A stretch of DNA of 64,000 nt, from positions 12,484,501 through 12,548,500 of the forward strand of contig AP031356.1 in assembly GCA_037833965.1 (NCBI GenBank), read 5' to 3'. The position numbers were made by a program, and so were the translations under genes. Positions 1 through 64,000 of this stretch are shown here, piece after piece. The notes under the pieces are model-generated. The model was not told the DNA's origin. It saw only the letters and a list, made by a program, of their open reading frames with translations, and ran no database searches. This stretch comes from Marchantia polymorpha subsp. ruderalis. Taxonomy: Eukaryota > Streptophyta > Marchantiopsida > Marchantiales > Marchantiaceae. Numbering within the stretch: the stretch's first letter is position 1; each line of letters begins with the position of its first letter.

Positions 1-793
1 GAAACTCGCAAGAGGCTGAACAGTTGGGCTCGCATGAAGATGATGGATTATATTCTCAATCAGATAGATTCCCCGATCCGTCAACCCCAGATTGTGGGTG
101 ATTGAACTCTTTGAGTGTGATGCGTCGTCTCCTAGAGAGCGAGCAGTCCATGTTCCGATCCTTGAGTATATCATCTTCGCGACTTTATACGAATATGTTA
201 CTTGTCAGGTCATTGGCATGCTAAATCTTTTCAGTTTTACATGCCAACAAGGTTATGGCACCGAAACTCATCTCAAGGAAACTGAAACAATGTTGTTGGT
301 TCCGAGTATTTCATAAAATATGAATTTACTTTGTTGTACGCTCTTGCCATCTCTCCCTTCACATTCTTGTCCTAGGTGGGACGGAATACATGAAAATGGA
401 GAAATTCAACCACAGTGCGGTAGATGCTTTGGATCTGGAAAGGAAAGAAAGACTGTAACGCAGACCATTATTATAGGGTAGGGCACACGATGTCCGAGAT
501 ACCCCGTAGTCACCACCCTCATAAGACTTGGAAGTGGCAGAGACGAACAAGCACATTAAGCAGCTGCCTACGACTCGCCGTTGTTCGTCCCCGAAGGACA
601 AAATTTATGGTCCATGCACTATGAATTCAGGGGAAGAAAAGCTTATCCTGCCAAATAAACTGAAGCTCCGCGGGTAGACGATGGCTGCGGATGGCAGAAC
701 CAAGGAAATGGAATTGTCCGTAGTTACACCATGTCTCAATACCGCTGCTAGCACAGACTTAGGCGAGTCTTCCTGTTTGCGTCTGGTAAGTAA
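1..793. repeat. Left block of inverted duplication, distal part
   Basis: This stretch is the reverse complement of about 22172-22967 and, one unit further on, of 41330-42125. Base 1 pairs with about 22967, so the homology probably continues to the left of the window. By eye it is clearly more diverged from the two right-hand copies than they are from each other. It holds an open frame of about 72 residues that stays open in all three copies, but the copies are too similar for that to prove coding. I see no recognisable gene here. Confidence 0.8.
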
Positions 794-977
794 TCGGAGC
801 CATAAGTTCCGATCGCGTTTCCGGGTTTTACCCAAACCCGCGTTCGGGTCGGATAGGGTTCGGGCAGAGGGCTGTACACGACCCGAAGCCCGAAAATTAA
901 GCTGGGCGAGCGGAGACGATGTTTAGTTCTCAGAGACCTAGGGAAATAGACTTTTTGTAAAAAAAGGGCAATTAGCT

Positions 978-1187
978 TTTTAGAATAAGTTACATTCGAA
1001 AGTTACTCTTAGAGTGCTAATATTACACAAGATTTGACACCTATATCAATGTCCAAAGGAGTGGACTAGATGATCAATTATCCATTACAATACCGTCATA
1101 GATTAACGTTGTAGACTACTACACTATATGTATAGTACTTCTTACTGATCAAAACAATCTGACTTATCACAATCAGTGATTCCAACA
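978..1187 (+). repeat. 5' LTR of old copia element
   Basis: It matches 11291-11501 along its full length and ends in CCAACA. The expected terminal TG has mutated to TT. It is followed directly by the primer-binding site. Confidence 0.88.
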
Positions 1188-1200
1188 TGGTATCAGAGCG
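1188..1200 (+). other. Primer-binding site, initiator-Met tRNA
   Basis: TGGTATCAGAGCG directly after the LTR is the usual plant copia primer site complementary to the 3' end of initiator methionine tRNA. The same site follows the LTR of the young element at 26076. Confidence 0.9.
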
Positions 1201-1303
1201 TGAGTGTTCTTTTTGATACTCCAGTTAAGATTGTGAATGTCTTCACTTGGTGACCTCAGTATTTGAAGTTTTTTCTTTTTCTTTTTCTCTTCCGTTTGGA
1301 ACC

Positions 1304-2242
1304 ATGGATTTCTCAAGAGAAGCGAAGGACATTGACCCCACAGAGAAGCTAGACGGCATAGACAACTATAGAGCTTGGGTTGCGCAAATGCAAGCCATCT
1401 TACGCAAGAAGAAATGTTATGCTGCAGTCGAACGAAGCAATGCTTTACCAAAGTTACTACCTGCACTTGAGGTTCCCAAAGGAGTTACTGATCATCCACA
1501 TAAAAGTGCAATTACGGCCAAGCAAGAACGAGAGTTTGCTAACGAAGAGATTCAGGAGAAAATTGACATCATTCTTGAACAACGTGATGACGCTGTTTAC
1601 TACATTATGATGAACGTGTGTGAGCACATTGTTCATCATATTTCTGCCATGTTCGATACTTACCTCATGTGGAAAGAGCTAGAGACACTATTTGTGTCTG
1701 CTAGTGAAGATCGACGCTAGCTCTTGGGACGAAAATTGTCTAATCTCTCAATGAGGGAGGATGAGTCTATCAAAATTCACATGAGTGCGGTGAGAAATCT
1801 CACTAACCAACTGTCAAACTGCATTGATACAGTGAAACATTCAGAACTAATACCTTTCATTTTGATGAGTTTGCCTACAAGTTGTTCAGGATTTGCTTCT
1901 TCCATTAAAGCTAGCATTGTTCACAACCTTATACGCTTTCACAATTTTTTACTCTTTTTACTGATGAAGAAATGACTCATGAGGTCAGATCTAACAGAAC
2001 CGGCGTATCAGCCGAGTCTCTTATTGCCACCACCCAGCGTAGTAGACAAGACAAGCAGCAATATCATATAGATAAGAGGAGATCTACTTCATTCCAAAGA
2101 TTTAATAGTGATTGTGACTACCACGGATATGATACTTGGGCATTTAAAGAAACTTGGGCAACCGAGATTGAGTTTCAGAATGAGTTTTACAGGCGCCATG
2201 CCTCTTGTAACCATTCTCAAAATTATTCTCCTCAGAGATACA
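1304..2242 (+). pseudogene. Decayed copia gag, 5' part
   Basis: The frame starts at an ATG in good context (1304) and encodes a copia Gag (UBN2-like) N-terminal region: a substrate-like opening with DNYRAWVAQMQAIL, then helical Gag sequence. It stops at 1718-1720, then resumes in other frames (1724-1975 and 1972-2250), so at least one stop and one frameshift are present. It is cut at 2242 by the nested element; Gag continues at 7122 in the frame expected if the insert and one target copy are removed. Confidence 0.8.
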
Positions 2243-2604
2243 TGTGGTAACACACTTTTTGTTTTTTTTTCAGAATTTAAACAATTTTAGAAAACTAGTA
2301 CCGAAGCAGTGTTTGTAGTTAGAAAAGGGTATGTTAAATAGAGTGGATTGATGAGATCGTCACGAGGACACGAAGACTCACGTAGTCGGATGTACCAACG
2401 CCAATGTCTTCGGCGCCTTCGGCAAAAGCTCCTTTTCTGAGGTGTCTCTACTCACGCGCCTCCAGCGTATAAGGAAGCTACGCTTCCGGCGCAGACACCT
2501 CAAGAGGAGGTTTTGCTAAAGACGTCAGGAGAAGGGCCCGGACCTCTGAAGGCGTCCGACCATGAGTGCTCCTTCGGCGATGCGCCGCTAGCGCGGAAAG
2601 GGAA

Positions 2605-2735
2605 AACCTTCATAACGATCGGGATACACGGTAGATCCAGTTGGTTAAAGTCGCATTAGAAAGAGCCCGAGACGTTCGTTCTAACGAGCCCAAGAGCGTC
2701 GGAGATGGATCAGGGACGGAGAAGTTATGAGCGTA
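2605..2735 (+). repeat. Shared module of nested element family
   Basis: This roughly 130-bp module opens with CATAACG, contains GAAAGAGC, then CGTTC-TAACGAGCCCAAGA, and ends with GTTATGAGCGT. The same order occurs three times in the other nested element (30677, 31071 and 31318). It is noncoding as far as I can see, and its role is unknown. Confidence 0.7.
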
Positions 2736-3602
2736 GGAAAACTCGTAGCCGGACATGCGCCGTTCGCGCTAGGGTTCACAGCCGGAAAGGATTCCCGTAC
2801 GCCCTCGGCGATGCGCCTTCGGCGGAATCACGCGCTCATAGGAGGAAACCAATTCAGAGTCGGAAGCGCCTTTGGCGGCTGTTCATGGAAGGAAAGCGCC
2901 GGTCGGATGTACGCCTCCGACGTGGCGCTGACGGCCGGATGCGCTGGCATGAGTTGCGCTGGCAGATATGCGCCGGCAGCAATAGACGAGGCATAAAGGA
3001 CAAAATAAGCGGTACGACTGCGCGCCGGCGTAATTCGCTCCGACTAGATGTGCGCCTCCAGCAAGGCGCCGACGGATAAGGAACGCACCAGCGGCGACAC
3101 GCCTCCGGTGAGGGACGGGTTAGGAAAAGACAACATGGCCGACGTATACCCTGCGGCGGACTCGAGTCCGGAAGGTGGCGGCGGCGGGAGAATTCAACAT
3201 TTACGCATGCGAATGCGCGCAGTGCGGAGACGTGAATTCGCGCATGCAAAGGGCGAACCGTTAGGCCGTATAGCCGGCTGCGTACGTTGTAACCAGTAAG
3301 AACGTTGGACGTTCTTGAAATCGGAGAAGAAAAGACTGCGCTCCAGTCTCATTCTCTCATTCTTGATTTTGCAATTTCCAGTTTCCAAGATTACGCGCAA
3401 GAGCGGAGCGATCTGCAGTGAGAGGAGAGAGTGCGGAGACGAGTTGCGCAAGGATCTTGGCAGACCTTGGAGAGAATTGCGAGTAGCGATCTTGAGCGTG
3501 AGCGCAGAGAGAGTGAGCAGTCAGTGCTTGAGCGGCCGACGCGCAGTGGCGATTGTGAGAGAGCGAGCGAAAGGGAGAACGTTTGTGTGTGCAGGCAACG
3601 CA

Positions 3603-6166
3603 ATGTCGAAGGTTCCCCAGCTGCGAGTGTTTCCACTCAGGGTGCCGCAGATCGGTCTACGCGCATTTCAAGATGTGTTACTGAGGCTGAAGCTCGATTT
3701 TCTCCTGTGGGGGTGGAACTGGACATGTCCGGAGATGGTGCGCGAGTATCTGCAGGAGAGACACAAGCCCTCTCGCGGATTCCGTCCACATCCAGAAAGA
3801 TGGGACATTTGCAACTGGGCGCAGGTGTTGGGCAGGTGTGCCGGCGAGGAAGGGGATCTCCTCTTCGAGGCCGATAGCGTGAAGGTGTCCCAGGAGGAAG
3901 AAATCTCCTACAATGAGCTCTTCAAAGTTGCCAGGCATCCCAAGAACGGTTTCCGGACACGGGATTACAAAGATCGATTGCGGAGAAATGTCGCGACTGC
4001 ATTGCTGCAGATATTGCAGCCGACCAAGACCGCTTACATGCATGGTTGGCAGGTAGAATTTGTGGAGCTAGTGTTGTCAGGAGCTCCAGTGCATTGGGCA
4101 CGGCTCCTGTGGAAGGTGACGCGCCAACATGCGCAAGAAGAGAAAGGAGGAACCCTCAATCATCTCTCGCCTTACTTGATCGTGTTTTATCGGGCGATGG
4201 GATGTTTGACAAATGCTGAGAAAACACGGTTTCCGCAGCTGACCCGGAACTATCCAGGTAGATATTCGAGGGAGGCCGAAGTAGACACGGATCCGGACGA
4301 GGAACCTGCCAGTACGCCTCCGGCTCCGGCTCCAGCAAGAGCAGCAGAAGAACGTCGAAGTGAGCGCATTCCGCGAAAGCGGAAGTGGGATGAGAGACCT
4401 GAGGACAGGCAGCCGGAAGTGCCAGCTGCGCCGACTCGTGGTCGGCCCACCCCCGAGCCTCACAGTCGACCAAAACAGAGGGCACGCAAAATGCCAACTG
4501 GTACTGAGGAGACCGGGCGAACTCCGACCCGGCGGAATCTCACACAGGAGGAAATAATCGCGCAGATTCTAGGGAAGACGACAAATACCACTGCACAGAA
4601 GGCACCAAGGCCTTCGGGAGGAGATGGACGGACTGACAGTCGGCCGACTACGAGTCGGACGACTGAAGGCCGACAAGCGGAAGGAAGGCCAACTGAACGG
4701 CGCGTTGAACCGGACCGCAGGCCGGAGGCAGAAGAGAGTTTGGCTGACGAGCCAACAACCCTCAGAGGGTCGTCTTCGGCGGAAGGCACTTCTGGGAAAA
4801 CGCCACCAGCAAGCAGGCCAAGTGGGGTCAAGACGCGCAGGGTGTATCCGACTCCCAGTCGGACAACTGCTGGTCGGCCGACTGCGAGTCGGACAACAGA
4901 GAGTCGGCCGGATTCGCCGATTGCGAGACGGATGGGGCCGACGACCAGTGTGCGGACGCCTTCGGCGGGCGCACCTTCAGCGAAGACACCTTCCGCGCAG
5001 ATTGCGCCGGAAGGGCAGGCAGCAGAAGCGGGCGGTGCAAAAGTGACAAGAGTCACTGCGGCGTCGACCCCTTCGGAGACCAAAGATCGAGCCGGAACAG
5101 GGGCTCAAGCAGTGGGATCTCCCACTGCCCTGGATATTTTAGCAGGCAGCGGAGCAGCAGTCGCAGCGGAAGCTGCTGCGCGCCACAGTTCCAGGGAGTC
5201 GCCAAGGGATTCGGTGACGACTGAAATCCTCGAGACTGAGGATGAGACGAGCTCGGAAGAGCAGGAAGCGGATTCGGTGCAGAAAACGCCAACAGGGGTG
5301 TTGTGCGAACAGATAGTTCCACTCCTGCGATATCTGGATCGCAAGACATCCAAGTACGCGAGTACTTTAAAACCGCAGTCGTATGTGGAGACTATCAGGC
5401 GAAGGACGAGGAGCAAGGTAGCAAGGTGGCAAGGTGGGCCTCTAGGTGCCAAGTATATGTGGATAGGAACACCGACCTCCGACAACACCTAGCGGTCACA
5501 CAGAAGCTATACCAAGCCTTGCAGCAGCAGAGGGAGGATGCGACGACAAAAAGTCAGGCGGATGCCGAGCTAATGCGGGCAAAGATCGAGTCGGAATTGC
5601 AGGAAGAGCGGAGACAAAACCAAGTCCTAGCAGCCGAGCTTGCGTGCCAGACGCGCGCCTTAGAAGAAAGTCAAAGAGCCCGCAAGGAGGATGAGGAGTT
5701 GTTGCGCAACTTGCAATCCGAGTGCTCGGATTTGAGGGCACAACGTGCGGAAGCAGAAATGCAACTGGCAGAGGTGGAGAGCAGCTGCAGGGCGCGAGGA
5801 GAGTTGGCGACACAGGTGACTCGTTGTCTAAAAGGATACGCCCATTGGGAGGTGGCAGCTCAAGAGAGGATCACACTCAGGGAGTTCGAGCTTCGGGCGG
5901 CGGCATTGACGGAGGGTGACAGTCGGAGTCGGCGGCGAGTGGCGAGGAAATTAGAAACCTTCTTGTCGGGTGCGCGCGACACTATGGCGCACTTACAGTC
6001 GGAAGTCACCACAGCGCTCCGACGCCTGGGGTTGCGCAGCCGGTCGGAAGACTGGCAAGGTAGAGACAGCGAGCGGAGTAGTCCGGCGCGCAGGAGGCGC
6101 AGCACCGGATCAGCCGAGTGCAGTAGAATAGTTTGGTTTCGCGCAGATGCTGCGAGTAGTAGATAG
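3603..6166 (+). pseudogene. Mobile-element protein with low-complexity middle and coiled coil, frameshifted
   Basis: The open frame runs 3315-5492, but its first codon is TTG; the first ATG is 3603. A globular N-terminal part (about 230 residues) contains the motif PVHWARLLWKVTRQH and SPYLIVFYRAMGCLT. It resembles the putative plant transposon protein domains found next to plant retroelements, not a Gag with a zinc knuckle. A long Arg/Pro/Thr/Ser-rich middle follows, with repeated SRTTEGRP-type units. The C-terminal part (5480-6166) is a strong coiled coil in another frame. The frame switch lies near 5405-5430, in a slippage-prone repeat of GCAAGGT-like units. I think this was a single protein of about 850 residues in its intact form. 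I recall similar hypothetical proteins from Marchantia. No reverse transcriptase, integrase or protease motif is present. Confidence 0.65.
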
Positions 6167-6866
6167 GATAGCGTAGTGCTAGTTAGGATCTTTGAGGGTA
6201 TAAAGTAGATCAAGGCGTTTTGCCTTGGGACTCTTCCAGTTTCGGAAGTGCAGATCAGGAACTCACTTTCTTGGCGTGTTTGTGCATTTTGGTCCTGGCA
6301 CCACGTAGAGAAGCTGCAGCATAGCGAAGTTACCGTATGTTGTAGTTGAAGGCCTTCGGCTGAATGTTCAGAGCTAGCACCCGGTTAGAGACTTGAGTAG
6401 TGCGGATCTGCACCTGCGGGTGATTTCTGATGCTTAGAGCCGGCTGCGAGTTAGATACTTGAACAGTTCCCCCTTACTCCTTCGAGTGACGTATCCTGAT
6501 TGTACTCCTACGGGAAGTTTCCCCTGAATGCCAATGTGAAGTTTTATTACTTCGTGTAAGCCTTGGTTTGTAATTCAGGTTGTGTGTGTTACTAGATCGT
6601 GTTTCAGTAAGTTCTCAGTCGGGTCTGCACTCCCTGCGTTTGGTGTGATAGTCGAGGGTGACGTCCACGGCGTATGAAGAGGCTTCGTTCCGAAGTGGGA
6701 AGTCCAGTCCGGGTACCCTACGCTAGTTCCTGGCGGAAGGGCAGTAAAAGCCGGAGTGGGAGGCACTACCTGCAGAACCTCTGAGTGAACTTTTGAGACA
6801 CTTTCCTCCTGAAATCCGAAGCGGAGGTCCTGACCGACCTCCGAGTTGTGCTTTTGCCAGTTTCAG

Positions 6867-6886
6867 GTGTGTGTGTGTGTGTGTGT
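6867..6886 (+). repeat. (GT)10 microsatellite
   Basis: Ten GT units lie in the 3' noncoding part of the nested element. Just downstream (about 6908-6966) the octamer CCTCCGAG recurs several times. Confidence 0.9.
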
Positions 6887-7081
6887 TGAGTGACCACGCT
6901 GTACCGTGCATCCTCCGAGCATCCTCCGAGTCGAGATCCTCCTCCGAGTTGAGCCTCCGAGTCGAGCACTGCAGTATTTCTGGGAGTGACAGTCGCCTAG
7001 AATTCAAACTCTACAAAAGTCTGTTAAACGTGACACTTTTACTCTGTGTGTTGCCTCTGTCCCTGTGGGTTCGATCTTTTT

Positions 7082-7113
7082 ACCACCATACTGCAGTTTT
7101 AGCCTTTGGTGGG
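7082..7113 (+). other. 3' terminal stem-loop of nested element
   Basis: CCACC (7083-7087) pairs with GGTGG (7108-7112). It follows a GTTCGA motif at 7069-7074 that starts 53 nt from the element end. The other nested element has GTTCGA at 32324-32329, 55 nt from its end, followed by a perfect 7-bp stem. The matching position suggests a functional 3' end. Confidence 0.55.
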
Positions 7114-7121
7114 TTATTACA

Positions 7122-10100
7122 ATACACTAACTCTCGTACCCCTCATTGGCATTCTTAGGAAAGATCTTATAATAGTAACAGAAACAGCTCTTCATCGTCT
7201 GCTACTCCGAGCTTGGAATCCGGCACTTGCAATGAGTGCGGAGAAATGAGACACTGGTCGTATGAATGCTGTCAGCACCAACTTTAGAAAGAGCTCAAAG
7301 CACTTCAGATCTCTTACAACACTCTGAAGAATTCAAAGCAATAAGAGGCAAACAACATGAATGTTATCTCGATGGTCATGATGACCATCACAAGGTTGCT
7401 TTTGAAGAAGCTGATGCTGTGTTCTTTGATAACAATGCTACTCCTGCCGTAGACAATACAGTAGCCAACGATGCAGCAAATGCACTTTCTGCATTTTTTA
7501 GTCAAGTAGAAGAAAAAAAATCATGGTTTTTTGATAGTGGAGCCTCCTCACACTTAACTGGAAATAGTTCACTTCTTTCTAATTTTGAAAATCAGGCTGA
7601 CCATATCTCAGTGAGAACTGCAGGCAATCAAGTTCTTCCGGTTTGTGAAAAGACCTCACTTACATTGAATCAGAAGAAAGTGTTTGATGTTTTTTACGTG
7701 CCTGGTGTGAAGAAAAATTTGATGTCTGTTGGACGTTTGACTAATCTAGGCCATATAGCACTTTTTAACTCCAAGAATTGTTATGTATTTGATAGAGTAA
7801 ATCCACGGAGCATACTATTGCAGGGAAACGAGATCCACATAACAGTTTATACAAGTTAACTAAGCCTGGAGGTCTCTCACAAGCCATCACAGCACGGTCT
7901 TCTCCAACAAGACTTCTTCGTTCCAATGAAGTTTGGAATATAGAAGAGCCTAAATCCGATCTTCAAACCTATTCAGTTTCTCAGGCAGAACTTTTGCATT
8001 GTAGTATGGGTCATGCAAACTATTAGAAACTATATTTGATGGCGTCTAAGAAACTGGTTGTAGGAATTTCTCAGATTCGTCACATTAAATCTCTATGTGC
8101 TACTTGTCTGAAATCAAAGCAAAGTTGAGATTGTATTTTCAAACACTCTCATACTCAAACAACTTGTGCATTACAGCTGTTGCACTCTAATTTATGTGGG
8201 ACTCTCCCTTCTGAATCCTTAACAAAGAAACGATATATAATGATGTTTACTGACAATTTTAACAGGTAACTTGAAATTGCTGGAGTGATGAGGCACTACA
8301 GCAATTTCAGGAATTCAAATTAATGGTGGAGAATAGTTACAATCAGAAGATCGCCGCACTTTGAACAGACAGAGGGGAAGAATATCTTTCCAAGACTTGT
8401 CATGCCTTCTGCGTCAACTCAGGTATTCAATATGCATTAACTTGTGCATACACTCCACATCAAAATGGCGTAACTGAGCGAAAGAATAGGACTGTACTTG
8501 AGATGACACGAAGTTTACTACTTTATGCTCAATTACCTAAAGCTCTCGAGGAGGAGGCCGCAAGGACATCTATTTATATTTTAAACCGACTGTCAACAAA
8601 GGAAATGCAGATATCAATACCCTTTCAGCGGTTGACAGGTCTTATTCCGAACGTCAAGCACTTTAGAGTCTTTGGATGTGGAGCTTGTGTCTTACTTACA
8701 ACCAGGTTCGACAAACTTTCTGCTAGATTCCTACCACTTACTTTTATAGGCTATGACACTCAGTCAAAAGCCTATCGTGTTTATGATGCTGTTAACAAAA
8801 AAGTTTATATCTGTAGGCATGTAAAGTTTAACGAGTATGGTTTTGGACTTGCAGCCCGATACGATCCTGAACTTGTTGACGATCTAGATATTTTACTTCC
8901 TCAGAATAGAAAACATAAATCAAGAACTTGCTCTGTCAGTACTGAAAATGCTCTACCTACTGACGATACATCTCATTCATTTTCTAAGACTACATCTACT
9001 CAAGTGATACCTCCGACCATTCAGGAATCTAGTTTGTCAGATTTAGAAACAACACCAACTCCTTTGAACTCTTTTGCCTCACCTTATCCACGTCCACCAG
9101 GTGAACCCACCTTTGAGATTGAATGGTTCCAAGAGTCAACTCCTACTGTTGACAGTCCTGACAGAAGTACTGCACCTACTTCTGATACTATTGTAGGAGA
9201 TATGTCAAATAGTCGGCCAATCACTCCCGCTCTAGGCGTTCTCCAGCTTACTGGAAAGACTACGTGAGTTATAACTCACGTGCCAAAATTCCTGGAAATA
9301 CACTCGACTGTCATGAAGTTGAGATTATCGACTACATGGGAGAACATCTCACCTTTGATAAAGCTATCAAGATTCCTGAGTGGCACGCGTTAATGGTTGA
9401 TGAGTTGAACTCCATCCATAAAAACCGTACCTGGACCTTGGTTAAATTACCACAAGGAGCAAAGGCAATAACATGCAAGTGGGTGTTCAGGGTCAAAGAA
9501 AGCCATAATGGTTCTACACCACGTCTTAAGTCTCGTCTTGTAGCGAGAGGTAAGGTGGCCCACCAAAAGTAAGGTAAGCACTACACTGATACCTTCGCTC
9601 CTGTCGTGAAGTGATCTACGATAAGATCTGTGTCCGCCATTGTTGGTGCATGCAGATGGCCACTCTATCATCTAGATGTCAAAACTGCCTTCTTAAATGG
9701 TGTTATTTCAGAAAAAGTCTATGTACAGCAACCACCTTGCTTTATTAGGAAAGGTTTTGAAGATTTTGTATGTAAACTTAATAAAGCGCTTTACGGCTTA
9801 CGACAAGCCCCAAGGGCTTGGTAGAATGTATTGACTTATATTTAAGAGAAGCAGGTTGGACACATTGTCACTCATATCCTAATCTTTATGTTTTAAGGAA
9901 GGATTGTCTCATAGTAATCTTAATGCTCTATGTAGACGATATGTACATAACAGGAAATAGTCAAGTAAAAATCTATGAGATTAAGTCAGATCTAATGCGT
10001 CAATATGAAATGAGTGATTTAGGTGAAATTCAGAAGTCTAGTAGTTGAGTTCTTTCGGTCAGCACAAGGATTATTACTACATCAGAAGTCATATATCACC

Positions 10101-10982
10101 AAAGTTTTAAAAGATTTGAATATGCTTGACTGTAGGCCATCTACATTACCAATCAATGCTGGAAAATACTTGACAGAAGATATCAACACTCCCTTTGTTG
10201 ATCCTACGTTCTACATGAAACTAGTTGGCCAATTGATGTTTGCTACTAATTCGAGATTTGATATTTGTTTTGCTATGGGACAACTCTCACGGTTCATAAC
10301 AGTATCTCAAGAGTCTCATCTTGATATTGGCTTCCAAACCTTGCAGTACCTCAAGGGTACTTTAGATCAGGGAATATTGTTCAAGCGAGGTCATCCATTA
10401 CAACTACAACGATACACAGATGCCAGGTGGGGCTCTTGCCAATACACATTCAAATCTACAAGTGCTTACGTTTTTACACTAGCTGGAGGTGCTGTATCAT
10501 GGTGTTGTAAGAAGCAAAATCTCATCTCATTCTCCTCTACAAAGAGTGAATATAAAGCCTTGTCCTTTGGTGCACAGGAAGCCGTTTGGCTACGACAACT
10601 CTTGCATGAGATCAATCCAGTTACAGTCACATTGAGACCCACGCCTCTCTCATGCAAGGATATTAATATCACTTCTTCTCTTCCCACTCCCAACTCACTG
10701 ACTAACTCCACAATAGTTCATTGTGACAACGAGAGTGCTATGAAACATGCTAAGAATCCATTTTTTCATGCAAGAAGTAAGCACATTAGTATCCAGCATC
10801 ATTTCATCAGGGAGCGCGTAGCTTTGAACGAGATTGAAGTTCAATTTCTCTCCACCAAATTACAGCCAGCAGATATGCTGACCAAGGCTCTTCCTAGGCT
10901 GAAGTTTAATCAGCATAGACATTATCTTGATCTACGAAGTCTATCAACACCAATTGAAGAATCTTTTGCGACAATTAGATGA
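7122..10982 (+). pseudogene. Decayed copia gag end and pol
   Basis: A CX2CX4HX4C zinc knuckle lies at 7228-7269. A protease with FFDSGASSHLTG follows (about 7525). The integrase core remnant includes HQNGVTERKNR (about 8458-8490). Reverse transcriptase has the YVDD catalytic motif at 9929-9940 and the HLDVKTAFLNG and LYGLRQAPRAW motifs. RNase H has the YTDARW and STKSEYKA motifs near the 3' end. Stops or frameshifts occur at least at about 7270, 7857, 8026, 9265, 9570, 9612, 9822 and 10046, so no polyprotein can be made. The frame ends at 10982. Confidence 0.88.
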
Positions 10983-11033
10983 TGAAGAATTAGATGTAGA
11001 GAAGTAGTTTTTTAGATCTACGGTATGCACTCT

Positions 11034-11047
11034 AGAGCAAGGGAGGG
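11034..11047 (+). other. Polypurine tract of old copia element
   Basis: AGAGCAAGGGAGGG directly precedes the 3' LTR start TGTTAAAATAAG at 11048. The same tract is repeated before the second LTR start at 11291. Confidence 0.8.
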
Positions 11048-11290
11048 TGTTAAAATAAGTTAGATTCGAAAGTTACGATTAGAGTGCTAATATTACACAA
11101 GACTTGACACCTATATCAATGTCCAAAGTAGTGGACTCAGATGATCAGTTATCCATTACACTACCGCTAATATTACACAAGACTTGACAACACCAATTGA
11201 AGAATCTTTTGCGACAATTAGATGATGAAGAATTAGATGTAGAGAAGTAGTTTTTTAGATCTACGGTATGCACTCTAGAGCAAGGGAGGG
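11048..11290 (+). repeat. Rearranged duplicate at 3' end of old copia
   Basis: A first LTR copy starts at 11048 but is broken off at about 11166. A short LTR piece and a second copy of the pol end and polypurine tract (matching about 10945-11047) follow. The full 3' LTR then starts at 11291. The period from LTR start to LTR start is 243 bp. A local duplication after insertion, or a strand-transfer error during reverse transcription, could explain it. Confidence 0.8.
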
Positions 11291-11501
11291 TGTTAAAATA
11301 AGTTAGATTCGAAAGTTACGATTAGAGTGCTAATATTACACAAGACTTGACACCTATATCAATGTCCAAAGTAGTGGACTCAGATGATCAATTATCCATT
11401 ACACTACCGTTATAGATTACGTTCTAGACTAATACACTATATGTACAAGACTTCTTACTGATCAAAACAATCTGACTTATCACAAATCAGTGATTCCAAC
11501 A
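11291..11501 (+). repeat. 3' LTR of old copia element
   Basis: It starts TGTTAAAATAAG and ends CCAACA. It pairs with 978-1187 and is followed by the target duplication TAGGT. Confidence 0.88.
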
Positions 11502-11935
11502 TAGGTTAGAGGCTGCGATCGGGTGATTCGCCGAAGTGAAGAGACCCTGAATCCATCGTCGCGAATCTTTTTCAAGTGGAGGTAGCGTATCGTTCTGTAA
11601 ATAGTTGAAGGTTGCTGATGACACCAACGGGAGATATCCGAAGTGATTATGCTGAATTGAGTAAAGCAATGTGAGATAAGAGCTCGGCTGCAAGCCCAGC
11701 TGGTCCGTCTTCGTCTGCATTGGGTTCCACTCCGTTTCGCGAAACTCTGCTCCTCGTCCCGCCTCTTCCTCGCTCGCTTCTGCGTCTAGCTGGCCGCGCT
11801 GCGCTACCTATTCTATTTGTCCTCACTCCTCGAAAAATTGACAGTTTGGGTAGAACCCGAATCCTACCCGGTTTTTCGTGTCTGGTTCGGGTTGAAGGTC
11901 AACCCCGACCCGAACCCCACCAGATCGGAGCCCTA

Positions 11936-12101
11936 GTAATAATCGCAAACTCGACGAAATGGCTTCACAGGCTGCTTTGACCCTTCTCACTCACGCCATA
12001 TCGCAGAATCAGACGCGACGCTAACCAAGAGCAAAGAGCAAAGGCTGAGGCTATGATGGGATTCCTTCACGATCTCCTACACTTCAGGCAGCGCAACATT
12101 G
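11936..12101. repeat. Left duplication block between hAT-like element and dirigent unit
   Basis: It is the reverse complement of about 21321-21484. Over the roughly 110 bp before 12102 I count about 8 differences, far more than in the adjoining dirigent unit, so a sharp step in identity lies at 12102. No gene is seen. Confidence 0.7.
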
Positions 12102-12269
12102 CCGAAGTTCTGGAGGTCTTTCTAAGAGATCCGGTCTCTTTGGCCTATTCTGCGACTTCCTTCGGACCGGGGACCGGCCATCGAGCGCCTGCAATGACGC
12201 TGTGGGCCATGGACGTGGCTGCGGGATCCAGATCTTGAAATTGAAAAGATAAAAAGATCCGCAACTCCT

Positions 12270-12290
12270 CACGTGTACGACCTTATATAA
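12270..12290 (+). promoter_or_regulatory. Dirigent copy 1 core promoter: G-box and TATA box
   Basis: A palindromic G-box CACGTG (12270-12275) is followed by TATATAA (12284-12290). Transcription should start about 30 bp downstream, giving a 5' leader near 185 nt. The same pair occurs at the same spacing in all five copies. G-boxes bind bZIP or bHLH factors. Confidence 0.6.
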
Positions 12291-12315
12291 GCAAGCATGT
12301 GTTGCAGTTGTGAGC

Positions 12316-12342
12316 ATGGATCACTCTTTTCGATCTCCTTGA
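12316..12342 (+). other. Short upstream ORF in dirigent copy 1 leader
   Basis: An ATG 184 nt upstream of the main start opens an 8-codon frame that ends in TGA. It would lie in or at the very start of the predicted leader. All five copies keep it. Confidence 0.45.
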
Positions 12343-12499
12343 CGCTAGAACCACTTTTGAGCGCTCGGGATCATCCGCATTCGCCTGGACAAAGGCCATC
12401 TATTGACAGACTCCTAGAAGCGATATCTTGAGTAGCTGATCACTCACCCTCTTTTTCTGAAACTAGCGACTTCTCGAACTCCGAATTCACAGCCACAGC

Positions 12500-13051
12500 A
12501 TGGACAGAACTAATGGGACGTGGACTCTGGGCGTGTTTCTCTGTGCCCTGTGTATCCTTTCCTCAGGACTGTGGACCCCTGCGAGCGCCATGAAGATGAA
12601 GATGAAGGCCGTGAATTTCACGTACTACCTACACGACGACTTCGTGCCGCCCAATGTTACGGCTGTAGCAGTGGCCGGCGCCAACGCCACTCTCACGGGC
12701 CCATTTCAACTCGGCGATATCATCGTCTTCGACAGCGTTATCAGAAAGACAGCTTCCAATGCTTCAGCTCAGATCGGGCACCAATCCGGCGTTTTAGTCT
12801 CACTCAACGATCCAAGCAAGAAGTTCATTTCTTTCGCGCTGGACATCACGATTCACGGCTACTCCGGAACCATGTCAGGCTCTGCCAGGATCGACTTCAC
12901 CGCGCCGTCTTGGGAGGAGGCCATCAGCTCTGGCACGGGCTCCTTCAGAGGAGTGTCAGGCTACTTGACAGTCAGCGCAGTGTCTCTCAACTCAGCTTTT
13001 CCCGTTCTCAAGTACGAAGCAAATCTCATGCTTCCGCATCACTCTTACTGA
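12500..13051 (+). CDS. Dirigent-like protein, copy 1
   Basis: This 183-residue single-exon gene encodes a dirigent family protein (Pfam dirigent). Such proteins act outside the cell and steer stereoselective coupling of phenoxy radicals, for example in lignan formation; they do not oxidise the substrate themselves. Residues 1-30 form a signal peptide with likely cleavage after PASA. The mature part opens with NFTYYLHDD (39-47), the conserved first dirigent strand, and has GTGSFRGVSGYL (145-156), the hallmark second motif. Sequons lie at N39, N52, N62 and N87. The start is the first ATG in frame, 184 nt after a short upstream ORF. The protein is identical to copy 5. The actual substrate in this plant cannot be told. 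Confidence 0.92.
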   Translation: MDRTNGTWTLGVFLCALCILSSGLWTPASAMKMKMKAVNFTYYLHDDFVPPNVTAVAVAGANATLTGPFQLGDIIVFDSVIRKTASNASAQIGHQSGVLVSLNDPSKKFISFALDITIHGYSGTMSGSARIDFTAPSWEEAISSGTGSFRGVSGYLTVSAVSLNSAFPVLKYEANLMLPHHSY

Positions 13052-13738
13052 TTCCATCACTCGCAAGGCGTCAAACTCAGACGCCTCCCAGTTGGCTGTC
13101 AGATGTTTGGATTCTAGTTCCGTGTCACCGAAAGTCCCCCCCCTAACTAAATCGTCCGTGTGTGTAGTGTGTGAGAAACCGTTGGATTTGTCATGTCCTT
13201 ACGACACTTCATTATTACGATGATCGTGCCACTTGTATATACATCCAACTTATTCGCCTCACTGATCTCCATGAGAACACAGCCGGAAGATCCTCAACTT
13301 CCACATTCCTCGTCCTGCTGCAATGTTCGAGTTACCCGGTTAATAGTCTGAGTTAATCTGCGGTGGTACTGATCGATGCCTCGACACAGTACACTGGGAG
13401 GGTATACTTTTTATCGTCATATCTCCCTATGTCAGTTTGGCTAACGCAAAGAACGCAATAGTGCAGTTAGAATAAGCAGTTGGATATGTAATCCTACAAC
13501 TCCATAGGTAACAGAACACATTGATTGAAAAATAGTCCGGAGAAACAAAGTTATTTATCTGATGGTATCCATCAAGTTTCTATCCGAAGGGATGCTACCT
13601 ATGGAACATTGTCTCTGTAAGTTCTAAAACATGTTATTATATTAAAATTATTATATTATTGAATGTCATTGCTTCCAGAAGTTTAAGTAATGGATGCCCG
13701 GTTTCGAGAGTAAGAGTCAAACCGAGAAGGCGTGAAAC
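13052..13738. other. 3' flank of dirigent copy 1 (type a), no gene
   Basis: This flank matches 25140-25826 downstream of copy 3 and differs from the flank of copies 2, 4 and 5 beyond the first few bases after the stop. The sequence around 13729-13742 is the uninterrupted site corresponding to the young copia insertion at 25829. Confidence 0.8.
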
Positions 13739-14139
13739 AACATGCTTTTCTTAACTACATACTTATCGAGAGAGGTAATATCGAAGAAATTGGTGCCAAT
13801 CAATAGCGAACTGAGATCTATTGAGTGCAGCTGCTCACTTATTTCAGGAGTTAACTGCCTTGACACTGTAAAAGTCTCGATAAGTTGGTAGCGCACACGG
13901 CATCGTCGGCAACTGCATTCATGGAAGGAGGATTTGCACTCGGCATGGAATAGAAGGGGCTGGACCGAACAGCTCTCCCCATAGATCCAACTGCTTAAGC
14001 AGATGTTGGTTTTCATCGCATTAAGAACGAGGTAGCCTAATCGAGATGACTAAAATTTAATTTTTACTCAATGGCTCGTTACTTTGTATACTTTTTTAAT
14101 CAGAGGTTATCCATATACCGTGTACAATACAGGGCATAT

Positions 14140-14168
14140 GGGATGGAGTATAGGCTATACTCCATCCC
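14140..14168. repeat. Near-perfect palindrome, 14-bp arms
   Basis: The arm GGGATGGAGTATAG (14140-14153) is complementary to 14155-14168 with a one-base centre. The unit 2 copy at 33304-33332 has one arm mismatch. Confidence 0.9.
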
Positions 14169-17100
14169 CAAATAAATCGTACCTACGTACTTCTCAGGTC
14201 TTGTGTATGCCTCGGTTTCCTCCTTCAGATAGTTACACACTATTAAACACCAGAGATGAATATAGAGATGATCTCATAAATCTTCACTCTCACCTTCCTG
14301 GTCACGGTACGAAAATAAATACTCTTGAAAGATATAAAGTTTATGCAGTATCTAAAAGTCACCCCTTCGAGATCGATAAACACACACGACAGTCACAACT
14401 TGTACAGGCTAAGTCTAGGGGCAAGAATAGAAATTTCACTAAAGAACAAGTGTATACAAGGACTTCATAGCCGAAGCTCTACTCCTTCTTGCTCACTCTC
14501 AAAGTGCAAGTCTGAGAGTGAATGGCTAATTCTCTTTTTTATACAAGAAAAGATAAGATGTACATCTTAACCAACCACAATTAATTTTCCTAACTATGGT
14601 TATCACAAATTGAAATTGATTCAATTTAAAGTTAACATAGCAGTAACATTGTTGCAAAATGAGAATGTCTCATCTTCCTGTTGAAATGGAAACATGTTTG
14701 ATAGTCTCCAATAAAAGAGATTCCAAGCGGATATGGTAAACTGATTTGAGCCCACATCCTGAGTCACATGCAAGAAGATGACTTTAGAGTCTAATGTCAG
14801 GGTTTAAGAAAGGGAGTTGTTGTTACACGGTTTCAACTTATTTTGCTATCACCTGAACAGGAGTCTGCTAGTAAAATATCTCCCTACTGACCTCACTTGT
14901 TCCTTCCAGTTAATAAATAAAGTTTTATTACTATACAAACTTTATAAAGACACTCTTCAACATGACCAAGAAACAATTTGAGAAGGATTACGGTAAGGAA
15001 TGAGTCTTTTATATCATTAGTTTCCCATTTGATATTGTCATCGTCAAACCATGGGTGTAAGTCTACTGAATGTTCGATTTTTCAAATCAATAGTCAGTAA
15101 AGCCTCATAATAAGATGCTTACACAACTTGCATCTTCCCGAAGGAATAAATGTTCTCGTTTGGTCGTCTTGAGCAACATGACAGGAGTCCACGAAAGAAA
15201 GTTTTCACATGCCCGCCCTTGAAGGCAATCTCCCAATTCGTGAAGAAAAAGGAAGCAGATAGAAACCAACCCGTTAGATCACTTTGATGTCTTCATTGCA
15301 TACGGAATGAGCGAGGTGGGACGTTCATGAGGCTGAGCCGAGCCCAATGTCACGGCTAGTCCGGCCAGTGATATTCGCCACCATCTGACGGGAAGAAAAT
15401 TACTTGATGGGACCCAACAGATTTTATTTTACCATATATGACTTTATTGACGGCATTGCGTCACACTGTCAGGTATGTTACAATAAGAGTTGGGGTTATT
15501 CGGGTAGGAACATGAAGCCACGGTGATACCTGTAGCTTTCTCATACATAACTATGAACGAGTCGCCAAAATATTCTAGCCCAACAGTGGCAGACACTCCC
15601 TACATTATAGAGCATATTAGCGGGTTATAAGAACTTTCATTGGAATATTGCTAACTTTGGGTTACATATGGCCCATTGAGTAAAATAAAACCTGTTTGAT
15701 ACCAAAAAGTGTCAAAAAGTTTGATTCTTCGAGAGTTAAGCAACTTGTATGCAATAATGTTCATAGATAAAGATGTACAGTAATCTCTCGATTAAGTATG
15801 CAAATTGATTATAGGAGTATTATGCGTAGTTAACTTGGAAGTGAGTAATTAGGTGAATCACTTTTTAATAGAATTGGAGTACCTGTCAAAATTGCCACAC
15901 AAATGAGAGAAGAACCTGCATCTCAATTAACTTAACTAACCCTCACATATATAATCCTGTATTCGGTTCGGATGAACTAATGATCATCAAGGTTATTCTC
16001 TTTTTCGACGAGTCACAAGGAAAAACCTACCAAAAATAACTAGTAAGTTTTTGAGAGATTCATATATAATCTACAAAGATGCGTCTGAGTTCAAAATCGT
16101 AAGAACAACGCAGATTTTACAGACATATCTTCAAAATTATTAAAATACAATTTTTTGAGGTGAATCACGTCTTAAGATTTTGATTCGATTATAATGTCGA
16201 AGAACCAAAACTAAACTACAAAATGAATCTTACCTATGTAATGTAAGTTGAACAACACAACTACTTACTTTTAGTGGAAGCATATGTGTTTCCAATAAAA
16301 GTTCTCTAGCTCGCAACAAAAATGTTAGTGGAACAGCTGTAAAAAATGTTCGAGACAAGCATACACTAACCTTAAAAAGATATGATTTAATATCTCATGA
16401 ACCTAGAGAGACTATTTTTCAATACTTCTTGATGTTATATTCATTTTGAAGAAATGCTTTATATTTAGATTAATAGCATTCGTAGGGCCATTTGTCTCAT
16501 TCCGCCATCGCCAAAACAAAAAGTTTTGAACTAAATTTATAAATTTTGACTAAATCAATCACAACGTGATGAGGATTGCACAAGGTGTTGTTTTGACATA
16601 CGCACTTAAGTCAATAAATCCGAAAGTGGATTACTGAAAACTTTAGACGGATTTTAAGTTTTTATTGCCCTATATGGTCTGAAAACGTATGCAATATGGT
16701 GCATAACGGCTTATTTTTTTTACTACTACAAACTCTTAATACCAAATGAGAAAACATCAATAAAAAAATAAATTTCCAAACAACAATATTCAAAACTTGC
16801 TTAATTTTACAATCTCTGATATTTGCAGGAGAAATTTATGCGTACTTACTACAGATGCGTATAGGTCCTGTTCAAGTATGGTCGTGGCAGAGGCTCTACA
16901 GGTTTGAAAAGATATATATATCTAAAACCTCCAGATGCTCGCTGTAGGGTTCCAAACAAACTCAGGGTGCCAAACGTGGCAGCGGGAGCACAACCGGACC
17001 TGCTTCTCTGTTCATCAGAAAGTATAAATGTATTGTCGATGCTCCGAACCTGCTAGACATCCTTCTTACTTGTGATATCAATTCGCGTGTGGACCATGTG

Positions 17101-17557
17101 AAAGGAATGCTCAAAGGCAAGGAATAAATCACTATACTTTAATAGAGTAACAACAGGTTAGGTCTCCTGAGATATCAGACACAAATAAAAGTTACTGACT
17201 CTTTCTCTTTTCTGGACAGATGTAAAACATTCCAAAAATATAGAGTTTTTGAATATTGCTCATGGAGTTTGGTCACCGTTTATTAGCAATAAGCAACTTT
17301 AAGTCATGTTACGGTTGAAATTTTGTTTAGCAAATTGAAAAAACAATATAATAGTTGGATAATTGATTGAAATGATTATAAAAATAAAGGAATTTTGAAA
17401 TTTTTTTTGAGTTCCACAAGACAAAAGTTCACATAAAAAATTTCAAAATTGATGCATTGAACATTAACATATAAATTTTATAAGATTTAAATTTGAAAGA
17501 TTGAAGTAAAACTTAATGAACATGACCGTTTAGATATATTGGTATTATTTTCAATGT

Positions 17558-17593
17558 AAAGTTGACAATAATATCAAAATTATTGTCAACTTT
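17558..17593. repeat. Inverted repeat, 15-bp arms
   Basis: AAAGTTGACAATAAT (17558-17572) pairs with 17579-17593 across a 6-nt loop. The unit 2 copy (about 36716-36751) has one arm mismatch. Confidence 0.9.
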
Positions 17594-19410
17594 CTTTTCG
17601 TTGTTCGTCTATAGCATCAAAGTTCCTATTGAAACTTTGGATGAAGTTTTTTAAATCTTCAAGTATTAGTATTGATATAATGCATGAATCAAACATTCAA
17701 GAATTCACTTTAATAGATAAGCTTGTGATGAGAGCGATTGTATTACTTGTTGTATTAACTGATACTCAAGGACACTTGATGTGATTTGTTGTTGGAACAA
17801 TCCTAATTGAGAACAATTAAAAATAATAATAGTTGATACAAGATTTATTATTGTATTTGATCAAAAACTTTTCAAATTAAGTTTTCATCTACAAGTCTAC
17901 AACATGAAAATATTGATTCAACATTCTTCTGCAAATTGTTATTAGAAAATTCAAGATTCTTCAATATATATTGTTAATATATTCATATTTTGTGTTTGGT
18001 TCAAAGATCTGAAGCACATGAGTTTCAAAAATAAATTAAAATTTAAAAAAGTATAAACATGTTTGTTCAAATAAGTGTAGCATACAAATAATGAAATCAA
18101 CGAGATATAGATATACTTCCACAGTAATTGATGCACGATTCTAATTTACTTCAAGTGCTAATCTAAAGGCCTACGTGTATAAATCTTGTCATGTGTTATG
18201 TGCATCATATGATAATGCATCTCTTTCACTATAGTTTCATATATTTCACATTATTTATAGTGTCATGAAAATGAATTATTTTAAATTTCAACATACTCAT
18301 CACATTGAATTGGAAAAAAATACTTGTCATTTTTTACAAAAGCAATCTTGAAAAACTATAAAATGTGATGTGATGGTAAAATACATGATGGTTGAATATA
18401 TACAATTCAATTTATATTTCCCCAAAAAAGCTTATTTCTTAACAACTTATAGAAAGAAGAGAATGTCAGACCAGAGGATGACAGAGAAGAATCTAAGGCA
18501 ATTTTTTTCCTAACAAAACAGTTGATGACTTTCATGTTTTGGTGTAATTAAATCAAGAAAAAATTTTATTTCTATATTGATACATCGAATATTGTTAGGC
18601 GATACAATATGAATCATTTTATCGATTCACATTTTATTTCATGTATATGATGAAAATCTTAAGTTTTGACACTACATTTTGATGAAAGATTTATCTATGT
18701 ATGGATTCTATATATTTCAAATATATATTCAAGAAGTTTAATATTAAATAGAGTATAACAGTATAAGAATTATTATTAACATAATTTTTTTAGCCAAAAT
18801 ATATGCTTACATATCTCAAATATAGTATTCGAAAGAGACTAATTGGTACATGATACTGTTTTAGGTAAGATTTATAATTATATGAATGTATTTGAGACAT
18901 TAAATACTAACGAAATTCAAGTATATCCATAATTACGTACCGATATGTCTTCAACCTAGTCCTATACTATGATCTCTTCTAGTCCAATTTGTATTCTTTT
19001 TTTATAAACGTTGATTCCAAAATCTTCTTACATTTTAATCTTCGCGAAATCGGACAATCTACATCATATTTAAATTTATTTATAAACATGATACTCAATG
19101 TAATGATGCCACTTTTATAACTAGATATTTTCATAAACATTTCACTACCTCACGAGGTAGTGATGAGTTCTCCATGCTCGGGGCACAGGTCGCCGCGAAA
19201 GTTGCACGTTCGAAGTAAACATTCATGGAAACAAATTTTAATAACATCATGATTAGCTTCTTATTGTTGCCAGTTACTTCTTCTAAGTCCGAAATATTTC
19301 TGTACTGTACTATATAATATCGTCGAAATGAATTGATGTTGTGATATTCTGGTTCTTCTTACTACACGTAAGAGTGATATACACTGAATCTCCAACCCCA
19401 ATGTAGATAA

Positions 19411-20388
19411 ATTTGGTTAGATACTACTTCCCAACTGAGTGAGTTCCTCAATATCAATTGTCGAGTATTTCTCCGTAATTTCTCTCTTTCAATCATTGGT
19501 ACAAGAATCTAAAGTATCAAACCTGAAGGCGATAACGTTTGAAGATTTTTTCGAATCCATTCTACAATCCATTCTACAATTCTTTGAATCCACTCATTTG
19601 TGCACAATAATTATGAAACTCGTGGAAAAGAATCGTCTACCACTTTTATACTAATGAATATCCGAGATTCCCAGTTCCAAATCATCCGAACCAACGAATT
19701 TCGATGAGTCCAAACCAGAATCGCATGATAATAAGCAAAATCATCACAAAAACATATCCACATTGTACAACTGGAAAACAAGGGTTGGAGCCATGGTACA
19801 TCTTAGCACAATACCCGAAAAGTAAAAGATTCAAAAAAACGGAGTCCAGTAGTCTCGTTACTTCTGTTTCTCAATGGATTGCATGAAACAACTTGCTTGT
19901 TAAATCTCCTCAAGAAAGAGAAGGTTTCCTGCAGTACCACGATCTTATAGATATAAGTACTAAGTCTGGCTCTCTTTTGCTATCAGGGACAACAGAACAT
20001 TACCGAGCTGAGCACCATTCGCTCGCTCCAGTTCTACTTCATTCTCCTCACTAAACGGACAGATCACCGCAGAGAAGGATCTGCCAGTACGATTTGAAGG
20101 AATCTATCGGCGAGCATGCACGTGGGACATCCATGAGTCCGAAGGCAGCACTTTCACTGGGATCGCATGCATGGGCACACAGCAAACTGGAACGAGTCCT
20201 GAGCAAAAGGGTGCAGGAGAAGAATGAATATGATGTCTGAGAACCACCGGGTGCATAATTGTGAATTTAACTTCTTCATGGAAAATTACACGGAAACGAG
20301 CGCAGCCGCCAGCTCCCGGGCTCCACGAATGCGCAAAGTAGGCATAAGCTCGACTGCAGTCGCTTCGAACGCCTTGCGAGTGATGGAA
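19411..20388. repeat. 3' flank of dirigent copy 2 (type b), inverted-arm part
   Basis: It reads downstream of the minus-strand dirigent gene. It repeats directly at 38569-39546 and as an inverted copy at 44297-45269. Its outer limit in the inverted comparison is at about 19411. No coding gene is recognised. Confidence 0.8.
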
Positions 20389-20940
20389 TCAGTAAGAGTG
20401 ATGCGGAAGCATGAGATTTGCTTCGTACTTGAGAACGGGAAAAGCTGAGTTGAGAGACACTGCGCTGACTGTCAAGTAGCCTGACACTCCTCTGAAGGAG
20501 CCCGTGCCAGAGCTGATGGCCTCCTCCCAAGACGGCGCGGTGAAGTCGATCCTGGCAGAGCCTGACATGGTTCCGGAGTAGCCGTGAATCGTGATGTCCA
20601 GCGCGAAAGAAATGAACTTCTTGCTTGGATCGTTGAGTGAGACTAAAACGCCGGATTGGTGCCCGATCTGAGCTGAAGCATTGGAAGCTGTCTTTCTGAT
20701 AACGCTGTCGAAGACGATGATATCGCCGAGTTGAAATGGGCCCGTGAGAGTGGCGTTGGCGCCGGCCACTGCTACAGCCGTAACGTTGGGCGGCACGAAG
20801 TCGTCGTGCAGGTAGTACGTGAAATTCACGGCCTTCATCTTCATCTTCATGGCGCTCGCAGGGGTCCAAAGTCCTGAGGAAAGGATACACAGGGCACAGA
20901 GAAACACGCCCAGAGTCCACGTCCCATTAGTTCTTTCCAT
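20389..20940 (-). CDS. Dirigent-like protein, copy 2
   Basis: This intact 183-residue copy lies on the minus strand. It differs from copy 1 only at residue 2 (Glu for Asp) and is identical in protein to copy 4. The signal peptide, the YYLHDD and GTGSFRG motifs and all four sequons are kept. It shares the core promoter and upstream ORF, but its 3' flank is of type b. With copy 3 it forms an inverted gene pair whose 5' ends face each other across about 3.6 kb. Confidence 0.92.
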   Translation of the reverse strand: MERTNGTWTLGVFLCALCILSSGLWTPASAMKMKMKAVNFTYYLHDDFVPPNVTAVAVAGANATLTGPFQLGDIIVFDSVIRKTASNASAQIGHQSGVLVSLNDPSKKFISFALDITIHGYSGTMSGSARIDFTAPSWEEAISSGTGSFRGVSGYLTVSAVSLNSAFPVLKYEANLMLPHHSY

Positions 20941-21097
20941 GCTGTGGCTGTGAATTCGGGGTTCGAGAAGTCGCTAGTTTCAGAAAAAGAGGGTGAGTGA
21001 TCAGCTACTCAAGATATCGCTTCTAGGAGTCTGTCAATAGATGGCCTTTGTCCAGGCGAATGCGGATGATCCCGAGCGCTAAAAAGTGGTTCTAGCG

Positions 21098-21124
21098 TCA
21101 AGGAGATCGAAAAGAGTGATCCAT
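21098..21124 (-). other. Short upstream ORF in dirigent copy 2 leader
   Basis: The ATG at 21124-21122 lies 184 nt upstream of the main start, as in copy 1, with the same eight codons. Confidence 0.45.
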
Positions 21125-21149
21125 GCTCACAACTGCAACACATGCTTGC

Positions 21150-21170
21150 TTATATAAGGTCGTACACGTG
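21150..21170 (-). promoter_or_regulatory. Dirigent copy 2 core promoter: TATA box and G-box
   Basis: TATATAA (complement of 21150-21156) and CACGTG (21165-21170) have the same spacing to the start codon as in copy 1. Confidence 0.6.
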
Positions 21171-21484
21171 AGGAGTTGCGGATCTTTTTATCTTTTCAAT
21201 TTCAAGATCTGGATCCCGCAGCCACGTCCATGGCCCACAGCGTCATTGGAGGCGCTCGATGCCCGGTCCCCGGTCCGAAGGAAGACCGGATCTCTTAGAA
21301 AGACCTCCAGAACTTCGGCCAAATTGCGCTGCCTGAAGTGTGGGAGATCGTGAAGGAATCCCATCATAGCCTCAGCCTTTGCTCTTTGCTCTTCGTTAGC
21401 GTCGCATCTGATCCTGCAATATGGCGTGAGTGAGAAGGGTCAAAGCAGCCTGTGAAGCCATTTCGTCGAGTTTGAGATTATTAC

Positions 21485-22163
21485 TAGGGCTCCGATCGGG
21501 TGGGGTTCGGGTCGGGTTTGACCTTCAACCCGAACACGACACGAAAAACCGGGTCGATTTGGGTAGAACCCGAATCGATCCCGCGGGGATCCATGATCGT
21601 GAAGGTACGGCGAGGGAGAATTGGGGAAGGGAGCTTCGAGTATTTTTTTGACGAGGAGGCGATGCGAGAATTTTTCGAGAAGTCAGGACGAATAGCATAG
21701 GTAGCGCAGCGCGACCAGCTAGACGCAGAAGCGAGCGAGCAAGAGGCGGGACGAGGAGCAGAGTTTCGCGAAACGGAGTGGAAGCCAATGCAGACGAAGA
21801 AGGACTAGCCGAGCTCTTCTCGGTCATTGCTTTACTCATTTCACCATAATCATTTCGGATATCTCCCAGTTGTTGTCATCAGCAACCTTCAACGATTTAC
21901 AGAACGCTACGCTACCGACACTTGAAAAAGATTCGCGAGGATGCATTCAGGGTCTCGTCGCTTCGGTGAATCACCCGATCGCAGCCTAAGCTCCTTGCCT
22001 TGTTTTTACAAAAAGTCTATCCCGGAGGTCTCGGATAAGTAAACATCGTATCAGCTCGCACAGCTTAATTTTCGGGTTTCGGGTCGTGTACAGCCCTCTA
22101 CCCGAACCCTATCCGACCCGAACTCGGGTTTTCGGGTTTTACCCTAACCCGACCGGAGCCATA
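21485..22163. mobile_element. hAT-like non-autonomous element, intact copy in unit 1
   Basis: Ends TAGGGCTCCG and CGGAGCCATA are inverted repeats with one mismatch, and about 16 bp of imperfect terminal match extends inward. Flanks ATTATTAC (21477-21484) and ATAATTAC (22164-22171) are a 7-of-8 target duplication, the length hAT elements make. Both ends are rich in CGGGTT/AACCCG repeats. No transposase frame is present in the 679 bp. Confidence 0.75.
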
Positions 22164-22967
22164 ATAATTACCAGACACAAACAGGAAGACCCGCCTAAGT
22201 CTGTGCTAGCAGCGGTATTGAGCCATGGTGTAACTACGGACAATTCCGTTTCCTTGGTTCTGCCATCCGCAGCCATCGTCTACCCGCGGAGCTTCAGTTT
22301 ATTTGGCAGGATAAGCTTTTCTTCCCCTGAATTCATAGTGCATGGAGCATAATTTTCGTCCTCCGGGGACGAACAACGGCGAGTCGTAGGCAGCTGCTTA
22401 CTGTGCTTGCTCTTCTCTGCCACTTCCAAGTCTTATGAGGGTGGTGACTACGGGGTATCTGGGACATTGTGTGCCCTACCCTAAAGGAGAATAATGGTCT
22501 GCGTTATAGTCTTCCTTTCCTTTCCAGATCCAAAACATCTACCGCACAGTGGTTGAATTTCTCCATTTTCATGTATTCCGGCCCACCTAGGACAAGAATG
22601 TGAAGGGAGAGATGGCAAGAGCGTACAACAAAGTAAATTCATATTTTATGAAATACTCGGAACCAACAACATTGTTTCAGTTTCCTTGAGGTGAGTTTCG
22701 GTGCCATAACCTTTTTGGCATGTAAAATGCAAAAGGTTTAGCATGCCAATGACCTGACAAGTAACATATTCGTATAAAGTCGCGAAGATGATATACTCAA
22801 GGATCGGAACATGGACTGCTCGCTCTCTAGGAGACGACGCATCACACTCAAAGAGTTCGATCACCCACTAGTACAATCTGGGGTTGTCGGATCGGGGGAT
22901 CTATCTGATTGAGAATATAATCCATCATCTTCATGCGAGCCCAACTGTTCAGCCTCTTGCGAGTTTC
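22164..22967. repeat. Inverted partner of window positions 1-793
   Basis: It runs as the reverse complement of the left block and continues to where the window's first base pairs (about 22967). A short open frame of 72 residues on the minus strand (22646-22864) is kept in all three copies but lacks any recognised domain. Confidence 0.8.
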
Positions 22968-24189
22968 TGTGACTTCGATGAGAGACGTGTTACTTGGTGT
23001 AGACTAGAAAGAAAAAATATCACCTCACGGAAAGAGCAAGAAGAATCCTTTGCAGCGACAGTCTCATTCCTTCCAGACGAGAGAGTAAGCAACGAAAAAA
23101 CAACTTGTGACTTGCTTGATTCATACCTTCGATGGGGTTTCTTAAGGCAAAGCAAATGTCCTCAGGACTGATAAACTATATAAATAAACAAATAATTGCA
23201 TGAAAACGTAAAAGCAGGAGAGGTCAGTCGTGGAAGTATTCTTTCTTGACCGATTTGGAGAATCTTATTAGGGTGTTACAAGGGATTTGGTTTAATGGGG
23301 TCAGTCCTCTTCCGAAACTCGTGCAGTTACAACGAAGCCTTGGACTGCATGGTTGGTGCAGAGAACATTTAATTGTGGAAAGAAACGATCGGCTTGTAGT
23401 TTTGTTTACAAGTACTGACGTTTGAAGGAGAACGAGATTTGGTACTGATGATACAAAACAACCTTGAGCTTGTGAGCATGTTCCACGACATGAGCAGATT
23501 TGCCGCAAAGGAACGCCAATTCTAGGTCAGCTGGTTATCTGATGGTAGCAGATGAACTCATGGTTTCAAGAGCAAATATATATGTCAATGGTGTTTCCCT
23601 CACGTGCTTCAGCTCTCACTGGATCTGGCGATAGTCTACAACAACAAAAAAAACATGTTCTTCGACAAACGGCGAACTTAACTTCTACAGCGGAGGAAGC
23701 GATTTCTGCGTCTGGAGACTAAAAGAAGATCAGCGTCTCAAGGTGAAAGTTGAGATCTAGATGCCCCCTGTAGAGAATGGTCATGAAAAGAAACTGATCC
23801 CCTTCCTAAGAGTAGCCATGAAGAATATGAAATGGGTTGCTTATGTACTGAAAGAACATTGACACACGTTGCATTATAAGTTGTAGCAACGATATTATCT
23901 CACCTTCATGATAATTCAAGTCTCTTGAAATCAAAGAGAAAAGAAACCTATATGTTTTCCAAATGAATCACCCTGAATCACAAAACTGCTCAATCCATGA
24001 TTTTCTGTTGATGATGAACTTACTCATCTCAATCTTCATATGATTGGGAGAAATTTGGAGAGGAATTATTTTTTACTTGAATTTTGGCACAGCTCGTCCT
24101 TCTATACTCCATGATCAGAAAATACCATCTTAATGAATTTCTCTGCACATTTTTTATCATGCAACAAGCACCATACCAAGAAGCTTCTA
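22968..24189. other. Second spacer of unit 1, no gene seen
   Basis: It repeats at 42126-43346. Short antisense open frames near 22884-23508 are preserved only because the copies are nearly identical. The last 100 bases contain a segment (24134-24175) that recurs at 43292-43333 and, imperfectly, at 45271-45312. Confidence 0.7.
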
Positions 24190-24357
24190 CCGAAGTTCTG
24201 GAGGTCTTTCTAAGAGATCCGGTCTCTTTGGCCTATTCTGCGACTTCCTTCGGACCGGGGACCGGCCATCGAGCGCCTCCAATGACGCTGTGGGCCATGG
24301 ACGTGGCTGCGGGATCCAGATCCTGAAATTGAAAAGATAAAAAGATCCGCAACTCCT

Positions 24358-24378
24358 CACGTGTACGACCTTATATAA
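24358..24378 (+). promoter_or_regulatory. Dirigent copy 3 core promoter: G-box and TATA box
   Basis: CACGTG (24358-24363) and TATATAA (24372-24378) stand at the same distances from the start as in copy 1. Confidence 0.6.
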
Positions 24379-24403
24379 GCAAGCATGTGTTGCAGTTGTG
24401 AGC

Positions 24404-24430
24404 ATGGATCACTCTTTTCGATCTCCTTGA
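24404..24430 (+). other. Short upstream ORF in dirigent copy 3 leader
   Basis: The eight-codon frame starts 184 nt upstream of the main ATG, as in the other copies. Confidence 0.45.
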
Positions 24431-24587
24431 CGCTAGAACCACTTTTGAGCGCTCGGGATCATCCGCATTCGCCTGGACAAAGGCCATCTATTGACAGACT
24501 CCTAGAAGCGATATCTTGAGTAGCTGATCACTCACCCTCTTTTTCTGAAACTAGCGACTTCTCGAACTCCGAATTCACAGCCACAGC

Positions 24588-25139
24588 ATGGAAAGAACTA
24601 ATGGGACGTTGACTCTGGGCGTGTTTCTCTGTGCCCTGTGTATCCTTTCCTCAGGACTGTGGACCCCTGCGAGCGCCATGAAGATGAAGATGAAGGCCGT
24701 GAATTTCACGTACTACCTGCACGACGACTTCGTGCCGCCCAACGTTACGGCTGTAGCAGTGGCCGGCGCCAACGCCACTCTCACGGGCCCATTTCAACTC
24801 GGCGATATCATCGTCTTCGACAGCGTTATCAGAAAGACAGCTTCCAATGCTTCAGCTCAGATCGGGCACCACTCCGGCGTTTTAGTCTCACTCAACGATC
24901 CAAGCAAGAAGTTCATTTCTTTCGCGCTGGACATCACGATTCACGGCTACTCCGGAACCATGTCAGGCTCTGCCAGGATCGACTTCACCGCGCCGTCTTG
25001 GGAGGAGGCCGTCAGCTCTGGCACGGGCTCCTTCAGAGGAGTGTCAGGCTACTTGACAGTCAGCGCAGTGTCTCTCAACTCAGCTTTTCCCGTTCTCAAG
25101 TACGAAGCAAATCTCATGCTTCCGCATCACTCTTACTGA
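24588..25139 (+). CDS. Dirigent-like protein, copy 3 (most divergent)
   Basis: The gene is intact, with 183 residues. Relative to copy 2 it has three changes: Trp8 to Leu in the signal peptide, Gln95 to His, and Ile142 to Val just before the GTGSFRG motif. It has the type a 3' flank shared with copy 1. A young copia lies about 690 bp downstream and does not disturb the gene. Family role and motifs are as for copy 1. Whether His95 affects the barrel or trimer contacts cannot be judged from sequence alone. Confidence 0.92.
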   Translation: MERTNGTLTLGVFLCALCILSSGLWTPASAMKMKMKAVNFTYYLHDDFVPPNVTAVAVAGANATLTGPFQLGDIIVFDSVIRKTASNASAQIGHHSGVLVSLNDPSKKFISFALDITIHGYSGTMSGSARIDFTAPSWEEAVSSGTGSFRGVSGYLTVSAVSLNSAFPVLKYEANLMLPHHSY

Positions 25140-25828
25140 TTCCATCACTCGCAAGGCGTCAAACTCAGACGCCTCCCAGTTGGCTGTCAGATGTTTGGAT
25201 TCTACTTCCGTGTCACCGAAAGTCCCCCCGTAACTAAATCGTCCGTGTGTGTAGTGTGTGAGAAACCGTTGGATTTATCATGTCCTTACGACACTTCATT
25301 ATTACGATGATCGTGCCACTTGTATACACATCCAACTTATTCGCCTCACTGATCTCCATGAGAACACAGCCGGAAGATCCTCAACTTCCACATTCCTCGT
25401 CCTGCTGCAATGTTCGAGTTACCCGGTTAATAGGCTGAGTTAATCTGCGGTGGTACTGATCGATGCCTCGACACAGTACACTCGGAGGGTATACTTTTTA
25501 TCGTCATCTCTCCCTATGTCAGTTTGGCTAACGCAAAGAACGCAATAGTGCAGTTAGAATAAGCAGTTGGATATGTAATCCTACAACTCCATATGTAACA
25601 GAACACATTGATTGAAAAATAGTCCGGAGAAACAAAGTTATTTATCTGATGGGATCCATCAAGTTTCTAGCCGAAGGGATGCTACCTATGGAACATTGTC
25701 TCTGTAAGTTCTAAAACATGTTATTATATTAAAATTATTATATTATTGAATGTCATTGCTTCCAGAAGTTTAAGTAATGGATGCCCGGTTTCGAGAGTAA
25801 GAGTCAAACCGAGAAGGCGTAAAACAAC
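25140..25828. other. 3' flank of dirigent copy 3 (type a), no gene
   Basis: It matches 13052-13738 with a few differences. Its last five bases ACAAC (25824-25828) are the left target duplication of the young copia. Confidence 0.8.
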
Positions 25829-26075
25829 TGTTGGTGATAACAATAGGTCACAGTGACACCTGGAATGAAAGTAAGAGATCTATCAGCACAGGTAAACTAT
25901 GAAGTGTCGTTTTTGGGCACTGCCATCCACTACGCTCTTATGAGTATGTTAGCTAGCGATTATAGTGAGATTAGGGTTAGGGTTAGATTCGACCTTCTGT
26001 CCTGTATACATGGCCAAGGCCAAACCTGAAATATCATCTGTCTTAGTCGGTCTGACTGAACCTCGAGTCTCTACA
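25829..26075 (+). repeat. 5' LTR of young copia
   Basis: It starts TGTTGGTGATAAC and ends CTCTACA. It carries a short GGGTTAGGGTTAG stretch that also occurs in the 3' LTR. Confidence 0.95.
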
Positions 26076-26087
26076 TGGTATCAGAGC
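26076..26087 (+). other. Primer-binding site, initiator-Met tRNA
   Basis: TGGTATCAGAGC follows the LTR without a gap. Confidence 0.92.
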
Positions 26088-26220
26088 GGGTTCTCACACT
26101 CAGCTGTTAGTCTGCTTTCTCAAAGTCTTGTAACATTTGTCGATAGTTCAGAAGCAGAAACGAGCTAGTGTTCAGACAATAGAAGCAGGTCCAGGAGGTG
26201 TAAGAGTCGAACAAGCTAGC

Positions 26221-27416
26221 ATGGCTTCTAGAGATGTTTCCATGGGAGATTCCTCCAAGTTGGAAGGAAACCTTAACTATAGCGTTTGGAGTTTTAAAAT
26301 GAGGAACATGCTTAGCAGAGAAGATACATGGAGACTTGTTGACCCACCTGCAGGTACAGTAGCACCGACCACTCCCGCTGGGATTGCAGCGCTGCAGCTA
26401 CAGAAGAACAAGGCCTTGACAATGATCGCACTCTCAGTGAGAGATAACGTCATCCCTTACATCTCCAACGTCACAGAACCAGATGAGTGCTGGAGGGTTC
26501 TGAAAGACCTTTATGCCAACAACACTAACTCACGCAAGTTGTTGCTACGCAGAAAGCTAACAAATTTGAAGATGCAGGAGGGTAGCTCAATGTCAGAGTT
26601 TTTGCAGCACCTGAAAGAACTGCTTAACGAGTTTGCATGCATCGGCTTGACAGTCACCGATGCTGAGATCGTTGAACACTTTCTAATGGCGCTTCCTGAG
26701 TCTTACGAAGGACTTGTCAATACATTAATGTATCGACCTGCATTGCCCACCGCTTCAGAACTTACAGTAATTCTCATGCAGGATGACATCCGTCGAGAGC
26801 TCAGAGTCGGAAAACGTGTCGAAGATGAAGCTTTGTTCATCAAGAGTGGTAACAAGAAGTTGGGAGCGAGCAACCGCCGTTCCAGTCCTGGAGGAGAGAA
26901 CGCAAGATCCAAAACAAAGAAGAACGGTGTTTGCCACTATTGTGGATCAAAGGAACACTGGATGCGGAGTTGTACACACCTGGCTGCAGAGATCAAGAAT
27001 CGCAAGGCTCGCAGACTGGAGTCCAACCCATCAATCAACCTAACCGACATCACGATCGACAACTTCATCGACAGCGATGATGAGGAGGGAAGCGATGGCG
27101 ATTCAGGTCTGGCTGTCAACTTCACCGAATTGAACCTGGCCTGTAACCAAGATGACACACGCAACCAAGAGTGGTTCATTGATAGCGGAGCATCAAAACA
27201 TGTCACAGGTTTGAAAAACTTACTAGGCGAGTTAGAAGAAGGTTGCCGCTCCAAGATCAGCACTGCAGGAGGACATTCCTTGAATGTTGAAGGAAAAGTA
27301 ACTGTTGAAGTTCCTACTGGTTATGGCTCAATAAAATTTGACAATGTTTTGTATGTGCCTGGAGTTACAAAATACTTACTGTCAGTTGGATCCATCACCG
27401 ACGGAAAGAAAAAAAA
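26221..27416 (+). pseudogene. Copia gag and protease, young element
   Basis: The open frame reaches back to a TTG at 26137, but the first ATG is 26221. It encodes a copia Gag with a UBN2-type core (NYSVWSFKMRNML, then KLTNLKMQEGSSMSEFL), a CX2CX4HX4C zinc knuckle at 26932-26973, an acidic linker, and the aspartic protease motif WFIDSGASKHVTG (about 27172-27210). The frame is lost at an A8 run (27409-27416), beyond which protease continues in another frame. This is a simple slippage lesion. Without it, gag and pol would be one frame, as is usual for plant copia. Confidence 0.9.
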
Positions 27417-30400
27417 TGAAGGTACTGTTTGACTCAAACAAATTTTGGATCTTGAAAGGCTGTCCTGAACCTGATCCTAAGCATATTGTGACAACTGGGA
27501 GGAGAGACCGACGAAATGGGCTTAACCGATTCAAGCCATCACGACTCTCAGTCAACAGCATGGAGATTGCTACATCAAAGGACCAGCTTGCTGTGCTCTG
27601 GCACAATCGCTTGGGTCACGCCAGCTTCAAGATCATTGCCTTCATGAGCTCACATGGCAAGGCTTATGGCCTTCCACCATTGTCACCCACTTTGTTTTTC
27701 TGTACTGCTTGTCGTTCAGGAAAGCAGTGTCGAGAGCCGAAGCCCAAGCGTACAGCTCCACAATCTGGCCGCTTGAAGTGAGACGAGCATTTGCGCACAG
27801 TTCGCCCACTTGAATTGCTGCACACTGACATCTGCGGGCCTCTCTCCGTTCCATCACTAGCGGGATCTTGCTATATTCTCACCATCACTGATGATTATAG
27901 TCGCTTCACATGGTTATTTTTTCTGAAGCACAAGTCAGAAACTCTGTCTAAGTTTAGACAGTTCAAGGCTACTCAAGAACTTCAGAGTGTTCATCGGATC
28001 AAGATCATTCGATCTGACAAAGGAGGAGAATTCACCTCCAAGGCATTCATCAATTTTTGCAGCGATTTGGGGATAGTAAGACAGCTTACTCAGGCTCATA
28101 CTCCACATCAAAATGGAATAGCGGAAAGAAAGAACAGAAGTTTGTTGGAAAAGGCCAGATGTATGGCATTTGCCAGCAATACTCCTTCCTATTTGTGGCC
28201 CGAAGCAGTAGCAACTGCTAACTACGTAATCAATAGAACCGCTACTAGAGCAAATCACGGCACTACCCCTTATGAGAAGTTCACTGGCCACACTCCTTCG
28301 ATCAGCCATCTGAGAACTTTTGGATGCCGCAGCTACGTACTCAACACTTCTCCATCTCGGAAGAAATGGGCTCCTCGCTCATATGAATGTGTCTTCTTGG
28401 GTTATGATGAGACCTCAAGAGGCTTCAGGAGTTACAATCAATCGACACAAAAGATCCTTGTGTCTAAGGATGTTCAGTTTGACGAAAATCACTTTCCTTT
28501 CTCCTCATTAGTGTCCAAGGCCAATAACCTTACGGTGTCACCTACAGGAGATGAATGGCCTGTCACGGAACATGTTGTGTTCCCAGAAGAGGAGCACACT
28601 CCCATTGCGACGAACGTTCTAGTTTCACCTTCTGGCTCAATTCCATGCCCCGAAACCATGAGCCCAAGATCATGCACAGTCAATCGAAGCAACGGCATGG
28701 CTAAACCTCAACTTTCCCTGGGAGCACCTGAGTTGATAGTCCGAGATGATAACGAGAGCTCACCTGATGTGGACCATCAGCATCCACAATCATTTACTGA
28801 AGCTCCGATCAATGACTTCTTCATCGACATTCCCATACAACCAGATGGCAGTCATCACGCCATGCTGCCCCTGCATACTTATCAGAGACGCAAGAATGTT
28901 CCTAGTGCTCATATCACTCTAGATCGCACGGGTACTACATCATCTGACTCTATGCCACCATCCACTCGCAGCAGTCGCACTCGTAAGCCTTCTTCACGAC
29001 TCGCGGACTTCTACATACACCTTACTGAGCACGCTCCAGAGGTTAGTCTCCCGATCAGTATTGATGATGCTCTCTTGCATCCAGGCTGGAAGAGTGCAAT
29101 GGATGACGAACTAGCTTCAATTTACAAGAATGGAACATGGGATTTAGTTCCTCTACCTTCTGATCGCAAGGCCATCATCACAAAGTGGGTGTATCGGGTC
29201 AAAACAAACGCTGATGGCTCGACTGCAAAACTCAAGGCAAGACTTGTCGCCAAGGGTTGTCAACAAAAACCTGGACAGGATTACACAGAAACATTTGCTC
29301 CGGTGGTCAAATGTAACACTCTCCGAAGTATCGTGGCGCTAGCAGGATTCCACGGCTGGAATATATTCCATCTAGACGTCAAAACCGCGTTTCTTAACGG
29401 AATCATCGAAGAGGATATCTACGTCTGCCCGCCCCCCGGTTTTGATGCTTAAATCAAGCCTGGCTATGCATGCAGGTTGCACAAGGCTCTTTATGGCCTT
29501 AAGCAGGCGCCACGAGCCTGGTACACGAAGGTGGATGCGTACCTGCTGAGCCAGGGACTTACAAAGTCTCAAGCTGATTACAACCTTTACTTTCATCTTG
29601 ATCAAGGTAAAATCACTCTGCTACTACTGTACGTTGATGACGTATATCTAACCGGTGACAATCATGCTCATATAGCATTCATCAAGAGTGAGATCCAACA
29701 GGCTTTTGAGATGTCGGACTTAGGGCTCCTCTCGTACTCACTTGGGATAGAGTTCATGTTTTGGCCTGATGGTATCTCTGTCACTCAACGACAATACATT
29801 CGTGAGATGCTGACCGAGTTTGGATTGGACAAATGCAAACCTGCTCCCACGCCCATGATGGAGAAATTGCGTCTGTTGCCAGATATGCAAGCTCCTCCAG
29901 CCGATTCTGCACTATATCAAAGAATGGTGGGAAAGCTGATCTTCCTCACTCACACACGAGTCGACATTGCCTTTGCTGTTAGCATTGTTAGTAGATTTAT
30001 GAACAGCCCCCAAGAGCCTCATGCTCAAGCCGTTAAGCGAATCTATCGCTACCTTCGAGGTACCTCTGATCTTGCATTACTCTACCGACGAGGGGAGGAA
30101 ACACACCTGCAAGGGAAGGATACACAGCTTCAAGTCTTCACAGATGCTGATTGGGCGGCTGACATGCATGACAGAAAGTCCACCACTGGCTACATTTTCT
30201 TTTTGAGAGGAACTCCGATCACCTGGAACCGCAGGAAGCAGCCCACCGTGGCTTTGTCTTCCACGGAATCCGAATACATGGCTGTCACTGAAGGAGCCAA
30301 GGAAGCTGTCTGGCTGCGACGACTCCTTGGCGAAATTCACGCGCTAGACCTTCAAGCTCCCACCACCATTCACGGCGATAATCAAGGAAGTTTGAACCTG

Positions 30401-30446
30401 GCTCAAAATCCTATCTACCATGGACGAACCAAACACATTGAGGTGC

Positions 30447-30470
30447 TGTGAGCACAAAATTGTGCTCACA
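30447..30470. repeat. 5'-terminal palindrome of nested element
   Basis: TGTGAGCACAA is followed by AA and then its exact complement (30460-30470). The element thus begins with an 11-bp-arm hairpin that has a 2-nt centre. Confidence 0.9.
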
Positions 30471-30676
30471 TGTCTTTTTAACCTTGTGAGAGTTAAAGTT
30501 TTAGATTTAAGCTCTTGCAAAATTATGCTCGGAGTTTTCTGGAAGTTTTGGTAAGATTAGGAGTTGGTGTAATAGCTAGTAGGCAAAGGTCCGGAACGGG
30601 GCTTTCAGGGCAGGGTCTCCGGCGAAGAGCCTTCGGTGAAGTTCCTTAGGGGAAAGGCCTTCGGCGAAACAGTGAA

Positions 30677-31453
30677 ACCCTCATAACGTTTTCAATGTGT
30701 GACGCCTTGACTCAGTTAGTGTTTCCTTGGAAAGAGCTCGCAACGCTCGTTCCAACGAGACCAAGAACTCTTCAAACGGATGAGAATCACTGAGTTGTGA
30801 GTGTCGGAAGTTACTGATGGGAAGGGTTGAGGCAAGCCCGGCTGCGAACGCCTTAGGCTCCAGACGTCTTCAGCTCCGGACGTCTCCAGCTGCGAACGTC
30901 TTCAGCTCCGGACGTCTCCGGCTGCGAACATCTCCGGCTTCGGAGGACTTTGCGACAACTGCGAGCAGGCCTTCGGCGAACTCGGAATCGGCGAACTCGG
31001 GGTCGGCAAACTCCGAGCCGGTGAACATCGTGCAAGGGCCATCGGCGAAACAGTAAACTCGGCATATCTTTTTCATTTGTTAACGGTTTGACTTGATTAG
31101 GGTCTCGCTGGAAAGAACTTGCGACGCTCGTTCCAACGAGACCAAGAACTCTTCAAACGGATAAGGCGTCACTGAGTTATGAGCGTCGAAAGCAGCGGAT
31201 AGGGTAGGACAACATCCAACCGGAAGACATCGAACCGGCGAACATCGTGCCGGCGCCTTCGGCGATAACAGGTAACAGGCCTTCGGCGGTGTGCCTTCGG
31301 CGAAGGGTAAAACGGGCATAACTTTCTCAATTCGTAACGGTTTGACCCAGTTAGGGTCTCGTTGGAAAGAGCTCAACCTGCTCGTTCCAACGAGCCCACG
31401 AACTTGTGAAACGGAGCTAGGATCTGTGAGTTATGGGTGTCGGGAGTGACTGT
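30677..31453 (+). repeat. Three imperfect copies of the shared module
   Basis: Copies start near 30677, 31071 and 31318. Each has a CATAACG-like opening, TTGGAAAGAGCT or a variant, TCGTTCCAACGAG, a variant of CAAGAACT, and GAGTTATGAGTGTCGG. Between them lie GC-rich stretches with many CCTTCGGCG repeats. Confidence 0.75.
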
Positions 31454-32332
31454 TATGGATAAGCAAAGGTGTGGTCGTGCGTCTTCGGCGGGTGGATGCC
31501 TTCGGCGGTGCGCAGAAGAGGATTCCCTCCGGCGGAGATCGGGTGGTCAGGAATGTAGAATGTGCAGGTGTGGCAGCGGCGGCGGCGTGAAGTCAAGTGG
31601 GGGAGGCAAGACGACGGTGCATGTAGTCGCGCAAGGGGAGTAGGCAGCTACCCATCATTGCGAGTGTTGCATTTTTCAGGCGGGCTGTGTGTGTCTCGGC
31701 CTTGAACTTCGAAGTGGGGAGTTCGGCCTGGGAACGGAGAGCTCGTGGTGTGCGTGTGTGGAGACGGAAGTGGTGAGAATTAGGAGGGGAGTGTGGAGAG
31801 TTCGAAGTAGGAGGAAGCAAACTCTCGTGGGTGGAGAGTCGTATCAGAGAGTGAAATTTGAGTGGGATCTGAGATTGAAGTGTAACATCTGTGAGTGGGA
31901 TCTGAGATCAGAGTGGAAGATCTGAGAATGGGAGCTGAGAGTGAAGTGAAATCCGAGACTGAGATCTGACAGTCGGAATCTGAATTTGACACTGAAAAGG
32001 CAAAGTTGAATCTGAGAGAGGAATCTGGTGGGGTCTGAAGGTGGAAGCTGAGAAATCGACACTGAGGTCTGAGTAGGAATTGGGAGTGGGACTGGGATCT
32101 AGGATAGACCACAACGGCTGTGGTGTTGAAAAAGTCACCCAGAGTTGAGTTAGATCTTTATGTAACAAAGAGTTTGTCTGCTGCCCTTGTGGAGATAGCA
32201 GACAGCAAGTTATCATTTTCTGTTCTGGATAAATTGTCTGTGAACGAGCAAGTGTTTATGATCTCGTTGTCTTGGATACACTTTGAGCACATGGCTTGCG
32301 ATCAGAGAAGTTAGATTATGGGAGTTCGAACC

Positions 32333-32363
32333 CCCACCCGGACTACAAACGCTGAAGGGTGGG
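32333..32363 (+). other. 3' terminal stem-loop of second nested element
   Basis: CCCACCC (32333-32339) pairs perfectly with GGGTGGG (32357-32363). It follows GTTCGA at 32324-32329. Spacing to the element end matches the other nested element within two bases. Confidence 0.6.
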
Positions 32364-32640
32364 AAGGTTTGGCTCACAGGTGCGTCACCATTTCATCAGA
32401 GAAAAAATTGCATTAGGTGAAATTAACCTAGCCTATGTTTCAACAAACGAACAGCTTGCAGACATATTGACCAAACCTTTAGGCAAAATAGCTTTCGAAA
32501 GGCTCAGAGAACAGTTAGGTTTGACTAGATTAGAAACTTCCAAAAATCAGTAAAAATCTTAGTATACATCAATCGGTTCATCGTAAGTAATAGAAATAGC
32601 AATTGATTATCACCCAAAGCGCCCAAAACAAGCATGTCTG

Positions 32641-32653
32641 GAGCGAGGGAGGG
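32641..32653 (+). other. Polypurine tract of young copia
   Basis: GAGCGAGGGAGGG directly precedes the 3' LTR. Confidence 0.88.
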
Positions 32654-32900
32654 TGTTGGTGATAACAATAGGTCACAGTGACACCTGGAATGAAAGTAAG
32701 AGATCTATCAGCACAGGTAAACTATGAAGTGTCGTTTTTGGGCACTGCCGTCCACTACGCTCTTATGAGTATGTTAGCTAGCGATTATAGTGAGATTAGG
32801 GTTAGGGTTAGATTCGACCTTCTGTCTTGTATATATGGCCAAGGCCAAACCTGAAATATCATCTGTCTTAGTCGGTCTGACTGAACCTCGAGTCTCTACA
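32654..32900 (+). repeat. 3' LTR of young copia
   Basis: It is 247 bp long and differs from the 5' LTR at three positions, all transitions by eye. Confidence 0.95.
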
Positions 32901-35900
32901 ACAACATGCTTTTCTTAACTACATACTTATCGAGAGAGGTAATATCGAAGAAATTGGTGCCAATCAATAGCGAACTGAGATCTATTGAGTGCAGCTGCTC
33001 ACTTATTTCAGGAGTTAACTGCCTTGACACTGTAAAAGTCTCGATAAGTTGGTAGCGCACACGGCATCGTCGGCAACTGCATTCATGGAAGGAGGATTTG
33101 CACTCGGCATGGAATAGAAGGGGCTGGACCGAACAGCTCTCCCCATAGATCCAACTGCTTAAGCAGATGTTGGTCTTCATCGCATTAAGAACGAGGTAGC
33201 CTAATCGAGATGACTAAAATTTAACTTTTACTCAATGGCTCGTTACTTTGTATACTTTTTTAATCAGAGGTTATCCATATACCGTGTACAATACAGGGCA
33301 TATGGGATGGAATATAGGCTATACTCCATCCCCAAATAAATCGTACCTACGTACTTCTCAGGTCTTGTGTATGCCTCGGTTTCCTCCTTCAGATAGTTAC
33401 ACACTATTAAACACCAGAGATGAATATAGAGATGATCTCATAAATCTTCACTCTCACCTTCCTGGTCACGGTACGAAAATAAATACTCTTGAAAGATATA
33501 ATGTTTATGCAGTATCTAAAAGTCACCCCTTCGAGATCGATAAACACACACGACAGTCACAACTTGTACAGGCTAAGTCTAGGGGCAAGAATAGAAATTT
33601 CACTAAAGAACAAGTGTATACAAGGACTTCATAGCCGAAGCTCTACTCCTTCTTGCTCACTCTCAAAGTGCAAGTCTGAGAGTGAATGGCTAATTCTCTT
33701 TTTTATACAAGAAAAGATAAGATGTACATCTTAACCAACCACAATTAATTTTCCTAACTATGGTTATCACAAATTGAAATTGATTCAATTTAAAGTTAAC
33801 ATAGCAGTAACATTGTTGCAAAATGAGAATGTCTCATCTTCCTGTTGAAATGGAAACATGTTTGATAGTCTCCAATAAAAGAGATTCCAAGCGGATATGG
33901 TAAACTGATTTGAGCCCACATCCTGAGTCACATGCAAGAAGATGACTTTAGAGTCTAATGTCAGGGTTTAAGAAAGGGAGTTGTTGTTACACGGTTTCAA
34001 CTTATTTTGCTATCACCTGAACAGGAGTCTGCTAGTAAAATATCTCCCTACTGACCTCACTTGTTCCTTCCAGTTAATAAATAAAGTTTTATTACTATAC
34101 AAACTTTATAAAGACACTCTTCAACATGACCAAGAAACAATTTGAGAAGGATTACGGTAAGGAATGAGTCTTTTATATCATTAGTTTCCCATTTGATATT
34201 GTCATCGTCAAACCATGGGTGTAAGTCTACTGAATGTTCGATTTTTCAAATCAATAGTCAGTAAAGCCTCATAATAAGATGCTTACACAACTTGCATCTT
34301 CCCGAAGGAATAAATGTTCTCGTTTGGTCGTCTTGAGCAACATGACAGGAGTCCACGAAAGAAAGTTTTCACATGCCCGCCCTTGAAGGCAATCTCCCAA
34401 TTCGTGAAGAAAAAGGAAGCAGATAGAAACCAACCCGTTAGATCACTTTGATGTCTTCATTGCATACGGAATGAGCGAGGTGGGACGTTCATGAGGCTGA
34501 GCCGAGCCCAATGTCACGGCTAGTCCGGCCAGTGATATTCGCCACCATCTGACGGGAAGAAAATTACTTGATGGGACCCAACAGGTTTTATTTTACCATA
34601 TATGACTTTATTGACGGCATTGCGTCACACTGTCAGGTATGTTACAATAAGAGTTGGGGTTATTCGGGTAGGAACATGAAGCCACGGTGATACCTGTAGC
34701 TTTCTCATACATAACTATGAACGAGTCGCCAAAATATTCTAGCCCAACAGTGGCAGACACTCCCTACATTATAGAGCATATTAGCGGGTTATAAGAACTT
34801 TCATTGGAATATGGCTAACTTTGGGTTACATATGGCCCATTGAGTAAAATAAAACCTGTTTGATACCAAAAAGTGTCAAAAAGTTTGATTCTTCAAGAGT
34901 TAAGCAACTTGTATGCAATAATGTTCATAGATAAAGATGTACAGTAATCTCTCGATTAAGTATGCAAATTGATCCTAGGAGTATTTTGCGTAGTTAACTT
35001 GGAAGTGAGTAATTAGGTGAATCACTTTTTAATAGAATTGGAGTACCTGTCAAAATTGCCACACAATTGAGAGAAGAACCTGCATCTCAATTAACTTAAC
35101 TAACCCTCACATATATAATCCTGTATTCGGTTCGGATGAACTAATGATCATCAAGGTTATTCTCTTTTTCGACGAGTCACAAGGAAAAACCTACCAAAAA
35201 TAACTAGTAAGTTTTTGAGAGATTCATATATAATCTACAAAGATGCGTCTGAGTTCAAAATCGTAAGAACAACGCAGATTTTACAGACATATCTTCAAAA
35301 TTATTAAAATACAATTTTTTGAGGTGAATCACGTCTTAAGATTTTGATTCGATTATAATGTCGAAGAACCAAAACTAAACTACAAAATGAATCTTACCTA
35401 TGTAATGTAAGTTGAACAACACAACTACTTACTTTTAGTGGAAGCATATGTGTTTCCAATAAAAGTTCTCTAGCTCGCAACAAAAATGTTAGTGGAACAG
35501 CTGTAAAAAATGTTCGAGACAAGCATACACTAACCTTAAAAAGATATGATTTAATATCTCATGAACCTAGAGAGACTATTTTTCAATACTTCTTGATGTT
35601 ATATTCATTTTGAAGAAATGCTTTATATTTAGATTAATAGCATTCGTAGGGCCATTTGTCTCATTCCGCCATCGCCAAAACAAAAAGTTTTGAACTAAAT
35701 TTATAAATTTTGACTAAATCAATCACAACGTGATGAGGATTGCACAAGGTGTTGTTTTGACATACGCACTTAAGTCAATAAATCCGAAAGTGGATTACTG
35801 AAAACTTTAGACGGATTTTAAGTTTTTATTGCCCTATATGGTCTGAAAACGTATGCAATATGGTGCATAACGGCTTACTTTTTTTACTACTACAAACTCT

Positions 35901-38568
35901 TAATACCAAATGAGAAAACATCAATAAAAAAATAAATTTCCAAACAACAATATTCAAAAATTGCTTAATTTTACAATCTCTGATATTTGCAGGAGAAATT
36001 TATGCGTACTTACTACAGATGCGTATAGGTCCTGTTCAAGTATGGTCGTGGCAGAGGCTCTACAGGTTTGAAAAGATATATATATCTAAAACCTCCAGAT
36101 GCTCGCTGTAGGGTTCCAAACAAACTCAGGGTGCCAAACGTGGCAGCGGGAGCACAACCGGACCTGCTTCTCTGTTCATCAGAAAGTATAAATGTATTGT
36201 CGATGCTCCGAACCTGCTAGACATCCTTCTTACTTGTGATATCAATTCGCGTGTGGACCATGTGAGAGGAATGCTCAAAGGCAAGGAATAAATCATTATA
36301 CTTTAATAGAGTAACAACAGGTTAGGTCTCCTGAGATATCAGACACATATAAAAGTTACTTTCTCTTTTCTGGACAGATGTAAAACATTCCAAAAATATA
36401 GAGTTTTTGAATATTGCTCATGGAGTTTGGTCACCGTTTATTAGCAATAAGCAACTTTAAGTCATGTTACGGTTGAAATTTTGTTTAGCAAATTGAAAAA
36501 ACAATATAATAGTTGGATAATTGATTGAAATGATTATAAAAATAAAGGAATTTTGAAATTTTTTTTGAGTTCCACAAGACAAAAGTTCACATAAAAGATT
36601 TCAAAATTGATGCATTGAACATTAACATATAAATTTTATAAGATTTAAATTTGAAAGATTGAAGTAAAACTTAATGAACATGACCGTTTAGATATATTGG
36701 TATTATTTTCAATGTAAAGCTGACAATAATATCAAAATTATTGTCAACTTTCTTTTCGTTGTTCGTCTATAGCATCAAAATTCCTATTGAAACTTTGGAT
36801 GAAGTTTTTTAAATCTTCAAGTATTAGTATTGATATAATGCATGAATCAAACATTCAAGAATTCACTTTAATAGATAAGCTTGTGATGAGAGCGATTGTA
36901 TTACTTGTTGTATTAACTGATACTCAAGGACACTTGATGTGATTTGTTGTTGGAACAATCCTAATTGAGAACAATTAAAAATATTAATAGTTGATACAAG
37001 ATTTATTATTGTATTTGATCAAAAACTTTTCAAATTAAGTTTTCATCTACAAGTCTACAACATGAAAATATTGATTCAACATTCTTCTGCAAATTGTTAT
37101 TAGAAAATTCAAGATTCTTCAATATATATTGTTAATATATTCATATTTTGTGTTTGGTTCAAAGATCTGAAGCACATGAGTTTCAAAAATAAATTAAAAT
37201 TTAGAAAAGTATAAACATGTTTGTTCAAATTAGTGTAGCATACAAATAATGAAATCAACGAGATATAGATATACTTCCACAGTAATTGATGCACGATTCT
37301 AATTTACTTCAAGTGCTAATCTAAAGGCCTACATGTATAAATCTTGTCATGTGTTATGTGCATCATATGATAATGCATCTCTTTCACTATAGTTTCATAT
37401 ATTTCACATTATTTATAGTGTCATGAAAATGAATTATTTTAAATTTCAACATACTCATCACATTGAATTGGAAAAAAATACTTGTCATTTTTTACAAAAG
37501 CAATCTTGAAAAACTATAAAATGTGATGTGATGGTAAAATACATGATGGTTGAATATATACAATTCAATTTATATTTCCCCAAAAAAGCTTATTTCTTAA
37601 CAACTTATAGAAAGAAGAGAATGTCAGACCAGAGGATGACAGAGAAGAATCTAAGGCAATTTTTTTTCTAACAAAACAGTTGATGACTTTCATGTTTTGG
37701 TGTAATTAAATCAAGAAAAAATTTTATTTCTATATTGATACATCGAATATTGTTATGCGATACAATATGAATCATTTTATCGATTCACATTTTATTTCAT
37801 GTATATGATGAAAATCTTAAGTTTTGACACTACTTTTTGATGAAAGATTTATCTATGTATGGATTCTATATATTTCAAATATATATTCAAGAAGTTTAAT
37901 ATTAAATAGAGTATAACAGTATAAGAATTATTATTAACATAATTTTTTTAGCCAAAATATATGGTTACATATCTCAAACATAGTATTCGAAAGAGACTAA
38001 TTGGTACATGATACTGTTTTAGGTAAGATTTATAATTATATGAATGTATTTGAGACATTAAATACTAACGAAATTCAAGTATATCCATAATTACGTACCG
38101 ATATGTCTTCAACCTAGTCCTATACTATGATCTCTTCTAGTCCAATTTGTATTCTTTTTTTATAAACGTTGATTCCAAAATCTTCTTACATTTTAATCTT
38201 CGCGAAATCGGACAATCTACATCATATTTAAATTTATTTATAAACATGATACTCAATGTAATGATGCCACTTTTATAACTAGATATTTTCATAAACATTT
38301 CACTACCTCACGAGGTAGTGATGAGTTCTCCATGCTCGGGGCACAGGTCGCCCCGAAAGTTGCACGTTCGAAGTAAACATTCATGGAAACAAATTTTAAT
38401 AACATCATGATTAGCTTCTTATTGTTGCCAGTTACTTCTTCTAAGTCCGAAATATTTCTGTACTGTACTATATAATATCGTCGAAATGAACTGATGTTGT
38501 GATATTCTGGTTCTTCTTACTACACGTAAGAGTGATATACACTGAATCTCCAACCCCAATGTAGATAA
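32901..38568. other. AT-rich spacer of unit 2, no gene seen
   Basis: It is nearly identical to 13739-19410. The first five bases are the right target duplication of the young copia. It shows no coding gene; the palindrome and hairpin of unit 1 recur here in slightly altered form. Confidence 0.75.
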
Positions 38569-39546
38569 ATTTGGTTAGATACTACTTCCCAACTGAGTGA
38601 GTTCCTCAATATCAATTGTCGAGTATTTCTCCGTAATTTCTCTCTTTCAATCATTGGTACAAGAATCTAAAGTATCAAACCTGAAGGCGATAACGTTTGA
38701 AGATTTTTTCGAATCCATTCTACAATCCATTCTACAATTCTTTGAATCCACTCATTTGTGCACAATAATTATGAAACTCGTGGAAAAGAATCGTCTACCA
38801 CTTTTATACTAATGAATATCCGAGATTCCCAGTTCCAAATCATCCGAACCAACGAATTTCGATGAGTCCAAACCAGAATCGCATGATAATAAGCAAAATC
38901 ATCACAAAAACATATCCACATTGTACAACTGGAAAACAAGGGTTGGAGCCATGGTACATCTTAGCACAATACCCGAAAAGTAAAAGATTCAAAAAAACGG
39001 AGTCCAGTAGTCTCGTTACTTCTGTTTCTCAATGGATTGCATGAAACAACTTGCTTGTTAAATCTCCTCAAGAAAGAGAAGGTTTCCTGCAGTACCACGA
39101 TCTTATAGATATAAGTACTAAGTCTGGCTCTCTTTTGTTATCAGGGACAACAGAACATTACCGAGCTGAGCACCATTCGCTCGCTCCAGTTCTACTTCAT
39201 TCTCCTCACTAAACGGACAGATCACCGCAGAGAAGGACCTGCCAGTACGATTTGAAGGAATCTATCGGCGAGCATGCACGTGGGACATCCATGAGTCCGA
39301 AGGCAGCACTTTCACTGGGATCGCATGCATGGGCACACAGCAAACTGGAACGAGTCCTGAGCAAAGGGGTGCAGGAGAAGAATGAATATGATGTCTGAGA
39401 ACCACCGGGTGCATAATTGTGAATTTAACTTCTTCATGGAAAATTACACGGAAACGAGCGCAGCCGCCAGCTCCCGGGCTCCACGAATGCGCAAAGTAGG
39501 CATAAGCTCGACTGCAGTCGCTTCGAACGCCTTGCGAGTGATGGAA
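38569..39546. repeat. 3' flank of dirigent copy 4 (type b)
   Basis: It is a direct copy of 19411-20388 and is inverted relative to 44297-45269. No gene is recognised. Confidence 0.8.
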
Positions 39547-40098
39547 TCAGTAAGAGTGATGCGGAAGCATGAGATTTGCTTCGTACTTGAGAACGGGAAA
39601 AGCTGAGTTGAGAGACACTGCGCTGACTGTCAAGTAGCCTGACACTCCTCTGAAGGAGCCCGTGCCAGAGCTGATGGCCTCCTCCCAAGACGGCGCGGTG
39701 AAGTCGATCCTGGCAGAGCCTGACATGGTTCCGGAGTAGCCGTGAATCGTGATGTCCAGCGCGAAAGAAATGAACTTCTTGCTTGGATCGTTGAGTGAGA
39801 CTAAAACGCCGGATTGGTGCCCGATCTGAGCTGAAGCATTGGAAGCTGTCTTTCTGATAACGCTGTCGAAGACGATGATATCGCCGAGTTGAAATGGGCC
39901 CGTGAGAGTGGCGTTGGCGCCGGCCACTGCTACAGCCGTAACGTTGGGCGGCACGAAGTCGTCGTGCAGGTAGTACGTGAAATTCACGGCCTTCATCTTC
40001 ATCTTCATGGCGCTCGCAGGGGTCCACAGTCCTGAGGAAAGGATACACAGGGCACAGAGAAACACGCCCAGAGTCCACGTCCCATTAGTTCTTTCCAT
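39547..40098 (-). CDS. Dirigent-like protein, copy 4
   Basis: This minus-strand copy is intact, with 183 residues, and its protein is identical to copy 2. It has the same signal peptide, motifs, sequons, promoter elements and type b flank. It faces copy 5 across about 3.6 kb in the same head-to-head arrangement as copies 2 and 3. Confidence 0.92.
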   Translation of the reverse strand: MERTNGTWTLGVFLCALCILSSGLWTPASAMKMKMKAVNFTYYLHDDFVPPNVTAVAVAGANATLTGPFQLGDIIVFDSVIRKTASNASAQIGHQSGVLVSLNDPSKKFISFALDITIHGYSGTMSGSARIDFTAPSWEEAISSGTGSFRGVSGYLTVSAVSLNSAFPVLKYEANLMLPHHSY

Positions 40099-40255
40099 GC
40101 TGTGGCTGTGAATTCGGAGTTCGAGAAGTCGCTAGTTTCAGAAAAAGAGGGTGAGTGATCAGCTACTCAAGATATCGCTTCTAGGAGTCTGTCAATAGAT
40201 GGCCTTTGTCCAGGCGAATGCGGATGATCCCGAGCGCTAAAAAGTGGTTCTAGCG

Positions 40256-40282
40256 TCAAGGAGATCGAAAAGAGTGATCCAT
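40256..40282 (-). other. Short upstream ORF in dirigent copy 4 leader
   Basis: It has the same eight codons and spacing as in the other copies. Confidence 0.45.
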
Positions 40283-40307
40283 GCTCACAACTGCAACACA
40301 TGCTTGC

Positions 40308-40328
40308 TTATATAAGGTCGTACACGTG
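40308..40328 (-). promoter_or_regulatory. Dirigent copy 4 core promoter: TATA box and G-box
   Basis: TATATAA is the complement of 40308-40314, and CACGTG lies at 40323-40328. Confidence 0.6.
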
Positions 40329-40642
40329 AGGAGTTGCGGATCGTTTTATCTTTTCAATTTCAAGATCTGGATCCCGCAGCCACGTCCATGGCCCACAGCG
40401 TCATTGGAGGCGCTCGATGCCCGGTCCCCGGTCCGAAGGAAGACCGGATCTCTTAGAAAGACCTCCAGAACTTCGGCCAAATTGCGCTGCCTGAAGTGTG
40501 GGAGATCGTGAAGGAATCCCATCATAGCCTCAGCCTTTGCTCTTTGCTCTTCGTTAGCGTCGCATCTGATCCTGCAATATGGCGTGAGTGAGAAGGGTCA
40601 AAGCAGCCTGTGAAGCTATTTCGTCGAGTTTGAGATTATTAC

Positions 40643-41321
40643 TAGGGCTCCGATCGGGTGGGGTTCGGGTCGGGTTTGACCTTCAACCCGAACACGACAC
40701 GAAAAACCGGGTCGATTTGGGTAGAACCCGAATCGATCCCGCGGGGATCCATGATCGTGAATGTACGGCGAGGGAGAATTGGGGAAGGGAGCTTCGAGTA
40801 TTTTTTTGACGAGGAGGCGATGCGAGAATTTTTCGAGAAGTCAGGACGAATAGCATAGGTAGCGCAGCGCGACCAGCTAGACGCAGAAGCGAGCGAGCAA
40901 GAGGCGGGACGAGGAGCAGAGTTTCGCGAAACGGAGTGGAAGCCAATGCAGACGAAGAAGGACTAGCCGAGCTCTTCTCGGTCATTGCTTTACTCATTTC
41001 ACCATAATCATTTCGGATATCTCCCAGTTGTTGTCATCAGCAACCTTCAACGATTTACAGAACGCTACGCTACCGACACTTGAAAAAGATTCGCGAGGAT
41101 GCATTCAGGGTCTCGTCGCTTCGGTGAATCACCCGATCGCAGCCTAAGCTCCTTGCCTTGTTTTTACAAAAAGTCTATCCCGGAGGTCTCGGATAAGTAA
41201 ACATCGTATCAGCTCGCACAGCTTAATTTTCGGGTTTCGGGTCGTGTACAGCCCTCTACCCGAACCCTATCCGACCCGAACTCGGGTTTTCGGGTTTTAC
41301 CCTAACCCGACCGGAGCCATA
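40643..41321. mobile_element. hAT-like non-autonomous element, intact copy in unit 2
   Basis: It has the same ends, length and 8-bp flanks as 21485-22163. It was carried here by the segmental duplication and does not mark a new insertion. Confidence 0.75.
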
Positions 41322-43346
41322 ATAATTACCAGACACAAACAGGAAGACCCGCTTAAGTCTGTGCTAGCAGCGGTATTGAGCCATGGTGTAACTACGGACA
41401 ATTCCGTTTCCTTGGTTCTGCCATCCGCAGCCATCGTCTACCCGCGGAGCTTCAGTTTATTTGGCAGGATAAGCTTTTCTTCCCCTGAATTCATAGTGCA
41501 TGGACCATAATTTTCGTCCTCCGGGGACGAACAACGGCGAGTCGTAGGCAGCTGCTTACTGTGCTTGCTCTTCTCTGCCACTTCCAAGTCTTATGAGGGT
41601 GGTGACTACGGGGTATCTGGGACATTGTGTGCCCTACCCTAAAGGAGAATAATGGTCTGCGTTATAGTCTTCCTTTCCTTTCCAGATCCAAAACATCTAC
41701 CGCACTGTGGTTGAATTTCTCCATTTTCATGTATTCCGGCCCACCTAGGACAAGAATGTGAAGGGAGAGATGGCAAGAGCGTACAACAAAGTAAATTCAT
41801 ATTTTATGAAATACTCGGAACCAACAACATTGTTTCAGTTTCCTTGAGGTGAGTTTCGGTGCCATAACCTTTTTGGCATGTAAAACTGAAAAGGTTTAGC
41901 ATGCCAATGACCTGACAAGTAACATATTCGTATAAAGTCGCGAAGATGATATACTCAAGGATCGGAACATGGACTGCTCGCTCTCTAGGAGACGACGCAT
42001 CACACTCAAAGAGTTCGATCACCCACTAGTACAATCTGGGGTTGTCGGATCGGGGGATCTATCTGATTGAGAATATAATCCATCATCTTCATGCGAGCCC
42101 AACTGTTCAGCCTCTTGCGAGTTTCTGTGACTTCGATGAGAGACGTGTTACTTGGTGTAGACTAGAAAGAAAAAATATCACCTCACGGAAAGAGCAAGAA
42201 GAATCCTTTGCAGCGACAGTCTCATTCCTTCCAGACGAGAGAGTAAGCAACGAAAAAACAACTTGTGACTTGCTTGATTCATACCTTCGATGGGGTTTCT
42301 TAAGGCAAAGCAAATGTCCTCAGGACTGATAAACTATATAAATAAACAAATAATTGCATGAAAACGTAAAAGCAGGAGAGGTCAGTCGTGGAAGTATTCT
42401 TTCTTGACCGATTTGGAGAATCTTATTAGGGTGTTACAAGGGATTTGGTTTAATGGGGTCAGTCCTCTTCCGAAACTCGTGCAGTTACAACGAAGCCTTG
42501 GACTGCATGGTTGGTGCAGAGAACATTTAATTGTGGAAAGAAACGATCGGCTTGTAGTTTTGTTTACAAGTACTGACGTTTGAAGGAGAACGAGATTTGG
42601 TACTGATGATACAAAACAACCTTGAGCTTGTGAGCATGTTCCACGACATGAGCAGATTTGCCGCAAAGGAACGCCAATTCTAGGTCAGCTGGTTATCTGA
42701 TGGTAGCAGATGAACTCATGGTTTCAAGAGCAAATATATATGTCAATGGTGTTTCCCTCACGTGCTTCAGCTCTCACTGGATCTGGCGATAGTCTACAAC
42801 AACAAAAAAACATGTTCTTCGACAAACGGCGAACTTAACTTCTACAGCGGAGGAAGCGATTTCTGCGTCTGGAGACTAAAAGAAGATCAGCGTCTCAAGG
42901 TGAAAGTTGAGATCTAGATGCCCCCTGTAGAGAATGGTCATGAAAAGAAACTGATCCCCTTCCTAAGAGTAGCCATGAAGAATATGAAATGGGTTGCCTA
43001 TGTACTGAAAGAACATTGACACACGTTGCATTATAAGTTGTAGCAACGATATTATCTCACCTTCATGATAATTCAAGTCTCTTGAAATCAAAGAGAAAAG
43101 AAACCTATATGTTTTCCAAATGAATCACCCTGAATAACAAAACTGCTCAATCCATGATTTTCTGTTGATGATGAACTTACTCATCTCAATCTTCATATGA
43201 TTGGGAGAAATTTGGAGAGGAATTATTTTTTACTTGAATTTTGGCACAGCTCGTCCTTCTATACTCCATGATCAGAAAATACCATCTTAATGAATTTCTC
43301 TGCATATTTTTTATCATGCAACAAGCACCATACCAAGAAGCTTCTA
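41322..43346. repeat. Inverted-arm remainder and second spacer of unit 2
   Basis: It matches 22164-24189. The first 800 bp are the inverted counterpart of window positions 1-793. No gene is seen. Confidence 0.75.
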
Positions 43347-43514
43347 CCGAAGTTCTGGAGGTCTTTCTAAGAGATCCGGTCTCTTTGGCCTATTCTGCGA
43401 CTTCCTTCGGACCGGGGACCGGCCATCGAGCGCCTCCAATGACGCTGTGGGCCATGGACGTGGCTGCGGGATCCAGATCTTGAAATTGAAAAGATAAAAA
43501 GATCCGCAACTCCT

Positions 43515-43535
43515 CACGTGTACGACCTTATATAA
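43515..43535 (+). promoter_or_regulatory. Dirigent copy 5 core promoter: G-box and TATA box
   Basis: CACGTG (43515-43520) and TATATAA (43529-43535) are at the same spacing as in the other copies. Confidence 0.6.
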
Positions 43536-43560
43536 GCAAGCATGTGTTGCAGTTGTGAGC

Positions 43561-43587
43561 ATGGATCACTCTTTTCGATCTCCTTGA
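43561..43587 (+). other. Short upstream ORF in dirigent copy 5 leader
   Basis: It has the same eight codons, 184 nt upstream of the main ATG. Confidence 0.45.
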
Positions 43588-43744
43588 CGCTAGAACCACT
43601 TTTTAGCGCTCGGGATCATCCGCATTCGCCTGGACAAAGGCCATCTATTGACAGACTCCTAGAAGCGATATCTTGAGTAGCTGATCACTCACCCTCTTTT
43701 TCTGAAACTAGCGACTTCTCGAACTCCGAATTCACAGCCACAGC

Positions 43745-44296
43745 ATGGACAGAACTAATGGGACGTGGACTCTGGGCGTGTTTCTCTGTGCCCTGTGTAT
43801 CCTTTCCTCAGGACTGTGGACCCCTGCGAGCGCCATGAAGATGAAGATGAAGGCCGTGAATTTCACGTACTACCTACACGACGACTTCGTGCCGCCCAAC
43901 GTTACGGCTGTAGCAGTGGCCGGCGCCAACGCCACTCTCACGGGCCCATTTCAACTCGGCGATATCATCGTCTTCGACAGCGTTATCAGAAAGACAGCTT
44001 CCAATGCTTCAGCTCAGATCGGGCACCAATCCGGCGTTTTAGTCTCACTCAACGATCCAAGCAAGAAGTTCATTTCTTTCGCGCTGGACATCACGATTCA
44101 CGGCTACTCCGGAACCATGTCAGGCTCTGCCAGGATCGACTTCACCGCGCCGTCTTGGGAGGAGGCCATCAGCTCTGGCACGGGCTCTTTCAGAGGAGTG
44201 TCAGGCTACTTGACAGTCAGCGCAGTGTCTCTCAACTCAGCTTTTCCCGTTCTCAAGTATGAAGCAAATCTCATGCTTCCACATCACTCTTACTGA
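43745..44296 (+). CDS. Dirigent-like protein, copy 5
   Basis: The gene is intact, with 183 residues, and its protein is identical to copy 1 (Asp at residue 2). It is a mosaic at DNA level. Codon 2 and the CTA Leu codon near residue 44 match copy 1, while the leader TTTTTAGCGC variant and the type b 3' flank match copies 2 and 4. Just after the stop a 5-bp AAGGC-type stretch present in the other copies is missing. Family role is as for copy 1. Confidence 0.92.
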   Translation: MDRTNGTWTLGVFLCALCILSSGLWTPASAMKMKMKAVNFTYYLHDDFVPPNVTAVAVAGANATLTGPFQLGDIIVFDSVIRKTASNASAQIGHQSGVLVSLNDPSKKFISFALDITIHGYSGTMSGSARIDFTAPSWEEAISSGTGSFRGVSGYLTVSAVSLNSAFPVLKYEANLMLPHHSY

Positions 44297-45269
44297 TTCC
44301 ATCACTCGCGTTCGAAGCGACTGCAGTCGAGCTTATGCCTACTTTGCGCATTCGTGGAGCCCGGGAGCTGGCGGTTGCGCTCGTTTCCGTGTAATTTTCC
44401 ATGAAGAAGTTAAATTCACAATTATGCACCCGGTGGTTCTCAGACATCATATTCATTCTTCTCCTGCACCCCTTTGCTCAGTACTCGCTCCAGTTTGCTG
44501 TGTGCCCATGCGTGATCCACGCAGCATACGATCCCAGTGACAATGCTGCCTTCGGACTCATGGATGTCCCGCGTGCATGCTCACCGATAGATTCCTTCAA
44601 ATCGTACTAACAGATCCTTCTCTGCGGTGATCTGTCCGTTTAGTGAGGAGAATGAAGTAGTAACAGGATCGAGCTGGTTCTCAGGTCGGTAGTGTTCTGT
44701 TGTTCCCTGATAACAAAAAGAGAGCCAGACTTAGTACTTATATGTATAAGATCGTGGTACTGCAGGAAACCTTCTCTTTCTTGAGGGGATTTAACAAGCA
44801 ACTTGTTTCATGCAACCCATTGAGGAAACAGAAGTAACGAGACTACTGGACTCCGTGACTTTGAATCTTTTACTTTTCGGGTATTGTGCTAAGATGTACC
44901 ACCATGGCTCCAACCTTTGTTTTCCAGTTGTACAATGTGGATATGTTTTTGTGATGATTTTGCTTATTATCATGAGATTCTGGTTTGGACTCATCGAAAT
45001 TCGGTGGTTCGGATGATTTCGAACTGGGAATCTCGAATATTTATTAGTATAAAAGTGGCAGACGATTCTTTTCCACGAGTTTCATACATTATCGTGCACA
45101 AATGAATAGATTGTAGAATGGATTCAAAGAATTCTTCAATAGTTATCGCCTTCAGGTTTGATATTTTAGATTCTTGTACCAATGATTGAAGTTACGCACC
45201 CCATTACGGAGAAATACTCGACAATTGATATTTAGGTACTCACTTAGTTGGGAAAAAGTATCTAACCAA
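44297..45269. repeat. 3' flank of dirigent copy 5 (type b), end of duplication complex
   Basis: It is the reverse complement of 19411-20388 and 38569-39546, with visibly more differences than those two show to each other. Homology stops at about 45269, next to a 42-bp segment that repeats the sequence just upstream of the unit boundary at 43347. Confidence 0.8.
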
Positions 45270-45871
45270 AAATTTTCTTTGCATATTTTTTATTATGCAA
45301 CAAGCAGCATACCTCGTGTACACCAAGTTATACGTGCTACTTGGTGCAACACCATGCTTCAACGATCCATCCATCATAATCTGGGTTCGAAGCTGTATGC
45401 ATCATTCAAAATCTTCTCTGGCGTCAATCGTGCTAGCCCAGAACGAACCTCTAACAACCAGTTGCAACTTTCCCGTCCCTTCACTGCCATAACGAGGAGT
45501 TTCGAGAGTCAACTCAAAGAATCTCGTGCCTGCTCGAGATTTGGCTGCAAGGAAGGATTGACTATGTTCTTCTTTCAGTACTCGCCCAATTTTTAAAGAC
45601 AGCAATGAGTCGAACCAGAAACAAATTGTTTTCCGATCACATGCCAGCTACAAGAATGTTAGAATCAGCTGTTTGTTGTAACCGAGAATATAATAATGGG
45701 TCCAGATGGTAAATGGTGGTAAAATGATGGCATTCAGTTGGTTTTTTAATAGCTTAGGATATTTGCTTGGAATAGAGCATTTTTACATTCCTGGTTTTAT
45801 ATTCACCAGAGCCGGCCTCGGGATTCAGACCTGCAGTAGACTGCTTTACTTCGTGTCTTGTACCTTGAGTG
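45270..45871. other. Region between duplication complex and MITE, no gene seen
   Basis: The first 42 bases (45271-45312) resemble 43292-43333. Open frames up to 136 codons on the plus strand have no recognisable features. Confidence 0.6.
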
Positions 45872-46171
45872 TAGGGATGGGCACGGCTCGGCTAATATTT
45901 TTTGTTACCCGTCTAGCCGAGTATACAGTCGGCTAGTCGATTAGCGGCCGGCTAGCCGATAAATACTGCCACCTCTATCCGAGTTCGAAAACGAACCGGA
46001 AACTCGGACCGAATTTACTTTCCGGTCGAGCATGTCCTCGGATTTGGCCAAAATTATTCAATAAACATGTATTTTGACCAAATATTTCGGTATATTGCAT
46101 TTTTTATCGATAGATGACTAGCCGGCTAAATTTGAAGCCCAGCCGACTAGCCGGGTGCGTGCCCATCCCTA
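45872..46171. mobile_element. hAT-type MITE, 300 bp
   Basis: TAGGGATGGGCAC (45872-45884) is an exact inverted match of 46159-46171. Flanks CTTGAGTG (45864-45871) and CTTGATTA (46172-46179) agree at 6 of 8 positions, as expected of an aged hAT target duplication. The interior has several CGGCTAGCCG-type subterminal palindromes and no coding frame. Confidence 0.85.
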
Positions 46172-47914
46172 CTTGATTAATGTATTATAAAAAAAATTAA
46201 AATTGTGAGATATGAACTTCTTTCAAATATAAGTGAAGACTTATAATACTTTATTGCACATTACATATGAACAATCAATACATTATGGTAAGAATATGGG
46301 ATGTGTATTCATCTGTAACCAAGTACTATGAGTAAATAGTTTTAAGAAAAGCCATATTATTTTTTATCTATTCTTTATATGCTATTCAGAAATTATTTCT
46401 TTAATTTTTTCCATCTGAATAATATTTCTCCAAATCATCATTTAAAGATATAATTTTGACATCAATTGGATGAAACTCTTATTAATGCAATGCTGCTCCA
46501 AGTACAAGGATGCATCAAACTGTGTTGACGTTGCAAGAATGAACATTTTTGCAACTTGCAAACGTCACATTGTCTTGTGATGCACAAATTTTCCCATGGC
46601 ATACTTTTTTTGCAAAACATCCACTTGCATTGTCACTTTCCATTTGGTTGCATCTTCCAATTGCATGGTTTCAAAGAAAGTCAATGGATCTTTAAAATTA
46701 GGTGCATCGAATCTGATCATAGTACTTTCAAGAAAAATAACGATGTGTTCATGAAATAAATTTCCAATACTTTGTATGATTACTTTGCATGACTTACCTC
46801 TTGCAAAGTTGTAGTGACAATAAAATAAAAATTTGATTCAAAGATTTCAAGGTCTTCAAAAAATGACATTGAAGAACAATTTATTTTCGTTGACAAGTGT
46901 CTATGAAGGTTTCAATGGGCAGAAACCTGAATGTCAAGTATCTCAAAGAGCCATCAAACATGTTTGAATGTTATAAATATACTAGTAAACTTCATAATCT
47001 TATCTCGTGAAATCATACAGATATTAGTCATTATATATGAGGAATATATGTACAACCGATATAGCATGGCTCTTTTTATTTTGATTGAGAATTTATTTTG
47101 ATTTTCAAGATATATTGACCTTATAAGAAAGTCATGTCCAATGTATAACAAGTCCTTGAATTAGCCCATTTCATACTTCTTGTCGAAAGTTCAAAATGTG
47201 GAGAACTCAAGAATATAATTTTTTTCTTCACCTCATCATCGAAACAATTTATTTGTAGACGTACATACAATGAATTTGTTTAAGGTCTTCAACCTCCGCT
47301 TTTTATTATTGATGTGCTAAGAATCTTCATAAGTATATAATCCTGTAGATTCGCATTTTGGTGTGTAACCACGTCTTGGGTAGATGTTAATCACGAGCAG
47401 TTTCAACCATACACGGTTATCTATGACTTGAGAATAGATGAAATCTAACTAGCAACATGCTATTCAGGTCTAGTGTCAGTTTTCGTCACGAGGAACCAAG
47501 TAGAGATAAACAGTACATGTTGGGTTGGTAGCATCCAAAGCTGGACTTTTTATTCCACTCGTGAATAAAGTGTGTGTACTAACATATGTTTATTCTAAAA
47601 ATAGAAAAGTGTCAAATGGATATAAACATCGATGGGAAGAACGATAATAAAGAAAACAAACGGGAAAATTTTGCTAAAAAATAGGCGATTTAGCGATTCC
47701 GAAGATTCTTCGACAATGTGTATGTTTGTTTTGGTTGTTCTTTTTTCCCCAAATTTGATACTCACATAGATCTAGGAGTCATAGAATTGTCTATGTGTGA
47801 AAAGAAGCCTGTAATAAAATTAGTGCCTTGCGAAGAGTCTTCCAATGCGCGAGATAATCCACTGCAATCGTATACTAATATCATTCCCATTCATTTGAGT
47901 TTACAACTAACAGC

Positions 47915-47950
47915 TCGCAGGGGACGACGAAAAAACTTCATCCCCTGCGA
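47915..47950. repeat. Inverted repeat, 10-bp arms
   Basis: TCGCAGGGGA (47915-47924) pairs with TCCCCTGCGA (47941-47950) around a 16-nt loop. It could be a very short deletion derivative of a terminal-inverted-repeat element. Confidence 0.75.
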
Positions 47951-48035
47951 TGACATTCTAACTTGGTAAAGTGTGCAAAACATCATTAGAATTGAACTAG
48001 TTCAGACCGAAATTAAACCGAAATAGTTGCATGCC

Positions 48036-48087
48036 GTAATGTTTGAGATATGCAGGAATGTACATTCCTGCATACCTCAAACATTAC
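48036..48087. repeat. Zero-loop palindrome, 26-bp arms
   Basis: The arms 48036-48061 and 48062-48087 are complementary with one mismatched pair and no spacer. Confidence 0.92.
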
Positions 48088-49623
48088 TTGAAACTAGTAC
48101 AAGGATATCTTGGCCATAACCTGTAAACTTTCAAAGTTTCATATATCTCTTCTAGCGCAACTACACTCTGTATTGTGTGTACGCATTATTGTTGTATTTA
48201 TGACTAGAAGTCCGCTAGTGACGTGCAGTATGAAATTCCACATTCCAGTCTCTTACTATATATTAGTATTGCCTATTTTACCGGCACATGAGAATTTAAT
48301 ACGCCTTCAACGAACAATCTTTCGCTAAAATTAAATGCGGTGGAAAGAAATGAGTTCATGCATTTGACATATTCCTGACAGATCCGGACAATCTGGTGAG
48401 TAGGAAGACGCGCATGGTCCTCTGTGCTATTGCATAATGCTTTGCACCACAGCGGAATGATCTAGACTAAATTAGTCGGAGATGACGAGTTGACCGTGGA
48501 TTGCGACATTTCCTGGCCTCTACTTCCCAGTTTTGGTGTGGAAGTCACCAGCCCATGTGCGGAGTTTCCTCGAGAGTGAGCTGTCCACACACTGTTTATC
48601 GGGTCATATGCAGTATGGACGCAGGTATTGTAACCACAATCGGTTTGAACGTATTGCAGAATATAGGCAACTATTCTGTTCGCGTATTTCATCTAATTAA
48701 TCAATTATTTCATTTCATTTCATTCTTGATTGCAGGTTCAGTGAGTCATGCGGCATGAGTCATGCCATGTCGGATGAGCAAGCTTCCTCTGCTCTCCCTC
48801 TGGTCTCGTGCCCTTTGGGTTTTTGCGACCGTCATAAGAGGTGACTTGGCGGAGTTTGTTCAGTAGTTGTGGATGTGATTTTTTCGGGAACAAGATGTGT
48901 TGAAAGAGTCAACAGATCTTGACGCAAGCACATAAACATAGGCTGAAACGGAGGGAGGTTAAAGGAGTGAATTGAACTCAGGATGTTTATTGCTGACACC
49001 GGTTACACGGGACAGATCATTGTCCTGCATATAATGGTCGTTCAGAGCCTATGAATGAGTCACATCACGCAAGGTGACGGAAATATACAAAAGACGGAGC
49101 CTGTTAAAGCAGAAAGAGAGCTTTCCAACTTCGACTTCTCTAAATGTAAGACCCAAAACTGAGTGTTGAATTATCGAAACAACTGGCACTGTTGTCGAGC
49201 CAGTGATGGTCACAGATTCACTAAAATGGCTAGCTGGCGGACTGGCTACCAAAGCTTGCAGCGGCTGCCATACTGGGGTCAATTAATGTCTGGCTACTAG
49301 TCTAATATCCAGAACTTTAAAACTATTCTGACTTCGGTAGCTAGACGATCTACAAAACCAGATCTCTAGCAGGAGCGCTTAATTCTTCTTTGATGATGAC
49401 GAGAATAGTACAATATAATACAAACTAACAGAGACACGCAGCTGGTCTGCGTGTCTTTCCAGGGTGGCCTTTGAAAATTTGGTTGTCGTTGTTCAAGCTG
49501 TAGTTCATTGATTACTTAAAGTCATACTATCGGATGCTAGAGAACAGAAAAAACTCCTGAAATGCTGGACACTACAACCACTCTTCTGGCTCATTGGGTG
49601 CTGGGGCCGAAACTTCTGTTGAT

Positions 49624-51468
49624 CTAGGTACTAAAACTGAATTGTCTCTCCATAGATGGGACATCAGTCGTGCTCGATTTAAAACTTGGTTCTCTTCTTC
49701 CCTCTTCCGTCGAGGGAAGCGTTGAACCGCTGATGACACCTTCGCCTGCTCTCCTCTTCGACCTCTTCGACCTCTTCGACCTCGTCCTTTTGGCCAGAGC
49801 TCCAAACCCAAGCGAAGTACAAAAGCAGCTCTTCATAGCCACGGGAAGGTCTAGCTCATCTGTTGTGCCGGAGTTGCGAGCTTGCAAAATCTTCGCCTTC
49901 GCTGCGTAAGAATTGTTTGGCCAATCATAGTGGACTTGAGTTTTGAGATCCCTGTTCTTCGTGTACGCTGCAACCAGAGCATCTGCGGCTTTTTCTTGAT
50001 CACCTCCAAAACTCTTCTTCAAACTCAGATATTGCAGATTAGGTACGACATTGGCCTTCAAGGCAGCGGCCAATGCTATCGTGCTGCGATGCTCCAGCTT
50101 ATTTTCGTCGAGAGAAAGATACTTCAAGTTGGGTAAGTGGCCAGCTTCAAGAGCCTTGACTATAGCAGCTACTCCTTTAAAACCAATAGCATTACGAGCC
50201 AAGTACAGTCGCTCAAGACCTGCGAGATAATCCAATTCCAAGGCCTTACCCATAGCCATGCAACTCTCATCTCCAATTGAATTCCCATCCAATGCCAACC
50301 ACTTCAGCTTAGTACAGTTCCCAGTGACGAAGGCTTCACACAAAACATGGCCGCCCTCCGCACCTGACTGATTATCCACCAAGTCCACAATTTCCAATTT
50401 TGGGATGTGACCAAGCTGCAGAACCTTCGCCAGCTCCTTGAAACCCTCCTCCCTGATATTGTTTCCTTCCAGATCAAGCACCTTCAAGTTCTTCACCTTC
50501 CCTGACGCCAGAGCTTGTGCAATTGCGATGGCTCCGTCATTTCCAATCTCGTTCCGATGAAGATACAAAGCTTCTAATGATGGCAAATGACCAGATTGCA
50601 ACGCTTCGGCGAGAGATTTGCTGCCTTCAACCATGAATGGAATTGCACTCAGGCCCAGCTCCTTCAACCCCATGACCTTGTTTGACTGCAAAGCTCGCAC
50701 TAATGAGACAATACCTTTCGGTGTGAACGGATTCTGGCCAAGATTCAGCGCCTCCAGAGTTGCCATATTGCCTGACTCCAAGGCTTTGGCCAAGGCTTCC
50801 ATGCCTTCAGGTCCAATGTTATTCTTGAACAGGCGTAGGACTTTTAAGCTCGGGACATGACCGGCTTCCAAGGATGTAGCAAGCGCCTTGACACCTCCAT
50901 CACCAATGTTGTTGCCACTCAACCACACGGTCGACAGATGGGGAACACATCTGAATCCGTTGTTGACATTGCTCTTCTCGTTGGGTTCCCCCAGATTCTT
51001 CGATTTGTTCTTCTTTTTGTTCCAGAATTCAAACGAGAAATTCTTTACCACGGCTTGCGCCACAGTGGGTGTACTTTTGATGCCTTGGAACCCATTAGCC
51101 AACGCTCTGCAGCCTTGCTCTCCGATCTTGTTCCACGAGAGGTGAAGAGTCCTCAGAGCTGTCAAATTGCCGACTCCAATAGCACCCGCAATAGCAGCGA
51201 CACCATCGTCTCCAATATCATTGGAATCCAAACTCAGCTTCTCAAGTCTCGGTACGGGACAATCCTGCAGCGCTTTTCCAAGAGCTGCAATTCCCCGATC
51301 CCCAATGCGTCTTCTTCCAAGGTCGATGATCGTCACCTTCTGTAGCTCATCCAGCAACGATTGGTGTAAATTCTTGGCCTGAGTGTCTTCCAAATCTGCT
51401 CCGAGCTTTCTAAGAAGGTCTACTATGATCCGAGTAGTAGTCCGTTCCATCACAGCTTGGGCCACCAT
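49624..51468 (-). CDS. Leucine-rich repeat protein, ribonuclease-inhibitor type
   Basis: The single exon encodes about 614 residues from the first ATG (51468). The frame stays open back to 51534, but only at a TTG. Fourteen repeats of about 30 residues follow the pattern LxxLxLxxNxIGxxGxxALAxAL, the ribonuclease-inhibitor type seen in NLRC3-like and RanGAP-like proteins. An insert of about 45 basic and polar residues lies between repeats 3 and 4. No nucleotide-binding domain, kinase, signal peptide or membrane segment is visible, so it is a bare scaffold and probably cytosolic or nuclear. The C-terminus has a strongly basic stretch (KRTRSKRSKRSKRR) encoded by a 9-bp tandem repeat at 49754-49780, perhaps a nuclear localisation signal, followed by a Ser-rich tail. 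The partner and pathway are unknown; immunity-receptor-like architecture is only a resemblance. Confidence 0.85.
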   Translation of the reverse strand: MVAQAVMERTTTRIIVDLLRKLGADLEDTQAKNLHQSLLDELQKVTIIDLGRRRIGDRGIAALGKALQDCPVPRLEKLSLDSNDIGDDGVAAIAGAIGVGNLTALRTLHLSWNKIGEQGCRALANGFQGIKSTPTVAQAVVKNFSFEFWNKKKNKSKNLGEPNEKSNVNNGFRCVPHLSTVWLSGNNIGDGGVKALATSLEAGHVPSLKVLRLFKNNIGPEGMEALAKALESGNMATLEALNLGQNPFTPKGIVSLVRALQSNKVMGLKELGLSAIPFMVEGSKSLAEALQSGHLPSLEALYLHRNEIGNDGAIAIAQALASGKVKNLKVLDLEGNNIREEGFKELAKVLQLGHIPKLEIVDLVDNQSGAEGGHVLCEAFVTGNCTKLKWLALDGNSIGDESCMAMGKALELDYLAGLERLYLARNAIGFKGVAAIVKALEAGHLPNLKYLSLDENKLEHRSTIALAAALKANVVPNLQYLSLKKSFGGDQEKAADALVAAYTKNRDLKTQVHYDWPNNSYAAKAKILQARNSGTTDELDLPVAMKSCFCTSLGFGALAKRTRSKRSKRSKRRAGEGVISGSTLPSTEEGRREPSFKSSTTDVPSMERQFSFST

Positions 51469-52451
51469 GATGTTCACGACAATTCTCCTACTTTCAGATG
51501 GATCTAGAGAACACAGGATCGAGCGATTCGACAAGCAGGCAAAACTTGCAGGAAAGAAGAGTGATTCGAGTCACTCTTATCGGTTGATCGGCGAAAGACA
51601 TTCATGCGCACATGACCACGACGTAGCTACTGCCCTCGGATCAACGATGACACCTACTACGAAGACCTACGTGAGACATAGATGTCAGCTCAGAATGGTG
51701 AGATGAGAGTGCATCCCAAGAACGCACCACCTTGTGCCCATGGAGACAAGACTATAAGGCATTTGAGCAGTCTGGTATCGTGATTAGTGTACGCAGTGGA
51801 ACTCGTAAGAGAATCGTCTCAATCAAGAAGAAACGGACAATCTACCTCGAGCTCTTCAAATAACCAAGCCGAGACACTGGTACGAAAGTGAATTGTCAAA
51901 CTCTGTGCCTGGGGATCTGCTCGGACCTGGACTAATCGATTGATCTAGAGGGATCCGAATCGCTCAATGAATTTTTCAGAAATTCAGGAAAAAACCTTCG
52001 AAACGCAACTCTCTGCCTAAGTTGCAAAACACAAAATCAGCACAAAGAGAGTACAGCCGCTGCTACTACTGCTTACTCGGGCCAATTCGAGATTACAGGA
52101 CAATTGAGACATGAAAATCAGAGAGTCCTGAGAGAAATTGCGCTCAAATTGATCGAGACTCCCCAGGATCTGGATTGTGAAGTGCTGGCAAAGGACGACG
52201 ATACTGGAGATGGTGATGGTGCAACAGCAAGCTCTGTGATGACACAGCGGACAAACCTATTGATTGCTGTGAGTGGAGAGAAGGTAGCGCAGCCCCAACA
52301 GAGAGAAATCAGGAGTACACAAGGCACGGCCAGTCTGTCCGACTTCACAAAGTGCGAGCGAGGAGAAGCCATGGTCACGCGTGAGCTGGATCTCTTCATG
52401 CTTGGTACCGCCTACAAGCTATCCCATGCCATCCACAGTAACCGGCTGTAG
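51469..52451. other. Upstream region of LRR gene, no second gene supported
   Basis: A plus-strand open frame at 52104-52451 starts at TTG, so I do not accept it as a plant gene. The region probably holds the promoter and leader of the LRR gene; no clear TATA box was identified. Confidence 0.5.
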
Positions 52452-55400
52452 AATCGGCTGTAGAATCCCCGGGAAAGGTTCGTCTTGTACTTTTCAGTCG
52501 AGGCGCGAATCGACAGGACAAACGTCATACCGGCCGAAAAGAAATGCCTCACGCCAGATACCGACAGGATGCTTTTCGCTTTTCTCTTAGCATCTGGTGA
52601 CATTAAATACGTCTTCTACATATTTCTTCTAGAGGTTAAAGCGATTCCATGGTGGAGTCTGCGAACGCGTGAAGGAAAAGGGAGACGATATACTTGTTTT
52701 AGTGTAGTGTGATGGAGCATGTAGTGTCATGGTTTCATGGAATATGCAATCGATTCAAATCATTGCATCTACCGTCAAAAGATTATACTATGACTCCATG
52801 GCCCTTTCCCGTTCCCAATACACACATGTAATTTCTGTCAGCGAGGGGCAATCAAACTACTTTCATAATCGCATGCCCTCATGTATATCCGATCGTCAAA
52901 GATCTGATGAAGTAATTGTACAGTTTAACAATCTATGATCTGATCCTTCATTCTTTGACTAATTGAATATGGCAAATAAGTAACAATAAAATCATGATTA
53001 ATTTTATAGATATAGAGTATATTCGGAGTACATTTAAATACATACTATATACGGAGCTAGTCTTAATCCCTACTGTTGTAAAACGATTAATCCATCAAAA
53101 TTCATTTCTTTCACTGCTACTGTTGTGTGAGACTGACTCGAACACTTAATGCTCATGCATTTGTCTTAGATGATCCAGTTGAACAAATACACCCACCACG
53201 GTATAGAGAAACACCTAGGTTTGTGCTGGCATGTGTATCGTAGGTAATGTATGTACGTAAATTCTGCTTCAATCAAATTGGAAGGACATTTTAACCATAA
53301 AAGATAGCTATCCTTTATGCTATATTTTCATTTTATTTCGTACAACTTTTTTCGTATAATTAAGCTTCTAAACATCTATTCCTGGTTTACAATGAAAATA
53401 TGTTTTAAATATTTCCCTGCGGAGATATATTCACAATTATACTCATAGAATTCTCGACTGGAAAACTCACGAGATACCATAGTCTCTATGGTCGGTATGT
53501 AATGTGCTACACGTCCTGGATCCGAACGATATGAACTGGAAAGACAAACCTTGTTCGACGGCTCATCCAAAGCTCGCACGCTGTAAAGACAGCCAAATTT
53601 GAGCTTGTACGGGAATAGTGATTCCAAGTGATACAAGTGGCAACGTTGACGAGGTGATTGGGTGCCGTCGACATGGCGCCGGAGATGAAAAACAGAAGAA
53701 GCCAGCAGGAGCCAGGCGAGCAGAGCCTTCAGTAACCTTCGCAGGTGCCGGGGCGGACCCAATCAAGTAAGACACTGAACTGGACATGTCATCACGCTAA
53801 GGCGACGTGAAATCTGGCTACCCGGCCGCATATGTTAAACTCCCCTTTGGACTTTTGCACTCTCTTTGTTTGAATTGTTCCAACTAGCCCGTCCAAGCGG
53901 CAAGAATGCGAAAATGCATAAAGGCTACAAGCCCATAAGAGACCGTTGACTTAGTGCGTGATATCTACTATTTTGTTGGTGTCACAGCTTGTCATGGTTG
54001 AGATCTTCTTGCTCTCCTGCTATTAAAAGCGCAGTACTGTAGTGAGAGTTTCCTTCTGCAAAAACCAATTCAGCTTATTTTTACCTCTTTAGCACCGACA
54101 CACCATCATTCATCAAGTTGATTTCGCACCTACGATAGTTAACCTAAGTTGGCACAATCCGATTATGCGAGTGTTAAGAGTATACTCTACATCTACAAAT
54201 CACTAAAACTAATATTCATTCAAAAAATGTAAAGAAAACAGTGCACTGTCATGTAATCTTCTTTATAGACTTTAATGAATATTACCAAATTGAACGTAGT
54301 AAAATTATATTACAAAATAATTATCATTAGTTATTATGATATTTATTATTGTTTTGATGTGTTATATATGAAAAAATTTACTCTTAAACAAGTTAAGAAA
54401 GATCTTTTTGTGAAAAATTATTTCATCAATAATAGGTTATCTTAAAAAGTACATGTGAGTTTTATAAGACTAATCTTTGAGTGATGATTGAAGAGATAGT
54501 GTGAAACAACGGTCGGATTCCCGGACTTAGAGTAAACATCATATTTCTAAATTCATGATGATTTATCAAAAAACCAACTGATGCAAACTTCAATAAGAAT
54601 CACATTTTTATTTCCTTGCCAGAATATTGAAACTATTGAACTACTTCTACATATATGTTTTGATATAAATTTTTTATCATAACAAATTTGACTATGAAAG
54701 ATAACTTGAACATGAGCTTTAGAAAAGGAACAAACAAAGATAACAAAGATGATGCTAGAAAGTAGTTTAATTGTTGATTTTTTCCAAATTAACATTAAAC
54801 ATTTTGTGTCATCACCTGTATTAGAAAAATGTTGAAATTTTGTCGTATTTTTTGCGCCACTTTTCAAAACCTTCAATACTTTAAATAACTATTGACTCTC
54901 ATATCTTCGTTTTTTGTCATTTTGTCTCAAAATTGATGTAATGTCACGCCGTCTCTAGCCTTCATAAAGAGAAAAATTGTCACATAGTTTTATGTGGTTG
55001 AAAATTTTTTAAATGCTCAGGTGTCAGAATACATATTTTGTTGATCCACTTGATTCTCACATCCCTAGTCTACAAAACTCATTGTTATACTTCGACTATT
55101 GTAAACCTCCTGGTGCAAACGAACTTGTAATAGTCGTTAGAACTTCTCACGAATATTCTAACGACTGGAAATCAACACGGTACAGATAAATTCTTCCTGC
55201 TCAATTTGAAAGCGCAAGAAATTAACGAGGTGAATAAACCTTGACTTAGAACTGACAAGTACATTTTCCATCTTCTGTAGGTGCTAGAGGCTAATGGGAG
55301 CTTCTTCTTCTTCTATTCTAGTATACTACTGTAAGTTGGTACTACAGTGAATTGAGTATAATGTGACTTCTACCACAATGCCCACAATTACACAAGACAT

Positions 55401-56816
55401 CCTGCATTCCATGTGTTGCTGGTGGGCTCTGTGTGATCGACGTATCAAGCAAGTATCAATTCGGATACACTAAATAAATATGGAAACGTTCTCTTACTCT
55501 ACAAACGGCCTGGCACCACTCGTGCTTTTTCGGTCTTCGTGTAACTTTTGTAAAACATACATGGTTGTCAAAGTGCTTTAAATATACTGACTCTGCGAAA
55601 TGTAAACAAAAGATTCAGTGTTACCCCTTTTTGTGGAAATTGAAACTTCTCAGCAGGTGACCAAGTCATATCCAAAGTTCCATGATCTTTATAACACAAG
55701 AAAGCACACTGTAGAATTAAGTTAAGAAAGAAGGATTTGGTACAGTCTAATCATGACTCTGCACAAATTCTCAAATCCGTTGTACAGGCTTGTACATAGA
55801 GATTCGGAGAGTTGATTCTCAAGAAAAAAAAATTTGCTCGTAGAATTGTAATCTGGCCAAGCCATTTGCAATTAGGCAGTAGAAACCATGAAAATAGATT
55901 TCCACGAAGCTTGACATAATTATCACTGAGAGCCCATAAGAGCAAAAACTGATGGCTCTAACTCGTACCTGTACATGAAGTAGGCCACTTCTTGTAATGC
56001 TGATCTGGTAACCATGTAAATGATAGGCAAGAGCAAGCAGACTCCAATTGAACAAACTTCATTGCTCTTATACTTGCCTTCAATCTAAAAAGATACCAAG
56101 AAAATCAATGTTTACATCACTGAAACGCCTATCTCCCCAGCTTCTCGTCAAGAAGAATGGCACCAGAAGCCTTGAAAACTGGTCTCATCCATCCACAACT
56201 GAGCACCCAACCGGCTGACGACGGTGGAAGTGCGACAGAACTAGAAAACGCTGAATGTTGAAGATGACAATGGAAGCTTGAATTGCGGGTTCCTGTGCAT
56301 CGACAACAAGATACACCTTACCTAAACAATCACAGAGCTCGTGAAATCAAACTGAACAGACAGTGTACCCAGTGAACTGCCAAGCTTTTGAGCTCATATA
56401 CTGTCGTGACGAGGCACAAGAAAGTGCTTCGGGAGGGACTTATATGGTTTAAATATGAAGTGCACACGAAGAAAAATGTAAATTTTGAAACTTTCTGGGA
56501 TATCACATGTCATTGTCTATGGCTAGTCCACTGTACAGAAATCAGAGATGGGGGATTTGTGTGTATCCTTTCAAAACAAAACGCCCTGATTGAAAGTAGA
56601 CCCGGAAAATTGCCTTTTCCAGGTCTAAACTCTGGTGAATGTAGTGGCAGGCTCCATCCTTAAAATCAGTTTAGTCAGCTAAAGCATGATCCTCTGGATA
56701 GAGACAATTATTCTTGAAGAACAGTTTTTCATCTAGACGTCAACCATGAAGTTCACAAACTACACAATGAAAGAGGATACAACTGTTAATCTATTTATAC
56801 AGCAATGTTGGACACA
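52452..56816. other. Intergenic region, no gene seen
   Basis: Open frames here are short, or start at non-ATG codons (53376-53762 minus starts at TTG), and none shows a domain. The part nearest 56816 likely includes the 3' untranslated region of the AP-4 sigma gene. Confidence 0.55.
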
Positions 56817-58232
56817 TTACGAGGATTTATCCATGAGTTGGATAGGAGTCAATATATTCTGCTTGTTGATCTCCACAATGCAACCATTCATGACCATCTC
56901 CTCCAGCATAAAGTGTGCTTTCTCAAGATGGAACATGATGTCCAACTCACACTGCCAACAACAGAAAAGGTGTAAGTTTGATGACCGGCCGTATAGAACT
57001 TGCATCAATATGACTATTTTCATAGACACTTCTGAAGTCGACGGATGTGATCATTCAATTACAAAATTCCCTTGTCATTTGTGGCAAATGAAAGGGCTAC
57101 TATTCTAAAAACTGAATCGATGCTTTTCGTAAATTATCAACCGAAAGGAGTCTCAGAATACGAACCACGTTGCCAAAATATCGATCTAAAGTTTCAACGA
57201 CGCAGTGTATGAACTCTAGAATTGCCAACTCATTCTGCACGCAGTCAATGACGAGAGTTCCACATGTAAGTATGAATGCATTTGGAAAAGAAAAACGCGG
57301 TGAACTGATCGACAAAGTGGAGAAAAACAAAGAATCTGATCTATGGTAAGTGCCCATTAAAGGCAGAGCACAAAACATGTGCAACTATATTGGCAAAGAA
57401 GTCTGGCGAAAACGTCAAGAAGAAGTCGCTGATTTGTCCAGTGCTATGATATAAACAAGCAGATTGTAAAACTTCATACAAATTTTGCAAGTGTCAAAAG
57501 TACATCCTAACACTGGTAATAGCAACCTTGGCACTAACAAGTATCGTACTGCAATTCGTGAATGTCTAAATAATTAGAGATCCTTTAGGGTTGGAAAGAA
57601 CTGTTGCAATGGATTATGAGAAATCGCGCAGCTTTCATTGAAATTATAGTGGAGTATTACCTCATCACCATCAACTCCCACCAAGAAAAACAGTGACGCA
57701 TATCGTCTATAAATAATTTTGTAGTTCCGATGCTCCACGAAAGAGCACTGTGATAACATTAATAGAAGTCAGATCCTGTACGACAATTCCGCTGGCAGTC
57801 TGAAGCTGTTTCAAGACCGTCGTCCTAGGTGACTAATTGATATTCATTGCAAAGGACTTGGCTTGCACAGCGATGAAACACACAAGCCTAATTCCAGATA
57901 AACAAAAGGAAGAGATGATTTAAGATGTCCGACCAGAGATATATCCAACTGCATAATCATGCAAAATGCTGGCAATTCCTGCTTTCAAGGTTTCGAAACA
58001 AGAATTACAGATCAAAACCAAACACGCTTCACAAGGCTCCGTGGATCCGAAACACACAGAAATCTATCCAAGTTGAGACTGTAAATTTCACCTGTTGATC
58101 CGATCGGGCTAAGCATTTGCGAACAATTTCTCCCTCCAAAGCACGGCGTTCTTCGATGGACAAATACTCGTAGTACTGTGCAAGTCTAGTCTGCCCTTGC
58201 CTGTTCACTAGCAGCACAAATGTAATCGTCAT
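56817..58232 (-). CDS. AP4S: AP-4 adaptor complex sigma subunit, four coding exons
   Basis: The small sigma subunit of the AP-4 adaptor complex helps sort cargo at the trans-Golgi network towards the vacuole. Coding exons on the minus strand are 58232-58092, 57747-57661, 57234-57166 and 56951-56817. All introns are phase 0 with GT...AG ends (344, 426 and 214 bp). The product has 143 residues, the usual sigma length. Exon 1 begins [20 protein letters not shown], the start of the longin-like fold. Exon 2 carries [20 protein letters not shown], exon 3 the [19 protein letters not shown] helix, and exon 4 the [21 protein letters not shown] region that holds the dileucine-signal pocket side. The chosen ATG is eight codons into an open frame that otherwise starts at GTG. 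The close match to the plant AP-4 sigma pattern, as I know it, separates it from AP-1 to AP-3 sigma. Confidence 0.95.
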
Positions 58233-59812
58233 CCTCCACCCTTCCTCGATCACACGCTGCGTCTCTGCGGTTCGGTCGCAATGGATCTGGGCAGGGCTAT
58301 GTTACTGATCGATTCGGGGTTTGTTGAACGTACTGGATTCTTGCTTCTCATCTTGACCGCAGTCGCAATATCCTACTGTGAAGTTTGTCTAAGCGGCCAA
58401 CATAACGTGGTTCTAAGATACTGCGTCTCTTACATCCAATTCCGGAAACTTCCTATAAAGGGAGACACCAGTAAAATACAGTGAAGGAATTAGTATTGAT
58501 CTTGCATCAATATTATAGATTATGCATGAAAAATTGATGGTTAGGATTCGGCAAGCTGATATACACGTGTACTCAGATGAATCGTGAGATTTCCGGGAAG
58601 AGAGGAAAACCGAGCGGAAAATACTAGCTGCATTTGAAGAAAGAGACACGATGCAAAAAGGCCGAACTCGTGCAGGTCGGAAAGAGAAGATGATGAGAAA
58701 CAATAATGTGATGAACCAATAATGTGCTGCAAGACGAACAATTTATAAACGAAAAGTGTGGCTTGGCCTTTAGGCCGCTGCCACATGACCGGACCGGTAA
58801 TTTGTGTGTCATAATGTTGATGTTATATTAATGTGGCAATTTATTATTCATCTAACTGACATGGTTTCGGCATTTTTCTCGAATATAATAAAAAAGTCAA
58901 ACCCGACAAAAATGGATGCTCATAAGATGTTGAAAAAATTGTATCTTTTGATTAAAAATATTTTTATAAGACTAGAATACATACTTCTTTTCAGTTATAC
59001 ATAAATAAATATCACTCATCCCATATTTTTTTTTAAGGTCGTCATATCCATGGATCAAATGTAAAATTACTTATCAAATGTACAATTAAGAGTATGAATA
59101 ATCATAAACAGCAGTCCGATCATAACTACAACTATTTCAAACTCATTTTTATATCATTCATTTGTATAATCTATCAAGTATGACATCTACATGATATTAT
59201 GTATGTTTAAATGACAATGATGGTAGTGGAGATTTCAATATTGGAATGGTGAACTTTCGCTGATATTTAACATCAATACAAGAATAAGTTTGCTGTGATT
59301 TTTCATATAGGAAAAAGTGCATCGAGATAAATCCAAAAACACTTGAATTGCATTGATTGAAGGATTTTTTAGTATGTCACATTGTATGAACGGAGGCTTG
59401 AGGTGGTAAAATAATTTATGACTCACAAATATTTTTGATTAGTTAGAAGGATATAGGTTTCAAGATTTTTTATTTGAAGATTGGCAGAATGAGTGCATAT
59501 TTTTAAAACTATTTTGAGGGCGTATTGGTCAGATATTTTATGCAGTGAAAAGTTTTACGATCCAAAACTTTTCACCACTATCCATCCATGAATTGATATG
59601 TAATGCTTTTGATGCCTTAGAAAACAGTGTTTTCAGTTCTTTTCAACTATATGAAGCTTGCGATATTTGTATATTCCCTCCAATATTGATTGGAGAGAGT
59701 GATAGCGTTTCATATTGCTAAGGTAATTTGAATTGTTGAGATAAATCCAACTGAACACAATGCGGAAAAGATTTGTCCTAAGAAACTCAAAAGTGTAAAT
59801 ATCCAAATCAAC
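58233..59812. other. Region upstream of AP-4 sigma gene, no gene seen
   Basis: The first few hundred bases should contain the promoter and leader of the minus-strand gene. Beyond about 58800 the sequence is very AT-rich, with no supported coding frame. Confidence 0.5.
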
Positions 59813-60070
59813 TTTAGGATTTGTTAAAATACTTTATATGCAACGGGGATCTGCAAAAACCGAAGTTATTATCAATGAAGATATCAGAAACTTCAAGCTT
59901 ATTTTGGAATTTTATGACAATAGTTACCAATATATTCTTGATTTAGGATTTGTTAAAATACTTTATATGCAACGGGGATCTGCAAAAACCGAAGTTATTA
60001 TCAATGAAGATATCAGAAACTTCAAGCTTATTTTGGAATTTTATGACAATAGTTACCAATATATTCTTGA
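59813..60070 (+). repeat. Perfect tandem duplication, 2 x 129 bp
   Basis: Copies 59813-59941 and 59942-60070 appear identical, and a few bases of a third start follow at 60071. The length is 43 codons, so the frame through it is preserved. The product frame (ATG at 59838, 108 residues to 60164) has no recognised domain. Confidence 0.93.
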
Positions 60071-61054
60071 TTTAGGTTCCAAGGATCGAATGAGAGTTTT
60101 TTTGAAAGATTACATACATGCTCTTCACCAATGTATTATCAACAAATATTATAATTATTTGTAATGAAAGTTGGACATATTTGGTTCAAGAAAAGTCAGA
60201 TGTGGTCAATTCTGGTTCCAAGAAGGTTGTATAGAATCTAGAAATCTCACGAGAAGGCCAACCAACATGAAGTAATGAAGAAATCTGCAGTTCAGGTTTA
60301 CTAGAGGTGTATTTTACTAACTTAGTATTTTGATGTACTTTTTGTTCTTTGGCAATAACATCCAACTGTTCAAAGCAAAAAGCAAAAAGTCGTCATACTT
60401 GCAATTAAGATTTTGATGTGAAATAATCAAGTACTTTCAACATAAATAATATATGAGTGATATTCGAATTTGGAAGATGGAGTATACTATCAATATTGCG
60501 GAGAGATGACAACATGAGAGCAATATTCTTGCAAAAATGCAAGGATTTACTTTGATGAGATCGACATGCAATAAAAAAAAAAAGAACAAGCAAAAAGTGA
60601 TCATGGATTTATTGTTACTTTCATCATGTTTCAATATTATTTGCTTCGCCTTGAATTGGTTGGAGTATATTGAAGTTATCTTGCAGTTTGTCATTTTGCA
60701 CCATTGCCAATGCATGTCTACACCACATTCACTTGCACTCGATCAATTCATTGGAGATGTTCTTAAATATCATAGCAAAGATGAAGTGTTTTAGTGAGAG
60801 AAATCAAAGCTCGCATACATTGTGCTTTATTTATACAACTCAGTGATTCTTTGACTTCTTTTTCCTTTTAAAATCTTTTCATGTCTTCCTACAAATCCTT
60901 TGACAAAGCATTTTTTAAAATTCAAAACCATTTGCAAAATCTTAAGTCAACCGCACACCTTCACAACTTTCACAGCAATACGAGTTTCTCCTCTACTGCC
61001 GTTAGCATCATCAATCATCTTATGTGCTTGTCTGCTAGTATCTTTCTAGCCTCT
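60071..61054. other. AT-rich region, no gene seen
   Basis: Open frames are below 100 codons, overlap on both strands and carry no motifs I recognise. Confidence 0.5.
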
Positions 61055-61237
61055 ACTTTTGGTATTCTAACATCTCAGCCGTAATGACATCATACAAACT
61101 CTTTTGTTTATTTCTTATTTGTCAAAGTCAATTTTTCTTTTGAAATCTCCACTTTTGGTATTCTAACATCTCAGCCATAATGACATCATACAACTCTTTT
61201 GTTTATTACTTATTTGTCAAAGTCAAATTTTATTTTG
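61055..61237 (+). repeat. Imperfect tandem duplication, period 96 bp
   Basis: ACTTTTGGTATTCTAACATC recurs at 61055 and 61151, followed by nearly the same 70 to 80 bases. The second copy has a few substitutions and a 1-bp gap. Confidence 0.88.
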
Positions 61238-61462
61238 ACATGTAAATCTGTTTGAATTCTTCCAATTTTGTATATAATTTTCCAAAAATCTTTATTTGTT
61301 CACCAACGCTAAATATATGTCACGTTGTGAAAGAATACTTGGGTTGTGAAAGAATACCGGATTTGGTTACTCAAGCAGTGGTGAAAATTCAACTCAAAAG
61401 ATTAGCAAATGGTAGATGTGAAAATTTGAATGATCATTCTACCAAACTTTCCAAGTGGAAGG

Positions 61463-61529
61463 TAGATTGTATTTGACCCATACTCATCAGACTATCTCAT
61501 GGTACTCATGATGGGTCAAATACAATCTA
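61463..61529. repeat. Inverted repeat, 19-bp perfect arms
   Basis: TAGATTGTATTTGACCCAT (61463-61481) is the exact complement of 61511-61529 across a 29-nt loop. It is a foldback of the size of a small MITE or a small-RNA hairpin. Confidence 0.92.
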
Positions 61530-64000
61530 TGGTTTTTCTTCGACCTAGTTGCCACAAAAGATTGTTTCTATTTGCAAATCAAAAAGTAAATACTTGGTGA
61601 CAAACTATTGCATTATCATAACAAAATAGTGTTTTTGACAAGTTGTTTGAAAAATTGGTAGAATCAAAGTTAATCGCATGTACAAACCTTCGAGCATTGA
61701 ATTTATTCCGGATATTATCCCACAATGAAACAAACAACTTGAAAGTTGCATATTCTCTTATCTCCAACATTTGTGAATTTGCCAGTTCGGCAAGATTAGA
61801 ATTCATCTTGCGAAGCCTTGCTAGCGGAGATGCATGCTTGAAACCTAATATACTCCGAAGCAGCTTCTCTTTTTGCTGTTTCTGACAAATGATTCAATAT
61901 TCTACCGTTTTGGATGAGCTGGCTAGTATGCCGAGTGGATTTCTTCACATAAATCTTGTGCAAATGAATCTGCAAGGCTCATATGAAGTTACTGAAAAGT
62001 GTATTGGTCTTTCTAGTTGAACATGAATGATGACAGAATAATATGTTGCATGGTTTTTGCTTAAAGAATAATAACCCAATGAAATGCACTGATAACTTGG
62101 TATATCCCTTCTCTTGTGCAGATAGTTGTCTGCTTAGTGATACACACACCAAACATAAAAGCATCCATAGCAAACATCCAACCAGAACAGTGGAAGTGAT
62201 AGAACAAAGCTGGAAGTCCGTTGCATATAATGTTTTAAGGAGTATAAGAACTCTCTTCATAAACCTAGCTCAGTTGTGAAGGATTCCTGAAGTTGTGTGC
62301 AAAATGTACAATGGTCGTTTATCCAGGTTCCTCCATCGATGTAGGACCACAATGAGGCCATGAGATTCTGTTCATGTCTTGAAGCCATAAAAGTCAAGAA
62401 TTTGAGTGAAACAAATCTCACGTCGCGTAAATGGTTTTCTGCTGATTTGATGGAAATAATTTTACATTAATCAAAGTAGAGCTTACCTTAAAAATTCAGA
62501 CTTAGTTTTACAATTACAACAAACCTTAAAATCAGAAACAACTGAGTAACTGACTCTTGGATGAAAGGGCGTGGATATTTGCAGAGAAAAAAAAAAGCTT
62601 AGTTACTACTAATCGAGGTAATATTAAATTTTCTGTCTTACCCTTTGACTGGTTCCAATGCTTCATAAGAGAAATCACATTTTTCAGAGACAATGTTTGT
62701 TTCTATCCTCACCCAGTTGATTCGAGTTTGAGAGTCAATGGACATAAGTATGACTTGTTTTTCATCGTAACCACCAAACTGATTGTGAAGACTCATTTTC
62801 TCAGATGTATCTCAAGCTTTGTTTTTGGAGACCTGATTACTGAAAGCTCGTGTTTCTTTGTATTTTGCTTTCTCAAACACATAATGTTGAACGGATCTAA
62901 ACCACAAGTTTGGCTGTATAAATTATTCCTTCTGATACCAACAAATAAACAACTGTAGCAACGTAGTGCCTTAGTGAGGTGAAATACGAGCTTTAACTAC
63001 ATACAAAACGTTGAGAGAGGTTTGACTGGGCTTTCTACTGTAGTCCACATAGATTCCGGGAGGAATAAATCATGACAAATTGTACCTGTACCAGGATATA
63101 GTGACAGCATGTTAACCAAGTCCTGAACATCACCACTAGAGACACCAAGTAATTTGACAAAAGGGATGGAAAGACATCTGTGAGAGCTGGTGCATGTCTT
63201 GCCATATCCACGCGTGCCCATCTACTTAGGATGGCACCTTCTGCTGACGCAAAGAATTTCGAGTTTGCCATTCGCGAGCGCTCGGTCCAGATGCTTTGCC
63301 TCCACGTAGTCTCACAAGCTCTAGATTCCAGCCGCGACAGCTACATGTCCTACCTGTAATTCATGGTCTAAGGCTCATACACATGCGAGTGCCTTCCATT
63401 TCTCGGTTTGTGCATTCTTCATGACACGGGTTTTCACTAACTTGCGCAATACCCAACACTCGAGTTCGTCCACGTACGTGGGAAATTTCCATTTTCTCCA
63501 GTGATCCTGGTTCATTCGTCGTCCGATTCACAGGTGGGAATTTTTCTTCAGAGACGAGTGCTTAAGTGCTTAATTAGCACTCGTTACATGGTCACAAAAA
63601 AATTGTCCAGACGGCGATAACCTCTGAAAGTGTCCAATTCATATAATGCAGGAAAGCTTCCAATCAACTCTGTGCCTTCCGATCAAACCGATAGATGAAA
63701 CTCTTGTGAAAACAATCGGCAAAGTATCAGCTTCAAAAACTTTAATGACTTAATGTACAAGGAGGTAGCTTTCACTGACCTTTAGATCAGCCCATGAAGG
63801 GCTCTGAAATTCTACACGCTAATCCGTTGGCCGACCTAAAAGTAAATATCTTGCATTGAGGGCGAGATCATCCTACAATTCGACAACCAGGCCTGGATTC
63901 TAGCAACTCTTCACTTTTCTTTTGCTCATGTCCAAATTACTTAATGTCTTCGCGATTGAGATGCTGGAACTCCACAAACCGTAAACAACGGTCTCCAATA
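61530..64000. other. Right end of window, no supported gene
   Basis: A minus-strand frame at 63035-63271 starts with a real ATG (MANSKFFASAEGAILSRWAR). It ends near a possible donor after CCTGGTACAG at about 63091. An overlapping frame at 62997-63221 looks equally protein-like. This could be the first exon of an unrecognised gene, but no family match came to mind and the frames cannot be joined with confidence. Confidence 0.3.

What the first reader, a model, noticed from the sequence alone, without database searches (positions are those of the whole stretch)
2243..32378. Two nested elements with TG...CA ends and 5-bp target duplications but no LTRs
2243-7121 (TSD ATACA) and 30447-32378 (TSD GGTGC) each sit inside a copia gene, and removing each restores the copia frame, so the ends are exact. 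They share ends, an internal module and a 3' stem-loop, but have different middles: one holds a long protein frame, the other is noncoding. I see no terminal direct repeats. Either these are solo LTRs of a family with LTRs up to 4.9 kb that carry a gene, or they are an LTR-less class mobilised by an LTR-element integrase. Both options would be unusual.
Basis: partly seen in the sequence, partly recalled or inferred. Interest (0 to 1): 0.75.

Follow-up and report, generated by a model that had tools for sequence, protein, structure and literature searches.

The report
Two solo LTRs, one carrying a gene
Both insertions are leftover end-repeats of ordinary Gypsy-type jumping genes rather than a new kind of element, but one of the end-repeats is unusual because it carries a large protein gene that natural selection appears to have kept working.

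Summary
The two insertions are real and their edges exact (5-bp duplications ATACA and GGTGC). The LTR-less reading is refuted: both are solo LTRs of two related Ty3/Gypsy families in this 241-Mb genome. For 30447-32378 one complete element was read: 1.9-kb LTRs 99.2% alike, 5-bp duplication, gag/RT/RNaseH/IN. For 2243-7121 the genome holds 505 exact LTR/internal junctions, 331 exact polypurine/LTR junctions and 2,326 exact LTR 3' ends. Of ten two-LTR elements checked at their outer edges, 8 of 10 have perfect 5-bp duplications.

It is open in 4 of 7 copies examined. Between subfamilies it shows purifying selection (omega 0.25-0.29; 0.04-0.09 in the first 257 codons; wrong-frame controls 0.89-1.23). 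A related family has the same layout. Its N-terminal domain matches no Pfam family; function unknown. Nearest printed parallel I saw: MMTV sag.

The parts
2243..7121 (+). Solo LTR (4,879 bp) of an abundant Ty3/Gypsy family, inserted in a copia gag region
   Evidence: TSD ATACA; same unit found as 5' and 3' LTR of two-LTR elements
2238..2242 (.). Target-site duplication ATACA, left copy
7122..7126 (.). Target-site duplication ATACA, right copy
3603..6163 (+). LTR-borne gene (851 codons in unbroken copies), broken in this copy by one frame change near 5,425; conserved N-terminal domain 3603-4373, low-complexity middle, C-terminal coiled-coil-like part
   Evidence: tblastn of an unbroken copy's protein: residues 1-609 at 3603-5429, 604-851 at 5420-6163; unbroken in 4 of 7 copies examined; omega tests; no Pfam family for the N-terminal domain
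6199..6204 (+). TATA box (TATAAA), about 30 bp after the gene's stop; conserved at the same relative place in a related family. It would place the gene in U3 and the start of R just downstream
   Evidence: transcription start is inferred, not measured
7083..7112 (+). 3' hairpin of the LTR (CCACCA/TGGTGG), one C-G to U-A compensatory change in the related family
30447..32378 (+). Solo LTR (1,932 bp, no protein gene found) of a second Ty3/Gypsy family, inserted in the RNase H end of a copia pol
   Evidence: TSD GGTGC; complete element with two such LTRs; 32 of 40 scored genome hits in same-strand neighbours 8.10-8.21 kb apart
30442..30446 (.). Target-site duplication GGTGC, left copy
32379..32383 (.). 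Target-site duplication GGTGC, right copy
30653..31452 (+). About 160-bp module present three times in the second LTR (30653-30816, 31034-31192, 31293-31452), 75-79% alike
32333..32363 (+). 3' hairpin of the second LTR (CCCACCC/GGGTGGG)

Best explanation
Both insertions are solo LTRs. A complete Gypsy element integrated into a copia element and made a 5-bp duplication; homologous recombination between its two LTRs then removed one LTR and the internal region, leaving a single LTR with the duplication intact. SHOWN: both units serve as the paired LTRs of Gypsy elements elsewhere in the same genome. INFERRED: the deletion by recombination, which is the standard route. The first family differs from an ordinary one in that its 4.88-kb LTR contains an 851-codon gene. 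SHOWN: the gene is open in several copies and the open copies of different subfamilies differ in the pattern of purifying selection. INFERRED: it lies in U3, because it ends just upstream of the conserved TATA box, so it sits at the 3' end of the genomic RNA (as sag does in MMTV) and would be expressed from its own U3 promoter or a subgenomic RNA as an accessory protein that helps the element. Every solo LTR of this family also leaves behind a copy of the gene, open or broken.
For: First family: IN C-terminus, stop, GAGGAGGGGGGCA, then LTR start in 6 of 6 loci read, one of them the discovery locus. Where the step from LTR end into internal sequence was read, at four junctions, it continues TARGGAGCCGACAACTTCTTTT + TGGCGCCGCTGCCGGGGA, the latter the exact complement of a tRNA 3' end found as 4 T-arm-plus-acceptor matches in the genome. 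505 exact LTR/internal junctions (first 12 internal bases), 0 in the reversed-pattern control; 331 exact PPT/LTR junctions, 0 in the control. Ten elements with 5,789-5,800 bp between junctions, 8 of 10 with perfect 5-bp duplications outside both LTRs. Pol in the order RT-RNaseH-H2C2-rve. Second family: LTRs at 189-2092 and 8306-10224 of L009/L010, 99.2% identical, duplication ACCCT, gag, RT, RNaseH, IN. Gene; gene-TATA layout repeated in a related family.
Against: No internal region of the first family was read from end to end; completeness rests on junctions, spacing and outer duplications. 2 of 10 elements had no LTR end at the predicted place. The gag match is weak (Retrotrans_gag E=0.013, Ty3_capsid E=0.0094, in 1 of 3 pieces). 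The U3 placement rests on a TATA box, not on a mapped start site. No promoter for the gene was identified, and no expression data were available. The omega tests used only the 4 unbroken copies; C4 against C9 gave no sign of constraint (omega 1.08, limits 0.61-3.33, 30 differences; its wrong-frame controls were 0.69 and 0.39).
Confidence: 0.93

Rival explanations
1. An LTR-less class of elements with TG...CA ends, mobilised in trans by an LTR-element integrase.
For: Of the 6 copies first read in 30-kb blocks, 5 have their own exact 5-bp duplication with no internal region attached.
Against: 505 primer-site-side and 331 polypurine-side junctions in the same genome, and 8 of 10 two-LTR elements with 5-bp duplications at their outer edges.
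Confidence: 0.02
2. The LTR gene is a passenger: a captured or decayed host or element sequence that is merely copied along with the LTR.
For: Several copies are broken, including the window's (3 of 7), and both copies of the related family read are incomplete frames. No known domain. Omega is higher in the last ~590 codons (0.42-0.46), and 1.08 between C4 and C9.
Against: Between subfamilies (four comparisons) omega is 0.25-0.29 overall and 0.04-0.09 in the first 257 codons, with wrong-frame controls of 0.89-1.23 and codon-position skew p from 3e-7 to 3e-4. The protein is still 48-49% identical over 733-738 aligned residues in a related family.
Confidence: 0.1
3. A LARD-like LTR family whose LTRs merely grew by nested insertion, the gene being part of a nested older element.
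For: This family and its relatives nest heavily in each other.
Against: The gene sits at a similar place between the LTR ends in the 7 full copies read and next to the TATA box in the related family too. I noticed no element ends around the gene in what I read.
Confidence: 0.05

Closest known systems
Plant Ty3/Gypsy LTR retrotransposons and their solo LTRs, e.g. rice Retrosat2 (PMC3485330, passages read)
   Same: LTRs over 3 kb, more than 1,000 complete or partial copies, many solo LTRs (429 solo to 162 complete in rice), an extra gene of unknown function besides gag-pol
   Different: In Retrosat2 the extra gene ORF0 lies upstream of the gag-pol frame; here the gene lies inside the LTR itself, so it is present twice in every complete element and once in every solo LTR
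Mouse mammary tumour virus, sag gene in U3 (PMC9412291, passages read)
   Same: A protein gene lying in the U3 part of the LTR, at the 3' end of the genomic RNA
   Different: Animal retrovirus; superantigen. Here a Gypsy element of a probable liverwort, with an 851-codon protein without known domains; no sequence comparison with Sag was made
LARD, TRIM and TR-GAG elements of plants (recalled, not looked up)
   Same: Long or gene-poor LTR-bounded units
   Different: Those are non-autonomous elements with two LTRs and a reduced interior; here the single units are LTRs of elements with pol
Ginger / Tdd-4 DNA transposons with an LTR-type integrase (recalled, not looked up)
   Same: TG...CA ends, short duplications, single unit
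   Different: They carry terminal inverted repeats and an integrase inside the unit; here the units are LTRs

Membership tests
Ty3/Gypsy LTR retrotransposon (family of 2243-7121) | Two LTRs in direct orientation with TG...CA ends | tested here: met
   Junction positions, spacing and outer edges; in one tandem array the read ends of two LTRs are identical over 107 and 65 bp
Ty3/Gypsy LTR retrotransposon (family of 2243-7121) | Primer-binding site after the 5' LTR | tested here: met
   18 nt complementary to a tRNA 3' end in the genome, read at four junctions; the anticodon was not read
Ty3/Gypsy LTR retrotransposon (family of 2243-7121) | Polypurine tract before the 3' LTR | tested here: met
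   GAGGAGGGGGGCA in 6 of 6 loci read, discovery locus included; 331 exact junctions
Ty3/Gypsy LTR retrotransposon (family of 2243-7121) | Pol in the order RT-RNaseH-integrase | tested here: met
   L044, 860-residue frame, from a 5'-truncated copy that runs into the PPT and LTR of L043
Ty3/Gypsy LTR retrotransposon (family of 2243-7121) | gag in the internal region | tested here: inconclusive
   One of three pieces gives Ty3_capsid E=0.0094 and Retrotrans_gag E=0.013, below cut-off
Ty3/Gypsy LTR retrotransposon (family of 30447-32378) | Two LTRs, 5-bp duplication, gag, RT, RNaseH, integrase | tested here: met
   L009/L010
Solo LTR | Single LTR with intact target duplication and no internal sequence, in a genome with complete relatives | tested here: met
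LTR-less integrase-mobilised class | Unit never found as a flanking repeat of an internal region | tested here: not met
U3-encoded accessory gene (MMTV-sag-like arrangement) | Gene lies in U3, upstream of the transcription start | tested here: inconclusive
   TATA box follows the stop codon in two families; no transcript data
U3-encoded accessory gene (MMTV-sag-like arrangement) | Protein is made and serves the element | not testable with these tools
   Only selection could be measured

The most novel reading that the evidence does not exclude
A plant Gypsy lineage has placed a large, selected accessory protein gene wholly inside U3 of its LTR, the first such arrangement in plants to my knowledge. 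Each complete element then carries the gene twice, and the solo LTRs (perhaps about 1,300 by a rough count) have scattered free-standing copies through the genome, at least one of them still open (C4), as a reservoir of potential new genes.
Probability: 0.5. Interest if true: 0.65.

Novelty: new variant of a known kind. Interest (0 to 1): 0.48.

Why it matters
LTRs are normally regulatory DNA. A selected protein gene inside the LTR changes the accounting of an LTR element: two gene copies per element, gene retention after solo-LTR formation, and coupling of the gene to the promoter region that every copy needs. It would be a plant parallel to the MMTV sag arrangement, and it gives a clear test case for whether solo LTRs can express a functional retroelement protein. 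It also closes the 'LTR-less class' question for this window.

Tried and rejected
PBS guesses: an initiator-Met primer site within 8 bases of the LTR gave 0 matches. TGGYGC within 8 bases gave 30 matches; five of these places were read (L029-L033) and none showed a primer site, several being nested-insertion junctions. The true primer site lies 22 nt after the LTR, outside that pattern. I first took coding sequence downstream of L031/L033 for internal region; comparison showed older related copies used as targets.

tRNA pattern with one position too many gave 0; the corrected pattern gave 4.

L041-L044 was expected to be a complete element; it is a 5'-truncated one followed by an LTR with its own primer site, so it was not used as a complete element.

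Structure of the N-terminal domain of the LTR gene from the window's single sequence failed (mean pLDDT 38.6); no fold search was run on it. phmmer against PDB gave only two designed repeat proteins at E 0.012 and 0.097, taken as chance.

A junction in the C9 copy (LTR + 18-nt primer site joined to LTR position 3966) was considered as a marker of the start of R. The TATA box at 3957 lies only about 10 bp upstream, so it cannot be read as an exact transcription start and was not relied on.

Paper searches. One search listed 25 of 65 papers, all 16. The LTR-gene papers listed there were mainly on MMTV and foamy viruses; I recognised no plant case from titles and abstract starts. Two non-viral listings with the words 'LTR ORF' (Talaromyces, PMC12037069; Heliconius, PMC4016481) were not opened. 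Open-access library only; Repbase and subscription papers were not searched.
Full report
THE OBSERVATION. 2243-7121 (4,879 bp) is flanked by ATACA on both sides, 30447-32378 (1,932 bp) by GGTGC; both start TGTG and end CA; neither has a second copy in the window. Joining the flanks puts the copia coding sequence back in one frame, perfectly for the second insertion and with one in-frame stop ten codons after the junction for the first. Pfam supports copia around the second (gag, integrase core, RVT_2); around the first, of the two downstream frames tested, only the SH3-like domain passes its cut-off. The two insertions share little DNA: three matches of 24-52 bp. They do share a hairpin close to the 3' end (CCACCA/TGGTGG and CCCACCC/GGGTGGG), which in a relative of the first LTR is kept with one compensatory C-G to U-A change.

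THE SECOND INSERTION IS AN ORDINARY SOLO LTR. Its first 200 bases hit the genome as same-strand neighbours 8.10-8.21 kb apart for 32 of the 40 hits scored (656 candidates), including a run of four. One such pair was read: LTRs at 189-2092 and 8306-10224 of L009/L010, 99.2% identical, outer duplication ACCCT, internal region of 6.2 kb with gag, RT, RNase H, H2C2 and integrase core in Gypsy order. The window copy is 85-91% identical to those LTRs in its two long aligned parts.

THE FIRST INSERTION IS ALSO A SOLO LTR. Six copies chosen for their 5'-end match were read with 30 kb of context. Five of the six have their own exact 5-bp duplication and no internal region attached. One of these blocks (C6) holds a second same-strand unit about 6 kb away, but its flank is not the internal start found later and the first unit has its own duplication, so I do not count them as a pair. 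The sixth copy (C9) has no duplication and turned out to run into internal sequence. Two guessed primer sites failed or misled. The break came from a copy whose upstream flank encodes a Gypsy integrase C-terminus ending about 40 bases before the LTR, with a purine tract GAGGAGGGGGGCA at the edge. Searching with that flank gave 40 scored hits at about 100% identity, the query itself included (1,260 candidates), and 6 of 6 loci read, the discovery locus among them, run directly into the first base of the unit.

On the other side, at four junctions read, the unit's last base is followed by TA(A/G)GGAGCCGACAACTTCTTTT and then TGGCGCCGCTGCCGGGGA. These 18 bases are the exact complement of a tRNA 3' end that occurs with its T-arm at four places in the genome (from memory this is the tRNA-Asp type of site used by many plant Gypsy elements; the anticodon was not read). 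Whole-genome counts: 505 exact unit/internal junctions, using the first 12 internal bases, 331 exact purine-tract/unit junctions, 2,326 exact unit 3' ends, with 0 in the reversed-pattern controls of each.

From the printed parts of the lists (the first 100 places; the 40 hits) I paired junctions by eye at the expected 5.8-kb spacing on one strand. Of the 15 hits on C1-C3, 14 had a partner. I took 10 of the 14 before seeing their flanks (internal 5,789-5,800 bp); one of the four left out was a tandem array. Eight of the 10 have a perfect 5-bp duplication outside the two LTRs; in the other two no LTR end was found at the predicted place. The pol gene beside one such LTR has RT, RNase H, H2C2 and rve in Gypsy order and is 48% identical over 853 aligned positions to the pol of the second family. 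A gag-like frame starts just after the primer site, but its Pfam match is weak. If each exact 5' junction has a partner 3' LTR, some 2,326 - 2 x 505, about 1,300, of the exact 3' ends are solo LTRs. This is rough, because the patterns differ in strictness.

THE UNUSUAL PART: A GENE INSIDE THE LTR. The long frame in the window is one gene, broken once near 5,425; residues 1-609 and 604-851 of an unbroken copy's protein align to 3603-5429 and 5420-6163. In 4 of 7 copies examined it is a single frame of 846-851 codons. The omega tests used those four. Between two subfamilies (L033 and L043 against C4 and C9; four comparisons) omega is 0.25-0.29 for the whole gene (bootstrap limits 0.17-0.40) and 0.04-0.09 for the first 257 codons. 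The same sequences read in the two wrong frames give 0.89-1.23, and differences concentrate at third positions (p 3e-7 to 3e-4). L033 against L043 gives 0.30 (wrong frames 1.60 and 0.74). C4 against C9 gives 1.08 with limits 0.61-3.33 on 30 differences (wrong frames 0.69 and 0.39), which I read as change since insertion (inferred).

A related family with starts TGTGGTACCCCA and the same last bases has the same gene, 48-49% identical over 733-738 aligned residues. Both copies of it read have incomplete frames: 837 + 221 codons in L034, and a frame lacking the first part in L032. A unit with these ends in the C6 block, taken as the same family, is 4.9 kb long with a 5-bp duplication AGTCA; the L034 copy is 5.4 kb. 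That family was not itself tested for LTR pairing. In both families the gene stops about 30-40 bp before a conserved TATA box, which places it in U3 if that TATA box drives the genomic RNA (inferred). The protein has an N-terminal part predicted helical only at very low confidence (pLDDT 38.6), a low-complexity middle, and a C-terminal part that weakly resembles coiled coils (no family above cut-off). The second family's LTR gave no match to the gene better than E 0.12.

MECHANISM. Established knowledge: solo LTRs arise by recombination between the two LTRs of one insertion, keeping the target duplication. That accounts for both insertions. For the gene, I commit to an accessory protein encoded in U3 and expressed from the 3' end of the element (own promoter or subgenomic RNA), by analogy with MMTV sag, whose U3 location and U3 promoter are described in PMC9412291 (passages). 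The analogy is of position only. What the protein does is not shown.

KNOWN OR NEW. Long-LTR Gypsy elements with an extra gene are known: Retrosat2 of rice has LTRs over 3.2 kb and an ORF0 upstream of the gag-pol frame (PMC3485330, passages). I found no description of a plant LTR with a selected protein gene inside it, but the library is open-access only and I judged most papers by their listing. I rate this a new variant of a known kind.

HOST. Not named. Nine contigs, eight of 24-33 Mb and one of 5.59 Mb, and plant dirigent genes in the window fit a Marchantia-like liverwort with a small sex chromosome (microchromosomes described in PMC13182070, passage). PMC9985172 (passages) reports 222 full-length LTR elements for M. 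polymorpha ruderalis; whether this family is among them is unknown. This identification is an inference.

Noticed in passing
window 13736-25152 and 32900-44309: An 11.4-kb segment with dirigent-like genes is directly duplicated at 99.4% identity, the two copies separated by a stretch holding the copia element that carries the second solo LTR; five dirigent-like frames of 183 codons in all.
   Followed up: partly
G000 C1, about 2.26-3.05 Mb: LTR ends recur on the small contig at constant offsets of about 393,465 and 366,080 bases (e.g. 2260229, 2653693, 3019774), pointing to very large tandem segmental copies or an assembly artefact on what may be a sex chromosome (positions).
   Followed up: no
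L020/L021 (C9 block, minus strand, 15131 and below): An LTR followed by exactly the 18-nt primer site and then by LTR position 3966 to the end, interrupted by an insertion, and again a primer site: looks like a reverse-transcription strand-transfer by-product.
   Followed up: partly
C6:27640420, C8:1874424, C8:1953431, C8:2002322, C9:3273130: Five LTR copies share the same downstream bases GTAGACATGGTGC; in the one read (C8:1874424, L033) this is a related LTR gene used as target: repeated insertion at one site or later amplification.
   Followed up: no
L031, L032, L034: LTR ends of the first and the related family are followed by the same sequence, which in L034 is the reverse complement of the first ~180 bp of the related family's LTR; in L034 the first and last 503 bases are identical, 8.3 kb apart.
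   Followed up: partly
C6:9767991 and 9778654; C8:5920311-5944870: Tandem arrays suggested by regular spacing in both families (periods 10.66 kb and 8.12 kb); for the C6 pair the junctions on both LTRs were read.
   Followed up: partly
window 49624-51534 (-): A 636-codon leucine-rich-repeat protein frame (Pfam LRR_6 E 2.4e-41).
   Followed up: no
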